Shown: positions 1 to 49,637 of the stretch, piece by piece
Position numbering within the stretch: position 1 is the stretch's first letter
Layout: each line of letters starts with the position of its first letter
The notes under the pieces: generated by a model
Databases searched by the model: none
What the model was told of the DNA's origin: nothing
The model's input: only the letters and a program-made list of their open reading frames with translations
Origin: a bacterium
Lineage (GTDB): Bacteria > Oederibacteriota > CAKKQC01
Direction: 5' to 3'
NCBI GenBank assembly: GCA_919901855.1
Contig: CAKKQC010000018.1
Location: 12,358-61,994 of the forward strand
Length of the DNA stretch: 49,637 nucleotides
Made by a program: the position numbers and the translations under genes

Positions 1-1229
1 GCTGCGGACGCAGCCGACGCAGCCGACGCGGCCGCCGTCGCCGCCGCCGGTCCCCGACCAAACGCCACGTGCTCGACCTCGAGCCCCGGCACCTGCCTGA
101 GCCCGTCGAGGACGCTCACCTTACGGGCCGGTTCCATATACGAACTCCCCCCGCCGCCCCAGACCGCCGGGTGGGCGTTGGGGCCGAGGACCGCGACCCG
201 CCGGATCCTCGCCGGGTCGAGCGGCAGGACGCCCCCGGAGTTCTTGAGCAGGACGATCCCCGCGCGCGCCTCGTCCAGCGCCACCTCCCGGGTAACGGGG
301 TCGTCCATGGGAATGCCCGCGATGACCTGCGGCCGGTCCAGGAACCCGGCGGCGATGATCGTACGCAAGATGTGCCGGACCTTGTCGTCGATCACGTCCG
401 TCGTCAGGGCGCCGGACGCGAGACCGGCCGTGATCCGTTCCCTGGTCATTCGCTTGCCCGACGGCATCTCGAGGTCGAGCCCGCCCGCCGCCGCGGCCAG
501 ACCGTCGTGGGTCCCCCCCCAGTCGGACATGACGATCCCCTTGAACCCCCATTCCTTGCGGAGCACCTGGATGTTCAGGAAGGGGTTCTCGGCGCAGAAC
601 GCCCCGTTGACCTTGTTGTAGGCGTCCATGACGCACTGCGCGCCGCCCGCGACAATCGCCTCACGGAAGGCGGGCAGGTAGATCTCGCGCATGGTCCTCT
701 CGTCCACCTGCGCGTCCACGGTCTCCCGGTCGTTCTCCTGGTTGTTGCACGCGAAGTGCTTGACGCAGGCGAGCACGCCCTCTCCCTGGATCGCCCGCAC
801 CTCCGCGGCCGCGAGCTGTCCGGCCAGGTACGGGTCCTCGCCCAGGTACTCGAAGTTCCGGCCGCACTGGGGGGTGCGGTATATGTTGAGCGCCGGCCCC
901 AGCAGGATGTGCACTCCGCGGCCCCGGGCGTCCCGGCCCAGGGCGGCTCCGACTCGCGCCGCCATCGCGAGGTCCCACGTCGCCGCGAGGCAGATGCCCG
1001 CGGGGTACGCCGTGCTCCGGACCCCGACGGGTCCGTCGCTCATCTTGATCGGCGGGATCTTGAGCCGGGGCATCCCCCGGATGTAATACCCGTTCACCCC
1101 GCCCAGGTACGCGATCTTCTCGTCGAGGGTCATCCGTCCCAGCAGGCTCTCGACCCGCTGCCCCACCTCGTCGCGGGCGGCCGCCACGCCGGCCAGGCAC
1201 AGTAGCGCGAGCGCGATCCCTCTTCTCAT
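1..1229 (-). CDS. Glycoside hydrolase family 3 beta-glucosidase-like enzyme (3' end beyond window)
   Basis: Reading leftward from the ATG at 1229, the frame stays open to base 1, giving about 409 residues of an exported family 3 glycosidase. The N-terminus (MRRGIALALLCLAGVAAA) is a signal peptide. The GH3 N-terminal barrel follows, with LLGRMTLDEKIAYLGG, the substrate-pocket segment MSDGPVG, NFEYLGEDPYLAG near residue 125, the KHFACNNQE block near 155, and MSDWGGTHDG near 234, whose Asp is the nucleophile in this family. The start of the second domain (VLLKNSGGVLPLD) is visible. The frame then enters an Ala-rich stretch at 1-50 that is low in complexity. The enzyme would release terminal beta-linked glucose or xylose; the exact substrate cannot be read. 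Function is secure at family level. Confidence 0.93.
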   Translation of the reverse strand, partial: MRRGIALALLCLAGVAAARDEVGQRVESLLGRMTLDEKIAYLGGVNGYYIRGMPRLKIPPIKMSDGPVGVRSTAYPAGICLAATWDLAMAARVGAALGRDARGRGVHILLGPALNIYRTPQCGRNFEYLGEDPYLAGQLAAAEVRAIQGEGVLACVKHFACNNQENDRETVDAQVDERTMREIYLPAFREAIVAGGAQCVMDAYNKVNGAFCAENPFLNIQVLRKEWGFKGIVMSDWGGTHDGLAAAAGGLDLEMPSGKRMTRERITAGLASGALTTDVIDDKVRHILRTIIAAGFLDRPQVIAGIPMDDPVTREVALDEARAGIVLLKNSGGVLPLDPARIRRVAVLGPNAHPAVWGGGGSSYMEPARKVSVLDGLRQVPGLEVEHVAFGRGPAAATAAASAASAASA

Positions 1230-1238
1230 CGAAGCCTC

Positions 1239-1244
1239 ATTGTA
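1239..1244 (-). promoter_or_regulatory. Candidate -10 element of the GH3 gene
   Basis: TACAAT on the minus strand ends 9 bases before the GH3 ATG at 1229, and no Shine-Dalgarno sequence lies between them. It fits the leaderless-type starts seen elsewhere in the window. No good -35 element was found. Confidence 0.5.
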
Positions 1245-1252
1245 CGGTCAGG

Positions 1253-1280
1253 TTGCGGAGGGGACCGAAGTGGTACTATA
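1253..1280 (+). promoter_or_regulatory. Candidate promoter of tRNA-Gly
   Basis: TTGCGG (1253-1258) and TACTAT (1274-1279) sit 15 bases apart just upstream of the tRNA, or 16 apart if ACTATA is taken as the -10. The element lies back to back with the start region of the GH3 gene on the other strand. Spacing is slightly short, so this is tentative. Confidence 0.35.
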
Positions 1281-1288
1281 TGGTCAGT

Positions 1289-1360
1289 GCGGGCGTAATT
1301 CAGGGGCAGAATGTCAGCTTCCCAAGCTGAACGTCGGGGGTTCGATTCCCCCCGCCCGCT
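1289..1360 (+). tRNA. tRNA-Gly (anticodon CCC)
   Basis: A complete 72-base cloverleaf can be folded by eye. The acceptor GCGGGCG pairs with CGCCCGC. The D stem ATTC/GAAT encloses AGGGGCA. The anticodon stem TCAGC/GCTGA holds the loop TTCCCAA, giving anticodon CCC. The T arm is GGGGG-TTCGATT-CCCCC. The discriminator base is T, as expected for bacterial tRNA-Gly. CCA is not encoded. Confidence 0.96.
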
Positions 1361-1417
1361 CGGATTCATCGTTCGATCGCCAATCGCTTCCTTCCCCCGC
1401 CCCACCCAGCCGGTGCA

Positions 1418-1579
1418 ATGGTGGTCATGAACGCCGCGAAAGCCTGGCAGAACCGTCTCGCCCAGTGGAACGCGTTCGAACGCTGGCATCGCGACGACGA
1501 CCCGGCGAATCGCGTCATGGGGGTATGCACTTCACTCACCGACCCCCCACAACATCACCCCATGGGCGCGCGCACCTGA
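1418..1579 (+). CDS. Possible small protein or gene remnant, 53 aa
   Basis: This lies in the otherwise empty interval 1361-1618 downstream of the tRNA. From ATG at 1418 (or 1427) the frame reads AKAWQNRLAQWNAFERWHRD, an amphipathic Trp-rich segment that looks like the start of a real protein. It then degenerates into low-information sequence before the TGA at 1577. The second half is compositionally unlike the first, so it may be the 5' remnant of a decayed gene rather than an intact one. No family is recognised. No clear ribosome binding site is seen, and nothing else is seen in this interval. Confidence 0.25.
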   Translation: MVVMNAAKAWQNRLAQWNAFERWHRDDDPANRVMGVCTSLTDPPQHHPMGART

Positions 1580-1618
1580 ACGATTCAGCGTGGCGGAATG
1601 AACGCCCGGAAGTTCCGG

Positions 1619-2041
1619 TCAGTAGCTGAGCGAGAACGTCTTGGCCGGGTAGTCGACGGTCAGCACGAAGTTGGACAGGAAGCTCTTCACCCCCAAGAGC
1701 GGGATCCTGAGACGGGGATTGAAGTCGATGATGGCGTCAGCCACAGTAAACCCGTCGAAAGAGATCGAAGCTGAGTGGCTATAGACCGTGGTCGGACCCG
1801 CCCCCGTCAAGACCGTCTTCGGCTTGCCCTTGTCGATCGTGTGCCCCAGCTGCGCGGCCAGTTCAACCGGGAAGGAGCACTCATCGGCACCCGTGTCGAT
1901 CAGGGCCAGGGCATCAACGGTCTTCCCCGGAGTCGGACTGGACGCCCTGATGAGGAGGTAGGGCCGGGGCATTTCTCCGGCCCCAAGCACCAGAAAGGGG
2001 TAGGTCTTAGTCGGCACGGAGCGGGAAGAGCAGGACGGCAT
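1619..2041 (-). CDS. Retropepsin-like aspartic protease, clan AA
   Basis: A small single-domain protein of up to 140 residues. The catalytic motif is ALIDTGADECSFP, with hydrophobic-hydrophobic-DTGA as in retropepsin-like proteases that act as homodimers. A glycine-rich flap-like region (TVLTGAGPTTVYSHSASI) follows, and the C-terminal IPLLGVKSFLSNFVLTVDYP matches the conserved ending of bacterial members. It has no signal peptide, so it is probably cytoplasmic. The start is uncertain: ATG at 2041 has GGAGAAGG just before it and overlaps the upstream gene by 35 bases, while GTG at 2017 would overlap by 11. It follows the DUF5678 gene and is surely co-transcribed with it. The protease fold is well supported; the substrate is unknown. 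Confidence 0.85.
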   Translation of the reverse strand: MPSCSSRSVPTKTYPFLVLGAGEMPRPYLLIRASSPTPGKTVDALALIDTGADECSFPVELAAQLGHTIDKGKPKTVLTGAGPTTVYSHSASISFDGFTVADAIIDFNPRLRIPLLGVKSFLSNFVLTVDYPAKTFSLSY

Positions 2042-2219
2042 CCTTCTCCGGGACGAAGACCAGGATGGGGTTCACCGTGCCGCGGCTCTTGGCTTCGTCC
2101 AGCACCACGCCGGGGTCCTTCCCGCTGGCGACGACCTTCCGGTCCTCCATGCTGGCGATGGCGATGTACTGGCCGCCGTACTTCTCGGCATCGCTCGCGT
2201 TGAGCAACACGTTCTCCAT
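2007..2219 (-). CDS. DUF5678-type small protein, 70 aa
   Basis: The 70-residue protein reads KYGGQYIAIASMEDRKVVAS, then a Gly-Lys-Asp turn, a helix (VVLDEAKSRG), and the strand PILVFVPEKDAVLLF. This is the pattern of the DUF5678 family: keep it wide, carry a value, give a period, and end in a hydrophobic strand. Its biochemical role is unknown. Genes of this type are often found next to retropepsin-like protease genes, and here the reading frames overlap, so the two products may act together, perhaps as partner or substrate. The ATG at 2219 is preceded by a -10-like hexamer at 6 bases and no Shine-Dalgarno sequence. Confidence 0.75.
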   Translation of the reverse strand: MENVLLNASDAEKYGGQYIAIASMEDRKVVASGKDPGVVLDEAKSRGTVNPILVFVPEKDAVLLFPLRAD

Positions 2220-2225
2220 GCCTCT

Positions 2226-2231
2226 ATCCTA
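2226..2231 (-). promoter_or_regulatory. Candidate -10 element of the DUF5678/protease operon
   Basis: TAGGAT on the minus strand, six bases before the ATG at 2219. The long palindrome at 2258-2315 lies a short distance upstream. Confidence 0.5.
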
Positions 2232-2257
2232 GCACCCGTCGTGAAAGGGAAAGTCCG

Positions 2258-2315
2258 GGGACGGTCTTTGGATCATTGGATTCTCCCGGGAATCCAATGA
2301 TCCAAAGACCGTCCC
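2258..2315. repeat. Perfect 26-bp inverted repeat with 6-base loop (REP-like palindrome)
   Basis: The arms at 2258-2283 and 2290-2315 are exact reverse complements (GGGACGGTCTTTGGATC at the outer end) around the loop TCCCGG. The local base composition is much less G+C-rich than the flanking genes. It sits between the stop of the interrupted membrane-protein gene (2389) and the promoter of the DUF5678 operon. Its length and perfection exceed a typical terminator, and there is no T tract. It most resembles the dispersed palindromes that accompany REP-associated tyrosine transposases, but no transposase is in this window. Confidence 0.85.
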
Positions 2316-2340
2316 TGTGCCCCTTGTCCCTGTGCCCCTT
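2311..2340. repeat. Two tandem 15-bp direct repeats beside the palindrome
   Basis: GTCCCTGTGCCCCTT occurs twice head to tail (2311-2325 and 2326-2340). The first copy begins inside the right arm of the palindrome, so the two repeats form one composite element. Confidence 0.85.
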
Positions 2341-2388
2341 TCTATCTCAGGATGAAGTAAAACCGGTAATCGCCCTCCCTGCTTCGGC

Positions 2389-3246
2389 CTATCTCCCGGG
2401 CTGACTCACTCCTCCATCAGTCGATCCCGACATCCAGACGGGCCTCGGGCCCGGATCCAGGCGCGGACCGCACGGCGGGAGATCGCTCAGCCACCACGCG
2501 AGCGCCACTCCCGCACCAACCACCATCCCGACAATCGAGCCGACGACCTCCCCCTCGGTCGTCATCCGACCGGTCTTCAAGCTTCCACCGCCCGCCAGAT
2601 ATCCCAAGACCGATCCAGCGGCGAAGGACAGGATCGGCAAGCGCTGGTGGTACCACAGCCGCTTCGATTCGCACGCCCGCCATTCCCGATCAGCAGCCTT
2701 CCAGTCCCCCCACCATTTCCTGTCCAGATCCGTCCACGCAATGTCCCCGCATCGAGGAGCCGTGACCGTCCCGATCAGCCAACCGAGGCCAACGGCCGTC
2801 AGCTCGGCACCCACCATCGTGAACAGAGGCGACACCTTGTCCTCTCGGAGCCCCCTCGGCAGGACTTTCGGCCGGGCAAGAACGAGAATCATCAGAGGCA
2901 GGCCCGCCCACCCGCCATTGATGACCCAAGTTTCCCTGTGCTGGGCACGAACGAACTCACAGACCGCTCTCGACGGGACAGGAGCCTTCGGCACTTCCAC
3001 TGGATATGGCTGGGCAATGATCGAGATGGCCTTGGTCAGTTGCGCAGGCTCCTACGCTTCGTTGGAGTAGGTTCCCCCCGGGTGCTCGAACCCTGTGTCG
3101 ACATCCGAACGGGTCCTCGGAGCCGCAGTGGACGTCGCGGTCCATACCGGGGCAGCAAACGCGGACCGCGCCGCCGGTGCGCCGCCAGCGAGCGCGAGGC
3201 GGGGCAGCAACGCAAGGCCCATGGCTACTGCCAGCCCAGGGTTCAT
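2389..3246 (-). pseudogene. Exported or membrane protein gene interrupted by an in-frame TAG
   Basis: ATG at 3246 opens a frame with a signal peptide (MNPGLAVAMGLALLPRLALA) that runs 64 codons to a TAG at 3054-3052. The same frame then continues without another stop for 220 codons to 2389. It reads EPAQLTKAISIIAQPYPVEV and on into a protein with about four hydrophobic segments (WAGLPLMILVLA, FTMVGAELTAVGLGWLIG, LPILSFAAGSVLGYLAGGG, GSIVGMVVGAGVALAWWL). Promoter-like sequence and signal peptide belong to the upstream part; the membrane part has only a GTG at 3000 and no promoter or Shine-Dalgarno sequence. The simplest reading is one gene of about 285 codons with a nonsense mutation, a sequencing error or readthrough. 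The family is not recognised. Confidence 0.6.
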
Positions 3247-3252
3247 ACGGCT

Positions 3253-3258
3253 AGTCTA
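3253..3258 (-). promoter_or_regulatory. Candidate -10 element for the start at 3246
   Basis: TAGACT on the minus strand, six bases before the ATG at 3246. It supports 3246 rather than 3000 as the true gene start. Confidence 0.45.
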
Positions 3259-3284
3259 CCCTCCCCCCCGGCCACGAGGGAGGT

Positions 3285-3303
3285 ACGGGGGCATGTCCCC
3301 CGT
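3285..3303 (-). terminator. Hairpin downstream of the secreted beta-rich protein gene
   Basis: ACGGGGG (3285-3291) pairs perfectly with CCCCCGT (3297-3303) around a 5-base loop, about 50 bases after the stop of the gene at 3355-4530. There is no T tract, so it may be a weak or Rho-assisted terminator. Confidence 0.35.
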
Positions 3304-3354
3304 CTTGTCGTGGGGCCTATCAGGAACGCCCCGGCCGCTCCGACGCGCCGCCGG

Positions 3355-4530
3355 CTACAGCTCGAACCCGATCGCGAACCGGAAGGTGGTCTCGTTGGCG
3401 ATGGGCAGCGTGACGATGTCCTCGTAGTAGTTGCGACCCCCGCCCATTCCGATGTGCATGCCGGCCGATCCCACGGGGATGGCCATCGCATCCACGAAGA
3501 CCCCCCAGCCCCAGGGGTCTCCGAACTCGGGCCGGTTGAAGCAGGAGCCGTGCACCTCGATCCGGAGGTGGAAGCCGCCGGCGGCCCCCCCGGCTCCGGC
3601 GACGCGGTCACGTCGCGAGCCGTCCCCGAACAGGGTCAGCTCCGCCTTGAGCAGGGCGTGGTCGAAGCCGGTCCCGAGGCCCCGCTCGTACCGGCCGGTC
3701 GCTTCCGTCGAGAGGGAGACGGGCGCCGCCCAGGCGCGGACGCGCGTCGCCTGCACGCCGACCTGGTAGTTCCTGAACTGGGGGATGGCCGCGAACTCGG
3801 GACCCGCGGATTCCCAGATCGAGGCCCGGACCACCTGCATATGGCCCTTGAGCTGACTCACGCCCCCGCGGTCGAACAGGAAGCCCGTGGTCAGCCCCGC
3901 CACGGGGATGGTGCCGTGGATGAAGCCCTGCGTGGAGTCCATCTCCGTGGTCTTGCGGCCCGAGGCGTTCCCGTACCGCACGCCCGCGCCGTCCGTACTC
4001 CCCGACCCGGTCTCGGTGCTCGAGAACACTCGCCGGCCGCCGACGAGGCGGGTCACCGGACGCATCCGCACGAAAAGGCCGAGCGAGCCGCTCCAACCCG
4101 CGCTCCGGTCGAAGATCGAGCCGTACGCGAGCACGGTACGGTAACCCCAGCCGTCCTCCATGGGGCTCCCCTTCGGCGTCAGGTTCGTGGAGTAGAAGTC
4201 GACGCCGACGCGAACCCCGGCCTCGTCCCGCCACTTCCATGGCACGCCCCCCAGGCACACCTGGCCTCCCGCAACATGCGCCTCCGTGTCGACCCCGTCG
4301 ACCGAAATGGTGTAGGCGGGGCCCACCACCGCCCCGCCCTCGAAAAACACGACGGGCTGGCGTTCCCGGTACACCTGCTGGTACTCGAAGAACGTGTCGA
4401 ACACGTTCGGGGAACGCAGGGCGAGGGCTTTCAGCTCCTCGACGGAGAGGGTCCGCGCGGCCCCGGCCGCGGACGCGACCGCGACCACGCATGTCATCCA
4501 CGCGACCCATCCGGCGGCGCACCGCATCAC
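3355..4530 (-). CDS. Secreted, probably outer-membrane, beta-rich protein of unknown function
   Basis: The 391-residue product has a signal peptide (CAAGWVAWMTCVVAVASAAG). It next has a short helical segment (LSVEELKALALRSPNVFDTF) and a long body of alternating hydrophobic strands and Gly/Asn/Ser turns. The last residues are TTFRFAIGFEL; a final aromatic-rich strand ending in a hydrophobic residue is typical of outer-membrane barrels recognised by BamA. The likely start is GTG at 4530, because a TATTAT box ends 7 bases before it; the ATG at 4527 is the alternative. The gene stands alone, with a hairpin downstream. I do not recognise the family, and a periplasmic carbohydrate-binding or lectin-like role would be a guess. 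Confidence 0.75.
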   Translation of the reverse strand: MMRCAAGWVAWMTCVVAVASAAGAARTLSVEELKALALRSPNVFDTFFEYQQVYRERQPVVFFEGGAVVGPAYTISVDGVDTEAHVAGGQVCLGGVPWKWRDEAGVRVGVDFYSTNLTPKGSPMEDGWGYRTVLAYGSIFDRSAGWSGSLGLFVRMRPVTRLVGGRRVFSSTETGSGSTDGAGVRYGNASGRKTTEMDSTQGFIHGTIPVAGLTTGFLFDRGGVSQLKGHMQVVRASIWESAGPEFAAIPQFRNYQVGVQATRVRAWAAPVSLSTEATGRYERGLGTGFDHALLKAELTLFGDGSRRDRVAGAGGAAGGFHLRIEVHGSCFNRPEFGDPWGWGVFVDAMAIPVGSAGMHIGMGGGRNYYEDIVTLPIANETTFRFAIGFEL

Positions 4531-4537
4531 GCCCCGG

Positions 4538-4543
4538 ATAATA
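4538..4543 (-). promoter_or_regulatory. Candidate -10 element of the beta-rich protein gene
   Basis: TATTAT on the minus strand, seven bases before the GTG at 4530. The palindrome CCCCGGGG lies just upstream of it. Confidence 0.5.
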
Positions 4544-4568
4544 CCACCCCGGGGCGGCGCCGGACCGG

Positions 4569-6344
4569 CTACCGCGGGCGGGAGGGGCCGCGGGTCAGGA
4601 GGCCCACCAGCTCGGGGAGGTGGGATTCGTACACGCCGCGGGGGGAGGTCGAGCGGCGGACGCAGAGGGAGGCTGCGAGCCCGATGACCTCGCCCATCAT
4701 CCCGCCGGTGCGCATGACGCGGGCGGTGCCCAGGGCCTCGTGGGTCACGCTGATGTCGCGGCCGGCCATGAACAAGTTGGGGACGTTGCGGCTGTAGAGC
4801 GCGCGGTACGGAGCCCAGAAGGGCTGTTTCAGCTCCTCGATGAGCGCTTCGGATATGAACTCACGGCCTTCGAGCCCCGCGGCGAACGCCGGGTGCGGGC
4901 GGTGCAGGTCCACGCCCCAGGTGCAGGGAAAGCAGGCATCTTCGAACTTGCGTCCCGCGCGCACGTCGTCCCGGGTCACGATCACGTCGCCCAGGAGGCG
5001 GCGGGACTCGCGCTTGCCCGAGATCCAGGCGGCCCAGGCGAGCCGGCCGTTCGGGTACTTGCCGAGCGTGTTCTTGAGCGCGTCCCAGGCGCCGTACATG
5101 GCCAGCAGGTTCCAGTCGCGCATCCGCTCCACGTCCGCGACCGGGTCCCAGTCGAACCCGCACTCCCAGAACCACGCCCCCAGCCCGTCGGGCCCGGGGT
5201 CCGTGAACTGCGCCGCGTACTCGTCGCGGCCCGGGAAGGGCGCATGGGCGAGATCGAGGGCCCACGGACACCGCGGAAACGGCGAAGGTGAGCCCGTGTC
5301 CTTGATGTGCCACAGATTCGATGGGCCCATGTGGCCCTTAGCCGTGGCCTCGAAGTCCGCGCCGGCGAGGGCGCCCAGCGCCCCGTCGCCGGTGCAATCG
5401 GCAAAGAGCCTGCCGGCGAGGCGGACACGGTGGGAGGTCCGGATGTCCTGCGCTACGACCGACTCAAGTCCCGCAGGGCCGGTCTCGGCCGAGATCACGC
5501 GGTAACCGAGGAAGAGCGTGATCCGTTTCTCGGCGCGCACGAGTGCGAGCTTGGCGTTGTCCTCGTAGAGATCGGCCGTGTTCGAGGGGCCGTAGTGGGC
5601 CTTCCGCGCCTGTTCGAGCTCGCGAACAACGTTGCCGATGTCCGGATACGGGGGCAGGTTGGTCTCGCCGCCCAGCCAGACCCGGACCTCGGATGAATTG
5701 TTGCCGCCCAGGACGGGCCGGTCCTGGACGAAGGCGACGGAGAGGCCCTCGCGGGCGGCGGTGAGGGCGGCGCAAATCCCGGGGATGCCGCCGCCCGCGA
5801 CCACGAGGTCGAACGAGCCGGCGTCCGCGGGGGCGGGGGGCAGGCCGAGCGCGATGCGACGGAAGGCGTCGAGGGCGGGGCCAGCGTCGGGAGGGACGAA
5901 CCCGGGGTCGGCGGAAAAGAGGATGGCATCAGCGCGACCCTCGAACCCGGTGAGGTCGTGGAGGGCGATCGTCGCGCGGCGGGCGGGGAGCGTGACCGGT
6001 CCGCCGTCCTGCCAGTGCCACGCGGCGCCCTCGGTGCCGAAGATCGTGGACAGGGGCACCCCGTCGATGAGGAGCTGAAACCGACCCGGGGCCTCCCCCG
6101 CCTGCCGCGTGTGGGCCCAGTCGCGGGTCCGCACCCAGACGCGCCAGGAGCCGGGGGCGGGCACATCGATCATGCCGGTGGCGTCGCGGACGGGAACCCC
6201 CAGCCCGTGCGCGAGCAGGTACGGGGACCCCATCTGGTCCATCGACTGCTGGTCCACGACCCAGCCCCCGGGGTCGGCGAGCGCCTCCGCCTCGACGAGG
6301 ATGTCCCGCCGCTGCTCGTTCAACCGCCCAGCCTCCCCTGGCAT
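4569..6344 (-). CDS. FAD-dependent oxidoreductase, FAD_oxidored (PF12831) type
   Basis: The 591-residue protein opens with a golvesin/xanthan-lyase-like beta domain (about residues 15-150; EAEALADPGGWVVDQQSMDQ, WRVWVRTRDW). It continues into a Rossmann FAD domain beginning DLVVAGGGIPGICAALTAAR near residue 180, then VLGGNNSSEVRVWLGG, ADCTGDGALG, and the closing FAD contact NLFMAGRDISVTHEALGTAR. These are hallmarks of the large FAD_oxidored family common in polysaccharide-degrading bacteria, where it sits among glycoside hydrolases. The substrate is not known; oxidation of a sugar or sugar derivative is inferred from this company and from the GH3 and GH2 genes nearby. There is no signal peptide, so it should be cytoplasmic. 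It starts 24 bases after the preceding gene's stop, so the two form an operon. Confidence 0.9.
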   Translation of the reverse strand: MPGEAGRLNEQRRDILVEAEALADPGGWVVDQQSMDQMGSPYLLAHGLGVPVRDATGMIDVPAPGSWRVWVRTRDWAHTRQAGEAPGRFQLLIDGVPLSTIFGTEGAAWHWQDGGPVTLPARRATIALHDLTGFEGRADAILFSADPGFVPPDAGPALDAFRRIALGLPPAPADAGSFDLVVAGGGIPGICAALTAAREGLSVAFVQDRPVLGGNNSSEVRVWLGGETNLPPYPDIGNVVRELEQARKAHYGPSNTADLYEDNAKLALVRAEKRITLFLGYRVISAETGPAGLESVVAQDIRTSHRVRLAGRLFADCTGDGALGALAGADFEATAKGHMGPSNLWHIKDTGSPSPFPRCPWALDLAHAPFPGRDEYAAQFTDPGPDGLGAWFWECGFDWDPVADVERMRDWNLLAMYGAWDALKNTLGKYPNGRLAWAAWISGKRESRRLLGDVIVTRDDVRAGRKFEDACFPCTWGVDLHRPHPAFAAGLEGREFISEALIEELKQPFWAPYRALYSRNVPNLFMAGRDISVTHEALGTARVMRTGGMMGEVIGLAASLCVRRSTSPRGVYESHLPELVGLLTRGPSRPR

Positions 6345-6368
6345 GACCGAAGACTCGTCAGGCCCGGA

Positions 6369-6731
6369 TCAACTCCCCCACTTGTCGAGATCGAGGACCA
6401 GGGACACGCCGGTGAAATGCATGCCGCTGGCATCCCCGTGGAACCCTTCCACTTCCACCTTGCCCTTCAACCCGAGCGCGACCAGCGCTTTCGCCGCCAA
6501 CCGCTGGTCCATGCCGACCTTCGCGCGTTCGCCGGGGGCGAACTTCCGGGGGAGGGACGGATCCTGCGCGGGCTGGAAATCCTGGGCGCCGCTGTCCGGC
6601 TTCTTGAAGGCCAGCCCGTAGGATTGCAGGAGGCCCCAAGCCGGCGCCGCGTTCGTGAAGGAGAAGATGAAACAGTCGGTCGGCGTCTCACCGGCCCCCG
6701 CGTAGATTCCCGTGGACAGCTTCAGTTCCAT
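6369..6731 (-). CDS. Conserved-looking hypothetical protein, 120 aa
   Basis: A soluble protein starting MELKLSTGIYAGAGETPTD with no signal peptide or membrane segment. It reads as a compact alpha/beta domain (VGMDQRLAAKALVALGLKGK, then VEVEGFHGDASGMHFTGVSL). I do not recognise the family. The ATG at 6731 is preferred over a GTG at 6740 because a TATAGT box overlaps the latter and ends 7 bases before the ATG. It is the first gene of an operon with the FAD oxidoreductase, so a role linked to that enzyme is possible but not shown. Confidence 0.7.
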   Translation of the reverse strand: MELKLSTGIYAGAGETPTDCFIFSFTNAAPAWGLLQSYGLAFKKPDSGAQDFQPAQDPSLPRKFAPGERAKVGMDQRLAAKALVALGLKGKVEVEGFHGDASGMHFTGVSLVLDLDKWGS

Positions 6732-6738
6732 GGACCCC

Positions 6739-6744
6739 ACTATA
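6739..6744 (-). promoter_or_regulatory. Candidate -10 element upstream of the 120-aa gene
   Basis: TATAGT on the minus strand, seven bases before the ATG at 6731. Confidence 0.5.
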
Positions 6745-6835
6745 CCAAGCTCCGGAGGGCCCGCCGTTGCATTCGGTCGGCCCCTCGTGCGGGGAAGCCC
6801 AGATTATGGAAGGCGGCACGACCACTCCCGGCTCC

Positions 6836-7279
6836 TCAGCGGGGCCACTCGGAGAGGAAGGTCTCCTCTGGGACGTCCGTCGGGCTCTCGAAGTATATGC
6901 GGTAGCCGTCGGGGTCGGTCAGCCCCACGACCCACATGTGATTCCCGACGAAGGGCTCGTCGGTAGTCAGGCCGTGGCCGGTGAACTCGGCGTGCAGGGC
7001 CAGCGCATCCTTGCAGGTGAAGCAGACGGAGAAGCCCTCGCCGACCCGGGCCGGCTCCTCCCCCACGGTCCCGTCATCCCGCACCCGGTTCTGCACCATG
7101 AGGGCCGCCCCGCCCCGTTGCAGCCGGCACCACCGGAGCCGGCCGTCCGGGTCCCAGCGGTGTTCGATCGAGAACCCGAGGCCGTCTACATAGAAGCGGA
7201 CCGACGCGTCGATATCGCGTACGGTGAAAAAGGGCACCGCCTGCGTAAGATTGGCGGCGGGCGCATTCACCGGCGTCAT
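6836..7279 (-). CDS. VOC (glyoxalase/bleomycin-resistance) superfamily protein
   Basis: A 147-residue single-domain protein of the vicinal oxygen chelate fold. It shows the typical opening AVPFFTVRDIDASVRFYVDG and then LGFSIEHRWDPDGRLRWCRL. The central GGAALMVQNR strand follows, and the closing WVVGLTDPDGYRIYFESPTD carries the conserved DPDG-Y-x-I-x-F-E ending. The Glu of IYFES is the expected metal ligand. Members range from glyoxalase I and dioxygenases to antibiotic-binding proteins, so the reaction cannot be set. ATG at 7279 is the only sensible start; upstream in-frame sequence is low-information. It lies 65 bases downstream of the arrestin-like pair on the same strand and may share their transcript. 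Confidence 0.88.
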   Translation of the reverse strand: MTPVNAPAANLTQAVPFFTVRDIDASVRFYVDGLGFSIEHRWDPDGRLRWCRLQRGGAALMVQNRVRDDGTVGEEPARVGEGFSVCFTCKDALALHAEFTGHGLTTDEPFVGNHMWVVGLTDPDGYRIYFESPTDVPEETFLSEWPR

Positions 7280-7344
7280 GCATACACAACGGGCCGGGGT
7301 GTAGCGGGATTGCCCCGCGGGGGCCTCCGTTCCGAAGTCCCGGT

Positions 7345-7749
7345 CTACTTGACGGAGGGGCGGAGCGTGAACTCGCAGACGCCGTCGGGGTCCAGCTCCC
7401 AGGACACCTGGACCGTGGCGGTGACCTCCCACACGATGGAGATCAACTGACCGGCATAGCTCCACGGGGATTCCGGGAGCCGGCAGGAGAAGGGCCACTC
7501 GACCGTTTGGCCCGCCTCCACCGCCTGGCCGCCCTCCGGCATCGGCAGCTTCTCCTGCTTGCGGGGGCCGCGACTCGTATTGCCCTTCCCGCGGGTCGAC
7601 CAGTCGACGCGGACGTAGACGGCCCCGACGGTGACGCCGGGGTCGGGGGTGAACCTGACGTGGCCGGTCAAGGTGGCTCCGGGCTCGTAGGACGGGATGG
7701 CGCCGGCGGCGGCGCCGTCCAGGATGATCTCGACCATCCTCTTTCCCAT
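7345..7749 (-). CDS. Arrestin-like beta-sandwich protein, 134 aa
   Basis: The small soluble protein starts MGKRMVEIILDGAAAGAIPS and consists of predicted beta strands: GATLTGHVRFTPDPG, AVYVRVDWSTRG, WPFSCRLPESPWSYAGQLIS, then IVWEVTATVQVSWELDPDG. The order of a scaffold-setting strand, a polar loop, P-x-x-P-W-S-Y-x-G and W-x-V-x-A/V is that of arrestin-like domains such as Spo0M or Vps26 relatives. The match is by pattern only. The start is one base after the stop of the membrane-anchored gene upstream (7751-8338), whose C-terminal half has the same strand order, so they are likely paralogues made together. Confidence 0.7.
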   Translation of the reverse strand: MGKRMVEIILDGAAAGAIPSYEPGATLTGHVRFTPDPGVTVGAVYVRVDWSTRGKGNTSRGPRKQEKLPMPEGGQAVEAGQTVEWPFSCRLPESPWSYAGQLISIVWEVTATVQVSWELDPDGVCEFTLRPSVK

Positions 7750-7750
7750 G

Positions 7751-8338
7751 TCAGCGCTGGAGCCGGGGCTCGACTTCGAGCACGACCTCGCCCGAGTCGT
7801 CCGGCCACCGCTCCAGATCGAGGCGGGTTTCCACCCGCCACGTGAGCTGGTTGGACCCGAAGTCGAAGGAATGCATGGCCGTCGGGGGAATCCGGAACTG
7901 GGCCCCCACCGCGAGATCCTCCCCCGGCGCGAAGTCGCGGCCGGGCTTCTCGATCTCCTGGACCACGGTCTCGTGGATGTGGGTCGACTGGCTCTTCCCG
8001 CTGCCGCTCACGGCCCGCTCCTTGTACACGAGGCGGACGACGGCGCGATTCACGGTCACCTGGCCCCGGAACGACTGCCGCCAGACCACGTTCACCTCGC
8101 CGCCCACGGGCACCTTGAGGGGCGTCACCGCGATCTCGGCGGCCGCCACCTTCATGCGGACCAGGAAGAAGAAGAGGGTGAACGCGAAGACGACGACCAG
8201 GACGATGATGGCGAAGATCCAGAAGCCCCCCTGGCCGCTCTTCCAGCCCGTGTAGCCGAACCACGCGATGCCGGCAAGACACGCAAGCATGAGGAGGCCG
8301 CGGAAGACCTGCCCCGCCGAGCCCTTGTTCTCGTCCAT
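7751..8338 (-). CDS. Membrane-anchored arrestin-like protein, 195 aa
   Basis: Two hydrophobic helices (VFRGLLMLACLAGIAWFGYT, about residues 11-31, and FWIFAIIVLVVVFAFTLFFF, about 38-57) are followed by a soluble beta-sandwich. That domain includes VNVVWRQSFRGQVTVNRAVV, HIHETVVQEIEKPG, and FDFGSNQLTWRVETRLDLER. A short N-terminal MDENKGSAGQ precedes the membrane hairpin, so the sandwich probably faces the same side as both termini. A TATGAT box six bases before ATG 8338 fixes the start; longer open sequence upstream is not coding. One base separates its stop from the next arrestin-like gene. Function unknown; the fold assignment is inferred from strand pattern. Confidence 0.75.
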   Translation of the reverse strand: MDENKGSAGQVFRGLLMLACLAGIAWFGYTGWKSGQGGFWIFAIIVLVVVFAFTLFFFLVRMKVAAAEIAVTPLKVPVGGEVNVVWRQSFRGQVTVNRAVVRLVYKERAVSGSGKSQSTHIHETVVQEIEKPGRDFAPGEDLAVGAQFRIPPTAMHSFDFGSNQLTWRVETRLDLERWPDDSGEVVLEVEPRLQR

Positions 8339-8344
8339 TCGAGG

Positions 8345-8350
8345 ATCATA
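8345..8350 (-). promoter_or_regulatory. Candidate -10 element of the arrestin-like operon
   Basis: TATGAT on the minus strand, six bases before ATG 8338. An inverted repeat (CCCTT...AAGGG) lies just upstream. Confidence 0.5.
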
Positions 8351-8402
8351 CCCCCTTCCGGCGAAAGGGCGCGGCGCTACCCGCCCCGGAGGGACTTCCC
8401 GT

Positions 8403-9782
8403 CTACCGGACGGTGTTGGCGAACTTCTCCACCATCGCGCGGACGGCGGTGGCGACTTCCCTCTGGCTGGACAACTGCTGGGCCTGGTCCGAGAAGACGA
8501 TCCGCCCGGTCTCCACATCGACCGCCCTCAGGCTCAGGACGTAGGCGTCCATCAGCTTGCCGAAACTCCCAACGACCATGAGCTTCACGTTCAGGAGCTT
8601 GCCCAGCTTGACCGCGCATTCGGCGCTGGTGCAGCCCGTCTGCTGGAAGGCCTGCTCCGCGAGCACCTTGTCCATGTTCGCCTTCTCGACGACGTTGAAG
8701 GCGGGCTTCGACACGAGGTCGTTCCGGACCATGTCCGCGATGACGGCGGCGTCGCTGGCCGACACGCCCTGGGGCGTGAGCTCCGAAACGGCGACATTGA
8801 TCCGGATGGCCGGCGTCACGGCCGGCGCGGGCGCCGGCTGGGGCGTCGCCTCCGGCGCGGGGGGCGCCACCGCCATCTCGGCCGCCGACCGGCCGAACCC
8901 GTACGAGAAGCTCATCCGGTGGTTGAGCCCGATCACGTTGGTCACCGCCGCGTAGTCCAGCGAGACGCGGCCATAGACGACCGAGAAGCCGGCCGAGACC
9001 TGGAACCGGCCGTCCTGGTTCCTCTGTGCGCCGGCCCGCAGGCCTAACCGGTTCATGTACCACCATTCGGCGCCCAGCCCGGCGCGGTAGCCAAAGTCGA
9101 ACGGCTGGACGTACTCGGCTCCGACCAGCGCGCGCAGGCGCATCAGCCGGTATGCGAGGCCGAGCCGCGCTTCAGCCGGCAACATCTGGGCCTCGACGTC
9201 GCCCTGCGCCGGCCGCAGGCCGGGTCCGAGATTGCGGGCTGCTACCGCGACCCCGACCTCGCCCCACCGGCCCGTGGCCCCCACGTCGGCCGCCCCCGTC
9301 GTCGCCCGGTCCCCCGCGAGGTTGTCCGACACGCCCTTGACCAGCACGCCCGCCCTCAGCCAGGATCCACGCCAAGCGGCCACGACGCCGCCTGCGGTCA
9401 GCCCGCGGTCCAAGCTCGTCCCTATCTCGTCCCCGTTTGCGTTGACCTCGGCCATCCGGCTCGTGTACGTCACGGCCAGGGCCCCCACCGCCCAGCTCTG
9501 GTTGACGAGCCAGCCGGCGCCGACCCCCAGACCGTCGAGGTCGCCCCCGAACAGCGATCCGCCGGTCATCTGGACCGCGCCCCGCGTCGACTGGCCCGCG
9601 AGCAGGGCCGGATTACTCCAGGTCCGGAGGACGTCGGTGCTACCCACGCTCACCTGACCCATCCCGGCCTCCCGCACGCTCAGCGGCGCGTTCAGCAACA
9701 GGGCCCCCGTCATCGCCAGGGCCGGAGCGGAGAGGATAATCCAGCCTCCCGCCGCCGCGAGGACCCATCGCCGTCCGGTCAT
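8403..9782 (-). CDS. PorV/PorQ-like outer-membrane barrel fused to a CsgG/LpoB-like domain
   Basis: 459 residues. After a signal peptide come APLSVREAGMGQVSVGSTDV and TWSNPALLAG, the start signature of the PorV/PorQ (UPF0164-like) barrel family, then about 14 strands to residue 310. A Pro/Ala-rich linker (near 315-335) leads to a C-terminal domain (about 338-459) reading VAVSELTPQGVSASDAAVIA, FNVVEKANMDKVLAEQAFQQ, TGCTSAECAVKLGKLLNVKL. This is the CsgG/LpoB-like fold, with the paired-Cys GCTSAEC motif. The barrel should span the outer membrane and the tail should lie in the periplasm. ATG 9782 starts one base after the stop of the 1772-residue secreted protein, so the two are translationally coupled; I infer that the barrel serves that protein's export or anchoring. 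A close paralogue is at 24048-25475. Confidence 0.85.
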   Translation of the reverse strand: MTGRRWVLAAAGGWIILSAPALAMTGALLLNAPLSVREAGMGQVSVGSTDVLRTWSNPALLAGQSTRGAVQMTGGSLFGGDLDGLGVGAGWLVNQSWAVGALAVTYTSRMAEVNANGDEIGTSLDRGLTAGGVVAAWRGSWLRAGVLVKGVSDNLAGDRATTGAADVGATGRWGEVGVAVAARNLGPGLRPAQGDVEAQMLPAEARLGLAYRLMRLRALVGAEYVQPFDFGYRAGLGAEWWYMNRLGLRAGAQRNQDGRFQVSAGFSVVYGRVSLDYAAVTNVIGLNHRMSFSYGFGRSAAEMAVAPPAPEATPQPAPAPAVTPAIRINVAVSELTPQGVSASDAAVIADMVRNDLVSKPAFNVVEKANMDKVLAEQAFQQTGCTSAECAVKLGKLLNVKLMVVGSFGKLMDAYVLSLRAVDVETGRIVFSDQAQQLSSQREVATAVRAMVEKFANTVR

Positions 9783-9783
9783 G

Positions 9784-12700
9784 TCAGCGTTTCCTCTTCG
9801 ACACGATCATGAACTGCTTCCGGTCGCTGACTCCGCCGTCCCGGGCGAGCACCCAATAGAGGCCGTAGGCCAGATGCTTGCCGTGGTCGTCCCTGCCGTC
9901 GAGGTCCATGGCCGCGAGCCCGTCGCCGTCGAGATCGAGGTGCAGGGTCCGTACCAGCCGGACGCCCTCGTCAAAGATCTCGATGGTCACCCGTCCCCCG
10001 GCCTTCCCCCGCGCCGCGATCGAGAGCCGGCTCCCGGGGTCCGACCGATCCAGCACGTTGGGTCCGATCAGGATCGACTTCGGCTTGACCTTCACCAGGA
10101 GCGGTGGTGCCGGCGGCGCGGACGGGGGCGGCGCCAGAGATGACGGCGTCACGTAGGCCGCATGCACGGTGGACACAAAGGCAGACCCATCCCATCCGCC
10201 GACCGTGTAGATCGTGTTCCCGATCACGGCGGCCGCGAGCCCCTCGCACCCAGCCGGGAGGCTCGCCTTCGTCGTCCACGCATCCGCGGCCGGGTCGTAG
10301 GCTTCCACGGTGGACAGGACGCCGCCGTTCGAGCCTCCCATGGCGTAGATCGTGACATTCACGAAGACCACGGTCAGGCCGGACCGGGCGGTCGGCATGC
10401 TGGCCAGCGTCGTCCAACTGTCGGTGGCCGGGTCGTACACCTCCACGACGCCGGTGTCGCCCCCGTTGGCGCCGCCGATGGCGTAGATCCTGCCCCCGAC
10501 CACGACCGCGGACAGCCCCTCGCGCGCCGTCGGCATACCCGCCTTCGTCGTCCACGTGTTCGTCGCGGTGTCGTAGGCTTCCACGATCGTCAGGCCGCCG
10601 GTGCCGTTCTCCCCGCCGATCGCGTAGATCGTGCCCCCGATCACGACGGTGGCGAGATACTCTCGTGCCGTGGGCATGGCCGCTCTCGTGGTCCACGTGT
10701 TGGTCGCCGGATCGTAGGCTTCGACCACGGACAGGGCCCCGCCGCCCGCCCCGCCGCCGATCGCGTAGATCGTGCCCCCCACGGCCACAACGCCGAGGCC
10801 GTACCGCCCCGTGGGCAGGCTGGCCAGGGTCGCCCACGAGTCCGTGGCCGGGTCGTACGCCTCCGTCCTGGCATAGCCCGCCGCCCCGTCGTTCCCGCCG
10901 ACCACGTAGACCGTGCCGCCCACGACCGCGGTACCGGCATCCCGGCGCGCGGTCGGCATGGGCGCCTCCGGTGTCCAGAGCGGGTCCTGCGTGGCGACGA
11001 AGGTCCGGGTGGCCGACCCCTGGACCGCGACCGCCATCACGGCATCCGTGCCGGACGCGGTCGCGTTGAAGCCGACCATCCCGTTCCCCGACACGCTGTA
11101 CGTCCACGTGAACGTCGTCGAGCTCCCCGGGCCCAGCGTGACCGGTCCCGGAGGCAACGGCCCGGACTCGAGCACGACGAGACCGGCACCCGAAGTGAAT
11201 CCCATGGACGGCACCACGCCGTTCGCCGCGGCCGCCCCGGTATTCGAGATCGTCAGCCTCGCCGTGAACCACTGGCCCGTGCCGGCCGCCCCGGGGGCGA
11301 CGACGAGATTGGCCGTCAGCCGCGCGGCCGTCACCACGACGCCCGCCACGCGACGGCCCAGGATCGGCGAGCCCAGCATGGAGTCCATGCCGCCCGCCGT
11401 GACGGTAAAGCTCGCGACTCCACCGGCGGTGGCGGACAGGGTCCAAGCAAACGTCTGCGACGCGCCACCGTTCAGCGTGACCGGCCCCGCAGGCGTCGCC
11501 CCGCCTAGCACCACCAGCCCGGCCGGCGTGTTCACCTGCAACGCCGGCGTTACCCCGGTCGCGGCGTTCGACCCCGTGTTCGTGACCGTGAGCCAGGCTT
11601 GGATCCACTGCCCCGGGCTCACGACCGTGGACGACAACGAGAGAGACGTCGCGAGCCACGCCGACGGGGCAACCCGACGGACTCGGTGGCCGTCACGATC
11701 CGTGATGTAGAGGTTCCCGGATGCGTCCTGGTCAATTCCGGCAGGCAGATGCAGTAGCGCGGTGGTGGCGGGAATCCCGTCGCCGTTGTAGCCCTCGGTT
11801 CCGGTGCCTGCCGCAATGTAGATCAGCCCAGTGGCGGCATCCACCCTCCGAATCCGGTTCGCGAAATACTCCCCCACATAGAGGTTGCCGGCCGGGTCCA
11901 GATGAATGCCGCACGGAACATTCAACCCCGCAGTGGTGGCGGGAATCCCCTCGCCGTTGTACACCGTCGTCCCCGTCCCGGCCACCGTCGAGATCAGCCC
12001 GCTGACCGCATCCACCTTCCGGACGCGATGGTTCTGGCCGTCCGCAATGTAGAGGTTCCCCACGGCATCCAGGGCGACCCCGTTGGGCCAGTTGAGCTGC
12101 GCTGTGGTCGCGGCCACCCCATCGGTGTTGTACCCCCCCGTGCCCGTTCCGGCCACCGTCGAGATCAGCCCGCTCGCCAAGACCACCTTCCTGATGCGAT
12201 GGCTGGCATTGTCCGTAATGTAAAGGTTCCCCGAGAATATCGCGATGCCGCTCGGATACCTGAGCTGTGCGGCCGTCGCCAGGATCCCGTCCCCGTTGTA
12301 GCCATATGTTCCCGTCCCGGCCACCGTGGAGATCAACCCGGTGGTCGCGTCCACCTTCCGGATGCGATTGTTGTCGCGGTCCGCGATGAAGAGATTGCCC
12401 GCCGGGTCCAGGGCCACGCCATCGGTGCCCGACACGTTCGCGACGGTCGCGGAAATGCCGTCGCTGTTGTAGGCTCCCGTGCCCGTCCCGGCCACGGTCG
12501 AGATCAGCCCGCTGGCCACCGAGACTTTCCTGACACGATTGCCGAACCGCTCGGCGATGTAGCGGTTGCCGACCGAATCCACGGCGAAGCCCTCCGGTCC
12601 ATTGGTCTGTGCGGTCGTTGCGGGAATTCCGTCGCCGTTGTACCCCTTGCTGCCGGTGCCCGCCACCGTGGTGATGGTGCCACCCCAGGGATAGATCGAC

Positions 12701-15102
12701 GCACTCACCCGGGAGCCCAGGGTCGCCGTCGAAGAGGCCGTCACGCCTCCCATCACCGTCATCGTGAACGTCACGTTGCCGACGCCCACCGCGGAACACG
12801 TCCACGCGAACGTCACCCCGTCCCCGGGATTCAGCGTGACCGGCCCCGGTGGGACCGGCCCCGAGATCGGCCCCACCAGCCCCACGCCGGGGCCCGTCGC
12901 GAGTGCGGGCGTCACGTTCTGCGCCGCTTCCGCCCCCACGTTGGTGACCGTCATCGTGACCGTGATCCACTGGCCCCGCAGGGCCGGGCCGCTCACCTCC
13001 GTCGAGACGTCCATCACGCCGCCCCGGTAGGTCACGGCGTCCACCTCCGCGAAGTACGGCGTGACGAAATCGAAACCGCCGGCAACGTAGATCTTCCCGT
13101 TCAGTACCGCGCCGTAGGTGTCGATCCGGTCGGAGTAGAGGGACGCCTTGGTCGTCCACGTATTGGCGTTCGTGTCGTACTCCTCGACCGTCGGGTTGCG
13201 TCCGTCCCCCCCGATCACGTACACCCGGTCGTTCAGGGCGACCGCCACCGTGTCGGACCCGGCGGTCGGCATGTTCGTCAGCGTCCGCCATGAGCCCGCA
13301 TCCGGGTTGTATTCGTACGCGTATTGCGTGTTCCCGGCCACGTAGCCGCCGAACAGGTACATCTTCCCATTGACAGCGGTCCCGCTCGCGCATACGAAGT
13401 CCACCGGGGCGTCCGCCCTGGTGGCCCAGGTGTTCGCGGCAGGGTCGTATACCTCGACCTTCCGCGCCCCCCCCCGGCCGCCGATGACGTAGATCTTGCC
13501 CCCCACGACCGCTGACGCGCAGGCATCCCGGGCGGTCGGCATGCCCGCCCGGGTGGTCCAGGTGTTCGTCGCGGGATCGTAGGCCTCAACAACGGTTGTA
13601 TAGGGTGGGGTTTCCGAGCTCACCGTCCCCCCTCCGATGGCGTACAGCTTCCCGCCGACTGCTTCCGTCACCAGCCGCACACGCGCCGTAGGCATGCTCG
13701 CCTTCGTCGTCCACGTGTTCGAGGCGGGGTCGTAGGCCTCCACCGTTCCTAGGACGGCCGCGTCGGCTCCGCCGACGACGTAGAGCTTTCCGCTCAGACC
13801 GCAGACGCCGGGACTGACCCGGTCCGTCGGCATGTCGACCGCCCTGCCCCAGTCCAGGTCGCCGTCCGGGACGACGACCGGAGCGTACTTCCTCACCGCC
13901 CAGTTCTTGCCTTGGCCGGCCACGGCCTCGTACCCGACGACGACGATCGACCCGTCGGCGCCGTACGCAACCCCCCCGGCCGTGTCGTCCCCGTGCGCCG
14001 CACCATCGTATGTCATGGACCATTGCAGGACGCCTGCGGGGTTGTATCTGCGCACCAGCCAGTTCTTACCCTGTCCCAGGTCAGTCCTCGTCTCGTAACC
14101 GACGGCAACGATGGAGTTCTCCGCATCGACCGCGACATTGCGGTTACCCTCCAGCCCGTCGTCGCCGTTAGCCGGACTGTTGTAGGTGGCCAGCCACTGC
14201 GTCGCACCGGTGGCGCCGTATGTCTGGAGAAACCAGTTGCGGCTCTGCCCCAGGTCGCCGCGTATCTCAGAGCCGAGGCAGGCGATCGTCCCCGTCGAAT
14301 CGACCGCAACCCCCCCGTAGCCGTTCTCGTTGCCGGTCGACCGCGTCATGGTCCAGACCAGGTCACCGCCTGCCGTGTACTTCCTGACCGCCGAGATCAG
14401 TCCCGCGCCGCTCCAGTCGCCCACGTAGCCCGCCACGACGATATCCCCTGACGGATCGACCGCCACGCTCTGCGGATAGTCGTTGGAGCCATAGTTGTAT
14501 ACGTCGTGCCACACGATTGCGCCATCCAGTGGCGCGAACTTGATCACATGCCAGTCCCTGCCGGGGACGGCGGACATGCCCACCGCATAGACACTCCCGC
14601 TCGCGTCAACGGCGATATCGCAGGCGTTGTCCCAGCTGTTTCCGACGAGGTTACAGGTGACGCTCCACTGCAGGGTCCCCCCGGCATCCCACTTCATGAT
14701 CAACCAGTCGTAGGAATGCCCAATGTCGGACCGGTCGGAATTCGCCACGACGAAGATGTTCCCGCCGGCATCGATGGCGCTCCCGAGCCCATAGTCGCCG
14801 AAGTTTCCCGGTCCGTTGCTGCTTCGCGTCCACTGCAGGCTTCCGGCGGAATCGTACTTCCTGATAAGTATGTCGTTGCTGCGCCCGACGTCCGTGCGAT
14901 CCTCGGTGCCAACGACCACGATGCTCCCGTCGGGGGCGATGGCCACCCCGTTCGCCTGGTCGTCCAGGTTGCCGGGGCTGTTGTACGTTTGTTCCCAAGC
15001 CAGCGGGGGCGGCGGGGTGGCGGACGCGATACCGGCGACAAGAACCCCCAGCACGGTCGCGAGCGCCGCGAGGACGGGGAGCGGGGGCCGCCTTGTACTC
15101 AC
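9784..15102 (-). CDS. Giant secreted multi-propeller protein (SBBP, kelch, CARDB, NHL) with C-terminal sorting-like domain
   Basis: 1772 residues. A signal peptide (about 1-28) is followed by SBBP-type beta-propeller repeats (about 33-410; repeating D-LGQG-x-NW and G-x-I-VVVGYE units). Next come kelch propeller 1 (about 425-690; VEAYDPASNTWTTKASMPTA) and a CARDB/Ig domain (693-800). Then six NHL repeats (808-1147; GNLYIADGQNHRVRKV, ISTVAGTGTGGYNTDG), two more CARDB domains (1150-1365) and kelch propeller 2 (about 1374-1647) follow. The end is a FlgD-like beta-sandwich (1665-1772) closing YGLYWVLARDGG and KQFMIVSKRKR. The start is GTG 15102, 9 bases after TATAAT; longer frames upstream overlap the DinG gene. 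It is probably a surface adhesin or glycan-binding scaffold. The next gene encodes its PorV-like partner. Confidence 0.9.
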   Translation of the reverse strand: MSTRRPPLPVLAALATVLGVLVAGIASATPPPPLAWEQTYNSPGNLDDQANGVAIAPDGSIVVVGTEDRTDVGRSNDILIRKYDSAGSLQWTRSSNGPGNFGDYGLGSAIDAGGNIFVVANSDRSDIGHSYDWLIMKWDAGGTLQWSVTCNLVGNSWDNACDIAVDASGSVYAVGMSAVPGRDWHVIKFAPLDGAIVWHDVYNYGSNDYPQSVAVDPSGDIVVAGYVGDWSGAGLISAVRKYTAGGDLVWTMTRSTGNENGYGGVAVDSTGTIACLGSEIRGDLGQSRNWFLQTYGATGATQWLATYNSPANGDDGLEGNRNVAVDAENSIVAVGYETRTDLGQGKNWLVRRYNPAGVLQWSMTYDGAAHGDDTAGGVAYGADGSIVVVGYEAVAGQGKNWAVRKYAPVVVPDGDLDWGRAVDMPTDRVSPGVCGLSGKLYVVGGADAAVLGTVEAYDPASNTWTTKASMPTARVRLVTEAVGGKLYAIGGGTVSSETPPYTTVVEAYDPATNTWTTRAGMPTARDACASAVVGGKIYVIGGRGGARKVEVYDPAANTWATRADAPVDFVCASGTAVNGKMYLFGGYVAGNTQYAYEYNPDAGSWRTLTNMPTAGSDTVAVALNDRVYVIGGDGRNPTVEEYDTNANTWTTKASLYSDRIDTYGAVLNGKIYVAGGFDFVTPYFAEVDAVTYRGGVMDVSTEVSGPALRGQWITVTMTVTNVGAEAAQNVTPALATGPGVGLVGPISGPVPPGPVTLNPGDGVTFAWTCSAVGVGNVTFTMTVMGGVTASSTATLGSRVSASIYPWGGTITTVAGTGSKGYNGDGIPATTAQTNGPEGFAVDSVGNRYIAERFGNRVRKVSVASGLISTVAGTGTGAYNSDGISATVANVSGTDGVALDPAGNLFIADRDNNRIRKVDATTGLISTVAGTGTYGYNGDGILATAAQLRYPSGIAIFSGNLYITDNASHRIRKVVLASGLISTVAGTGTGGYNTDGVAATTAQLNWPNGVALDAVGNLYIADGQNHRVRKVDAVSGLISTVAGTGTTVYNGEGIPATTAGLNVPCGIHLDPAGNLYVGEYFANRIRRVDAATGLIYIAAGTGTEGYNGDGIPATTALLHLPAGIDQDASGNLYITDRDGHRVRRVAPSAWLATSLSLSSTVVSPGQWIQAWLTVTNTGSNAATGVTPALQVNTPAGLVVLGGATPAGPVTLNGGASQTFAWTLSATAGGVASFTVTAGGMDSMLGSPILGRRVAGVVVTAARLTANLVVAPGAAGTGQWFTARLTISNTGAAAANGVVPSMGFTSGAGLVVLESGPLPPGPVTLGPGSSTTFTWTYSVSGNGMVGFNATASGTDAVMAVAVQGSATRTFVATQDPLWTPEAPMPTARRDAGTAVVGGTVYVVGGNDGAAGYARTEAYDPATDSWATLASLPTGRYGLGVVAVGGTIYAIGGGAGGGALSVVEAYDPATNTWTTRAAMPTAREYLATVVIGGTIYAIGGENGTGGLTIVEAYDTATNTWTTKAGMPTAREGLSAVVVGGRIYAIGGANGGDTGVVEVYDPATDSWTTLASMPTARSGLTVVFVNVTIYAMGGSNGGVLSTVEAYDPAADAWTTKASLPAGCEGLAAAVIGNTIYTVGGWDGSAFVSTVHAAYVTPSSLAPPPSAPPAPPLLVKVKPKSILIGPNVLDRSDPGSRLSIAARGKAGGRVTIEIFDEGVRLVRTLHLDLDGDGLAAMDLDGRDDHGKHLAYGLYWVLARDGGVSDRKQFMIVSKRKR

Positions 15103-15111
15103 AGCTTCCGC

Positions 15112-15117
15112 ATTATA
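15112..15117 (-). promoter_or_regulatory. Consensus -10 TATAAT of the giant propeller protein operon
   Basis: TATAAT on the minus strand, nine bases before GTG 15102. Directly upstream, CCCCCC and GGGGGG (15118-15131) form an inverted repeat with a 2-base centre that could be an operator. No -35 match at 16-18 bases. Confidence 0.6.
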
Positions 15118-15148
15118 CCCCCCAAGGGGGGCCTGGACCCCTCCCCCG

Positions 15149-15180
15149 AAAAGGGCCATGACTCCCGGGAACATGGCCTT
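15149..15180 (-). terminator. Intrinsic terminator after dinG-like gene
   Basis: On the minus strand AAGGCCATG pairs with CATGGCCCTT (one bulged C) around an 11-base loop, and the right arm runs into CCCTTTT. It lies about 75 bases past the stop of the DinG-like gene and before the propeller-protein promoter, so it separates the two units. Confidence 0.5.
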
Positions 15181-15254
15181 GGCGGGCATGGGCCCGCCTT
15201 CACCAGTCTGGTCCCCGGAGGTCGCCAGGGAAGCCTCCAGACACGGGTCGCAGC

Positions 15255-17282
15255 CTACCCCCCGCGGAGGGCCTGCTCGGCGTCGGCAAGAGCGGACGTG
15301 AACCGCGCGGGCGGGAGCTTGGCCATGATCACGCGGCCGTAGTTCTTCGTGTTGATCCGGGAATCGAGGAGGGCGAAGACGCCGGTATCGGTCTCGGAAC
15401 GGATAAGACGGCCGAAGGCCTGCCGCAACTTGATGATCGCGCGCGGGAGGGAGTCGTCCTGGAACGGATCGATCTCGTGCTCCTGGAGCCAGGTCTGCCG
15501 GGCTTTGTTGTATGCAGACGCGGGGCTCGGGAACGGGATGCGGGTCACGATCACGCACTGGAGCGCGGCCCCCACGACGTCGATGCCCTGCCAGAAGGTG
15601 CCCGTGCCGAGCAGGATGGTGCCGGGCGCGGAGCGGAGCTGGTTGAGCAGGAGGGTGGGGTCGGCGTCGCCCTGCGCCAGGACCGCCCTTGCGGGCTGGA
15701 AGCGCCTGCGGAACGGCTCGACCGCCTGTCCCAGATGCGCCCAGGACGTGAACAGGACCAGCACGCCCCCGGGCGCGGCCGCGGCGAGCTGGATGGCCCG
15801 CTCCACGCTCGCGGCCTCCCAGGGCCCATCGCCCTTTCCCGGGGCGGGCAGGTCGGCCGCGAGATAGCCGAGGGCCTGTTTCCGCCAGTCAAACGGCGAC
15901 TCGATGATCAGCTCCTTCGCGTCCGCCAGCCCGACCCAACGGCGGAAGTGCGAGCACGAGTCCCCGGCCGCGAGCGTGGCCGAGCACAGGATGAACGGGA
16001 ACGGCCGGTCCCAGAACCGCTCCCGGAGCTCGGTCGAAACGTCGATCGGCAGGGAGCGGAGCGTGACCTGGCGGGAGAAGTTCATGGCCACGAAGAAGAC
16101 CGAGCCGTCCTTCCCGCAGCCCAGGATGGTCCGGATGCTCTCCGCCTCCTGCCGGCACCGGGCCGCCAGTCCCAGGACCTCGCGGGCGAGGTCCGGCCGC
16201 TCTTCGCACGCTTCCGCCTCGTCGAGCCGGTCCGCGAGATCGCCGAGGGCGCCGGCCAGGTCGATGTTGGGGATCAATGGCTCGGTCAGCCGGCGTTCCC
16301 GCGACCCGGCCTCGCCCTCGGCGGCCGCGCCCTCGACCCAGGTCCGCATCTCCTCGAAGAACCCGGCGGCCTTGAACTCGACCTGCCGCGCGGCGTCGGT
16401 GGCTGCGGTCGCCCAGGGGCCGTGGCCCGATCCGGCCACGGCCTTGAGCAGTCCACCCCGCCGCCGCGGGAGCAGACGGTGCAGGAGTCTGCCGATACCG
16501 TCCTCGGTCACCTCCAGCCCCAGGCAGGTGCCGGCGACCTCCTCCAGCGTGTGGGCCTCGTCGATGATCGCGGCCCCGAACGGGAGGACACCGGGGGGCG
16601 GCTCGGCGTCCTCCATCGAGTCGTCGATGTCCCGGGGGATGGCCCAGTTCATGAGGAGCCAGTGGTTGATGACCAGGATGTGCGCCGCATTCGCGCGGTC
16701 CCGGTCGGCCCGGAACCCGCAGGGCGCGCCCGGCGCATCGGACTTGCGGTACCGGTCGCAGACCAGGGAGTCCACGCAGATCCGGCTCCAGACGGCGTCG
16801 TCGACGCCCACCCCCACCTTGTGCCGCAGGGCCGTGCCCCCCTCCAGCGCGTTCTCCTTCACGATCGAGAGCCCCCGGGCGTCCCGGGGCGCGGCGAACA
16901 GCCCCTCGTCGTGCCCGCCGGCCAGCGCGTCGAGGCGCTGGACGCAGAGGTAGTTCTCGAGCCCCATCAGGAGCGCGTACCGGAAGTCTTCGTGGCCCAG
17001 CGCGGCCATGATCCGGCCGACCAGGGGCAGGTCCTTTTCCACGAGCTGTTCCTGGAGGGCTTTCGTGCAGGTGGAGACGACCACCTGCTTCTTGTTCTCC
17101 ATGGCCCAGAGCGCGGCCGGGATGAGGTAGGCCAGGGACTTGCCGATGCCCGTGCCGGCCTCGACCAGCCGCCGGTCGCCGGACTTGAGGCCCGCCGCCA
17201 CCGCCCGGGCCATCTCCAACTGGCCGCCCCGGTACGTGTAGTCCGGCAGCTCGCGGCTCAGCCGCCCGCCGCGCTCGAACAC
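15255..17282 (-). CDS. dinG: DinG-family (XPD-like) iron-sulfur helicase
   Basis: 675 residues of a superfamily 2 helicase. Walker A is LVEAGTGIGKSLAY (about 40-53). The motif II box is AAIIDEAHTLEEV near 240. The closing motif is LRQAFGRLIRSETDTGVFAL near 625. Between motifs I and II lie four Cys (YLCVQ near 113, ICVDSLVCDRY near 168-173, PCGFR near 186), the pattern that binds a 4Fe-4S cluster in XPD/DinG helicases. The enzyme unwinds DNA 5'-to-3' and typically resolves R-loops and G-quadruplexes, which would be frequent at this G+C content. GTG 17282 lies 21 bases past the stop of the upstream CsgG-like gene; a CTG slightly upstream is possible because family members have a few more N-terminal residues. 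A terminator hairpin follows. Confidence 0.92.
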   Translation of the reverse strand: MFERGGRLSRELPDYTYRGGQLEMARAVAAGLKSGDRRLVEAGTGIGKSLAYLIPAALWAMENKKQVVVSTCTKALQEQLVEKDLPLVGRIMAALGHEDFRYALLMGLENYLCVQRLDALAGGHDEGLFAAPRDARGLSIVKENALEGGTALRHKVGVGVDDAVWSRICVDSLVCDRYRKSDAPGAPCGFRADRDRANAAHILVINHWLLMNWAIPRDIDDSMEDAEPPPGVLPFGAAIIDEAHTLEEVAGTCLGLEVTEDGIGRLLHRLLPRRRGGLLKAVAGSGHGPWATAATDAARQVEFKAAGFFEEMRTWVEGAAAEGEAGSRERRLTEPLIPNIDLAGALGDLADRLDEAEACEERPDLAREVLGLAARCRQEAESIRTILGCGKDGSVFFVAMNFSRQVTLRSLPIDVSTELRERFWDRPFPFILCSATLAAGDSCSHFRRWVGLADAKELIIESPFDWRKQALGYLAADLPAPGKGDGPWEAASVERAIQLAAAAPGGVLVLFTSWAHLGQAVEPFRRRFQPARAVLAQGDADPTLLLNQLRSAPGTILLGTGTFWQGIDVVGAALQCVIVTRIPFPSPASAYNKARQTWLQEHEIDPFQDDSLPRAIIKLRQAFGRLIRSETDTGVFALLDSRINTKNYGRVIMAKLPPARFTSALADAEQALRGG

Positions 17283-17303
17283 GCCGTCGATCCCGCTCAG
17301 AAG

Positions 17304-19181
17304 CTACTCTTCCTCGTCGTTGAGGACGCGAATGTTGAGGTGCGCTCCGAACCCGACGACCAGGGAAAGGTCGCCCGGCCTGACGACCCCGGTCGTCAGC
17401 ACCTCGTAGCGAACAGCGGTCCGGAGCCAGTAGGGCTGGCCGATCACTTCCAGCACCGACCAGTCCACCCCCGCGTTCGCGGACAGGCCCACTCCGTACC
17501 AGCGCTTGAGCGTGGTATCGCCTGTCGGGCGTCTCAGGGACACCTCCTCGCCGATGATATCGATCCCGGGGCCCACGTAGGGAAGGAAGTTGAACCGGCG
17601 CATGCCCAGCGGAGCAACGCACCGGGCGACCAGGAGGGATCCACGGAACGTCCAGTCGGCGCCCACGGTGCTTCCCGCCGCGGGAGCGCCCATCCACCGG
17701 AGCCCCTGCCGCGACACCTCCTGAATGCCCAAGTCGAGCGTGATGCCGGTCAGGGACCGCCGCGCCGACCAGATGGCCGCCGCAAGGTTCGTCGACCGTC
17801 CCCGGAGGTAGACCCGCGACGCGTTGTGATTCGCGTCAAGCCGGACGCCACCCACTTCGCTCGTGGCGCCAAAGCGAGACAGACTCCCGAAGTTGAGGGA
17901 GAGGTATCCCTCCTTCTCCCCCTCGTATTCGTCACCGAATGCCTCGCCAGCCTCCGGGATCTCGGCTGGCTTCGCCGGGAACGACGCGAGCGCGGCCGCA
18001 ACCGCCTCGTTCGCTTCCCACTTGAGGTACCGGTGCAGGATCTTCTCCCCCGTGGCCTGGGCCAGACCACGGAGAAACTCGCGCCCCGAGAGCGACGGGT
18101 TGAAGATGACCTCGCGTACCCCCATCCCCGACCCCTTCCACACCACGTCGCCGCTCGCATCCACGAGCGCGAGCCCCAGGCACACTTCGCGACGCCGGTA
18201 GAACCCCATGTTCACGATGCGGTACTGCTCGATCCGGCCCAACATGAGGAGGTCGTGATCGAGCAGGCGCACCCGGGCTTCGGTCGACAAGCCATTCCAC
18301 TGGCCGGCCTCGCTGATGCCCGCAGCGCGGAAACGCTCGATGCGTTCGGGATCGGGGACCACGGTATACCCCCTCGCGCGAAGGGACTCCTCGATCGCGG
18401 CGCGGAGCAACCCGGCGGCCTCAACGTTCGTCGAGGCGTTATCCAGATCGGCCACCAGGATCCGGCGCGCGAACGGGACCTGGCCAGTCGCGTCCGGGGA
18501 TGCCGGCGCCGCGCCTGGGCCGTTTCTCCCTTTCAGGTCGTGATCCAGTCGCCGGGCAAGATCCCCTGCCATCCGGGCCGACGGTGCGGGGCGGGCCGCG
18601 AGCCACGCCCGGAGGTTGACCGGCACGGAGGCGGATTCCGAGATCTCGCGATGGACCGTCCCCCGCGCGAACACCGCCCCCTCCGGCCAGGTCTTGAGTT
18701 CGTATGTGAGCGAGAGTGCGGCCGAACGCAGGTAGGACGCGGCCCGCCGCCCCCCGCTCCGCCGCTGAACACCCCGGATCAGGTCGGGACTGACGATCAG
18801 GAGGAGCGTGGGAGCGAAGGACTCCACGCTACCGGTCGAAGTGCCCTGGTGGTATCCCACAATCCGGTAGGCATGCGAGCCGGCGGGCCGGGCCGTCGCG
18901 AGCACGAATGCCTCGAGTTCGCGGGCGCGCCAGGGGCGGGCGATCTGTTCCGGGTATCCCGACCCGAGTGCGGCATTGAGCTCGCGCATCACGCCCTCCG
19001 CCGTCGACCCCGTGCAGTCCGCCGCCGGCTCCGCTGCAGCGGAACCGAGCTGCATGTAGATCCGTTCGGGCTGGGGATTCACGGGGGGAGTGCCCGTGTC
19101 ACCAGCCGCGAACGCCACTCCCGCCGCGACGGAACACCCGAGAAGCACCAGCGCGACCGTCAAGTTCCGGGCGCCCCTCAC
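17304..19181 (-). CDS. Exported GNA1162/CsgG-like protein with C-terminal outer-membrane barrel
   Basis: 625 residues from GTG 19181, chosen because GGGGAGGGGGG precedes it by six bases and the signal peptide (VALVLLGCSVAAGVAFAAG) follows. The N-terminal 200 residues contain an unassigned periplasmic domain. The middle (about 215-370) reads ARRILVADLDNASTNVEAAG, IEESLRARGYTVVPDPERIE, LLMLGRIEQYRIVNMGFYRR, LALVDASGDVVWKGSGMG, the pattern of GNA1162/DUF799 and CsgG-like proteins. From about 400 to the end the sequence is strand-rich (YLSLNFGSL, FNFLPYVGPGIDIIGEEV, LSLVVGFGAHLNIRVL) and could form a barrel. The gene lies just after the toxin-like gene and before dinG. Function is not known; a surface-organelle assembly or sensing role is inferred from fold only. 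Confidence 0.75.
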   Translation of the reverse strand: MRGARNLTVALVLLGCSVAAGVAFAAGDTGTPPVNPQPERIYMQLGSAAAEPAADCTGSTAEGVMRELNAALGSGYPEQIARPWRARELEAFVLATARPAGSHAYRIVGYHQGTSTGSVESFAPTLLLIVSPDLIRGVQRRSGGRRAASYLRSAALSLTYELKTWPEGAVFARGTVHREISESASVPVNLRAWLAARPAPSARMAGDLARRLDHDLKGRNGPGAAPASPDATGQVPFARRILVADLDNASTNVEAAGLLRAAIEESLRARGYTVVPDPERIERFRAAGISEAGQWNGLSTEARVRLLDHDLLMLGRIEQYRIVNMGFYRRREVCLGLALVDASGDVVWKGSGMGVREVIFNPSLSGREFLRGLAQATGEKILHRYLKWEANEAVAAALASFPAKPAEIPEAGEAFGDEYEGEKEGYLSLNFGSLSRFGATSEVGGVRLDANHNASRVYLRGRSTNLAAAIWSARRSLTGITLDLGIQEVSRQGLRWMGAPAAGSTVGADWTFRGSLLVARCVAPLGMRRFNFLPYVGPGIDIIGEEVSLRRPTGDTTLKRWYGVGLSANAGVDWSVLEVIGQPYWLRTAVRYEVLTTGVVRPGDLSLVVGFGAHLNIRVLNDEEE

Positions 19182-19205
19182 GTCGTTCCCCCCTCCCCGC
19201 CGCAC

Positions 19206-19757
19206 CTATTCGACCGGAGAGGACACCCGGAGGCCGGGAAATCGCGCGAAGTCCCGGTCCAGCGTGACCCACTCGCATCCGTGTTCGATCGCCAGGGCGG
19301 CGAACCAGGCATCGGTGACGCGCGGCCCGTGAATGCCCGGGCGCCGGCAGAATCCCTTGAGGAGGTCCCAGTGCCGGGGTCCCGGCGCCACCGTCACCGC
19401 CCGCGGCTGGTCCTTCAGCCAATCCGCGAACTCGAGCGCCCGGACCATCGGGGTCGGCTGTTTGAAGATCCGGGTGTCGGTGACGATGCGGACGAAGGCC
19501 GTCAGCGCCGACTCGGAAATACCGAAGGGCGCGGGGCCGTCGACCACCCGGCCGAGCCACGCCCGACACGCGGCATGGTGGGTCGCGTCATCGCGGAACG
19601 CCCCGATCAGGACGTTGACGTCAGGAAGGACCGTGACGCTTCTCGGTTCGCGCCAGAAGGGATGATGTGCTGGTGAGATCGATCCCCGGCCGGGTTCCTG
19701 TCCCGTGGAAGATCGGCATCGGGCGGGGCCGGGCCGCGCGCCCCTTGTCGCCGCCAT
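19206..19757 (-). CDS. VapC-type PIN-domain toxin, start codon anomalous
   Basis: The conserved part begins VTVLPDVNVLIGAFRDDATH and ends VTDAWFAALAIEHGCEWVTL, DRDFARFPGLRVSS. The acidic PIN residues are visible (LPDVN, ISESAL, VTDAWF, LDRDF), so it should be an Mg-dependent RNase. Family members usually start at the codon before TVLPDVN, but here that codon is GTC and no ATG, GTG, TTG or CTG exists in frame until ATG 19757. That longer reading would give 183 residues with an unlikely Gly/Arg-rich N-terminus and overlap the antitoxin gene by 137 bases. The coordinates given use that ATG; the folded domain is about 19206-19658. It may be a natural loss of start, a non-canonical start or a base error. 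Confidence 0.7.
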   Translation of the reverse strand: MAATRGARPGPARCRSSTGQEPGRGSISPAHHPFWREPRSVTVLPDVNVLIGAFRDDATHHAACRAWLGRVVDGPAPFGISESALTAFVRIVTDTRIFKQPTPMVRALEFADWLKDQPRAVTVAPGPRHWDLLKGFCRRPGIHGPRVTDAWFAALAIEHGCEWVTLDRDFARFPGLRVSSPVE

Positions 19758-19875
19758 GTCCGATCCGCTGGCGCAGGCTTTCGGACATCACGGCCGTCAG
19801 GGTCGTCCCCCGATCCGCGGCAAACCGCTTGGCGACCCGCATCAGCTCATCCGGCAGACGCACCGTGGTTCTCAT
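19621..19875 (-). CDS. Ribbon-helix-helix antitoxin, VapB type
   Basis: The 84-residue protein opens MRTTVRLPDELMRVAKRFAA and continues DRGTTLTAVMSESLRQRIG, a standard ribbon-helix-helix DNA-binding domain. The C-terminal half (MPIFHGTGTRPGIDLTST) is the toxin-binding arm seen in VapB relatives. It would neutralise the PIN protein downstream and repress the shared promoter. ATG 19875 is six bases after the -10 box, with direct repeats over the promoter. The stop at 19621 lies about 37 bases past the normal toxin start region, so the overlap with the toxin frame is longer than usual. Confidence 0.85.
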   Translation of the reverse strand: MRTTVRLPDELMRVAKRFAADRGTTLTAVMSESLRQRIGHGGDKGRAARPRPMPIFHGTGTRPGIDLTSTSSLLARTEKRHGPS

Positions 19876-19881
19876 GCAACC

Positions 19882-19911
19882 GTCATACCATTCAGTATGT
19901 CAGTATGTCAA
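19882..19911 (-). promoter_or_regulatory. Promoter and possible operator of the VapBC operon
   Basis: TTGACA (19906-19911) and TATGAC (19882-19887) are 18 bases apart, with the antitoxin ATG six bases further on. The spacer holds two tandem copies of TGACATAC, a likely site for VapB self-repression. The -35 overlaps the TGA stop of the upstream winged-helix gene. It is the best -35/-10 pair in the window and supports leaderless starts. Confidence 0.8.
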
Positions 19912-20660
19912 CGCCGGGGCCGCTGGCGCTTCGATGCTAACGGAGCCAGGAGCTTCAGCGCCGCGAAGGTTTCGAGCCACGCCTGCTCGGGCAAGGTGTG
20001 AACCGCCATGCGCCAGGCGTGCCACTGCTTCAGCAACGGCACGAGCGTCCGGGACCGGGAACTGCGATCCGCCGTGAGGTTGGGCCCGGCCAGCAACAGC
20101 ACGGACTCGAAGGAACGGGCCAGGTCGGAGAGGGTGAAGCGGCCGCGCGCGACGCGTTCGGGGTCGGCGTCCTCCGCCAGCCAGACCAGGAAGCGCTCGA
20201 GGAGGTCCCGGAAGGCCCGGTGCCGGCCCAGGGCCCCGATCACCTTCGGCGCCTTCGGTTTCGCGGCCCCGGAATGCCAGACCACGACGGGATGCCAGCC
20301 ACCCCACTCCCCGACCTCGATCTCGAGCTTCGGCTCCGGCAGCCGCGCCGACGCCCCCGCCTCGCGCGTCTCCGGGCCCGCCGCCATCCCGGCGAACCAG
20401 GGGGCGAACCGGGCCCAGTCGACCTCGCACCGCGGCCGCCGGCCCCGCCGCAAGGCGACCATTCCGAGCTGGACGAGCTTGTCGAGCACGGCGCCCACCT
20501 TGGCGGGCGCGACGTCGCATCTCCGGGTGAGCTGGTCGCGGCCCAGCCGGCGTCCCGCCAACATGATGACGACCCGGGCCGCGAGGGGGTCGCGCGACAG
20601 CCCCGCCCGCCCGTACCGGAGATCCCGGCGGACCCGTGATGCGTTCGGATTGCGGCTCAT
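19908..20660 (-). CDS. Winged-helix domain protein of unknown function, 250 aa
   Basis: The N-terminal region (about residues 18-80) reads SRDPLAARVVIMLAGRRLGR, DQLTRRCDVAPAKVGAVLDK, LVQLGMVALRRGRRPRCEV, which is the helix-turn-helix-wing pattern of MarR or ArsR-like domains. The remaining 170 residues are helical (AFRDLLERFLVWLAEDADPE, SDLARSFESVLLLAGPNLTA) and not recognised. ATG 20660 follows a TATGAT box by seven bases; the ATGs slightly upstream overlap that box and are rejected. It is probably a transcriptional regulator. Its stop overlaps the -35 of the VapBC operon, so transcription of this gene would read into that promoter. Confidence 0.7.
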   Translation of the reverse strand: MSRNPNASRVRRDLRYGRAGLSRDPLAARVVIMLAGRRLGRDQLTRRCDVAPAKVGAVLDKLVQLGMVALRRGRRPRCEVDWARFAPWFAGMAAGPETREAGASARLPEPKLEIEVGEWGGWHPVVVWHSGAAKPKAPKVIGALGRHRAFRDLLERFLVWLAEDADPERVARGRFTLSDLARSFESVLLLAGPNLTADRSSRSRTLVPLLKQWHAWRMAVHTLPEQAWLETFAALKLLAPLASKRQRPRR

Positions 20661-20667
20661 TGTTGGC

Positions 20668-20673
20668 ATCATA
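20668..20673 (-). promoter_or_regulatory. Candidate -10 element of the winged-helix gene
   Basis: TATGAT on the minus strand, seven bases before ATG 20660. The position excludes ATG starts at 20672 and 20669. Confidence 0.5.
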
Positions 20674-20730
20674 GCGTTATCGCCCGGCCGGAAGACGGCG
20701 GACGACTGGGCCGCGCGAGCGGCGGGAGGC

Positions 20731-21150
20731 TCAGTCCCCGCCGTGCCCTCGTCCCCTTTTCCCCTTGGGCCCCTTGCCGGGCTTCTCGTCTCCTTCGCCG
20801 CGGCCCGGCGGAGGCGGATACGATTTCACGACGTCCCCGTGGTACCGGTACGGCCGGTCCGCGACCATCTCGAGATCCACCACGACGTCGTTCTGGATGA
20901 CGACGTACGCAGGGAGGGAGGGCGCCATCATCCAGTTGCCCGACCCGACCTCCACGTAGAAGTAGACGTTGCGATCGACGTCGTAATACACCTGCGCGTT
21001 CTGGTAGTAGCGGTAACGGTAAAAGTCGCCCCGGCGCGCCCCGTGCGCGGGCGCCCAGGGCGGCGGTCCGCCCCTTACGTAGACGCGCTCCTGCGCGTAG
21101 CACGAACTCAGCAGCATGAAGAAGAGAACGGTCCGGACCGGATGGCGCAT
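20731..21150 (-). CDS. Small lipoprotein with Tyr-rich YXDVXXXVYFYVE-type domain
   Basis: 139 residues. The N-terminus MRHPVRTVLFFMLLSSCYAQ is a lipoprotein signal with lipobox LSSC, so Cys17 should be lipidated. The core YRYRYYQNAQVYYDVDRNVY, FYVEVGSGNWMMAPSLP is a short repeat-like motif seen in small exported proteins of many Gram-negative bacteria, without known function. The C-terminus is Pro/Gly/Lys-rich and positively charged. Start ATG 21150 is well supported by GGAGG eight bases upstream, one of the few true Shine-Dalgarno sites in the window. Longer frames upstream are not coding. Confidence 0.8.
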   Translation of the reverse strand: MRHPVRTVLFFMLLSSCYAQERVYVRGGPPPWAPAHGARRGDFYRYRYYQNAQVYYDVDRNVYFYVEVGSGNWMMAPSLPAYVVIQNDVVVDLEMVADRPYRYHGDVVKSYPPPPGRGEGDEKPGKGPKGKRGRGHGGD

Positions 21151-21292
21151 GATTTGGTTCCTCCGTTCGACTGGCTTCAGCATGCGCCCCAAGGGAGACG
21201 GAAGACACTCGGGAGAATTCCTAGCGCGGGGGTGGCAAGTGCCTAGCCGTTTCGCCGATTGACACCCCTGCCGCGCGGCGTGAGGATGAGAC

Positions 21293-22456
21293 ATGGCTCG
21301 ACCGCATCCCCGCCGCGTCCCCCGCCGCCGCGCCGGCGACCCCGGGATGGGCAACCGCGTGCGCCAGGTCGTCCGGATCGGCGGGACCGTGCTGCTGGGC
21401 ACCATCATCGGCGGACTGCTCGTCCTCTGCCTCATGCCGCTTATACAGCCGCTCGCGTTCGCCGCGATCCTCGCGATCGCGTGCGCGCCGCTGATGGGGC
21501 CGGCCCGGTGGCTCACCCGCGGGAAGCAGGGGCTCGCGGCCCTGCTCATCACCGGCGTGGTCGCCGTGATCGGCGTCGTGCCCGCCGCCTACCTGGGCTC
21601 TGCGCTCACGGTCGAGGCGGGCAAGGCCTACGAGGGCCTCAGGGGCCGGGTCGAGAGCGGCGAGCTCAAACGGCGAATCGACGAGGCCGTGGCGTCCACG
21701 CGGGCCATCCTGCCCCCGCAGATGGCCAAGGACGCGACCCACCGGATCGAGATGGTCATCGGCGACGTCAGCACGGCCGGGCTGCGCGTCGTGTCGCTGC
21801 GGCTCCTCGCGTGGCTGAGCGCCGCGCTCGAGAACCTGCCGATCCTGGCGCTGGACCTCGCGGTCATGATGCTGTCCCTGTTCATATTCCTGCGGGACGG
21901 GAAGGACTGGATCGCGGGCTGGAACAACGCGGTGCCGCTCCCCCCCGCGTTCCGCAACCTGCTGGAGTCCCGGGTCCGCGACACCACGGTCGCGGTCGTC
22001 CACGGCATGTTCATCGCCGCGCTCGCGCAATCCGTGCTGGTGGGGATCGGGTTCAAGCTGTTCGGCGTCCCCCTCCCCGTCCTCTTCGGCACCGCCGGGT
22101 TCTTCGCCTCCCTGATCCCGTACATCGGAGTCGCCGTCCTCTGGATCCCCGCCTGCTTCTGGCTCTGGATCACGCAGGACTCCCTCGCGCGCGCGGCGGG
22201 CCTCTTCGCGTACGGCATCATCCTCGTCTCGTCGATCGACAACATCGTCAAGCCCATCGTGATCGGCGAGGGCGCCCGGTTGCCGGCGTACGCCATGTTC
22301 ATCGCCATCATGGGCGGGATCTTCGCGATGGGGCCGCTGGGGCTGTTCCTGGGCCCGGTGGTGTTCGCCGTCGCCTTCGCCGCCATCAGCACCTACCGCG
22401 ACATGGTGCGGGCCACATCCCGCCGCAAGGACGCGGCGACGGCCCGCCGGAGCTAG
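21293..22456 (+). CDS. AI-2E family transporter (PerM-like)
   Basis: 387 residues with about eight hydrophobic segments. The first pair (GTVLLGTIIGGLLVLCLMPL, FAAILAIACAPLMGPARWL) is followed by a cytoplasmic or periplasmic stretch rich in charged residues. The conserved C-terminal half includes VVHGMFIAALAQSVLVGIGF, LPVLFGTAGFFASLIPYIG, and DNIVKPIVIGEGARLPAYAM. These match PF01594, whose members export autoinducer-2 or act as ion antiporters. Inferring quorum signalling would be unsafe. The ATG at 21293 lies downstream of a TTGACA at 21259-21264. The gene ends 33 bases from a convergent small gene. Confidence 0.92.
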   Translation: MARPHPRRVPRRRAGDPGMGNRVRQVVRIGGTVLLGTIIGGLLVLCLMPLIQPLAFAAILAIACAPLMGPARWLTRGKQGLAALLITGVVAVIGVVPAAYLGSALTVEAGKAYEGLRGRVESGELKRRIDEAVASTRAILPPQMAKDATHRIEMVIGDVSTAGLRVVSLRLLAWLSAALENLPILALDLAVMMLSLFIFLRDGKDWIAGWNNAVPLPPAFRNLLESRVRDTTVAVVHGMFIAALAQSVLVGIGFKLFGVPLPVLFGTAGFFASLIPYIGVAVLWIPACFWLWITQDSLARAAGLFAYGIILVSSIDNIVKPIVIGEGARLPAYAMFIAIMGGIFAMGPLGLFLGPVVFAVAFAAISTYRDMVRATSRRKDAATARRS

Positions 22457-22489
22457 CCCCCCCAGGGGGAGGGCCCGCGACCTCTTCCT

Positions 22490-22684
22490 TCAGTTGCGGC
22501 CGACCCGCTTCGCCTGGTCCGCCTTCTCCACGTCCGCGGCGGCGGCGTCCCGGCTCGCGCGCTCGACGGCCTCGATGGCCCGGTGGACGTGGCGGTTGAC
22601 CCGCCGGAGCATGTAGACGACGTAGAGCCGGTCCAGGATGATCCCCAGGAAGAAGGCGGCCAGGCAGAGCGCGAAGATCTTCAC
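22490..22684 (-). CDS. Small single-span membrane protein with coiled-coil tail, 64 aa
   Basis: The GTG at 22684 begins VKIFALCLAAFFLGIILDRL, one membrane helix, followed by a charged helical tail (RHVHRAIEAVERASRDAAAA) likely to form a coiled coil. TGTGAT lies six bases before the GTG, with GGGGAG between them that could serve as either leader or Shine-Dalgarno. The gene points toward the AI-2E gene, which is convergent. Family unknown. Confidence 0.55.
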   Translation of the reverse strand: MKIFALCLAAFFLGIILDRLYVVYMLRRVNRHVHRAIEAVERASRDAAAADVEKADQAKRVGRN

Positions 22685-22747
22685 CTCCCCATCACACCAC
22701 AACCGCCGCCCGGATGGCCCCCTGGCCGGGCCGCCCGGCGGGGCAGG

Positions 22748-22777
22748 TTGCCTGCCGTCCGCGGCGGGAGGTACCAT
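22748..22777 (+). promoter_or_regulatory. Candidate promoter of the kelch-PorV operon
   Basis: TTGCCT (22748-22753) and TACCAT (22772-22777) are 18 bases apart. The GTG start of the kelch gene is 8 bases after TACCAT, with no Shine-Dalgarno. Confidence 0.5.
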
Positions 22778-22785
22778 CAGCTACC

Positions 22786-24051
22786 GTGCGTGCATTGCTG
22801 ATCCCGCTCCGCTTCCGCGTCGCGACGGCGGTGGCCCTCCTCGCCTCGTCCGCGGCCGCGACCGACCTCATCGCCTGGTCCTCGCGGTCGAGCATGCCCC
22901 AGGCCGGGTTGTCGCTCCTGGCCGGCGAGACGCTCAACGACAATTTCTGGGTCGCGGGCGGGAGCTTCACCGTCGACCGGGCCGATTTCGAGTCCTACGA
23001 CCCCACCACCCGCCGATGGACGGTCCGGGCCCCCATGGCGTCGGCCCGCCGGGGCTGCGCCCTGGTCGCGCTCAACGGGTCGCTCTATGCCATAGGGGGC
23101 AGGAGCGGCACGACCTACCTCGCCAGCGTCGAGCGCTACGACCTCGCGACCGGCGTCTGGATCAGCTGCTCCGCCATGACGACCGCCCGGTACGGGGTGG
23201 CCGCCGCCGCGGTCGGGGGGACGATCTACGCCGTCGGCGGGGCCAACGACTCGGCGGGGTCGCTCGACACCATGGAGGCGTACGATCCCGCGACCATGTC
23301 CTGGACGGTCCTCCCGTACCCGATCCCCACCCCTCGATACTCGGCGAAGGCCGTCGCGCTCAACGGCCTCGTCTACGTGATCGGCGGCTGGAACGACACG
23401 TCCGAGTACCTATCCCAGGTCGAGGCGTACGACCCGGTCGCGCATGTGTGGTCCGCCAAGGCGGCGTTGTCCAAGCGGAAACAGTGGGTGGGCGCAGCCA
23501 CGCTGGGCGGGCTGATCTACGTAACCGGGGGCGGGAGCAACTTCGGCGGCTACCAGACGCAAGTCGAGTCCTACGACCCCGGCGCCGACCGGTGGACGAT
23601 CCGCGACCCGATGGCGACGGCCCGCGCGGGACACGCGATGGGCGCCATCGGCCGGGTCCTCTTCGTCGCGGGCGGACACAACGACGACTACACGATGAAC
23701 TTCGTCGAGGGCGGCACGGTCGTCACGCTCGACGCGAGGCCGCCGAAGACCGGGAGCCTCCAGGTGCGGAACAACGTCATCTATACGGGGTCGGGCACCA
23801 TCGCCTACGTCGTGGCCAGGGGAGCGCCGTCCGGCGGGACGGTTCGGCTCACCCTCTACGATGTCGCCGGCCGGCCCGTCGCCGATCTGGGGGCAGTGAC
23901 GCTGGACGCCTCCGGATTCGGCTACGCGCAGTTCGACGCATGGGTCGGATTCCGGCCCCTCCTCGCCGGGATGTACTGGGTCGTGGCCACCGGCGCCGTC
24001 CAGGACAAGAAGCAGGTCATGGTCGTGACCTACGCGGCGGATATTCAATGA
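22786..24051 (+). CDS. Secreted kelch-repeat protein with C-terminal sorting-like domain, 421 aa
   Basis: A signal peptide (VRALLIPLRFRVATAVALLA) is followed by about six kelch units (about residues 35-320; each G-x-Y-A-I/V-GG then V-E-x-YDP-x-W). One reads RSGTTYLASVERYDLATGVW. The last ~95 residues form a FlgD-like beta-sandwich ending MYWVVATGAVQDKKQVMVVT. The kelch propeller would bind a ligand or partner outside the cell. The GTG at 22786 is chosen from the TACCAT box 8 bases upstream; longer open sequence upstream contains no signal. Its stop overlaps the start of the PorV-like gene (ATGA), so the products are made together. Confidence 0.88.
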   Translation: MRALLIPLRFRVATAVALLASSAAATDLIAWSSRSSMPQAGLSLLAGETLNDNFWVAGGSFTVDRADFESYDPTTRRWTVRAPMASARRGCALVALNGSLYAIGGRSGTTYLASVERYDLATGVWISCSAMTTARYGVAAAAVGGTIYAVGGANDSAGSLDTMEAYDPATMSWTVLPYPIPTPRYSAKAVALNGLVYVIGGWNDTSEYLSQVEAYDPVAHVWSAKAALSKRKQWVGAATLGGLIYVTGGGSNFGGYQTQVESYDPGADRWTIRDPMATARAGHAMGAIGRVLFVAGGHNDDYTMNFVEGGTVVTLDARPPKTGSLQVRNNVIYTGSGTIAYVVARGAPSGGTVRLTLYDVAGRPVADLGAVTLDASGFGYAQFDAWVGFRPLLAGMYWVVATGAVQDKKQVMVVTYAADIQ

Positions 24052-25475
24052 CCTCCTCCCGGATACTCCTGGCGGCGCTGCTGGCCTGCGGCCTCCTCGC
24101 CCCGGCCGCGCTACCGGCGCGCGCGGCCAGCTCGCTCCCCGCCCTCGCCGATGGGCTCGCGTTCACCCGTCTGCCCGTGGGTGTCCGCGAGCAGGCGGCG
24201 GGTGGCATCTACGGCGACTATGACTTCTTCAGGATCTTCTCGAACCCGGCCCTGCTCGGCTGGCAGCCGAGGACCTGGGATGCCGGTATCGGCGGCGGCG
24301 CCCAGTTCGGGAGCCTCAAGGGCCTCTTCAGCTACGGCGGAAGCTGGGCCAGCCAGCCGGGCGACAACGGGTCGTTTGGCGCCGCGGGCCTGCTCTCGCT
24401 TTTCACGGTCCCCGCGTTCAAGCGCGTGGACCTCGACGGCCAGGAAAGCGGCCCGGCCATCACGCCGACGGGCTCGCACCTGGCGATCGCGGCCGCGTAC
24501 CAGTGGGACCTGCTCGCGGTTGGGGCGGGGGTGCGGTACGCGCGGATGAGCTACGGCTCCTGGCTCTCGGATACGACAGCCCTCCTCTTCGACGCCGGGT
24601 TCGCCGTGCGGTTCAAGCGGCTCGAGTTCGGGGCCGCCTTCGTGCGGCTCGGCGGCTCCCCCGCCAGCCCGGGAGCGTTCAACTACGGCGGCGCGCTCAC
24701 GGTCAAGCGCGTGACGGTGACCGGAATGGCCTCGGTCACGGTGCCCGGCGCCGCGGGCACGAAGGCCGGCAACATGTGGACGGACGCGTACACGGGCGGC
24801 GTCTCGGTCAACGTCATCCCCCCCCTGACCCTGCGGATGGCGCTCAAGACCCAGCCGGGCGGACTGTCCGGCGCGGCCGCGCTGGGAACGTCCTTGCGCG
24901 CGGGTCTCACGTTCCACATGGACAAGGACTCGGCCATCGACTACGCCGTCGCGCTCCCGCTCGGCAGCGGGATGGGGGTCACGCACCTGGTCTCCATCGA
25001 GTTCCGGGGCGGCAAGGAGCGCCGGCTGACCGAGGGCGAGGTCATGAAGTTCTTCTTCGAGGAGAAGGGCCGGGGCCTCGCGGTCGCGAACTTCGACGCG
25101 CAGGAAGTGTCCGCGTCCGACGCGTCCGTGATCTCGGACCTCTTCCGCACCGAGATGGTCAAGGTGGGGTCGTTCGACGTGGTGGAGAAGGCGAGCATGG
25201 AGCGCGTTCTCCAGGAGCAGGCGTTCCAGCAGACCGGTTGCACGACGCAGGAGTGCGCGGTCAAGCTGGGAAGGATACTGAACGTCCAGTACCTGGTGCT
25301 GGGCAGCGTCGGCAAGCTCTTCGGCAGCTACGTGATCACGATCCGGGTGGTCAAGGTCGAGACGGGCAAGATCATCTACAGCGACGCGGAGCAGAACCTC
25401 TCGCAGGCGGACGTGGCCGCCGCGATCCACACCCTCTCGGCCCGGCTGGCGGAGGCCGTCAAGAAGTCTAAATAG
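24048..25475 (+). CDS. PorV-like barrel with CsgG/LpoB-like C-terminal domain
   Basis: 475 residues. Signal peptide ILLAALLACGLLAPAALPARA, then VGVREQAAGGIYGDYDFF and FSNPALLGW, a PorV-like opening with the A-G/S-GGIYGD subfamily variant, and a strand-rich barrel to about residue 325. The tail (about 335-475) reads GLAVANFDAQEVSASDASVI, FDVVEKASMERVLQEQAFQQ, TGCTTQECAVKLGRILNVQY. This CsgG/LpoB-like domain keeps the GC-T-xx-EC Cys pair of the paralogue at 8403-9782. The tail is expected in the periplasm. Translationally coupled to the kelch gene by ATGA. Its last 8 bases overlap the convergent end of the PorV-like gene at 25468. Confidence 0.85.
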   Translation: MTSSRILLAALLACGLLAPAALPARAASSLPALADGLAFTRLPVGVREQAAGGIYGDYDFFRIFSNPALLGWQPRTWDAGIGGGAQFGSLKGLFSYGGSWASQPGDNGSFGAAGLLSLFTVPAFKRVDLDGQESGPAITPTGSHLAIAAAYQWDLLAVGAGVRYARMSYGSWLSDTTALLFDAGFAVRFKRLEFGAAFVRLGGSPASPGAFNYGGALTVKRVTVTGMASVTVPGAAGTKAGNMWTDAYTGGVSVNVIPPLTLRMALKTQPGGLSGAAALGTSLRAGLTFHMDKDSAIDYAVALPLGSGMGVTHLVSIEFRGGKERRLTEGEVMKFFFEEKGRGLAVANFDAQEVSASDASVISDLFRTEMVKVGSFDVVEKASMERVLQEQAFQQTGCTTQECAVKLGRILNVQYLVLGSVGKLFGSYVITIRVVKVETGKIIYSDAEQNLSQADVAAAIHTLSARLAEAVKKSK

Positions 25476-26397
25476 CCCCGCCCGTCCCCCAGACCAGCGC
25501 GAACCGGTGGCTGGTCACGAGGTCGCCGAACGGCTGGTACGCGTAGTCGATCCCGAGCCGGCCGAGCCGGACCCCCAGCCCGGCCGTGAGCCCCGTGAGG
25601 CCCCGGAGGCCCGGCTGGGCGCCCCGCCACTTGTACCCGGCCCGGACCGCGAACATCCGGTGCGGCGCGATCTCGACGCCGGCCGCCACGAGCGGCTGGC
25701 GGCTCACGAGCGGGTAGCCCGCGTCGGCCACGATCCGCCCGAAGCCGGGCAGGGCGTACGCCGCCCCCGCCTTGACCACGGCCGGAAGCGAGAACCCGTC
25801 CCGGCCGGGTCCCACGTGCTGGGCCGCCCACGCCACCGTGAGCCCTCCGCCCGCGGGGAGCACGGACCCGGCGCTTAACCCGACCAACGAGCCGCCTGCG
25901 GTCTCCTGCACGACCTCGACGCCGAGGCCGGACCAGCCGCCGCCGCCGAGCCATCCGGGATTCGCGAACCCGTAGGACACCGTTCCCGCGACGTCCATGA
26001 CGGAATCGGTCCCGAGTTTCGTCCCGTCGTCCGAGCGCCGGTCATAGCTGCCGAACATGAGCGCCGTGATCCCCAGCCCGACGGTGCCCGGGCCCGCCGG
26101 GATCGCGACCGCGGCGTAGCTCAGCCCGACATCCGCCCCGGCGACATCGTGCGCCACCACCGCGCGGAGTTCGTGAATCTGGCCCAGCCCCCCGGGATTC
26201 CACGTGACCGCGGAGGCGTCGTCGGCCACCGCCGTGAACGCCTCCCCCATCCCGACCGGGCGCGCCCCGGCCCCGACGGATACGAAGGCCGCCTGGACCC
26301 GGCTCGCGCCGGTACGAACCGCTTCCGCCAGCACGCTCCCCCGCGCGACGGAGGCGCCCATGAGGACCGCCGCGATGATGCTCCCGGCCGTACTCAC
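25468..26397 (-). CDS. PorV/PorQ (UPF0164-type) outer-membrane barrel, 309 aa
   Basis: This is the most canonical member here. FVSVGAGARPVGMGEAFTAV, ADDASAVTWNPGGLG is the classic opening of PorV/UPF0164 proteins, and the remainder alternates hydrophobic strands and turns up to the final SHRFALVWGTGGAI. There is no C-terminal extra domain. Start GTG 26397 overlaps the stop of the 109-residue coiled-coil gene (GTGA), so it is the last gene of an operon with the 1662-residue secreted protein. PorV proteins act as outer-membrane shuttles for C-terminal-domain cargo in type IX secretion; whether this one does is inferred from context. Confidence 0.88.
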   Translation of the reverse strand: MSTAGSIIAAVLMGASVARGSVLAEAVRTGASRVQAAFVSVGAGARPVGMGEAFTAVADDASAVTWNPGGLGQIHELRAVVAHDVAGADVGLSYAAVAIPAGPGTVGLGITALMFGSYDRRSDDGTKLGTDSVMDVAGTVSYGFANPGWLGGGGWSGLGVEVVQETAGGSLVGLSAGSVLPAGGGLTVAWAAQHVGPGRDGFSLPAVVKAGAAYALPGFGRIVADAGYPLVSRQPLVAAGVEIAPHRMFAVRAGYKWRGAQPGLRGLTGLTAGLGVRLGRLGIDYAYQPFGDLVTSHRFALVWGTGGAI

Positions 26398-26723
26398 AGT
26401 CTGCCCTTGCTGATCGCCCGGGCGAGGCGCAGGTCGAGCCGCTCGAGCCCCGCGAGCTCCCGCCGCCGGTCGTCCAGCCGCCCCTGCCACTGGCGGCGCT
26501 CGGTCTCGTTCCGCGCCTTCCCCATCGCCTCCTCGATCCCCCGGATCTGCCCGCGCAGGGCGTCCATCCGTTCGTGCACCGCCCGCCGCCGTTGCACAAG
26601 CACCTTGCGCGGCACGCGGTCGCGCGCCTGCGACTCACCCGGCGGGTTCGCTGGGGGACCCGCGAGAACGGACCCGGGCGCGAGCGTCAGGAACATGAGC
26701 GGGATCATCAGGAGCCTTCTCAT
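26394..26723 (-). CDS. Small exported coiled-coil protein, 109 aa
   Basis: A signal peptide (LLMIPLMFLTLAPGSVLAG) is followed by about 75 strongly charged residues (RRAVHERMDALRGQIRGIEE, then RRELAGLERLDLRLARAI) that should form a helix or coiled coil in the periplasm. No family is recognised. It is placed between the secreted protein (ATGA overlap) and the PorV-like gene (GTGA overlap) with no spare bases. Such a tight position suggests a part of the same export or anchoring unit, perhaps a spacer or chaperone; this is inference. Confidence 0.75.
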   Translation of the reverse strand: MRRLLMIPLMFLTLAPGSVLAGPPANPPGESQARDRVPRKVLVQRRRAVHERMDALRGQIRGIEEAMGKARNETERRQWQGRLDDRRRELAGLERLDLRLARAISKGRL

Positions 26724-29700
26724 CGTTTCACCATCACTTTCGCCAGCGGCATCTTCTGATCACGGCCGTCCGCGAGCTTCACCCGGACCCGGATGACATA
26801 GGGCCCCGGGGCCCACCGGCGGACGCCGTCGATCACGACCGCCCCGTCGGACTGCGTCACGGACTTCCAGGTGCCGCGGAACACGGACTCGAACGACGCG
26901 TTGAACGCCTCCACCGTGACCTCGTCGGCGTCCCCGTCGAGCCGGAGCGCGACGTTCAGCCGGTCGGTCGAGACCGGGTTCGGATAGACGACCACGGGAT
27001 CTTCGAACCGGGACGCGATCGCGACCGTCCCCGTCGCCTGCGTCGAAACGGACGCGGAGTCGCCCGCGTCGGTACCCGTCGCCTCCGCCGTGAGCGCGAG
27101 CGTACCGCCCTGACGGGCGGTCACCTGCCAGACGAACGTCACCGCCGCTCCGCCGGCGACGGTTACGCCCCCGGCGGGCGTCGGACCCGCCGCCACGGAC
27201 GCCATCCCCGGATCCGCGAACGTGAGCGCGGGCGTCACCCCGGTCGCGTTGTTCAGCCCCGTGTTCGAGACCGTGAGGCGTACTTCGACCGTCTCGCCCG
27301 TCTTCACCGCAGTGGGGGTCACGACGAGGAAGGACCGGAGCGCGGCGCCGGCCGTGACCGTGACCGTCCAGCAGGCGGCCACCGACGAAACCGGTGCCCC
27401 CGAGTTCGCGTCGGCCCCGGCGACGGTCGCCGAAAAGCTCAGGACCGCCGGCTGAACGGCCTCGTAGGTCCAGGTGAACGCGGACCAGCCGCCGCCCGGA
27501 ACGGTCAAGGGGCCCGCCGGGGACGGCCCCGAGAGCCTGGCGACCGCCGCCGCCGGCAGGGGTCCCGGCTCCGTCGAGGGCGTCACCCCCAACGCCGATG
27601 CCCCTCCGGCATTCGCGACGAAGACCGTGACCGTGATGACCTGGCCCTGCTTGAGCACGCCGGGCCACGCCGCCATCCCCGCGACCATGTTCGCGGGCGT
27701 CTGCACGAGTCCCGCGGTCGAGGCCGCCGCCGCGAGGGCCGCGGCGGTGCCGGAATCCGTACCCGTCGCGGTCACGCTGTAGACGCCCGCGCCCGCCGCC
27801 GCTCCCGTGAACGTCCACGTGACGGTCACGGTCACCCCGGCAGGCAGCGTGAACGGCCCGGCCGGGGAGGGCCCGGAGGCCCACGCCACGACCCCCGGAC
27901 AGAGGATCGTGGCCGAGACGCCCGTGGCGGCCACGTCGCCCGCGTTCCTGATGACCGCCTGCACGGCCTGCAACTGCCCCACGCTCACCGTGGCCGGAAC
28001 GGCGGCGCACGACAGCACGGTCAGGCGCGCGGGCTCCTGCACGGTCAGCGGAGCCACCGCCCCCGCGACCGTCGCCCCGAAGAGGGCGTCGGTCCCCGCT
28101 GCCGTCGCGATGAAGTCCGTCCACCCGCGCCCGGATGCGCTGTAGGTCCAGACGAACGTCTGGCTTGCGCCGGGGGCGAGGGCCAAGGGCCCTGCGGGCA
28201 CGGGGCCGAGCTTCCACGGCACCGCCGCCGTCGTCCCGGGGTCCAGCCCCAATGCGACGCCCACGCCGGACGCCGTCGACCCGCCGGTGTTGGAGACGGT
28301 GCAACGCACCTCGAACCACTCGCCCACGAACGCGGTCGAGGAGCCCGCGGCGGTCACCACCGACATCGCCGCCGCGAGGCTCGCGGGCACCGCGGCCTGA
28401 ATCCCCACGATCGCTCCCGAGGCAATCGCCCCGCCGAGCCCGGAATCCGTGCCCGTCGCCGTGGAGGCTAACGAGATCACCCCCGCGCCCGTCACGCTGT
28501 AGGTCCAGCCGAACGTCCACGAGGCGCCGGCCGGGATCGAAAGCGGGCCCGGAGGCGAGGGGCCGGACCGCCAGTCCACGAGCGACGCGCCGCTGCCGAC
28601 CGCGAGGGTGGCCGAGACGTTCGTGGCGGCCACCTGCCCCGTGTTCGTCACGGTCAGGACCACGCTCACGAGCGTCCCCACCTTCGCGGGCGAGGGACCG
28701 ACCGACACGGCCGCGGCAAGCGCGGCCGGCCGCAGGAGCGGGACCGCCCTGCCGGCGGACACGGCCACCGTCCCCAGCACGGCGTCCACCCCGGTCGCCG
28801 TCGCCGTGAACGTCGCGGCCCCGGCGCCCGTTATCCCGTACGCCCAGCCGAACACGGTCGCACTCCCGGCCAGGATCGTGAGCGGCCCCGCTGGCACCGG
28901 GCCGGCGATGTACGAAACCAGCCCGCCCCCCGGCCCGACCGCGAGCGACGGCACGACGAGGGTCGCGTCCGCGCTTCCCGTGTTCGAAACGGTCAGGGTC
29001 ACGATCAGGAGCGAACCCACGTACCCGGTCGCGGGCGAGACCGCCATGGCCGAGACGAGCCGGGAGACGGGCACGCTGGCGAGCGGCGCGGTCGCCGCCA
29101 CCAGAATGCCACCGCCTGTCCCGGCGTTGGTGCCCGACGCCGTCCCCGTGAACTCGATCACGGCGGCCCCCGTCACGCTGTAGGTCCACGTGAACTTCTG
29201 CGATCCGCCTCCCGACGCGAGCGTGACGGGCCCCCCCGGCAAAGGGCCGGTCCGGTACGCGACGGCCGACCCGCCCGCGTTGATCTGGAGGGCCGGCATC
29301 ACGCCCGTCGCGTTCGCGGTCCCCGTGTTCGTCACGCTCAGGACAACCTGCACCGTGACGCCTATCGAGGCCGGGTTCGGCGTGACCGCGAGCGCCCCGC
29401 TCAACAGCGCCGATCCGGCCCCGCCTTCCGTGTATTTGAGCAGCCTGGCGTTCCCGCCGCCCCTCCCGGCAACGTAGATGGAGCCCAGGGCGACGGCCCT
29501 CCCGATGTCGTCCACGCTGCCGCTGTCATACGTGGGTTGCGGCGACCATCGCAGGTTGCCCGAGGAGTCGTAGGAAACGGTCACGAAATCGCCGACGACG
29601 CCGTTCATCATGTCCACGGTTCCGACCACCCCGGCGGCGAAGACGTTCCCGAAGCCGTCCACGTTGAGACCCCGGAAGTACGCGTTCTGCCCGCCGTTGA

Positions 29701-31708
29701 ACGACTTGCTCCACAGGGTCGTCCCGTTCGAGTCGAGCTTGTACACCCACCCGCTGAGCGCGGTAAAGAGCGGGTCCACCTGCGCGCCGCAGAAGTACAC
29801 GTTGGCGCCGGCCACCTTGAGGTCGAATCCGAAGAAGCTGACCGGGCCGCTCCCGTACGTCTTGGTCCAGAGGAGGCTCCCGGACGAGTCGAACTTGAGG
29901 AGCGCGATCCGGTTGTCGACGTCGGCCGGATCGTCGTTCGGCGTGGTCTCGAGAACGAAGATGCCGCCGGACCCGTCGACCGCCACGCCATCCGCGATGT
30001 CGTCCACCGTGTAGTTGATCGTCCGGCTCCAGACGACATTGCCCAAGGGATCGAACTTGACGAGGAGGAGGTCCGGCTCCCAGTATGTCCCCGTCATGGC
30101 CGACGCCGCCAGGTACACGTTGCCCCCGGCGTCCACCGCGACCGGTCCCGGTATCACGCTCGAAAAGGGCTTGAACACGAACTCCCGGGTAAGGACCCCA
30201 CCCGAGTCGTACTTGAGAACCTCGACGTCATCCTCGTAGAACGTCGAGGTCAGGTCGAGGCCCGCGACGGACAGGTATGAGTCGGCTCCCTGCTGGAAGA
30301 AGCCCCTCCCGTAGTTGGAACAGTGCGTTGCCGGCCCCGCCAGCGAAGCGGACTGAAGTCCTCCGCTCGAGTCGTACTTGAGGAGCCGGGGAACCCTCCC
30401 GCTCATGCCGCCCACGACGATGTTGCCGCTCCCGTCGGGGCCGGCGCCGAACACATCTTCATCGGCGGGGACATCATAGCCGCCGGACCAGGAGACGCCG
30501 CTGCCGGACGAGTACCGCGTGATGCTGACGGGCCGGGACGTTTCGCACATCTGCCACCCAGGCTGGGTGACCAGGTAGCCGTTCCCGGCCGCGTCCGCCC
30601 CCACTCCCAGCGTGTTCGCCCAGCTCCCGCCCATGGAAACGGTCACCGGCCAGCCGGCGGCCATGCCGAGCGCCGGGTCGAACCTGGCGAGGAACCAGTA
30701 CGTGCTGGGGATAGCGTACGCAAAGCCGCCGACGTAGACGCCGCCCGAGCCGTCCACGGCCATCGCCAGCACGTTGTGCCCATCGCCGTTGGCATAGAGG
30801 CCGCTCGCGACCAGGTCGCCCGTCGCCCCGTCGACGAGAAGAACCAGGACATCCGAGAAGGACGTTCCGGCCACGTACAACGATCCCGCGAACCAGGCCG
30901 CGGCGCTCCCGTACTGGTAGGACCATCCGTTCGAGTTCAGCGTCCGGCTGAAGAGCACCGTCCCCCCCGCGTTGAACTTGGTGACGAGGACGTCGTTCCT
31001 GAAGTAGGCGGGATCGGCCACGTCGCCGGCGAGGAACGCGTTCCCGGCCCCGTCGCTCGCGATCCCGATCCGGCCAAACCAGGTCTTGTCGGGCCCCGCC
31101 GTCCGCGACCACTGCACGGTTCCCGCCGCCGCCGCCAGCTTCACGATCGCCCCGGTTCCGGTCTGGGACCACGGAGGGCCGTTGTCCCTCTTCACCCGGT
31201 AACCGCTCACCCACACGCCGGTCCCGTCGGTCGCGATCGCGGACGCCTCGAAAGTGACGCCGGCCCCTCCATACACCGACCTCGTCCACAGCGGCGATCC
31301 GGCCGCCGATCCGTACTTGGCGACGTAGAGCACGGAATTGCCCGTCATCCCGTCGTAGGCCTGACCCGCCAGGTAGCAGTTACCGGATCCGTCCACGGTG
31401 ATCGCGTAGATCGTCGGCCACTCCGGATCGTCCATGACCGCGTTCTGGACCATCGTCCCGGCGGACGTGTACTTCAGGAGCCTCTGGTCGTCGTTGGCAC
31501 TCACCGCGAGCCACGTCGTTCCGGCGGCGTCCGTGAAACTGGCGCCGAGATAGCCGTTCCCGCCACTGGTCCGGCTCCACCCCTGCGCCCAGTCGAGAAC
31601 GGGAGCAGCCGCGGCCACCCGCGAAGCCGCGAGGAATCCGAGCATGACCGCGGGCGCCATCCAGCGGGCATGGCTCGGTCGCGGGGCGGGGCGATCCTTC
31701 GTCAGCAT
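26720..31708 (-). CDS. Giant secreted protein: SBBP-type propeller plus seven CARDB/Ig domains and C-terminal sorting-like domain
   Basis: 1662 residues if started at ATG 31708. The N-terminus (MLTKDRPAPRPSHARWMAPA, then VMLGFLAASRVAAAAPV) is a signal peptide with a charged front. Residues about 36-760 are beta-propeller-like units (G-N-x-YLAG, LLVKFDPLGNVVWSRT). Then come seven repeats of about 110 residues (760-1566), each opening A-V-x-P-x-x-x-x-VG, with VTNTG-x-A-x-A-GV, and G-P-x-P-x-GP-L/VTL-x-G, and ending A-TGTD. A C-terminal FlgD-like domain (about 1567-1662) ends YVIRVRVKLADGRDQK and KVMVKR. The start is uncertain: GATAAT overlaps the ATG, so a leadered start at ATG 31660 is possible. 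Likely a surface adhesin or filament. It overlaps the next gene by ATGA. Confidence 0.87.
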   Translation of the reverse strand: MLTKDRPAPRPSHARWMAPAVMLGFLAASRVAAAAPVLDWAQGWSRTSGGNGYLGASFTDAAGTTWLAVSANDDQRLLKYTSAGTMVQNAVMDDPEWPTIYAITVDGSGNCYLAGQAYDGMTGNSVLYVAKYGSAAGSPLWTRSVYGGAGVTFEASAIATDGTGVWVSGYRVKRDNGPPWSQTGTGAIVKLAAAAGTVQWSRTAGPDKTWFGRIGIASDGAGNAFLAGDVADPAYFRNDVLVTKFNAGGTVLFSRTLNSNGWSYQYGSAAAWFAGSLYVAGTSFSDVLVLLVDGATGDLVASGLYANGDGHNVLAMAVDGSGGVYVGGFAYAIPSTYWFLARFDPALGMAAGWPVTVSMGGSWANTLGVGADAAGNGYLVTQPGWQMCETSRPVSITRYSSGSGVSWSGGYDVPADEDVFGAGPDGSGNIVVGGMSGRVPRLLKYDSSGGLQSASLAGPATHCSNYGRGFFQQGADSYLSVAGLDLTSTFYEDDVEVLKYDSGGVLTREFVFKPFSSVIPGPVAVDAGGNVYLAASAMTGTYWEPDLLLVKFDPLGNVVWSRTINYTVDDIADGVAVDGSGGIFVLETTPNDDPADVDNRIALLKFDSSGSLLWTKTYGSGPVSFFGFDLKVAGANVYFCGAQVDPLFTALSGWVYKLDSNGTTLWSKSFNGGQNAYFRGLNVDGFGNVFAAGVVGTVDMMNGVVGDFVTVSYDSSGNLRWSPQPTYDSGSVDDIGRAVALGSIYVAGRGGGNARLLKYTEGGAGSALLSGALAVTPNPASIGVTVQVVLSVTNTGTANATGVMPALQINAGGSAVAYRTGPLPGGPVTLASGGGSQKFTWTYSVTGAAVIEFTGTASGTNAGTGGGILVAATAPLASVPVSRLVSAMAVSPATGYVGSLLIVTLTVSNTGSADATLVVPSLAVGPGGGLVSYIAGPVPAGPLTILAGSATVFGWAYGITGAGAATFTATATGVDAVLGTVAVSAGRAVPLLRPAALAAAVSVGPSPAKVGTLVSVVLTVTNTGQVAATNVSATLAVGSGASLVDWRSGPSPPGPLSIPAGASWTFGWTYSVTGAGVISLASTATGTDSGLGGAIASGAIVGIQAAVPASLAAAMSVVTAAGSSTAFVGEWFEVRCTVSNTGGSTASGVGVALGLDPGTTAAVPWKLGPVPAGPLALAPGASQTFVWTYSASGRGWTDFIATAAGTDALFGATVAGAVAPLTVQEPARLTVLSCAAVPATVSVGQLQAVQAVIRNAGDVAATGVSATILCPGVVAWASGPSPAGPFTLPAGVTVTVTWTFTGAAAGAGVYSVTATGTDSGTAAALAAAASTAGLVQTPANMVAGMAAWPGVLKQGQVITVTVFVANAGGASALGVTPSTEPGPLPAAAVARLSGPSPAGPLTVPGGGWSAFTWTYEAVQPAVLSFSATVAGADANSGAPVSSVAACWTVTVTAGAALRSFLVVTPTAVKTGETVEVRLTVSNTGLNNATGVTPALTFADPGMASVAAGPTPAGGVTVAGGAAVTFVWQVTARQGGTLALTAEATGTDAGDSASVSTQATGTVAIASRFEDPVVVYPNPVSTDRLNVALRLDGDADEVTVEAFNASFESVFRGTWKSVTQSDGAVVIDGVRRWAPGPYVIRVRVKLADGRDQKMPLAKVMVKR

Positions 31709-31788
31709 TATCAGACGACCAATGCCACTTGGAATACCAGAGCCACGTCTGGAAGTCAATGCCGCCCCGGCCCGATACCCGCAACTGG

Positions 31789-31794
31789 TAGAAT
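31789..31794 (+). promoter_or_regulatory. Candidate -10 element of the CARDB-PorV operon
   Basis: TAGAAT, six bases before ATG 31801, with no Shine-Dalgarno sequence in between. It lies in the divergent gap between two secreted-protein operons. Confidence 0.55.
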
Positions 31795-31800
31795 TTCGGC

Positions 31801-32514
31801 ATGCAGGGAGACAGAAGCATGCACTGGAGCCGGCGGGCTCTTTTCGGAGTCGTGCTGGCGGCGGGGCTGGCGGCGCCGGCGGCGCAGGCGTTCCCGCACA
31901 TCGAGGCGGCGCTGGCGGTGGAGCCGTCGGTGGCGAGCGTCGGAATGACCGTGAACGTCACGCTCTCGATCACGAACACGGGCGGGGACCCGATGACGCT
32001 CGTGAACCCCTTCCTGTCCATCACCGCCGGCGACAACCTCGTGTCGATTGTGTCCAACCCGTGGCAGAGCGCGTCCGCGTACCTGGGGCCGGGCATCGCC
32101 CTGAGCTACACCTGGACCCTCATCGTGCTGGCGCAGGGAACGGTCAACCTGACCGGGTGGGCCGCCGGCTACGTCAACGGAAACCCCACGTCCTTCACGT
32201 CCACGGCGATCCTGGTCATCCCCGGCCCCTCGTCGCCCCCGATCCGGATCCTGAACAACCGGCTGCGGCCCGGGAAGACGGCGACGGTCGTCCTGCATGG
32301 CTCGCCGGGGAAGGCGGTGACGCTCGTCGTCCACGATCAGGCGGGGCGGCCGCTTGGACCGATCGGGTTGGGCGCCGTCGGGCTCGACGCCGCCGGGAAC
32401 GGCTCGTTCCGGTTCGACGGCACGGTGGCCGGAAACCGGCTGGCTACCGGCGTGTACTGGATCGTGGCCTCCGGGGCGGTCTCGGCCAAGGCGCCCGTCA
32501 TGGTCACCAAGTGA
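31801..32514 (+). CDS. Secreted CARDB-domain protein with C-terminal sorting-like domain, 237 aa
   Basis: Signal peptide RRALFGVVLAAGLAAPAAQA is followed by one CARDB/Ig-like domain (about 35-140: LAVEPSVASVGMTVNVTLSI, TNTGGDPMTLVNP). Next is a FlgD-like beta-sandwich (about 145-237), which ends YWIVASGAVSAKAPVMVTK. The protein is thus the two terminal modules of the giant neighbours without their propellers. The start is the ATG at 31801; a second ATG at residue 7 is possible. Its stop overlaps the ATG of the PorV-like gene (TGATG). Probable role: surface component exported by that partner; function unproven. Confidence 0.85.
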   Translation: MQGDRSMHWSRRALFGVVLAAGLAAPAAQAFPHIEAALAVEPSVASVGMTVNVTLSITNTGGDPMTLVNPFLSITAGDNLVSIVSNPWQSASAYLGPGIALSYTWTLIVLAQGTVNLTGWAAGYVNGNPTSFTSTAILVIPGPSSPPIRILNNRLRPGKTATVVLHGSPGKAVTLVVHDQAGRPLGPIGLGAVGLDAAGNGSFRFDGTVAGNRLATGVYWIVASGAVSAKAPVMVTK

Positions 32515-33494
32515 TGGGGCGACCGTTCGCAGCGCTGCTCCTGTTCGTGCTCACGGCGGGGTCGGCGGCCGCCGGGACAGGGATGGCGGCGGCGGGGATT
32601 CCGCTAAGCGCCCGGCAGCAGGCAAGCGGCGGAATCTACGGAGACCCGGACGTGCTGGGCGTCGCCGCGAACCCGGCGCAGCTCTCGACCCAGCTCCGCC
32701 GGCTCGAGGTCGGCGTGGTGGATCAGTACCTGTTCGGGTCGGCCGAGAACGTGCTGGGGCTGGGGATCGGGGGCGTGACGGGGTCGGCGGATGCCTGGGC
32801 CTGGGGGGCGGCGGCGGTGGTGTCGCAGGTCTCGACCCGGGGATTCAGGATCGTGGACGAGATCGGGGACGAGACCGGGGAGCGCGTGGAGCCGGTGGCG
32901 CGACGGGCGGACCTCGCCGTGTCCTGCCAGCGCGGCCGGCTCGCGGGGGGAATCGCGTTCGGGGCCGCCGCGGAATCGTACGGGAGCCTTGGCGACGGGG
33001 GCGGCAGCGGGCCGTCGATGATTCAGGCGGCGGCCGGGATGCTGGTCGCGTTCGACACCTGGCACGCCGGCGCCGCGATCCGGCTGGGGCTGAGCGATAC
33101 TCCCAGGGGGGCCGGCGGCGCGGATTCCGTGAACCTCGGGGGAGCTGCGGACGCCGGAGGGCTCCGCCTGACGGGGAGCCTGGTGGTTCCGCTCGCGGGC
33201 CCGGCGGGGCCCGACGCGCAGGCGGGAGTTCGCTGGATGGTGTCGGGGGCCTTCGACCTGCGCGCGGCGTACGCGACGGCGTTCACGAAGGGCGTCGGCG
33301 CGGCGGCGGGGAGCTCGGTGCGGGCGGGGGTGTCGTTCCGGTCGGACAAGGGGATGGGCATGGACTACACGCTCGTGGTGCCGCTCGAAGGGGGCCTGGG
33401 AGTCACCAACCTGATCGGCGCCCGCTGGACCTTCGGAGACCGTTCCCGGCGCACCCCGCCGCAGTTGCAGCGCCAGCCCCAGTTCGGCAGTTGA
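32514..33494 (+). CDS. PorV-like outer-membrane barrel, GGIYGD subfamily, 326 aa
   Basis: A signal peptide (FAALLLFVLTAGSAAAG) precedes AAAGIPLSARQQASGGIYGD, PDVLGVAANPAQLS, which aligns by eye with the opening of the 24048-25475 protein (VREQAAGGIYGD, SNPALLG). The remainder is a barrel-like series of strands ending DYTLVVPLEGGLGVTNLIGA, RWTFGDRSRR. The short Pro/Gln-rich tail has no CsgG/LpoB-like domain. It overlaps the upstream secreted CARDB gene by one base, so the pair is translationally coupled. Confidence 0.83.
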   Translation: MGRPFAALLLFVLTAGSAAAGTGMAAAGIPLSARQQASGGIYGDPDVLGVAANPAQLSTQLRRLEVGVVDQYLFGSAENVLGLGIGGVTGSADAWAWGAAAVVSQVSTRGFRIVDEIGDETGERVEPVARRADLAVSCQRGRLAGGIAFGAAAESYGSLGDGGGSGPSMIQAAAGMLVAFDTWHAGAAIRLGLSDTPRGAGGADSVNLGGAADAGGLRLTGSLVVPLAGPAGPDAQAGVRWMVSGAFDLRAAYATAFTKGVGAAAGSSVRAGVSFRSDKGMGMDYTLVVPLEGGLGVTNLIGARWTFGDRSRRTPPQLQRQPQFGS

Positions 33495-33508
33495 AGCCCG
33501 ACAGTTGG

Positions 33509-33514
33509 TAGGAT
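33509..33514 (+). promoter_or_regulatory. Candidate -10 element of the two small membrane-protein genes
   Basis: TAGGAT, nine bases before ATG 33524 and 15 bases past the PorV-like gene stop, so the small genes may have their own promoter. Confidence 0.45.
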
Positions 33515-33523
33515 GAAAGTGCC

Positions 33524-33766
33524 ATGACGATGCGCAACCTGAACCGGGACCAGAACCTCGAGATGGCCCGTCTCCTTATAGGCGCCGGCAAGACGATCTT
33601 CGTCGCGAGCATCGTCGCGATTCTGTTCCCGCAGTCCGGCATCGACCGTCCGTTCCTGCTCTCGATTCTTGGCGTCGGACTCTCGGCGATCCTGGCGGCC
33701 ATCGGGCTGGCCCTGATCAAGGGGCAGGACGCTGATCCGCAAGCGGGCCGGCGGAAACGGAGGTAG
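33524..33766 (+). CDS. Small two-helix membrane protein, 80 aa
   Basis: The product starts MTMRNLNRDQNLEMARLLIG and has two membrane helices (KTIFVASIVAILFP, then FLLSILGVGLSAILAAIGLA), with a basic C-terminal tail (AGRRKRR). It is not recognised as a named family. A second ATG five bases on makes residue 3 an alternative start. Its TAG overlaps the Shine-Dalgarno of the 35-residue gene that follows. Confidence 0.65.
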   Translation: MTMRNLNRDQNLEMARLLIGAGKTIFVASIVAILFPQSGIDRPFLLSILGVGLSAILAAIGLALIKGQDADPQAGRRKRR

Positions 33767-33771
33767 GGATC

Positions 33772-33879
33772 ATGGAGTACGTCCTGCTGATGGGCCTCAT
33801 GGTACTCGGGATCTTCCTGATCGCCTACGCCATCGACAAGGTGGCGTGGTTCGGGAAGCGCTCGAAGGGAGCCCACTAG
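33772..33879 (+). CDS. Tiny single-span membrane protein, 35 aa
   Basis: The product is one membrane helix: MEYVLLMGLMVLGIFLIAYA, then IDKVAWFGKRSKGAH, with a basic tail on the inside. A clear GGAGG lies 8 bases before ATG 33772, only 5 bases after the stop of the 80-aa gene, so the pair is co-expressed. It is short enough to be missed by standard gene finding. Function unknown; it may assist the larger membrane protein. Confidence 0.6.
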   Translation: MEYVLLMGLMVLGIFLIAYAIDKVAWFGKRSKGAH

Positions 33880-33900
33880 TCCGGGCCCGTGACCGAAGAT

Positions 33901-33917
33901 GCGGCGCATTCCGCCGC
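33901..33917. terminator. Weak hairpin between convergent genes
   Basis: GCGGCG (33901-33906) pairs with CGCCGC (33912-33917) around CATTC in the gap between two convergent operons. No T tract is present, so this is tentative. Confidence 0.25.
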
Positions 33918-33942
33918 CGCTGGAGCGCCGACCGCTCCCCCG

Positions 33943-35250
33943 CTACTCCTTCCGGATGCGCTCCACCCACTTCTGGAGGTCGGGGTTGCTGGGGTTGAGC
34001 TCCAGGCACTTGCCGTAGGCGGCGAGGGCGGCGGGCTTGTCCTTGAGGCCGTAGTAGGCGTTGCCGAGCAGGCCCCAGCACTTCCAGTTGCCGGGGTCGC
34101 GCGCGACGACGGCTTCCAGCCGCGTCTTCGCTTCCGCGTAGCGGCCGGCCTTGTTCGCGGCTTTCGCGGCCGCGTACTCGGCATCGACCTCGGCGGCGGA
34201 CATCGGGGCCAACGGCTTGGGTGTCGCCGCCGGCACCTTGGGCGGCGCCTTCGGTGACGGCGGAAGCGCCGGAGCCACGGGAGCCTTGGAAGCGGCCGGC
34301 TTGAGGTCCAAGGGCACGGCCCCTGACGCCGCGGTCTTCGGGCGCTCCGGCTGCAGGGCCGCTCCGAACAGGTACGAGAGCGCGACGCGATGGGAGCCGC
34401 CGAGCAGGTGGGAGGCGTAGGCGTAGTCGACTCCCATCCCGCTGAAGACCGCCGAGAGGCCCAGGGTCACCTGGAGCTGGCCGGGCTGAAGGCCCGAGAA
34501 CCCGGCGCGGACGGCGAAGGTCTCCGCGGGCCACCACTGCACCCCGCACCCGATCCGGCCGTCGCGGCCGTCCACCTTCGAGTACCCGGCGCCGCAGGTG
34601 AGCCGGTTGCGCGCGCCGGTCCAGCTCGCGCCCAGCCGCGTCTCGCTCGCGAGATGGTCCGGCCGCACGACGGGGTCGGAGCCGGTGAGCGCGGGCCCGC
34701 CGGCGTTCCGGACCGATAGCCCGGCCCGGATGCCGTCAACGAGCGCCTCGATCCCGGCATCGACCCCGGCGGCGCTCGCGCTGCCGTCGCCGGCCCGGTC
34801 GGAAACCGTCTTGACCGTGAGCCCCGCGGCGAGGGGGTCGGCGGCGCGGAACGCGAAGGCGAGGCCGCCCGCCCAGACGCTGCGGCCGATCGAGGTTCCG
34901 GCCGGCTCCCCCGTCTCGTCGATGACCTTCGTGTCCGAGGAGTAGCCGGAGACGAGCCCGGCCAGCGCGACGCCGGGGAGGACCATCCAGCTCGCCGCGA
35001 GCCCAAAAGTGGTCTGATCGCCCGCGAAGAGCGACGCGCCACCGAGCCCCACGGCGCCGCGGCTCTCCTGAAACCCGAGCACGGCGGGATTGCTCCAGGC
35101 GCACAAGACGTCGCCCGCCCCCTCGACGATCCCGCCCATGCCGGCCTGCCGGACGCTCAGGGGCTGGTTTACGAAGGCCCCGCTGGTCGGCGCGGACGCG
35201 CCGGCGAGGCCCGCCGCGACGCACGCGACCAGGACGAGCACGATTCGCAC
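33943..35250 (-). CDS. PorV/PorQ-like barrel with C-terminal TPR domain, 435 aa
   Basis: Signal peptide VRIVLVLVACVAAGLAGASA leads to NQPLSVRQAGMGGIVEGAGD, WSNPAVLGFQESRG, close in pattern to the protein at 8403-9782. The barrel runs to about residue 320. A Pro/Lys/Ala linker follows, then a TPR-type helical tail (about 370-435): AKAANKAGRYAEAKTRLEAV, NWKCWGLLGNAYYGLKDKPA, LELNPSNPDLQKWVERI. The tail would be periplasmic and bind a partner. GTG 35250 overlaps the preceding stop (TAGTG), so it is coupled to the secreted gene upstream. The same barrel type carries a CsgG/LpoB-like tail at other loci, so the tail seems interchangeable. Confidence 0.85.
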   Translation of the reverse strand: MRIVLVLVACVAAGLAGASAPTSGAFVNQPLSVRQAGMGGIVEGAGDVLCAWSNPAVLGFQESRGAVGLGGASLFAGDQTTFGLAASWMVLPGVALAGLVSGYSSDTKVIDETGEPAGTSIGRSVWAGGLAFAFRAADPLAAGLTVKTVSDRAGDGSASAAGVDAGIEALVDGIRAGLSVRNAGGPALTGSDPVVRPDHLASETRLGASWTGARNRLTCGAGYSKVDGRDGRIGCGVQWWPAETFAVRAGFSGLQPGQLQVTLGLSAVFSGMGVDYAYASHLLGGSHRVALSYLFGAALQPERPKTAASGAVPLDLKPAASKAPVAPALPPSPKAPPKVPAATPKPLAPMSAAEVDAEYAAAKAANKAGRYAEAKTRLEAVVARDPGNWKCWGLLGNAYYGLKDKPAALAAYGKCLELNPSNPDLQKWVERIRKE

Positions 35251-35759
35251 TACTTCGTCACCTTGCGTGCGATCACGAAGGAGGCGATGTCGGCGACGCC
35301 GCCGCCGGACGCGGCGACGCGGTAGCGGCCGGCGCCCAGCTCGCGGCCGGGGATGAACGCGGCGTCCGCCTCGACGACGCCGAAGCCATAGGCGTCGAGC
35401 GCGATCCCGACCGTCCCCGCGTGCTCGCCCGCCTCGTCGTAGACCGTGAGGGTCGCGGTGCCACCGGCGGTGCCGCGCACGTAGAACCGGAGCCTGCCGC
35501 CGCGGCGCGTCTGGTCGAGGACATTGGGGGCGATGCGCAGCTCCCCCGGCTTGAGCTTGGCCTTGACGGCCTCGATCAGGACGGACGGGGGGGCGGCGGG
35601 GAGGAGAACACGGGCGACGTGCCGGCCCCCCGGCGCCGCCGGGGCGGAAGCCGCGTAGACCGTGGTCGAGAGGGCGCTGGCGGCGTCGACGGAGCTCACG
35701 CCCGCTAGCAGGCATGCCATTGAAAGCCCGGCCGGGATGAATGCACGAGGCTGGCTCAC
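35250..35759 (-). CDS. Secreted protein consisting of a sorting-like beta-sandwich, 169 aa
   Basis: Signal peptide FIPAGLSMACLLAGVSSVDA is followed by a short Pro/Ala-rich stretch and a FlgD-like beta-sandwich (about residues 70-169; ELRIAPNVLDQTRRGGRLRF, LGAGRYRVAASGGG, SFVIARKVTK). The phrase APNVLD parallels GPNVLDRSD in the 1772-residue protein. It is the C-terminal domain alone, without propellers. GTG 35759 follows TATATT by seven bases. Coupled to the PorV-TPR gene (TAGTG). It could be a surface subunit or the minimal carrier of the pathway. Confidence 0.8.
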   Translation of the reverse strand: MSQPRAFIPAGLSMACLLAGVSSVDAASALSTTVYAASAPAAPGGRHVARVLLPAAPPSVLIEAVKAKLKPGELRIAPNVLDQTRRGGRLRFYVRGTAGGTATLTVYDEAGEHAGTVGIALDAYGFGVVEADAAFIPGRELGAGRYRVAASGGGVADIASFVIARKVTK

Positions 35760-35766
35760 TCGCGCC

Positions 35767-35772
35767 AATATA
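35767..35772 (-). promoter_or_regulatory. Candidate -10 element of the PorV-TPR operon
   Basis: TATATT on the minus strand, seven bases before GTG 35759. It sets this GTG as the start rather than a TTG three codons upstream. Confidence 0.5.
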
Positions 35773-35798
35773 GCAGAGGGGCCCGGGCGGGACCGGCT

Positions 35799-38700
35799 CT
35801 AGCCGCCCGCCTTCCCCGGCCGCCGGACCACCAGACGCCCCTTGCACGTCTTGAATCGTTCGCGTGTCGCACTGCGGTACAGCCCGGGGACGCCGGTGCG
35901 GGACGCCCCTCGCAGGACGACGACATAGACACCCGAGGCCCAGCGCGAGGTCGCAATGATCTCCGCCTTGATTCCGCCGGCGAGGTACGAGAACCGGTCC
36001 CGCCCCACGATCTCCCCCGCCACGTTGTAGTACTCGGCCGTCACGTCCCCGCCCTCGGGAACCACCTCGAACCGGAGCGTCACCCGGTTGCCGTCCCGGC
36101 CCTGGGCGACCTCCAGACAGCTGTCCCCCGCCAGCGGCGGGGGCGACGGGGCCGGCTCGTAGGAAATCCGGAATTCGTCGAACCGGGGGATCGTGGGCGC
36201 CGCGCCGGCGTCGTTCGTATCCTTGTTGTAGAGGCTGACCTCGAACTGTAGGTACCGGCACAGGTCGGGCGCGAGGGGCATCCGGAAGAACGGGTTGGAT
36301 GCCGCCACGTCGGACGCATAGGTGTAGTACCCGGACGTGGCCGGCGCGGCGCCCTCCTCGGGAGTCCGCGGAGTCCAGCACGTCCAACGTCCGTCGATCC
36401 CCGCCACCCGGTATCGCACCATCGCCCAGTCGTCGTCGGCACCCGGCCCGGTCTTGCTGTAGGACCACGCGACCCGGGTCAGCTTCGCCTGGGTCCCCAG
36501 GTCGTACGGAGGCGAGAGCCACGACCCCGCGTCCACCCACCACGTCGCCGAGGCCAGCCGCGCCCGGTAGACCCGCTGGCACCCGCTGCTCACGCCGCCC
36601 ATCTCCCCCCCGATCACGTAGACGAACCCGTGGCTGGCCACGAGCGGCGCGTTCGGGGCTATGAGGGGGAACCGGTCGTTCGCCGCGATCCCGATGAAGA
36701 GCGCGGACCCGTCCGGGTCGGCCGGCCGGACGTCGGCGCGGTCGGCCCCCCCGGTCCTGACGAGGCCGCGGAGGGGTGCCGGGTTGTAGAGCACCTGGAA
36801 GGTGGCGGCCAACCCGGTACCGCCGACGCTCAAGAGCGATCCGTCGCACGCGACCGCGCCGGCCCCGGGCTCGCCGGCCGACCCCAACCCGGCCTGCCAC
36901 GCGGTGATCCCGTTGCAGTCGTCGAGGACGCCCCAGCGCATGCCCCCCGAGTAGCGGCACGGACTGCCCATCGGATTGGGAACGTAGTCGCCCCCCAGGA
37001 ACGCGATCGTGCGCATGACGCTGAACGGCCTGAAGTTCACCCAGCCCAGCTCGTCGTTCAGGGCGAGACAGCAGGGCATCGAGCACGGCACGCACCCCGC
37101 GCAGGTGAGCCCGCCGGACACGCAGAAGCACGTGGCAGGATCCGGATTGCCCGGCGGCAGGGCGAGCACCGACTCCCACGTCATGCCGTTGCCGCTCTCG
37201 AGGTGGCCGTCCGGCCCGATCTCGGCCTTCTGGACGAACTGGTCCGGCAGGTTGGCGGCCATGAGGCCGCCGAGGCAGTAAAGCGCCCCGGCCGCATGGA
37301 CGAGCCCGTGGTCGGTCGCGTTCTGGATCAGCGGCAGCTCGTCCTCCCACGGCCCGGTCTGGCCGGTGACGGGATCCACTGCGGCCGAGTACACGCGCTT
37401 CGTCGTGAGGGCCGCACCGGGCAGGGGGAGGCCGTTGCAGTCCTGGGTCGTCCCGCCCACGACGTAGATCCGGTTCCCGACGCCGATCGCCTGGTGGCGC
37501 GTCAGGGGCACGCCCGGCGTCGGGTGCACCGGCGGACCCCACGGACCCGTCGCCGGTCCCGGATCCCCGAAGTTGTAGAACGCCCGCGTCCACGGCCCGA
37601 TCCGGCCCTTCCCGACCCCGGCGGCGTCGCCGGTGGGATCGATCGGCGCGAACCAGACGCTCGACACCGAGTAGGGGGGCAGGCCGCCGGCCCCGCACCC
37701 GCCGCTCGCCTGCTGGCACCCGCCGATGACGTATACCCGGTCCCCTACCATGGCGACGGCATGGTCCCGGATCGCGAACGGCAGGGGCATCACCTGCGTC
37801 AGGTCGAACCGTTGCTCGGTCCCCCCCACCATGACGTTCCCCGCCGCATCCACGGCGACGCTGCGCGCAATGTCGGCGTTGATCGAGTTCGAGCTGTACT
37901 CGCGCGCCCAGAGAAGGATGCCGGCCGGCGAGTACTTCCGGACCATCCAGTTCTGCGCCTGCACGAGGTCCGGCCGCGTCACGAAGCCGGCCACGACGAT
38001 GTTTCCCGTCGTGTCGGTGGCAACGCTCAACGCCTCGTCGTCGGCGTTCCCCGGGCTGTTGTAGGGCGCCTCCCACAGGAGCGCATTCGCGGCGTCGTAC
38101 TTGCGGATGAACCAGTTGTGCCCCTGGCCGAGGTCGGGGCGATCCTCGTATCCGACCACGATGAGATTCCCCGAGGCGTCGAAGGCCACTGCCCGCGCGG
38201 TCGTGTCCTGCGAGCCGGCGGTACCCGGCGTCGACCACGCGGTGAGATCCACCCCCGACGGCGAGAGCAGCCATATCCGCCAGAGCCTCCCGAGGCCGGC
38301 GTCAGCGCGATTCTCGTACCCGACCACGGCCACGGCCCCCGCCGGGGAGACCGCGACCCCGTATGCCGCGTCGTCGAGATGGCCCGGCGAGTCGTAGACC
38401 CGGCTCCACGTCACGATACCGTCCGGATCGTAGCGTTGCACGATCCAGTCGAGATTCGTCGCGGCGGCAAACTGCGCTCCCGCCACAACGAACCCGCCGG
38501 GGGGATCGAGCGCCACGGCATGCGCTACGTCGTCCGAGCTTCCCGGCCCGTCGTACGCCTTCGCGAAGAGGAGGCTGCCCGTCGCGTCATACTTCCTGAC
38601 CAGCCAGTTCATCCCCTGGGCGGGGTCGAACGCCGTCCCGACCACGACGCACCCACCCGAGGGCGAGACCGTGACCGCCAGCGCCGATTCCGTGTTGTTG

Positions 38701-39176
38701 GAACCGCCGTCGTAGTCAGCGGTCGAGAGGACCCCGCCCGCAGCCCCATACCGACGGAGGCGCAGGTTGAGCCCCTGCCCGAGATCCGGCCGGTTCTCCT
38801 CGCCCACGGCTATCACGTTCCCCGCGGCATCCACGCCCACCCCGCTGCACGTGTCGTTGTCGGAAGCGGTGCTGTTGTAGGACGCGGTCCAGAGCTCGAC
38901 CCCGGCGGGGTCGTACTTCGTGATCCGCCAGTCCAGCCCCTGCTGGGGATCGTTGGACCAGTAGCTCGCGGTCGTCGAGGTCGGGTCCTGCGCGTAGAAG
39001 GCCTGGTGCGCGAGGACCAGGCACGCCCGGCCCGCCGACCCCGTGGGTGACACCGTGATCGCGTAGGACGTGCCGCCCTGGAAGGCCGACCAGGTGTTCC
39101 AGACTCTTGTTTGCGCGGCCCCGGCCTGACCCGTCCAGCCAAGCCAACAGGCGAGGACCGCAGCCAGGGGCCTCAT
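35799..39176 (-). CDS. Secreted SBBP-propeller/kelch-like protein with C-terminal sorting-like domain, 1125 aa
   Basis: A signal peptide (PLAAVLACWLGWTGQAGAA) is followed by SBBP-type repeats (about 25-450; DLGQGHNWFIRKYD and DLVQAQNWMVRKYS style units, as in the 1772-residue protein). A kelch-like section comes next (about 455-930; RVYVIGG, RIYVVGG, FVYVIGGEMGG). A Cys-rich insert near residue 682-705 reads CFCVSGGLTCAGCVPCSMPC, unusual for a kelch blade. A beta-rich domain and a C-terminal sandwich (about 1018-1125) follow, ending GVYVVVLRGASRTG and RLVVRR. ATG 39176 lies seven bases past the GH2 stop, so both are in one operon. No PorV-like gene follows directly; the next one is 35250-33943. 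Possibly a surface glycan-binding protein. Confidence 0.87.
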   Translation of the reverse strand: MRPLAAVLACWLGWTGQAGAAQTRVWNTWSAFQGGTSYAITVSPTGSAGRACLVLAHQAFYAQDPTSTTASYWSNDPQQGLDWRITKYDPAGVELWTASYNSTASDNDTCSGVGVDAAGNVIAVGEENRPDLGQGLNLRLRRYGAAGGVLSTADYDGGSNNTESALAVTVSPSGGCVVVGTAFDPAQGMNWLVRKYDATGSLLFAKAYDGPGSSDDVAHAVALDPPGGFVVAGAQFAAATNLDWIVQRYDPDGIVTWSRVYDSPGHLDDAAYGVAVSPAGAVAVVGYENRADAGLGRLWRIWLLSPSGVDLTAWSTPGTAGSQDTTARAVAFDASGNLIVVGYEDRPDLGQGHNWFIRKYDAANALLWEAPYNSPGNADDEALSVATDTTGNIVVAGFVTRPDLVQAQNWMVRKYSPAGILLWAREYSSNSINADIARSVAVDAAGNVMVGGTEQRFDLTQVMPLPFAIRDHAVAMVGDRVYVIGGCQQASGGCGAGGLPPYSVSSVWFAPIDPTGDAAGVGKGRIGPWTRAFYNFGDPGPATGPWGPPVHPTPGVPLTRHQAIGVGNRIYVVGGTTQDCNGLPLPGAALTTKRVYSAAVDPVTGQTGPWEDELPLIQNATDHGLVHAAGALYCLGGLMAANLPDQFVQKAEIGPDGHLESGNGMTWESVLALPPGNPDPATCFCVSGGLTCAGCVPCSMPCCLALNDELGWVNFRPFSVMRTIAFLGGDYVPNPMGSPCRYSGGMRWGVLDDCNGITAWQAGLGSAGEPGAGAVACDGSLLSVGGTGLAATFQVLYNPAPLRGLVRTGGADRADVRPADPDGSALFIGIAANDRFPLIAPNAPLVASHGFVYVIGGEMGGVSSGCQRVYRARLASATWWVDAGSWLSPPYDLGTQAKLTRVAWSYSKTGPGADDDWAMVRYRVAGIDGRWTCWTPRTPEEGAAPATSGYYTYASDVAASNPFFRMPLAPDLCRYLQFEVSLYNKDTNDAGAAPTIPRFDEFRISYEPAPSPPPLAGDSCLEVAQGRDGNRVTLRFEVVPEGGDVTAEYYNVAGEIVGRDRFSYLAGGIKAEIIATSRWASGVYVVVLRGASRTGVPGLYRSATRERFKTCKGRLVVRRPGKAGG

Positions 39177-39183
39177 GTACCCG

Positions 39184-42100
39184 CTACCAGCGGAAGAAGC
39201 GGTAGGGGTCGTCCCATTCGATGGGCTGGTCCAGGTAGAGGCCGGAGAGGTACCGGGTCTCCTTCGCGCCCGCGGGCTTGCCGAACCGCTCCAGCAATGG
39301 CGTCGCGCCCCCGGCTCCCATGTTCGCGAGGAGGCGGTTGAGCAGGAACGAGACGCGGCGGTACGTGCGGCGCAGCCCCAGCCCGTCCCCGGGTTCGAAC
39401 TGCCAGGGCGCGAGCTGGTCGAAGACGACCCGGCCGTCGAACGCGGTCGCGAGGACGCCGTCGCCGACCGCCAGGGGCCCCTGGTCCACGAGTGGGATAT
39501 TCCGGGCGGAGCGGTCGTGCACGTCCGCGGGCCCCACCCCGGCGAGCGGGGAGTCCGGCGCGGGCGGGTCGAAGACCGCGTTGATGTGCTCGACCGACTT
39601 CATCCGGACGCCCGGCGGATAGATCGCGTTCGCGTCCTTCCAGTCGAGCCCGACGGCGACGAGCCGGCCGCCGACCCCGAGCCAGCCCGCGGGCGGCACG
39701 GCCTTCTTCGGGGCGCCCGGCCCCACGACCAGGATCTCGCCTTCCTTGAGCTTGCCCCCCGCGTACCGGCGCACGGCGAACCCGGCGCTCTCGAGCCACC
39801 GGCTGCCGCTCGGCTCGCCGGCGTATGCGATTGTCCGCCGGGGCGAAGGCGTCCAGCCGGACACGTACCCGAGAATGTTCCGGACCAGCCGGCCGGCCGC
39901 GGGATCGGCGTCCGACCTGCCGGTCACGTCCATCTGGCAGAAGACGACCAGGCCCTTCCCCTCCCGGTACTCCATGAGCGGCGCGTACTGGAGGCTGAAA
40001 CCCCCGTCCAGGATCGGGAGAAAGTCGCCGCGCGCGGGCTTCTCGATCAGGACCGACGCCACGTTGCCCCGGGTGCCGCAGCGCCAGACCCTGCTCACGG
40101 GGATCCCGCACCAGTCGACCGTGGGACCGTGCATGGGCTCCAGCCGGTAGTCGAGCCGGGGCGGAATCGAGGTCGCGGAGCCGCGCCAGTCGTGCAGCAC
40201 GGCCTCGTCCAGCCCGGCCAGGGCCGCGTGCCCCGGGACCCGGCGGAAGACCTGGCGCAGCCCGTACTCGACCGCGCGGAACCCGAGCCGCTTCTCGAGG
40301 GCCGCCTGGGTCTGCTCGAAGACGACGACCTTGAGCCCGTCGCGTACCCGGGCTAGATCCGGGGCCGGGCCGTCGGGCGAGAGGGCGTGACGCCCGATGA
40401 CCAGGATGTCCACATTCTTGAGGCTCGCGTCCGCGCCCACGGACTCGGCCGCGACGTGGAGGTCAGCCAGGAGCTTCACCGTCTCCCCCGCGGGGTCGAA
40501 TACGGCGACCCGGCCCTTGACCAGCGGGTCGAGCACGAATGCGAGAACATCGAGGTCGAACGTGTCGGTCTGGGTCTCGCCGGTCGAGAACGCGACGGTG
40601 GCCGAGAGCACGTAACGTCCCGCGGTCAGCGCGGCCGGAAGCGCGCCCGCGACGGGCAGCCGGACCTGGCCCCCCGGCTCGATCGCGACCCTGGCCGTCC
40701 CCGCGACCGGCTGGGGCAACGCCAGGCTCCAGGAGCAGTCGGCGGTCACGCGACGCCGGGAATCGTTGATGACGATGAGCTGCTTGGCGACCGTCTCGCC
40801 AGGCGCGTAGACGTGCTCGGCGCTCGCGAACCCGGTCGCCGACCCCGCCAGCCACGCGAGAAGGGGCCGGTTGTTCCGGACGATGGCGTCCCCCGCGACC
40901 GTCGGGACCCAGTCCGCGCGCGCGTCCGTGATCCGCCACGACTGGAACCTGGAGCTGTCCGCGAAGTCGGGGCTGAACCCCGGCCGCTGGAGCCTGTCCC
41001 ACTCGACCGGCAACGGCCTGGGGTCCCGGTCCACGCCATCCCGCGCGTGCCAGTAGAGCCCGTCGTCCCAGACGCAGTACCCGGAGATCCCGGAGGTCCG
41101 CATCCCCCGGAGCTGGGTCGAGAGGATCCTGGCGAAGATCGGGAGCCAGGCCGTGAACCGCGGCGAGCCCACGTGCGCGGGATAGTCCCAGCGGTGCCAG
41201 CCCTTGGAGGTCCGGAACTGCTCCGCCTCCCAGACGAGGTTGCGCGCCTCGACCTCCTCGATCGCGAAGCCCGCATCGCCCAGGTACTGGGAGTTCCACT
41301 CCGCGACGCAGAACTCCCACGGCACGTTGCCGCTCCCGAACTCGCGCTCGCCCCGGTACCACCCGCGGTACATGGTCCAGTCCCAGGAAAGCGGCGCGCC
41401 GAACTCGATCAGGATGGCGGGCTTGGTCCCGCGGGCCGCCCAGGGCTCCATCCACTCCGCCATCTCGGTCGCCGGCATGTGGTTGCCGTAGAAGTTGACC
41501 GTGTCCATGGAACCCAGGTCGCCGGCGGAGTGGTGGTAGACGAGGCGGCTCGGGTCCAGCGCCCGCACGATCGCCTCGCACCGCAGGGCCTTGGCCGCCC
41601 CCCGCGCGCCCCACTCCCCCCGCGGCGGATTTTCGTTCGCCATGAGGTCCGGGTTCATGTCCTCCTCGTACCCGCAGCCGTTGTGGCTCATGACGTAGAG
41701 CACGACCGCGGGGTGGTTCTGCGCGACGCGCACGTACGCCTCGGCGTGGCGCGTGTACCCGTTCGCCGCGTCGGCGTCCGCGCCCTTCCACTCGTAGTTG
41801 CCGAAGTGCGGCATCGAGAAGAAGACGAGCATCCCGGCGTCGTCGGCGGCGCTCAGCATCTCGCGGAACGCCAGGTGGGTCCCCGGGTCCGTGCCGTAGT
41901 TGTGCGTGTAGACCGCGTTGTATCCGGCCGCCTGCATCCGGGCGAAGGTCTCGCGGCACGCGCCGTAGGTCGAGGCGAGCGCGGAGACGGCGTTGTTGTC
42001 CACGGGGAGCACGGCGACGTGGACCGGAGTGCCGTTGAGCAGCATCTCGCGGCCCTCGATCCAGAACTCGCGGAAACCGAACCGGACCGGGAAGGCGGCG

Positions 42101-43125
42101 TCGACGGAGCGGCCCTTCGCGGTCTCGAGCACGACCGCGGCGTCCTCCTGGTTCGCGGGCGTGTCGGTGTCCCAGATCCGGTCCGTCTTCCATCCCGCCG
42201 TGAACGACCACCGGCCGCCCTTGAGATCGGCGGCCGTGAAGTCGCCGCCGGTGAACGACTTGAGCTTCTTGCCGCCGGCCGTGACCTGAACCGAGAGCCG
42301 GTACGACGCGGCCGGGTCGAGCCCGGCGAGCGCGACGTCGAACGTGATTTCGCTGCGCCTGACCGAGGTCGCGACCCGGACGTCGGTGACGCGCGCCGCT
42401 CTTGGCGTCGACACGAGCCAGGCGTCGCCGCACAGCCCCCGGCGCTCGACGTCGCCCCGGACCTCCTTGGCGCGGGCGCTGTCGCCGTACGACAGCATGA
42501 CGGCCTTGAGCGGCATCCCGATCACGAGGAGGCTCAGGACGTGGGTCCCGCCCGGCGCGCAGACGGACGGCAGCTCGAGCTCGCCGCCCGGGAACGTGAT
42601 CTCGCCCGCCTTCACGCCGTCGATGTAGACGGCCGCGAACGAGTTGAGCGTCTCCAGCGCGAGCGCGATCCGCCGCCCCGCCCAGTCCGCGGGAATGGCG
42701 AACTCGCGCTGGTACCAGGCGGCGGAAAGCTCCGCGTACCGCGTGTCCTTCCAGCCGGGATGGGCGAAGACGGTCTGCGACTCGTTCTGCATGTAATCGC
42801 GAAGCCCCGGCCAGCAGCCGGGCACCTTGAACCAGCCCCAGCGCGTGGCGGGCACGGTGGCGGAGGAGTTTTCGGCGGGTTGCCAGCGCCAGAGCCCGTT
42901 GAGGCTGACGCGCTCCCGCGTGGGGGTGGTCTCGCGCCAGGCCGCGCGGACGTCCCAGACCGCCTTCACGCCGGCCGGCAGGGCTACCACGGCGGCGTCA
43001 TCGGAACGGGCGGGCGCAGGCAGGGCGCTGAGGACGAGGCCGGCGGCGAGCAGGCTCGCAACGAATCCTGCGCGGGCGACCCCTGGGAGCCCTGAGCGAG
43101 CGAAGCGAGTCGAAGGGGTGACCAC
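39184..43125 (-). CDS. Glycoside hydrolase family 2-type beta-galactosidase-like enzyme, 1313 aa
   Basis: A Sec signal peptide with an unusual Arg-rich front (residues 1-40) is followed by a GH2 sugar-binding domain (LNGLWRWQPAEN; YQREFAIPADWAGRRIALAL) and an Ig-like domain. The TIM barrel reads HVAVLPVDNNAVSALASTYG, MQAAGYNAVYTHNYGTDPGT, NHPAVVLYVMSHNGCGYEED near residue 478. The nucleophile region AILIEFGAPLSWDW is near 570, its Glu in the position of the GH2 nucleophile. The usual W-x-NE acid/base is replaced by SHNGCGYEED, so the acid residue is uncertain. The C-terminal 500 residues contain a glutamine-amidotransferase-like or trimer domain of unknown role. GTG 43125 lies 6 bases after TACAAT. 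There is no sorting-like C-terminus, so it is exported or periplasmic. Confidence 0.85.
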   Translation of the reverse strand: MVTPSTRFARSGLPGVARAGFVASLLAAGLVLSALPAPARSDDAAVVALPAGVKAVWDVRAAWRETTPTRERVSLNGLWRWQPAENSSATVPATRWGWFKVPGCWPGLRDYMQNESQTVFAHPGWKDTRYAELSAAWYQREFAIPADWAGRRIALALETLNSFAAVYIDGVKAGEITFPGGELELPSVCAPGGTHVLSLLVIGMPLKAVMLSYGDSARAKEVRGDVERRGLCGDAWLVSTPRAARVTDVRVATSVRRSEITFDVALAGLDPAASYRLSVQVTAGGKKLKSFTGGDFTAADLKGGRWSFTAGWKTDRIWDTDTPANQEDAAVVLETAKGRSVDAAFPVRFGFREFWIEGREMLLNGTPVHVAVLPVDNNAVSALASTYGACRETFARMQAAGYNAVYTHNYGTDPGTHLAFREMLSAADDAGMLVFFSMPHFGNYEWKGADADAANGYTRHAEAYVRVAQNHPAVVLYVMSHNGCGYEEDMNPDLMANENPPRGEWGARGAAKALRCEAIVRALDPSRLVYHHSAGDLGSMDTVNFYGNHMPATEMAEWMEPWAARGTKPAILIEFGAPLSWDWTMYRGWYRGEREFGSGNVPWEFCVAEWNSQYLGDAGFAIEEVEARNLVWEAEQFRTSKGWHRWDYPAHVGSPRFTAWLPIFARILSTQLRGMRTSGISGYCVWDDGLYWHARDGVDRDPRPLPVEWDRLQRPGFSPDFADSSRFQSWRITDARADWVPTVAGDAIVRNNRPLLAWLAGSATGFASAEHVYAPGETVAKQLIVINDSRRRVTADCSWSLALPQPVAGTARVAIEPGGQVRLPVAGALPAALTAGRYVLSATVAFSTGETQTDTFDLDVLAFVLDPLVKGRVAVFDPAGETVKLLADLHVAAESVGADASLKNVDILVIGRHALSPDGPAPDLARVRDGLKVVVFEQTQAALEKRLGFRAVEYGLRQVFRRVPGHAALAGLDEAVLHDWRGSATSIPPRLDYRLEPMHGPTVDWCGIPVSRVWRCGTRGNVASVLIEKPARGDFLPILDGGFSLQYAPLMEYREGKGLVVFCQMDVTGRSDADPAAGRLVRNILGYVSGWTPSPRRTIAYAGEPSGSRWLESAGFAVRRYAGGKLKEGEILVVGPGAPKKAVPPAGWLGVGGRLVAVGLDWKDANAIYPPGVRMKSVEHINAVFDPPAPDSPLAGVGPADVHDRSARNIPLVDQGPLAVGDGVLATAFDGRVVFDQLAPWQFEPGDGLGLRRTYRRVSFLLNRLLANMGAGGATPLLERFGKPAGAKETRYLSGLYLDQPIEWDDPYRFFRW
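43090..43117. repeat. Dispersed-type palindrome inside the GH2 signal-peptide region
   Basis: CCCTTCGACTCGC and the paired GCGAGCGA...CAGGG ends (minus strand, 28 bases) form an imperfect inverted repeat of the kind widely dispersed in bacterial genomes (compare CCCTTCGACAGGCTCAGGG). It encodes residues about 3-12 of the GH2 protein (PSTRFARSG), directly after the start codon. Confidence 0.6.
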
Positions 43126-43131
43126 TGCGCC

Positions 43132-43161
43132 ATTGTAGGCAAAGCGCCTTCGACGCCGCAA
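43132..43161 (-). promoter_or_regulatory. Candidate promoter of the GH2 operon
   Basis: TTGCGG (43156-43161) and TACAAT (43132-43137) are 18 bases apart, and GTG 43125 follows six bases after TACAAT. No Shine-Dalgarno. Confidence 0.6.
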
Positions 43162-43173
43162 CAACGCCCCCCG

Positions 43174-43211
43174 GAAGCGAAAGACCGGGCTGACGATCGA
43201 CGCCAGCCCGG
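43174..43211 (-). terminator. Intrinsic terminator of the Spy-like gene
   Basis: On the minus strand CCGGGCTG (43211-43204) pairs with CAGCCCGG (43192-43185) around an 11-base loop, followed by TCTTTCGCTT. It lies 24 bases after the stop at 43236. Confidence 0.6.
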
Positions 43212-43235
43212 CCGGATGAACACGCGACGAGGCGT

Positions 43236-43751
43236 CTAGTCCTCGTCGTGCTCGCCGTCTCCTTCCCGCTCCGGGCCGTGCCGCTCGCCCGGCCGGCCGC
43301 CCATGGGACCACCGGGGCCGCCACGCTTCCCCATGCCGGGCTTCCGGCCGGGCTTCCCCATGCGGTCCGCCATCCGCACCACCTGTTCCGCGCGCTGGCG
43401 CGCGGGCAGGATCGAGGCGGTCTGGGCCATGAACTTCTCCTCGAGCTCCCGGATCGCCGTCCGCGTCTTCCGGATTTCCTCGAGCTTCGCGTTCAGGGCC
43501 GAGTCCGACGCGTCCTTGTCGAGCAGGACCCGGAGCTCGTCGACCTGGGTCTTGAGTGCGCGGCGCAGCGGCTGCATCGCCTTCTTCTGCTCCTCGCGCA
43601 GGCTCTTCAGCTTCTCCTTTTGTTCCGCCGTCAGCTTGCCGGGCCTTCCCGGCGCGCCCGCGGGATCCGTCGTGGCGGCCAGCGCCAGCGGGGCCATCAA
43701 CAGGACCGCCGCCAGCGCAATCCCGAACCGTCGCATCGTCGTTCCGTTCAT
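43236..43751 (-). CDS. Spy/CpxP-like periplasmic LTxxQ protein, 171 aa
   Basis: A signal peptide (FGIALAAVLLMAPLALAA) is followed by a helical core with LTAEQKEKLKSLREEQ, the LTxxQ motif of Spy/CpxP and heavy-metal-sensor-like proteins. A second helical pair (LEEIRKTRTAIRELEEKF, ILPARQRAEQVVRMADRM) follows. The last 40 residues are Gly/Lys/Glu-rich (GMGKRGGPGGPMGG) and probably disordered. Members are ATP-independent chaperones or stress sensors in the periplasm. ATG 43751 has a clear AAGGAGG eight bases upstream. Alone on its transcript, with a terminator after it. Role is inferred from fold. Confidence 0.82.
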   Translation of the reverse strand: MNGTTMRRFGIALAAVLLMAPLALAATTDPAGAPGRPGKLTAEQKEKLKSLREEQKKAMQPLRRALKTQVDELRVLLDKDASDSALNAKLEEIRKTRTAIRELEEKFMAQTASILPARQRAEQVVRMADRMGKPGRKPGMGKRGGPGGPMGGRPGERHGPEREGDGEHDED

Positions 43752-43830
43752 CGTGAGTCCTCCTTCGTTCGTACCCTTCTGCCATGTTAGACGAAGCCCG
43801 GACCCCCGGCGTGTCGCCGCCCCCCCCGCC

Positions 43831-46800
43831 TCATTCGATTGGCAGGACCTCGAATTGACAGGCCTCGCCGAACACGGCGTCCGCGAGTGCGACGTACGTC
43901 CGGGCCACCTCGGCGCCGGGAACGGACGCGGCCGTCAGTTTGTAGTCGCCGATCCGGATGGCGCCGTCGGCGGCGAACACGATATCGGCGCGGGCCGAGA
44001 GCGTGCGTCCCCCGACGTGGGCCACGAGCGGCATCTCGCGGCCCAGGATCCTGGCCCGTCCCAGCCGGACCGCCGTGTCGGACCGCAGGAACGCGCCGAG
44101 GACGCGGAGCGCCTCCTGCCGCAGCGCCGGCGGCAGTTCCCGGCGGCCCCCCAGCCGCGCCGCCGCGAGCTCGACGGACTGCTCCAGCGGCGCCACGGGC
44201 CCCGTGAAGTCCCAGCCCCGGAGCACCTCGTGGCAGAGCTCCCCCAGCCACGCGCGCGCATGGCGGGAACCCGGGCGCCAGGCGCCTTCGGCGGCCCGGG
44301 AACCCTCGTCGGAGCCGGCGCGCGCGCGATCGTCGAGGGAAGAGGGCGTGACGAGCTCGGGCTCGGCGTAGAGGAGGGGACGGAGCGGCGGGACGGGGAG
44401 GGCTTCGATGGCCCGCGCGGCATCGGGCCCCCCGGCCCGCCCCGATCGAACGAACTTCGAAACCGTGCGTTCGATCGGCGCGTTCGGGAACGTCAGGAGC
44501 GGGGCGAGGAACGACCGGAACGTGTCCGCGGGCACGCCGGACCGGCGCTTCCCGCCGCCCCCGCGATCCACTATCACGAGCGTGTCCCGGGCCCGCGTCA
44601 GCGCGACGTAGACGAGCCGGCCGGTCTCCTCGCGGTCGGACCGCGCCCGGAGCGCCTTGAGCCGGCACGCGTCGAGCGTGGCCGCGGCCTCCTCGGACCG
44701 GATCGCCTTCAGCGTGATCCCGTGGGTTCCGCCGGACCAGTCGCGGAGCACGGTCGTGTCCGTCGACCGCGCGTCCTGGGGCCGGGCGTCGATTCCGGCA
44801 AGGATGACCGCCGGGAACTCGAGGCCCTTCGCGTTGTGCACGGTCAGGAACCGGACGGAGCCGTCCGTCTCCGCCCCGGTCACCATCGGCGGACGCAGGG
44901 GGGCTGCGCCGCGGCGGCGGGTATCCGCCTCCGCCCGGAGGCTCTCCGCCAGCAGCTCGAGGGTGCGGGGCAGGCCGTGGGTCGCGAGGGCCTCCCCCAG
45001 CATCCGTCGGAAAGCGCGCACCGCGCCGCGCGCGGAGGCGTCCGCCGAGGCGGAAGCCACGGCCTCGACCCCCAGGGCCCGGAACAGGACCTCCATCCAC
45101 TCGTGCGGCGGGAGGACGCGAAGCTGGCGGCGCAGGTCCGGGAAGACGTCCGGCCGGGGGACCCGCCGGCGATCGTCCCGCATCCAGGCGTCGACGGCGG
45201 CGTCGTCGAGCCCGGCGTAGGGGCCGCGGAGGACCCCGAGGAGCGCGGCCTCGTCCGCGGGGTCCGCGAGGACGCGGACGACGTTCACGAGGTCCATGAT
45301 CTCGGGCCGGAGGAAGAACCGGCGCTCGGCCTCGATCGTGACCGGGATGCCGGAGCGGCGCATCGCCTCCTGGAACGCGGGCATGGGCGAGCGCTTGCGG
45401 AAGAGGACGGCGATCTCCCGCGGCTCCAGCCCGGAGGCGAGCAGGCCCGCGACGCGGCGGGCCACGGCCTCCGCCTCGACCGCCTCAGGGTCCCGCCCGG
45501 CTTCGGGCGGGACCACGAGCACTTCCGTGCCGGCCGCTCTCGGCCCCCCCGGCCTGCCGGGGAACTCCTCCAGGGGCGCGTAGGGAGTGAAGACGTGCGC
45601 GCCGACCGCGTTGACCGCGGCCAGGACCGGCGGCGAGCTCCGCATGCTCGTCGTGAGGGCGAGCCGCTCGGCGCCCTGCGCCCCCATGAGGTCGAGCGCG
45701 GCCGCGAACGCGCGGACGTCGGCGCCCCGGAACCCGTAGATCGACTGCTTGGGGTCGCCCACGACGAAGAGCTTGCCGGGCACGAGCCGGAGCTCGCGCC
45801 ACGCCGCCGCCTGGCATTCGGGGGGCGCCTCGCGCCCGGGGTCGGCGGCCAGGTACAGGATGAGCTCGATCTGCATCGGGTCCACGTCCTGCGCCTCGTC
45901 GAGCAGGATCGCGTCGAAGCGTCCCGCCAGGGCCCGGCGGATCCCGGGGTGGCCGCGGACGAGGTCGCGCGCGAGCGCGAGCAGGCCCGAATACGGGAGC
46001 TTGCCCTCCTCGAGGAGCCGCGCGCGGGCTCTACGGGCGAACGGGAGCAGGAGGGCGACCGCCTCGAAGATCGTGGCCTCGTCCCGCACGGCCCGAAGGG
46101 CTTTCGCGGGAAGCGTGACCTCCCGCAGCCGGGACAGCGTCTTCGGGGAAGCGTCCTTGGGCAGGTCGCCCCGGTTCATCCCCGCGGCGGCCGCGATGTC
46201 TTCATATCTACCGTGGAGCGCCTCCGTGCCCGAGTCCGCGGCCTCGCGGAGCGCCGCCGCGAACCCCGCGAGCGCCTGAGTGGCCTTCCGCCGCGACTCC
46301 GGGACCTCGGCGAGGACCGCATCCGCGGTATCCGCGACCTCGCGGAGCCAGCGCCGGCTCTCGGGGCTGCAGACCGGTCCCCGGGGCAGGGCTTCCAGGT
46401 CGGTCTCGTAGTTCGCGAGGGCGGACGCCAGCTCGAAGAGGTCCCCGAGCTTGACCCGCGCGAGCACGGCCAGCCACCGCTCGCGCGCGGGGGCGGACTC
46501 CCCCAGCTCGCCCGCCACGAACCGGCTCCACTCTTCGCGGATCACGTCGGCGAACCCGGCATCCTCGACGACGTCGAACCCGGGGTCCACGCGGGCCTCG
46601 GCGGGAAAGAGCCGCAGGAGGGTCGAGGCGAACGAATGAATGGTCGAGAGGTGGGCCCGGTCGAGCGCCTCGAGCGCTTTGGCCGCCGTGGACTGGAGCG
46701 CGCCCAGGGGCTCACCCGGCGCCAGCGCCTGGACCCCGGAATCCAGCGCGTCGCGCGTGGGCGCGGTCCTGATGCGCTCGAGCTGGACGCGCAGGCGGCT

Positions 46801-47004
46801 GCGGAGCTCGGCGGCCGCCTCCTCCCCGAACGCGAGGGCGACGATCCGCTCGACATCGACCTTGCGCACCAGGATGAGCCAGAGCGCGCGGTCGACGAGG
46901 AGCCAGGTCTTGCCCGTGCCGGCCGAGGCCTCGACCGCCAGGCTCGCGAGGCTGGCCCTCACGCGGCTTCTATCCGCGGCGTCGGGTAGCAGAGGTGCGT
47001 TCAT
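43831..47004 (-). CDS. AddA-like UvrD-family helicase with C-terminal nuclease-like remnant, 1057 aa
   Basis: Superfamily 1 helicase motifs are present in order. Walker A is ASAGTGKTWLLVDRAL (about 27-40). Motif Ia/Ib is HLSTIHSFASTLLRLFP. Motif II is ILLDEAQDVDPMQIEL near 371. Motif III is VGDPKQSIYGFRGADV near 414, and the C-terminal motif VI is RLVYVALTRARDTLVI near 800. The end (RADIVFAADGAIRIGDYKLT) carries the D and DYK residues of a RecB-type nuclease, but the rest of that domain is short. With the AddB-like protein it should form a helicase-nuclease for double-strand break resection, regulated by Chi-like sites. ATG 47004 overlaps the AddB stop (ATGA). Family is secure; the nuclease activity of this subunit is uncertain. 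Confidence 0.92.
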   Translation of the reverse strand: MNAPLLPDAADRSRVRASLASLAVEASAGTGKTWLLVDRALWLILVRKVDVERIVALAFGEEAAAELRSRLRVQLERIRTAPTRDALDSGVQALAPGEPLGALQSTAAKALEALDRAHLSTIHSFASTLLRLFPAEARVDPGFDVVEDAGFADVIREEWSRFVAGELGESAPARERWLAVLARVKLGDLFELASALANYETDLEALPRGPVCSPESRRWLREVADTADAVLAEVPESRRKATQALAGFAAALREAADSGTEALHGRYEDIAAAAGMNRGDLPKDASPKTLSRLREVTLPAKALRAVRDEATIFEAVALLLPFARRARARLLEEGKLPYSGLLALARDLVRGHPGIRRALAGRFDAILLDEAQDVDPMQIELILYLAADPGREAPPECQAAAWRELRLVPGKLFVVGDPKQSIYGFRGADVRAFAAALDLMGAQGAERLALTTSMRSSPPVLAAVNAVGAHVFTPYAPLEEFPGRPGGPRAAGTEVLVVPPEAGRDPEAVEAEAVARRVAGLLASGLEPREIAVLFRKRSPMPAFQEAMRRSGIPVTIEAERRFFLRPEIMDLVNVVRVLADPADEAALLGVLRGPYAGLDDAAVDAWMRDDRRRVPRPDVFPDLRRQLRVLPPHEWMEVLFRALGVEAVASASADASARGAVRAFRRMLGEALATHGLPRTLELLAESLRAEADTRRRGAAPLRPPMVTGAETDGSVRFLTVHNAKGLEFPAVILAGIDARPQDARSTDTTVLRDWSGGTHGITLKAIRSEEAAATLDACRLKALRARSDREETGRLVYVALTRARDTLVIVDRGGGGKRRSGVPADTFRSFLAPLLTFPNAPIERTVSKFVRSGRAGGPDAARAIEALPVPPLRPLLYAEPELVTPSSLDDRARAGSDEGSRAAEGAWRPGSRHARAWLGELCHEVLRGWDFTGPVAPLEQSVELAAARLGGRRELPPALRQEALRVLGAFLRSDTAVRLGRARILGREMPLVAHVGGRTLSARADIVFAADGAIRIGDYKLTAASVPGAEVARTYVALADAVFGEACQFEVLPIE

Positions 47005-49637
47005 CCTCCCTCTCCCACGGATGCGGCATCGTCCTCGGCCGCCGCGTCCGCCTCGGCGGCCGCGGCCGCGAGCTCGGTCCGGGTGGCCGGCAGGGCGTCA
47101 CGCAGGACGCGCAACTCCGGGCACAGTTCCAGCCGCGCGAGCGTGGGGGCATGGTCCGACCGGCACGCGGTCCGGAAATCGCAGTACCGGCAGCCGGGCT
47201 CCCACGCGGCCGGGCGGCCCAGGGCGTCGTCCGGCCAAGGGACGGCCCGGGACTCGCGCCAGCTCCGCGCGAGGACGGACGCGAGCTCGAGCGCCGAGTC
47301 CCGGAGCGTCACGGCCGCGGGCCCATTCGCCCGGACGGGCTGGACCGGCGGGGCCATGCCGAGCCCCAGGTGCAGGACCGAGAGCAGCGGGGCCTCGCCG
47401 GCGGCCAGGAGCTCGTGGTACAGGGAGACCTGGAGGATTCCGGGATCGAGCTTGGGCGTCTTCGGGAACCGGTCGCGCCCCCCGTGCGACTTGTAATCGG
47501 TGACATGCGCGCCGCCCGCGCCGCGGTCCAGCCGGTCCGCCTGGAAGCTGAGCGTGAGCCCGCCCGCGACCCAGGATTTCTCGTGGCGTTCCTCGTACCG
47601 CGCGGGGGTCAATCCGAGCTCGGCCAGGCACCGGATCTCGCCGTCGAGCGCGGGCCCCACCAGCCCAACCAGGCCGCGCTCGATCGCGCCCCGCAAGACG
47701 GGCAGGCGGCCGAGGGCGGGCATCTCCTCCGCCAGCGCGCCCGGCACCGCCACCGCCGCTGCGGCACGGCCCCCGATCCCGGGATCGGCCACCAGCCGCT
47801 CGAGTCCGTGGTGCAGGGCCGCGTGAATGACGTTGCCCAGCCGCCAGGCCTCCGGCTCCCACCAGTGGCGGGGGGACCGGGGCGGCTCGATTCCGAGCGC
47901 GGCGCGGGCATGGACCTTGAAGGGGCAGGCCGCGACATCGCGTAGCTGGGTCACCCGGAGCCGGTCGGGGCGCGACCCCGCCGGGAAACCGTCGCGCGCG
48001 GCGGGATCGCCCAGGACCGGCAGGTCGAGCAGCCGCACGACATCCGCCGAAAGGGACGCCCGCGCGGGGTCGGCCGCCCCGAGCGCGGATTCCCACGCGG
48101 CGGACCTCAGCTCCGCCGCCCGTTCCCGCGCGGACTTCAGGATCGAGTCAATGGGACCCGTGATCGTCTGGACCAGCGGCGACGGCGGAACCTTGCGGCC
48201 CCGGCCGTCCGCCGCGTGCCAGATGATATAGAGGCGGTCCGTCGGCGCGTCCGCGAGCAGCCGGAAGAGCAGGCGCTCCTCCGCCCCGCCGTCCGCGCGC
48301 TTGGTCTGGATCTTGTACCCCAGGGGGTCGTTCAGCGCCCGCCGCGCGTCGTCGCGGAGAAACGGGTCCTCGTGCGAGATCCGGGGGAAGAGGCCGTCGT
48401 TGGCGCCAGTCAGGAAGAGCACGCGCGGGCGCACCCCCCGCGCGTCCATGGCCGCGAGGAGCCGGACGCCGCCGCCGACCCCGCCCGCCCGGTCGTGGAG
48501 GGGCAGGGCCGCGTGCCCGAGCGCGCGCAGGACGCGCGCGTGGAACACGGCGGCCGTCACGTCCGGCTCGACGGGATCGAGGGCCCGGAGCTCCTCCACC
48601 GCCTCCAGCCCGGCTTCGATGACGTCCTCGACGGGAGCCCGATCCGCGCAGACGGACTCGAGCGAGTCGATCCACAGGCCGACGAACTCCTTCCACGAGG
48701 CCCGGGCCGGGAACCGCCCCGCCAGCCCCTCGAGCCGGGCGAGCCCCCGGCTCATCCCGGAGGCGACCGCGATGTCGGCCCGGTCGTAGCCGGGGTCGCC
48801 CGCCGCGGCGAGCCCGGTCCAGTCCGCGGACCCCGCGAACGGCGGGAGCCGGCCGGCGAGCGCGGAAGCCCTGGAGAGCGCCCGCGCAGCCGGCGGGAAG
48901 ACGTCGAGCCAGTCCTGGGCGAGCAGTTCCACGGCGACGCGGGGTGTCGCTTCCCCCGCGAAGGCGCGGGCGAGCGCGAGCAGGCCCCGGCCCGCCGGGA
49001 GCGTCGACAGGATCGTTCCCTGCGGGGTCTCCCAGGGGATCCCGGCGCGCGTGAACGCGGAGCCCGCCGCGCGGAGCGCGCCGTCGGGATCTCCGAGGGA
49101 TCGCGCGACCACGACGATCGAGGACGGCGGAACGCCCTCCCGCTCCGCGAGCCTGCGGATCTCCTCCGCGATCAGCTCGAACTCCTCGTCCGGGTCCGCC
49201 GCTTCGATGGCGACCGGCTCCGGCCGGGCGCCGCCGGAGCGCACTTGCACCACCCAGCGCTCGGACGAGGCCTTCTGCCGGATCGCGCTCAGCGCGGGCT
49301 CGGCGAACCGGAACGAGGGGTCGAGCGAACGCTCCCCCGCTGTCGATCCGGGTCGATCCGACCCGGCGTGGCCGGGGAAGAATACCGTGGTGGCGACGGC
49401 GGCCCCCAGCGCGACCAGCCAGTCGAGCTGGTGCTGGGTGAGGTCGTAGGCGCCGTAGTGGAAGACCGCGGCGTGGGCGCGGAGCCACTCCGACCGGGGG
49501 GCACCCGAAGCCGCGGCCGCGACGACGCCGGCGCGGTTCAGGAGGCCCAGCCGATCGCGTTCCGCTTCGAGCGCCTCGAGCAGCGGCCGGATCACGGCCA
49601 GTCCGGCGAAGCCCCACTCCGGCCGCGGGGGGGGGGG
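47001..49637 (-). CDS. AddB-like nuclease subunit with Fe-S cluster motif (5' end beyond window)
   Basis: The frame is open from the right edge, so the start is missing. About 878 residues remain. The middle has the inactive-helicase features typical of AddB (LTQHQLDWLVALGAAVATTV; EELIAEEIRRL-like and RVLFLTGANDGLFPRISHED). The C-terminal nuclease carries ADRLDRGAGGAHVTDYKSHG, with the D and DYK catalytic residues. One Cys in DVAACPFKVHARAAL and the triple in GCRYCDFRTAC give the four-Cys pattern of an Fe-S cluster found in AddB nuclease domains. The product should cut the 3'- or 5'-strand during break resection together with AddA. Its stop overlaps the AddA start (ATGA). Confidence 0.9.
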   Translation of the reverse strand, partial: PPPPRPEWGFAGLAVIRPLLEALEAERDRLGLLNRAGVVAAAASGAPRSEWLRAHAAVFHYGAYDLTQHQLDWLVALGAAVATTVFFPGHAGSDRPGSTAGERSLDPSFRFAEPALSAIRQKASSERWVVQVRSGGARPEPVAIEAADPDEEFELIAEEIRRLAEREGVPPSSIVVVARSLGDPDGALRAAGSAFTRAGIPWETPQGTILSTLPAGRGLLALARAFAGEATPRVAVELLAQDWLDVFPPAARALSRASALAGRLPPFAGSADWTGLAAAGDPGYDRADIAVASGMSRGLARLEGLAGRFPARASWKEFVGLWIDSLESVCADRAPVEDVIEAGLEAVEELRALDPVEPDVTAAVFHARVLRALGHAALPLHDRAGGVGGGVRLLAAMDARGVRPRVLFLTGANDGLFPRISHEDPFLRDDARRALNDPLGYKIQTKRADGGAEERLLFRLLADAPTDRLYIIWHAADGRGRKVPPSPLVQTITGPIDSILKSARERAAELRSAAWESALGAADPARASLSADVVRLLDLPVLGDPAARDGFPAGSRPDRLRVTQLRDVAACPFKVHARAALGIEPPRSPRHWWEPEAWRLGNVIHAALHHGLERLVADPGIGGRAAAAVAVPGALAEEMPALGRLPVLRGAIERGLVGLVGPALDGEIRCLAELGLTPARYEERHEKSWVAGGLTLSFQADRLDRGAGGAHVTDYKSHGGRDRFPKTPKLDPGILQVSLYHELLAAGEAPLLSVLHLGLGMAPPVQPVRANGPAAVTLRDSALELASVLARSWRESRAVPWPDDALGRPAAWEPGCRYCDFRTACRSDHAPTLARLELCPELRVLRDALPATRTELAAAAAEADAAAEDDAASVGEGG
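49627..49637. other. Poly-G run at the window end
   Basis: The last 11 bases are G on the plus strand. They lie inside the AddB frame as Pro codons. This is more likely an assembly or sequencing end than a biological feature. Confidence 0.6.

Follow-up and report, generated by a model that had tools for sequence, protein, structure and literature searches.

A palindrome fused to tandem 15-mers as a probable gene-less TIRYT end pair, and two regularities of TIRYT ends

The palindrome and the tandem repeat fused to it

The window, the whole 49,637-nucleotide stretch of DNA analysed here (C18:12358-61994), belongs to a genome of 4.68 Mb in 91 contigs that is 93.46% complete. It contains a perfect inverted repeat whose arms (2258-2283 and 2290-2315) are 26 nt long, 100% complementary and separated by a 6-nt loop. 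On one side the palindrome adjoins two overlapping minus-strand genes, one encoding a DUF5678 protein (2007-2219) and the other an aspartyl-protease-like protein (1619-2041), and on the other side lies a minus-strand ORF without a Pfam match (2389-3000). Folding of positions 2251-2345 as single-stranded DNA gave -33.4 kcal/mol, compared with a mean of -9.8 for shuffled sequences (z -11.6), and none of 200 shuffles equalled it. An Rfam scan of the window returned a tRNA at 1289-1360 as its sole match, leaving the palindrome unmatched.

The 15-mer GTCCCTGTGCCCCTT stands twice in exact tandem at 2311-2325 and 2326-2340; the last five bases of the right arm double as the first five of the 15-mer, such that the tandem and the palindrome overlap. 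A sequence-only reading of this DNA had described a 26-bp perfect palindrome with tandem 15-mers, and both are exact, at 2258-2315 and 2311-2340. Read inward on the minus strand, the order is AAGGGGCACA-GGGAC, again AAGGGGCACA-GGGAC, and then the remaining arm. The features are as follows.

2257-2262, plus strand: GGGGAC box of the left arm, the putative cutting box, recognised in the sequence and also present at the TIRs of Y1 genes
2258-2283, plus strand: left arm of the palindrome, from the inverted-repeat search and the fold
2267-2282, plus strand: doubled word TTTGGATC/ATTGGATT of the left arm, with 10/14 matches at lag 8, from the sequence
2284-2289, no strand: loop of 6 nt, from the inverted-repeat search
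2290-2315, minus strand: right arm of the palindrome, from the inverted-repeat search
2291-2306, minus strand: doubled word of the right arm, from the sequence
2311-2315, minus strand: box of the right arm, GGGAC when read inward and preceded by A (AGGGAC), from the sequence
2311-2340, minus strand: two exact 15-nt copies, AAGGGGCACA+GGGAC when read inward, that is, flank plus box, from the tandem search

The 15-mer was rejected as a dispersed repeat, as it has fewer matches in the genome at up to two mismatches (22) than a reversed-pattern control (49), and its only exact occurrences are the two copies in the window. Where the sequence-only reading had counted the 15-mers as part of a mobile repeat, they proved instead to be a local duplication of flank and box. 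This duplication ends at distance 0 from the box edge and has no junction microhomology.

Copies of the word and arms at Y1 transposase genes

A BLAST search of the genome with 95 bases yielded 24 matches, which were collapsed by coordinates because a palindrome matches both strands. The palindrome's word was thereby located at 12 places: the window on C18; C6:268260; C12:148028 and 146809; C10:214183 and 135044; C21:11563, 12920 and 13040; C38:144689; C89:10232; and C28:176723. Inspection of the 12 contexts by eye showed compact palindromes with two arms at five places (C18, C6, the two on C12 and C10:214183), arms standing roughly 66-75 nt apart at two (C21:11563 and C38) and a single recognisable arm at the other five. 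At C21:11563-13097 (L013, L014), two copies of the window's arm are each followed by the same insert of ~70 nt, an arrangement that is either MITE-like or a duplicated unit.

The window's core word was absent from 191 other genomes at up to one mismatch (0/191). An exact scan of genome contigs amounting to 257 billion bases gave 15 stretches with the core, against a chance expectation estimated at about 7-8 for the two strands, and none of these 15 has the box or a second arm; occurrence of the same word in other organisms thus found no support in these genomes and contigs.

Y1 transposase genes occur in the same genome, three being found with PF01797 and four with the alignment A1 and with NF047646, the latter only below its cut-off. 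The gene L026 has GGGGACGTATTTAAGTATTTAAGTTG on both flanks, L027 has AGGGACACTCTTGCGATCTTGCGATT on both flanks, and L170 has GGGGACGTAGTTGCATAGTTGCAT on both flanks, with one mismatch on one side. At L025, GGGGACGTGCTTTAGATTTTAAGATT stands at one flank, and the other flank keeps no more than the box, GGGGACGCGCT. Arms of a common layout, in which a GGGGAC box is followed by a spacer of ~3-4 nt and then by a word of ~8 nt written twice, thus flank 4/4 of these genes, on both sides at L026, L027 and L170 and on one side at L025. A merged pattern built from the arms of the window, L025 and L027 had 78 matches in the genome at up to three mismatches (control, 0), and the patterns of the other two words had seven matches each (control, 0). 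Because these matches do not overlap in coordinates, the genome contains 92 arms of one layout, and copies that share this layout but differ in their words are spread through it. The copy count that had been called for thus came to 12 places for the window's word and 92 arms for the layout. A Y1 gene flanked by similar palindromes, also anticipated, was found four times with arms of the same layout, but 0/4 of these genes in the 91 contigs of this 93.46% complete assembly bear the window's exact word. The partner for this word may lie in the missing part of the genome or may have been lost, or one of the four enzymes may act across words.

Some arms elsewhere in the genome stand in an array-like order. 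All eight superfamily arms on C71:1-11003 (L120) are single arms on the minus strand, and all seven on C73 (L121/L122) are single arms on the plus strand (up to three mismatches in both cases), giving one orientation along the whole of each small contig, mostly with one arm per 0.1-6 kb. The surrounding genes on C71 are of the AAA_14/DUF4143 kind, with one HEPN gene, and those on C73 are caspase-domain, M48 peptidase and glycosyltransferase genes. Many short shared repeats also surround the arms. Integron cassettes were set aside for both contigs because the arms, judged by eye, are unlike attC sites.

Three of the Y1 proteins encoded in the genome were aligned, and these have the HUH motif (HVH/HYH) and the Y---NP motif (YIHLNP/YVHLNP). 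The proteins have a long C-terminal region, HTH-like in look, for which curated HTH profiles gave below-cut-off matches or none. Among ten proteins, one from this genome and nine from relatives, Bac_DnaA_C matched two above its cut-off (L174, L206) and three below it (L172, L195, L218). A search by sequence of solved structures returned no Y1 match, only nine weak matches that included a Cro protein at E 0.35.

Elements of this kind are already known. In the part of the article by Di Nocera et al. (2013, PMC3733652) that was available, TIRtrons, or TIRYTs, consist of RAYT-like Y1 genes between long inverted repeats that share GGGGWSAS, and some TIRs constitute moderately abundant dispersed families, with single, dimeric and clustered members. 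The present family resembles those described there in being dispersed and in having arms of the same layout at the flanks of Y1 genes in its own genome. It differs in that its word family is a new one, known from one genome, and in that the box of the window's left arm, GGGGACGG, is one base off GGGGWSAS (a fit at 7/8 positions); the copies on C6 and C38 read GGGGACAG and fit in full. Long Y1 proteins with HUH, Y---NP and a C-terminal HTH-like domain constitute TnpAY1 subclass 2.1, or RAYT group 1, and the accessible text of that study places 20/26 published TIRYTs in this subclass (Quentin et al., 2018, PMC6006769). A C-terminal HTH of the Bac_DnaA_C, HTH_23 or HTH_28 type is expected of its members. 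The proteins studied here share its HUH and Y---NP motifs. In the same portion of PMC6006769, subclass 2.1 genes are reported to have no REP-like sequences nearby, and what the C-terminal domain targets is left open; the ends described here, unlike those in that account, carry a box and a doubled word.

Doubled words and duplications at TIRYT ends

Related loci were sought with A1 at E <= 1e-20, and at least 129/384 genomes had a match among the matches listed. Set 1 combined 100 hand-picked stretches, one of them from the window's own genome, with three further loci of that genome, giving 103 loci with a gene. At 75/103 of these, the best inverted repeat of the flanks scored above the highest of 308 controls with mismatched flanks, and at the other 28/103 set-1 loci no inverted repeat above control (score > 18) was found. 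A box was recognised at 72 of these 75 loci, three being without one, and removal of 26/72 arms as redundant left 46 for the tests of the word. A further set comprised 40 loci, likewise hand-picked among the matches listed, of which 12 scored <=18 and three had no recognised box; of the remaining 25 arms, 10 were excluded for redundancy or for closeness to set 1, and 15 were kept. Because the further loci come partly from set-1 genomes, albeit from different places, they are a further rather than a fully independent sample. The box was located with a loose pattern, which misplaced it in at least four arms, by one base in L183, L195 and L218 and by more in L225. The TIRs are unusual at L226, where each end carries two arm-like copies in succession, and at L270 and L272, where each end forms a palindrome of its own around GGGGTCTGACCCC.

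In the families of the window's own genome the second word begins 8 nt after the first, with 8 to 11 matches out of 12 or 14 at lag 8 in seven typed arms and 6/13 in the eighth. Among the 12 arms nearest to these genes, lag 8 had a match rate of 0.56, compared with 0.28 expected (z 8.3; 0/1000 shuffles), and no other lag exceeded z 1.0. In 34 more distant arms, lags 7 and 8 were raised (z 4.8 and 3.0) and lag 5 slightly so (z 2.5). A permutation test was also used, in which second words were re-dealt among arms while their shared consensus was preserved. For the 12 nearest arms at lag 8, it was equalled in 0/2000 permutations; for the 34 distant arms the signal was weak, at best 6/2000 (lag 7) and 54/2000 at lag 8. 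A statistic over lags 7-9 gave 0/2000 for the 46 arms and 1/2000 for the 15 further arms. Doubling is thus clear in the nearest relatives and weaker elsewhere. The word differs from one family to the next, and its two copies tend to vary in concert, from which we infer that it is read twice. Covariation of word and protein across 97 loci was present for both parts of the protein (0/500 permutations each), and at these 97 loci its strength for the C-terminal part (partial r 0.15) did not exceed that for the Y1 part (0.20).

Duplications of the kind seen in the window were scored as tandem units of 9-40 nt with at most one mismatch that cover the box edge, low-complexity sequence being left out. 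In set 1 they were present at 11/141 arms (nine loci), compared with 5/1822 control placements at 13 other offsets, and all were exact, with units of 13-21 nt. The further loci had duplications at 7/49 arms, compared with 0/639 control placements; two of these had one mismatch, and units ranged from 12 to 28 nt. In the window's own genome the excess was small, 3/71 arms with enough context compared with 4/812 control placements, or 2/70 once the window, which had prompted the test, was left out. These three duplications are the window's 15-mer, a unit of 11 at a palindrome on C21 with the L025 word (L095), and a unit of 12 at a palindrome on C38 with a word of L026 type (L117). Fisher values for the excess of duplications (6e-10, 6e-9 and 0.014) are only approximate because each locus enters the controls repeatedly, at 12-13 offsets.

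Taking as the end of each duplication the furthest position that its register allows, a rough measure for L330 and L333, which have a mismatch, 16/21 stop 0-2 nt beyond the box's inner edge and the rest at 3, 7, 7, 8 and 19 nt. Microhomology at the junction was 0-2 nt in 16/19 measurable duplications, with exceptions at L192 (8 nt), L312 (5 nt) and L327 (5 nt), and the whole extra copy at L215 was counted as having no microhomology. A GTCA/CA join occurs at four duplications (L196, L203 downstream, and both sides of L215) and may reflect some preference as to where the second break falls.

Competing explanations and a candidate mechanism

The palindrome is likely a gene-less, that is, non-autonomous, TIR pair of a TIRYT, an HUH/Y1 relative of the REP-associated transposases, with cutting and mobility as proposed properties. 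The earlier suggestion of a mobile, REP-like repeat therefore stands in essence, given the copies and the Y1 genes with arms of the same layout; its type has to be amended to TIR with a GGGG[AT]C box rather than GTAG REP, and its movement is presumed. A foot motif helps TnpAREP to choose where it cuts the single-stranded DNA of a REP, according to the available part of PMC8266576. The elements of that account resemble the present one in being short palindromes served by a Y1 enzyme; they differ in their GTAG foot and shorter stems and, as far as that part of PMC8266576 goes, have no GGGG[AT]C box and no reported doubled word.

That the palindrome is itself a canonical GTAG REP or REPIN, served by a RAYT of groups 2-5, might be proposed from the presence of dispersed short palindromes and Y1 genes in one genome, and is extremely improbable, as no GTAG or GTGG is found by eye at either foot of the stem, the box and layout are of TIR type and the genes have a long C-terminal extension. 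REPs of the CGTC type, with an unpaired CGTC tag and a stem of 8-9 bp, were ruled out because CGTC at 2310-2313 lies inside the 26-bp stem. An intrinsic terminator or another RNA hairpin of the neighbouring genes, repeated by accident, would suit a palindrome that has minus-strand reading frames on either side, the ORF at 2389-3000 and the DUF5678 gene at 2007-2219, and that would form a hairpin in RNA. The stem is not followed by a run of T, however, and no terminator-like site was found at 1500-3500, in line with the sequence-only reading, which had preferred a mobile repeat to a terminator; no common gene context was noticed among the copies, the layout recurs in arms beside Y1 genes, and Rfam offers no match, all of which makes this explanation very improbable. 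There is equally little chance that the palindrome is a MITE derived from a classical DDE transposon bounded by terminal inverted repeats: the two copies with arms split by roughly 66-75 nt are MITE-like, but the genes found between such arms are Y1/HUH rather than DDE.

On the TIRYT reading, the end of an element would consist of a GGGG[AT]C box that marks the cutting site and a word of 7-9 nt written twice, the word being taken as the recognition part, one that differs between sister families. The enzyme would cut single-stranded DNA just inside the box, as proposed by analogy with TnpAREP, and the cut is placed at the inner edge of the box because 16/21 duplications end within 2 nt of it. 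For solo TIR pairs, movement or copying would depend on a TIRYT acting in trans. A freed box end would sometimes be joined to the sister strand ~11-21 nt upstream, generating a tandem unit, and the window's 15-mers would record a cut end rejoined out of register, with duplication of 10 nt of flank and the box. The combined proposal is that of a two-part code of box and doubled word, read by the C-terminal HTH region or by a protein dimer, together with duplications that are the footprint of homology-free rejoining and locate the cut at the box's inner edge. It is put forward tentatively, as possible rather than probable.

The main rival for the tandem duplications is slippage at the foot of the arm. 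The element would still be of TIRYT type, and the 15-mers and their counterparts would be scars of replication slippage, formed without cutting by a transposase when a polymerase, halted at the foot of the arm by a strong hairpin or a bound protein, copies 11-21 nt a second time. Tandem duplications beside palindromes are plausible products of slippage, the window's palindrome forms a very stable hairpin, and the box edge would serve as the stall point. However, junction microhomology of only 0-2 nt in 16/19 measurable duplications argues against slippage, as does the position of most duplications at TIRs that flank a gene of ~1 kb, where a hairpin between arms is unlikely. On balance slippage is considered rather unlikely as their origin.

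The doubled word and the duplication of flank and box are two regularities of TIRYT elements that apparently have not been reported. Neither is mentioned in the part of PMC3733652 that was available, 'direct repeat' and 'iteron' are absent from the texts of PMC3733652 and PMC6006769, and a literature search of article texts outside most subscription journals recognised no report of either. If the proposed code is correct, the doubled word and the box-edge duplications would predict the position of the cut and the bases that confer specificity, and because they do so, recognition by TIRYTs could be tested with short oligonucleotides. The tandem repeat fused to the window's palindrome would then be one case of a recurrent pattern. 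In the available portion of PMC6006769, subclass 2.1 is the second largest TnpAY1 subclass, present in 14.9% of strains; the predictions would thus concern a common Y1 enzyme, one whose recognition through the C-terminal domain was said there to call for further analysis.

Follow-up and report, generated by a model that had tools for sequence, protein, structure and literature searches.

Genome-wide pairing of secreted cargo genes with PorV-type barrel genes suggests dedicated shuttles in a SprA-based, type-IX-like pathway

The window examined here (G000:C18:12358-61994) is a stretch of 49,637 nucleotides from the 4.68-Mb, 91-contig, 93%-complete genome of an uncultivated bacterium, and in it several genes for predicted secreted cargos are coupled to outer-membrane barrel genes. 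An earlier note on the same DNA described five such loci, took the barrels for relatives of PorV/PorQ, and proposed that every cargo has its own barrel in a candidate dedicated surface-display system, unlike the shared PorV of known systems. The five loci are all present at the coordinates reported there, and the same genes were recovered by a gene finder trained on codon use. Their parts, in modules A to E, are as follows:

8403..9782, minus strand: barrel A, 14-stranded and PorV-like, with a C-terminal LpoB/TolB_N/CsgG-like domain, predicted periplasmic (NF033709 E 1e-15; CsgG/LpoB Pfam; AF2 pLDDT 92, PorV fold match Z 34)
9784..15102, minus strand: cargo A, SBBP/delta-60, Kelch and NHL propeller repeats with a FlgD-like C-terminal domain (CTD)
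22786..24051, plus strand: cargo B, Kelch propeller and CTD
24048..25475, plus strand: barrel B, divergent PorV-like barrel with a CsgG/LpoB-like domain (own-genome barrel profile, Pfam)
25468..26397, minus strand: barrel C, PorV/PorQ-family barrel without extension (NF033709 E 6e-24, 85.3 bits against a cut-off of 90; own-genome barrel profile)
26394..26723, minus strand: small helical (coiled-coil) protein, predicted secreted, encoded between cargo C and barrel C (Metal_resist matched weakly, E 0.019)
26720..31708, minus strand: cargo C, SBBP-like propeller, repeated CARDB/DUF11 domains and a WAPGxY-class CTD
31801..32514, plus strand: cargo D, short, a single DUF11-like domain and CTD (CTD at residues 143-237, pLDDT ~97; PorU and PorZ CTD match Z 9.4)
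32514..33494, plus strand: barrel D, divergent PorV-like barrel (own-genome barrel profile)
33943..35250, minus strand: barrel E, PorV-like barrel with a C-terminal TPR (NF033709 E 1e-15, TPR Pfam)
35250..35759, minus strand: cargo E2, small, predicted secreted, mostly CTD
35799..39176, minus strand: cargo E1, 1125 aa, SBBP/delta-60 repeats and a divergent CTD (same operon, upstream of E2)

The tight junctions described for modules A, B, D and E, and the small gene interposed in C, were likewise found. In module A the cargo stop ends at 9784 and the barrel starts at 9782, 1 base apart, while in module B the stop at 24051 and the barrel ATG at 24048 make a 4-base overlap. Module C runs from cargo through a 109-aa coiled-coil gene to the barrel, with a 4-base overlap at both junctions (26723/26720 and 26397/26394). 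The stop of cargo D (32512-32514) meets a barrel ATG at 32514 (alternative GTG at 32511), and that of cargo E2 (35250-35252) a barrel GTG at 35250 (alternative later start at 35241). Module E does contain the reported pair, but the larger cargo E1 upstream had been missed, so that two cargos stand before one barrel.

The assignment of the barrels to the PorV type was borne out by profile and by fold. The PorV_fam and PorQ models of NCBIfam matched barrels A, C and E, all below the curated NCBI cut-offs, and did not match barrels B and D; the PorV equivalog NF033710 (curated cut-off 250 bits) was not reached by barrel A (14 bits) or barrel C (32 bits), and no PorP model was among the NCBIfam matches of the five window barrels. 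Because NF033709 alone misses divergent barrels, those of modules B and D among others, an iterated profile built from the barrels of this genome was used instead, which unites all five window barrels at E 3e-38 to 2e-75 and leaves a broad gap before the next protein. Searched against the PDB, a profile of 33 barrels from the genome retrieved Flavobacterium johnsoniae PorV (6H3I) at E 1e-16, with the whole barrel covered. Modelled with AlphaFold2 (pLDDT 92), barrel A has 14 long strands, helices at the N-terminus and an alpha/beta domain that stands apart. In the PDB it is closest to the PorV chains 8GL6 (Z 34.0, 278 residues) and 6H3I (Z 33.5), followed by FadL, TodX and CymD (Z 28-31), and its C-terminal domain resembles TolB_N and LpoB in fold. 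By profile comparison the window barrels are members of the PorV/PorQ family, and by predicted structure barrel A is FadL-type and 14-stranded, closest to PorV. Fused domains are found among 69 barrels of the genome as CsgG (14), LpoB (13), TPR (5) and OmpA (2).

The cargos are built from Kelch, NHL, SBBP, CARDB and DUF11 repeats and end in a domain of about 90 residues. A profile of 22 of these CTDs matches FlgD and, among proteins of the type IX secretion system (T9SS), the CTDs of PorZ (2e-8), PorU (6e-5) and the gingipain RgpB (0.004); TIGR04183, the type A CTD model, gave no match in the window cargos at E 0.1. The modelled CTD of cargo D superposes on those of PorU and PorZ (Z 9.4 each, rmsd 2.3-2.7). 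When the full cargo D model was used, the fold search was swamped by transglutaminase and RbmA Ig pairs, and the CTD half alone was informative. On these comparisons the cargo CTD is a predicted Ig-like beta-sandwich, homologous to the CTDs of PorZ, PorU and RgpB. A crude signal-peptide scan, which is not decisive, was positive for 39 of 64 cargos, for 56 of 71 barrels and, for comparison, for 172 of 465 other genes.

The pairing extends well beyond the window. In stretches around profile matches, a base that leaves out cargos having neither a recognisable CTD nor a barrel, we counted about 71 PorV/PorQ-family barrels and about 83 predicted secreted proteins ending in a CTD; NF033709 alone gave 55 matches in this genome (E <= 0.001). 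The barrel is the very next gene on the same strand for 59 of the 83 CTD genes, and four further ones reach a barrel through a small gene or another cargo. Seen from the other side, 62 of 71 barrels come after a CTD gene, one of the nine others lying at a contig edge. A 4-base overlap occurs at 35 of the 59 cargo-barrel junctions, compared with 105 of the 539 remaining same-strand neighbour pairs of these stretches (Fisher p 4e-10). Cargo-barrel pairing is a genome-wide design, not limited to the five window loci. The idea that each cargo has its own barrel fits the gene order of these 59 but fails for 20 of the 83, which have no barrel nearby and several of which belong to the CTD subfamily of a paired cargo. 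Four such orphans share 57-59% CTD identity with the paired cargo at C12:43194, as would be expected of a shared shuttle, and these orphan subfamilies recall F. johnsoniae, in which three orphan substrates share one shuttle (PMC12618676).

Co-occurrence of cargo and barrel in relatives, a check set beforehand, gave a divided result. In a sister genome of the same family, 22 of 28 barrels come after a CTD gene, and two more are separated from one by a small gene, like barrel C, but in other families of the phylum only 17 of 39 sampled barrels adjoin a CTD cargo, usually at wider spacing, in a sample that leans to high-scoring barrels. NF033709 had 7-50 matches in each of 30 relatives. In named genomes, pairing was seen only near SprA, since SprA and not the barrel served as the query. 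The nearest named relative is a metagenome-assembled genome labelled Candidatus Coatesbacteria (nzgw597), with a SprA 65% identical, and genomes of the same phylum include records labelled Goldiibacteriota, FCPU426 and Firestonebacteria.

The observation that the window holds no SprA was correct, but a single-copy SprA gene (1951 aa) is encoded elsewhere in the genome, on contig 23. It was identified with TIGR04189, used in place of PF14349 (SprA_N), which had zero matches anywhere, controls included; with its neighbours in the frame it scores 204.8 bits (cut-off 200), and its match to the solved SprA (6H3I) has E 8e-19 for the single sequence and 8e-45 when a profile is used. The operon runs from SprA to a CTD cargo (709 aa) and then a PorV barrel, in the same order in the sister genome. 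One SprA accompanied by a cargo-PorV pair in its own operon contradicts the notion of a system separate from the type IX pathway. SprA matches were obtained in 28 of 31 genomes of the phylum, and SprA is also found in Elusimicrobia. For the remaining machinery, searches run without a T9SS-positive control genome found no PorL, PorM or PorN above cut-off in this genome and 20 relatives, no GldN in this genome, and for GldK only weak matches far below cut-off, here as in the control genomes. No PorU-type C25 peptidase (Peptidase_C25, PF01364) was found in this genome; three of 21 phylum genomes match that model, which shows that it works there.

Whether a barrel is matched to its cargo, and through which part, was addressed by comparing distances among pairs. 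In a set of 52 pairs, the distances among barrels track those among CTDs (Mantel r 0.68, reached by none of 5000 shuffles), and r remains 0.63 after close paralogs are removed. Rank correlations are 0.43-0.45 for barrel and CTD, about 0.02 (not significant) for barrel and passenger, and about 0 for CTD and passenger. Along the cargo, the correlation with the barrel is 0.34-0.35 over the last 100 residues (z 7-9), 0.08 (not significant) over the preceding 50, and about 0.14 (z ~2) in segments further upstream. Barrel class 1 occurs only with CTD class 2. Together with the systematic pairing, this co-evolution supports the dedicated-barrel idea in part in this genome. Co-duplication of neighbouring genes accounts for part of it; linkage, however, predicts a gradual fall with distance, whereas a step is seen at the CTD edge. 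We therefore read CTD and barrel as functionally matched, and passengers as freely exchanged.

The most serious competing explanation is that the barrels are interchangeable, redundant shuttles: pairs would have been duplicated from one ancestral cargo-PorV unit, linkage alone making their distances match. The pair in the SprA operon could be that ancestor, orphan cargos exist, and one PorV serves all type A CTDs in F. johnsoniae (PMC12618676). We nevertheless judge it unlikely, since passengers have been reshuffled while the CTD-barrel match was kept, the correlation drops at the CTD edge without fading with distance, barrel class 1 is confined to CTD class 2, and some 60 retained copies would need another reason.

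Two further explanations were weighed. The barrels might be FadL-type uptake channels with the propeller proteins as surface or periplasmic ligand-binding partners and the FlgD-like domain a generic Ig fold, a view favoured by the next-best fold matches (FadL, TodX and CymD, Z 28-31), the many propeller passengers and the match of the CTD profile to FlgD. It is made quite improbable by the ranking of PorV above FadL in both profile and fold, by the CTD profile picking out PorZ, PorU and gingipain CTDs, and by passenger type being unrelated to barrel type, an independence that would be surprising if the passenger bound the ligand of the barrel. Export of each cargo by its own barrel independently of SprA, as in two-partner secretion, would fit the one-to-one coupling of secreted-protein and barrel genes. 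We consider it very improbable: the barrel model has 14 strands and, with its N-terminal helices, the fold of the FadL/PorV family and not that of Omp85 or TpsB, the CTD falls in the T9SS CTD group, and a SprA gene is present.

We thus favour, with a probability of roughly 0.68, the reading that in each module a substrate comes with an outer-membrane shuttle of its own, both working in a SprA-based, type-IX-like pathway, the barrel likely being an anchor as well. The gene-level evidence suggests that most cargos have a private PorV-type shuttle and probably a private surface anchor too. The cargo would reach the periplasm by Sec; its Ig-like CTD would be caught by loops of the cognate barrel, itself docked on the one SprA translocon; and the cargo would then exit laterally along with its barrel, by analogy with the SprA-PorV-CTD structures of F. 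johnsoniae, the barrel most likely staying bound as the surface anchor of its cargo. A permanent anchor is favoured because no PorU-type peptidase was found that would cut the tail and recycle the shuttle, because the gene pair is coupled and because barrel fusions appear directed to the wall. Anchoring would require cargo and barrel at about 1:1, a ratio that translational coupling would secure, and the periplasmic domains fused to barrels (LpoB/TolB_N-like, TPR, OmpA) may link the anchor with the cell wall or supply a periplasmic partner. Physical CTD-barrel binding, its specificity, surface anchoring and the permanence of the complex are features that we infer. Counting against this reading are the 20 of 83 cargos without a nearby barrel, the nine of 71 barrels without a CTD cargo, the pairing of only 17 of 39 barrels in other families of the phylum, the failure to find PorL, PorM and PorN, GldK matches that stay weak and below cut-off, the share of the co-evolution due to co-duplication, and CTDs that miss TIGR04183.

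Reviews restrict T9SS and its CTDs to Bacteroidota (PMC10202324, PMC7463736), where, in F. johnsoniae, loops of PorV hold the substrate's CTD inside SprA and the CTD exits with PorV (PMC10994853). The present system resembles that of PorV and type A CTD cargos (6H3I, 8GL6) in barrel family and fold, in the Ig-like CTD and in having SprA in the genome; it differs in that one shared PorV is replaced by about 71 barrels, mostly paired with cargos, in a phylum outside Bacteroidota, and in that PorL/PorM/PorN and a PorU-type peptidase were not found in this genome. Cargo-specific shuttles are not in themselves unlike known systems, as the earlier note had held, since type B CTD substrates are carried out by cognate SprF/PorP barrels that go on to anchor them (PMC12618676, PMC9143113); the difference lies in barrel type, CTD type and scale. 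As in the SprF/PorP system of F. johnsoniae and Porphyromonas gingivalis, the putative shuttle gene lies directly downstream of the cargo, with barrel and CTD co-evolving, and orphan cargos would share a shuttle; the cargo-specific secretion and barrel anchoring known there would have their counterpart here. Unlike SprF/PorP, the barrels match PorV/PorQ models and not PorP, the CTDs resemble FlgD and type A, the barrel itself carries fused periplasmic domains, and about 60 pairs stand against nine adjacent pairs in F. johnsoniae. In P. gingivalis, the TPR-bearing PorE works with PorP in anchoring (PMC9143113), and the attachment complex contains PorU-PorV and PorZ-PorQ, in which the CTD protein keeps its CTD and stays on the barrel (PMC10202324); those are two fixed machinery pairs, whereas here a genome-wide repertoire carries variable passengers. 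The open-licence papers searched, with Elusimicrobia and PorV paralogs included, held no description of dedicated PorV-type barrels with Ig-like CTDs. As far as these papers show, the PorV-type dedicated partners of Ig-like CTDs are new, as are their scale, the periplasmic domains fused to them and the phylum; dedicated shuttles as a principle were already known.

A more far-reaching and tentative proposal, which we hold to be possible rather than probable, is that the roughly 60 cognate PorV-CTD pairs constitute a lock-and-key code on one SprA outside Bacteroidota. Shuttle and anchor would be one, no sortase would act, energy would come from elsewhere than PorL/PorM, and the surface proteome would consist of non-recycled complexes tethered by fused periplasmic domains. 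How a SprA translocon is energised when no PorL/PorM can be recognised becomes a question too. So many natural CTD-barrel pairs in one genome provide data for learning which residues underlie CTD-shuttle specificity. With them one could also test the idea that cargos remain on PorV-like barrels if PorU does not cut them (suggested in PMC10202324, PMC7323717). For the candidate phylum itself, SprA, PorV-type barrels and PorZ/PorU-like CTDs run through it, and the shuttle appears to have multiplied along with its cargos.

Further features of the window and of its genome (G000, from an Oederibacteriota bacterium; C, contig; L, fetched sequence stretch) are as follows. The cargos named here end in an Ig-like, T9SS-type-A-like C-terminal domain (CTD), and the barrels belong to the PorV/PorQ family.

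Window 17304-19205: 633-aa protein with a signal-peptide-like start, a CsgG/LpoB-like middle and an outer-membrane-barrel-like end
Window 26394-26723: small helical protein between cargo C and barrel C
Window 43831-49637: two large overlapping genes
G000:C6:230131-232757 (L185:3132-5758): PorV-type barrels with an apparent FlgD/CTD-like Ig domain
L019:2743-4038 and L019:8428-9711: PorV-type barrels with the same apparent domain
G000:C81 (L177:3021-4536), a short contig: cargo followed by a barrel of which apparently just the N-terminal 92 aa are present
G000:C40:119501-193285 (L168, L171, L172): four orphan cargos on a single contig

The small helical protein might act as a chaperone for cargo or barrel; small genes of 113 and 96 aa (L247, L262) occupy the equivalent position in two cargo-barrel pairs of a sister genome from the same family. 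Some PorV-type barrels seem to carry the Ig domain within their C-terminal part, and at the C6 locus one cargo precedes two such barrels in tandem. The apparently truncated barrel on C81 would reflect either a disrupted pair or a misassembly.

The four orphan cargos on C40 share a private CTD subfamily (motif NGxYFIQI), for which neither paired members nor nearby barrels were found; two of them lie within very long open frames of 6372 and 10753 codons.

Within the window, the 633-aa protein lacks a CTD and returned no convincing match in an NCBIfam search. The overlapping genes at the window's end resemble an AddAB-type, UvrD/RecB-like helicase-nuclease pair, judged from sequence reading alone.

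Near loci for SprA, the type IX translocon, records labelled Elusimicrobia and Aerophobetes (L108, L109, L135, L147, L149, L151) likewise hold a CTD cargo with a PorV-type barrel after it, so cargo-barrel pairing may extend past the window's phylum.
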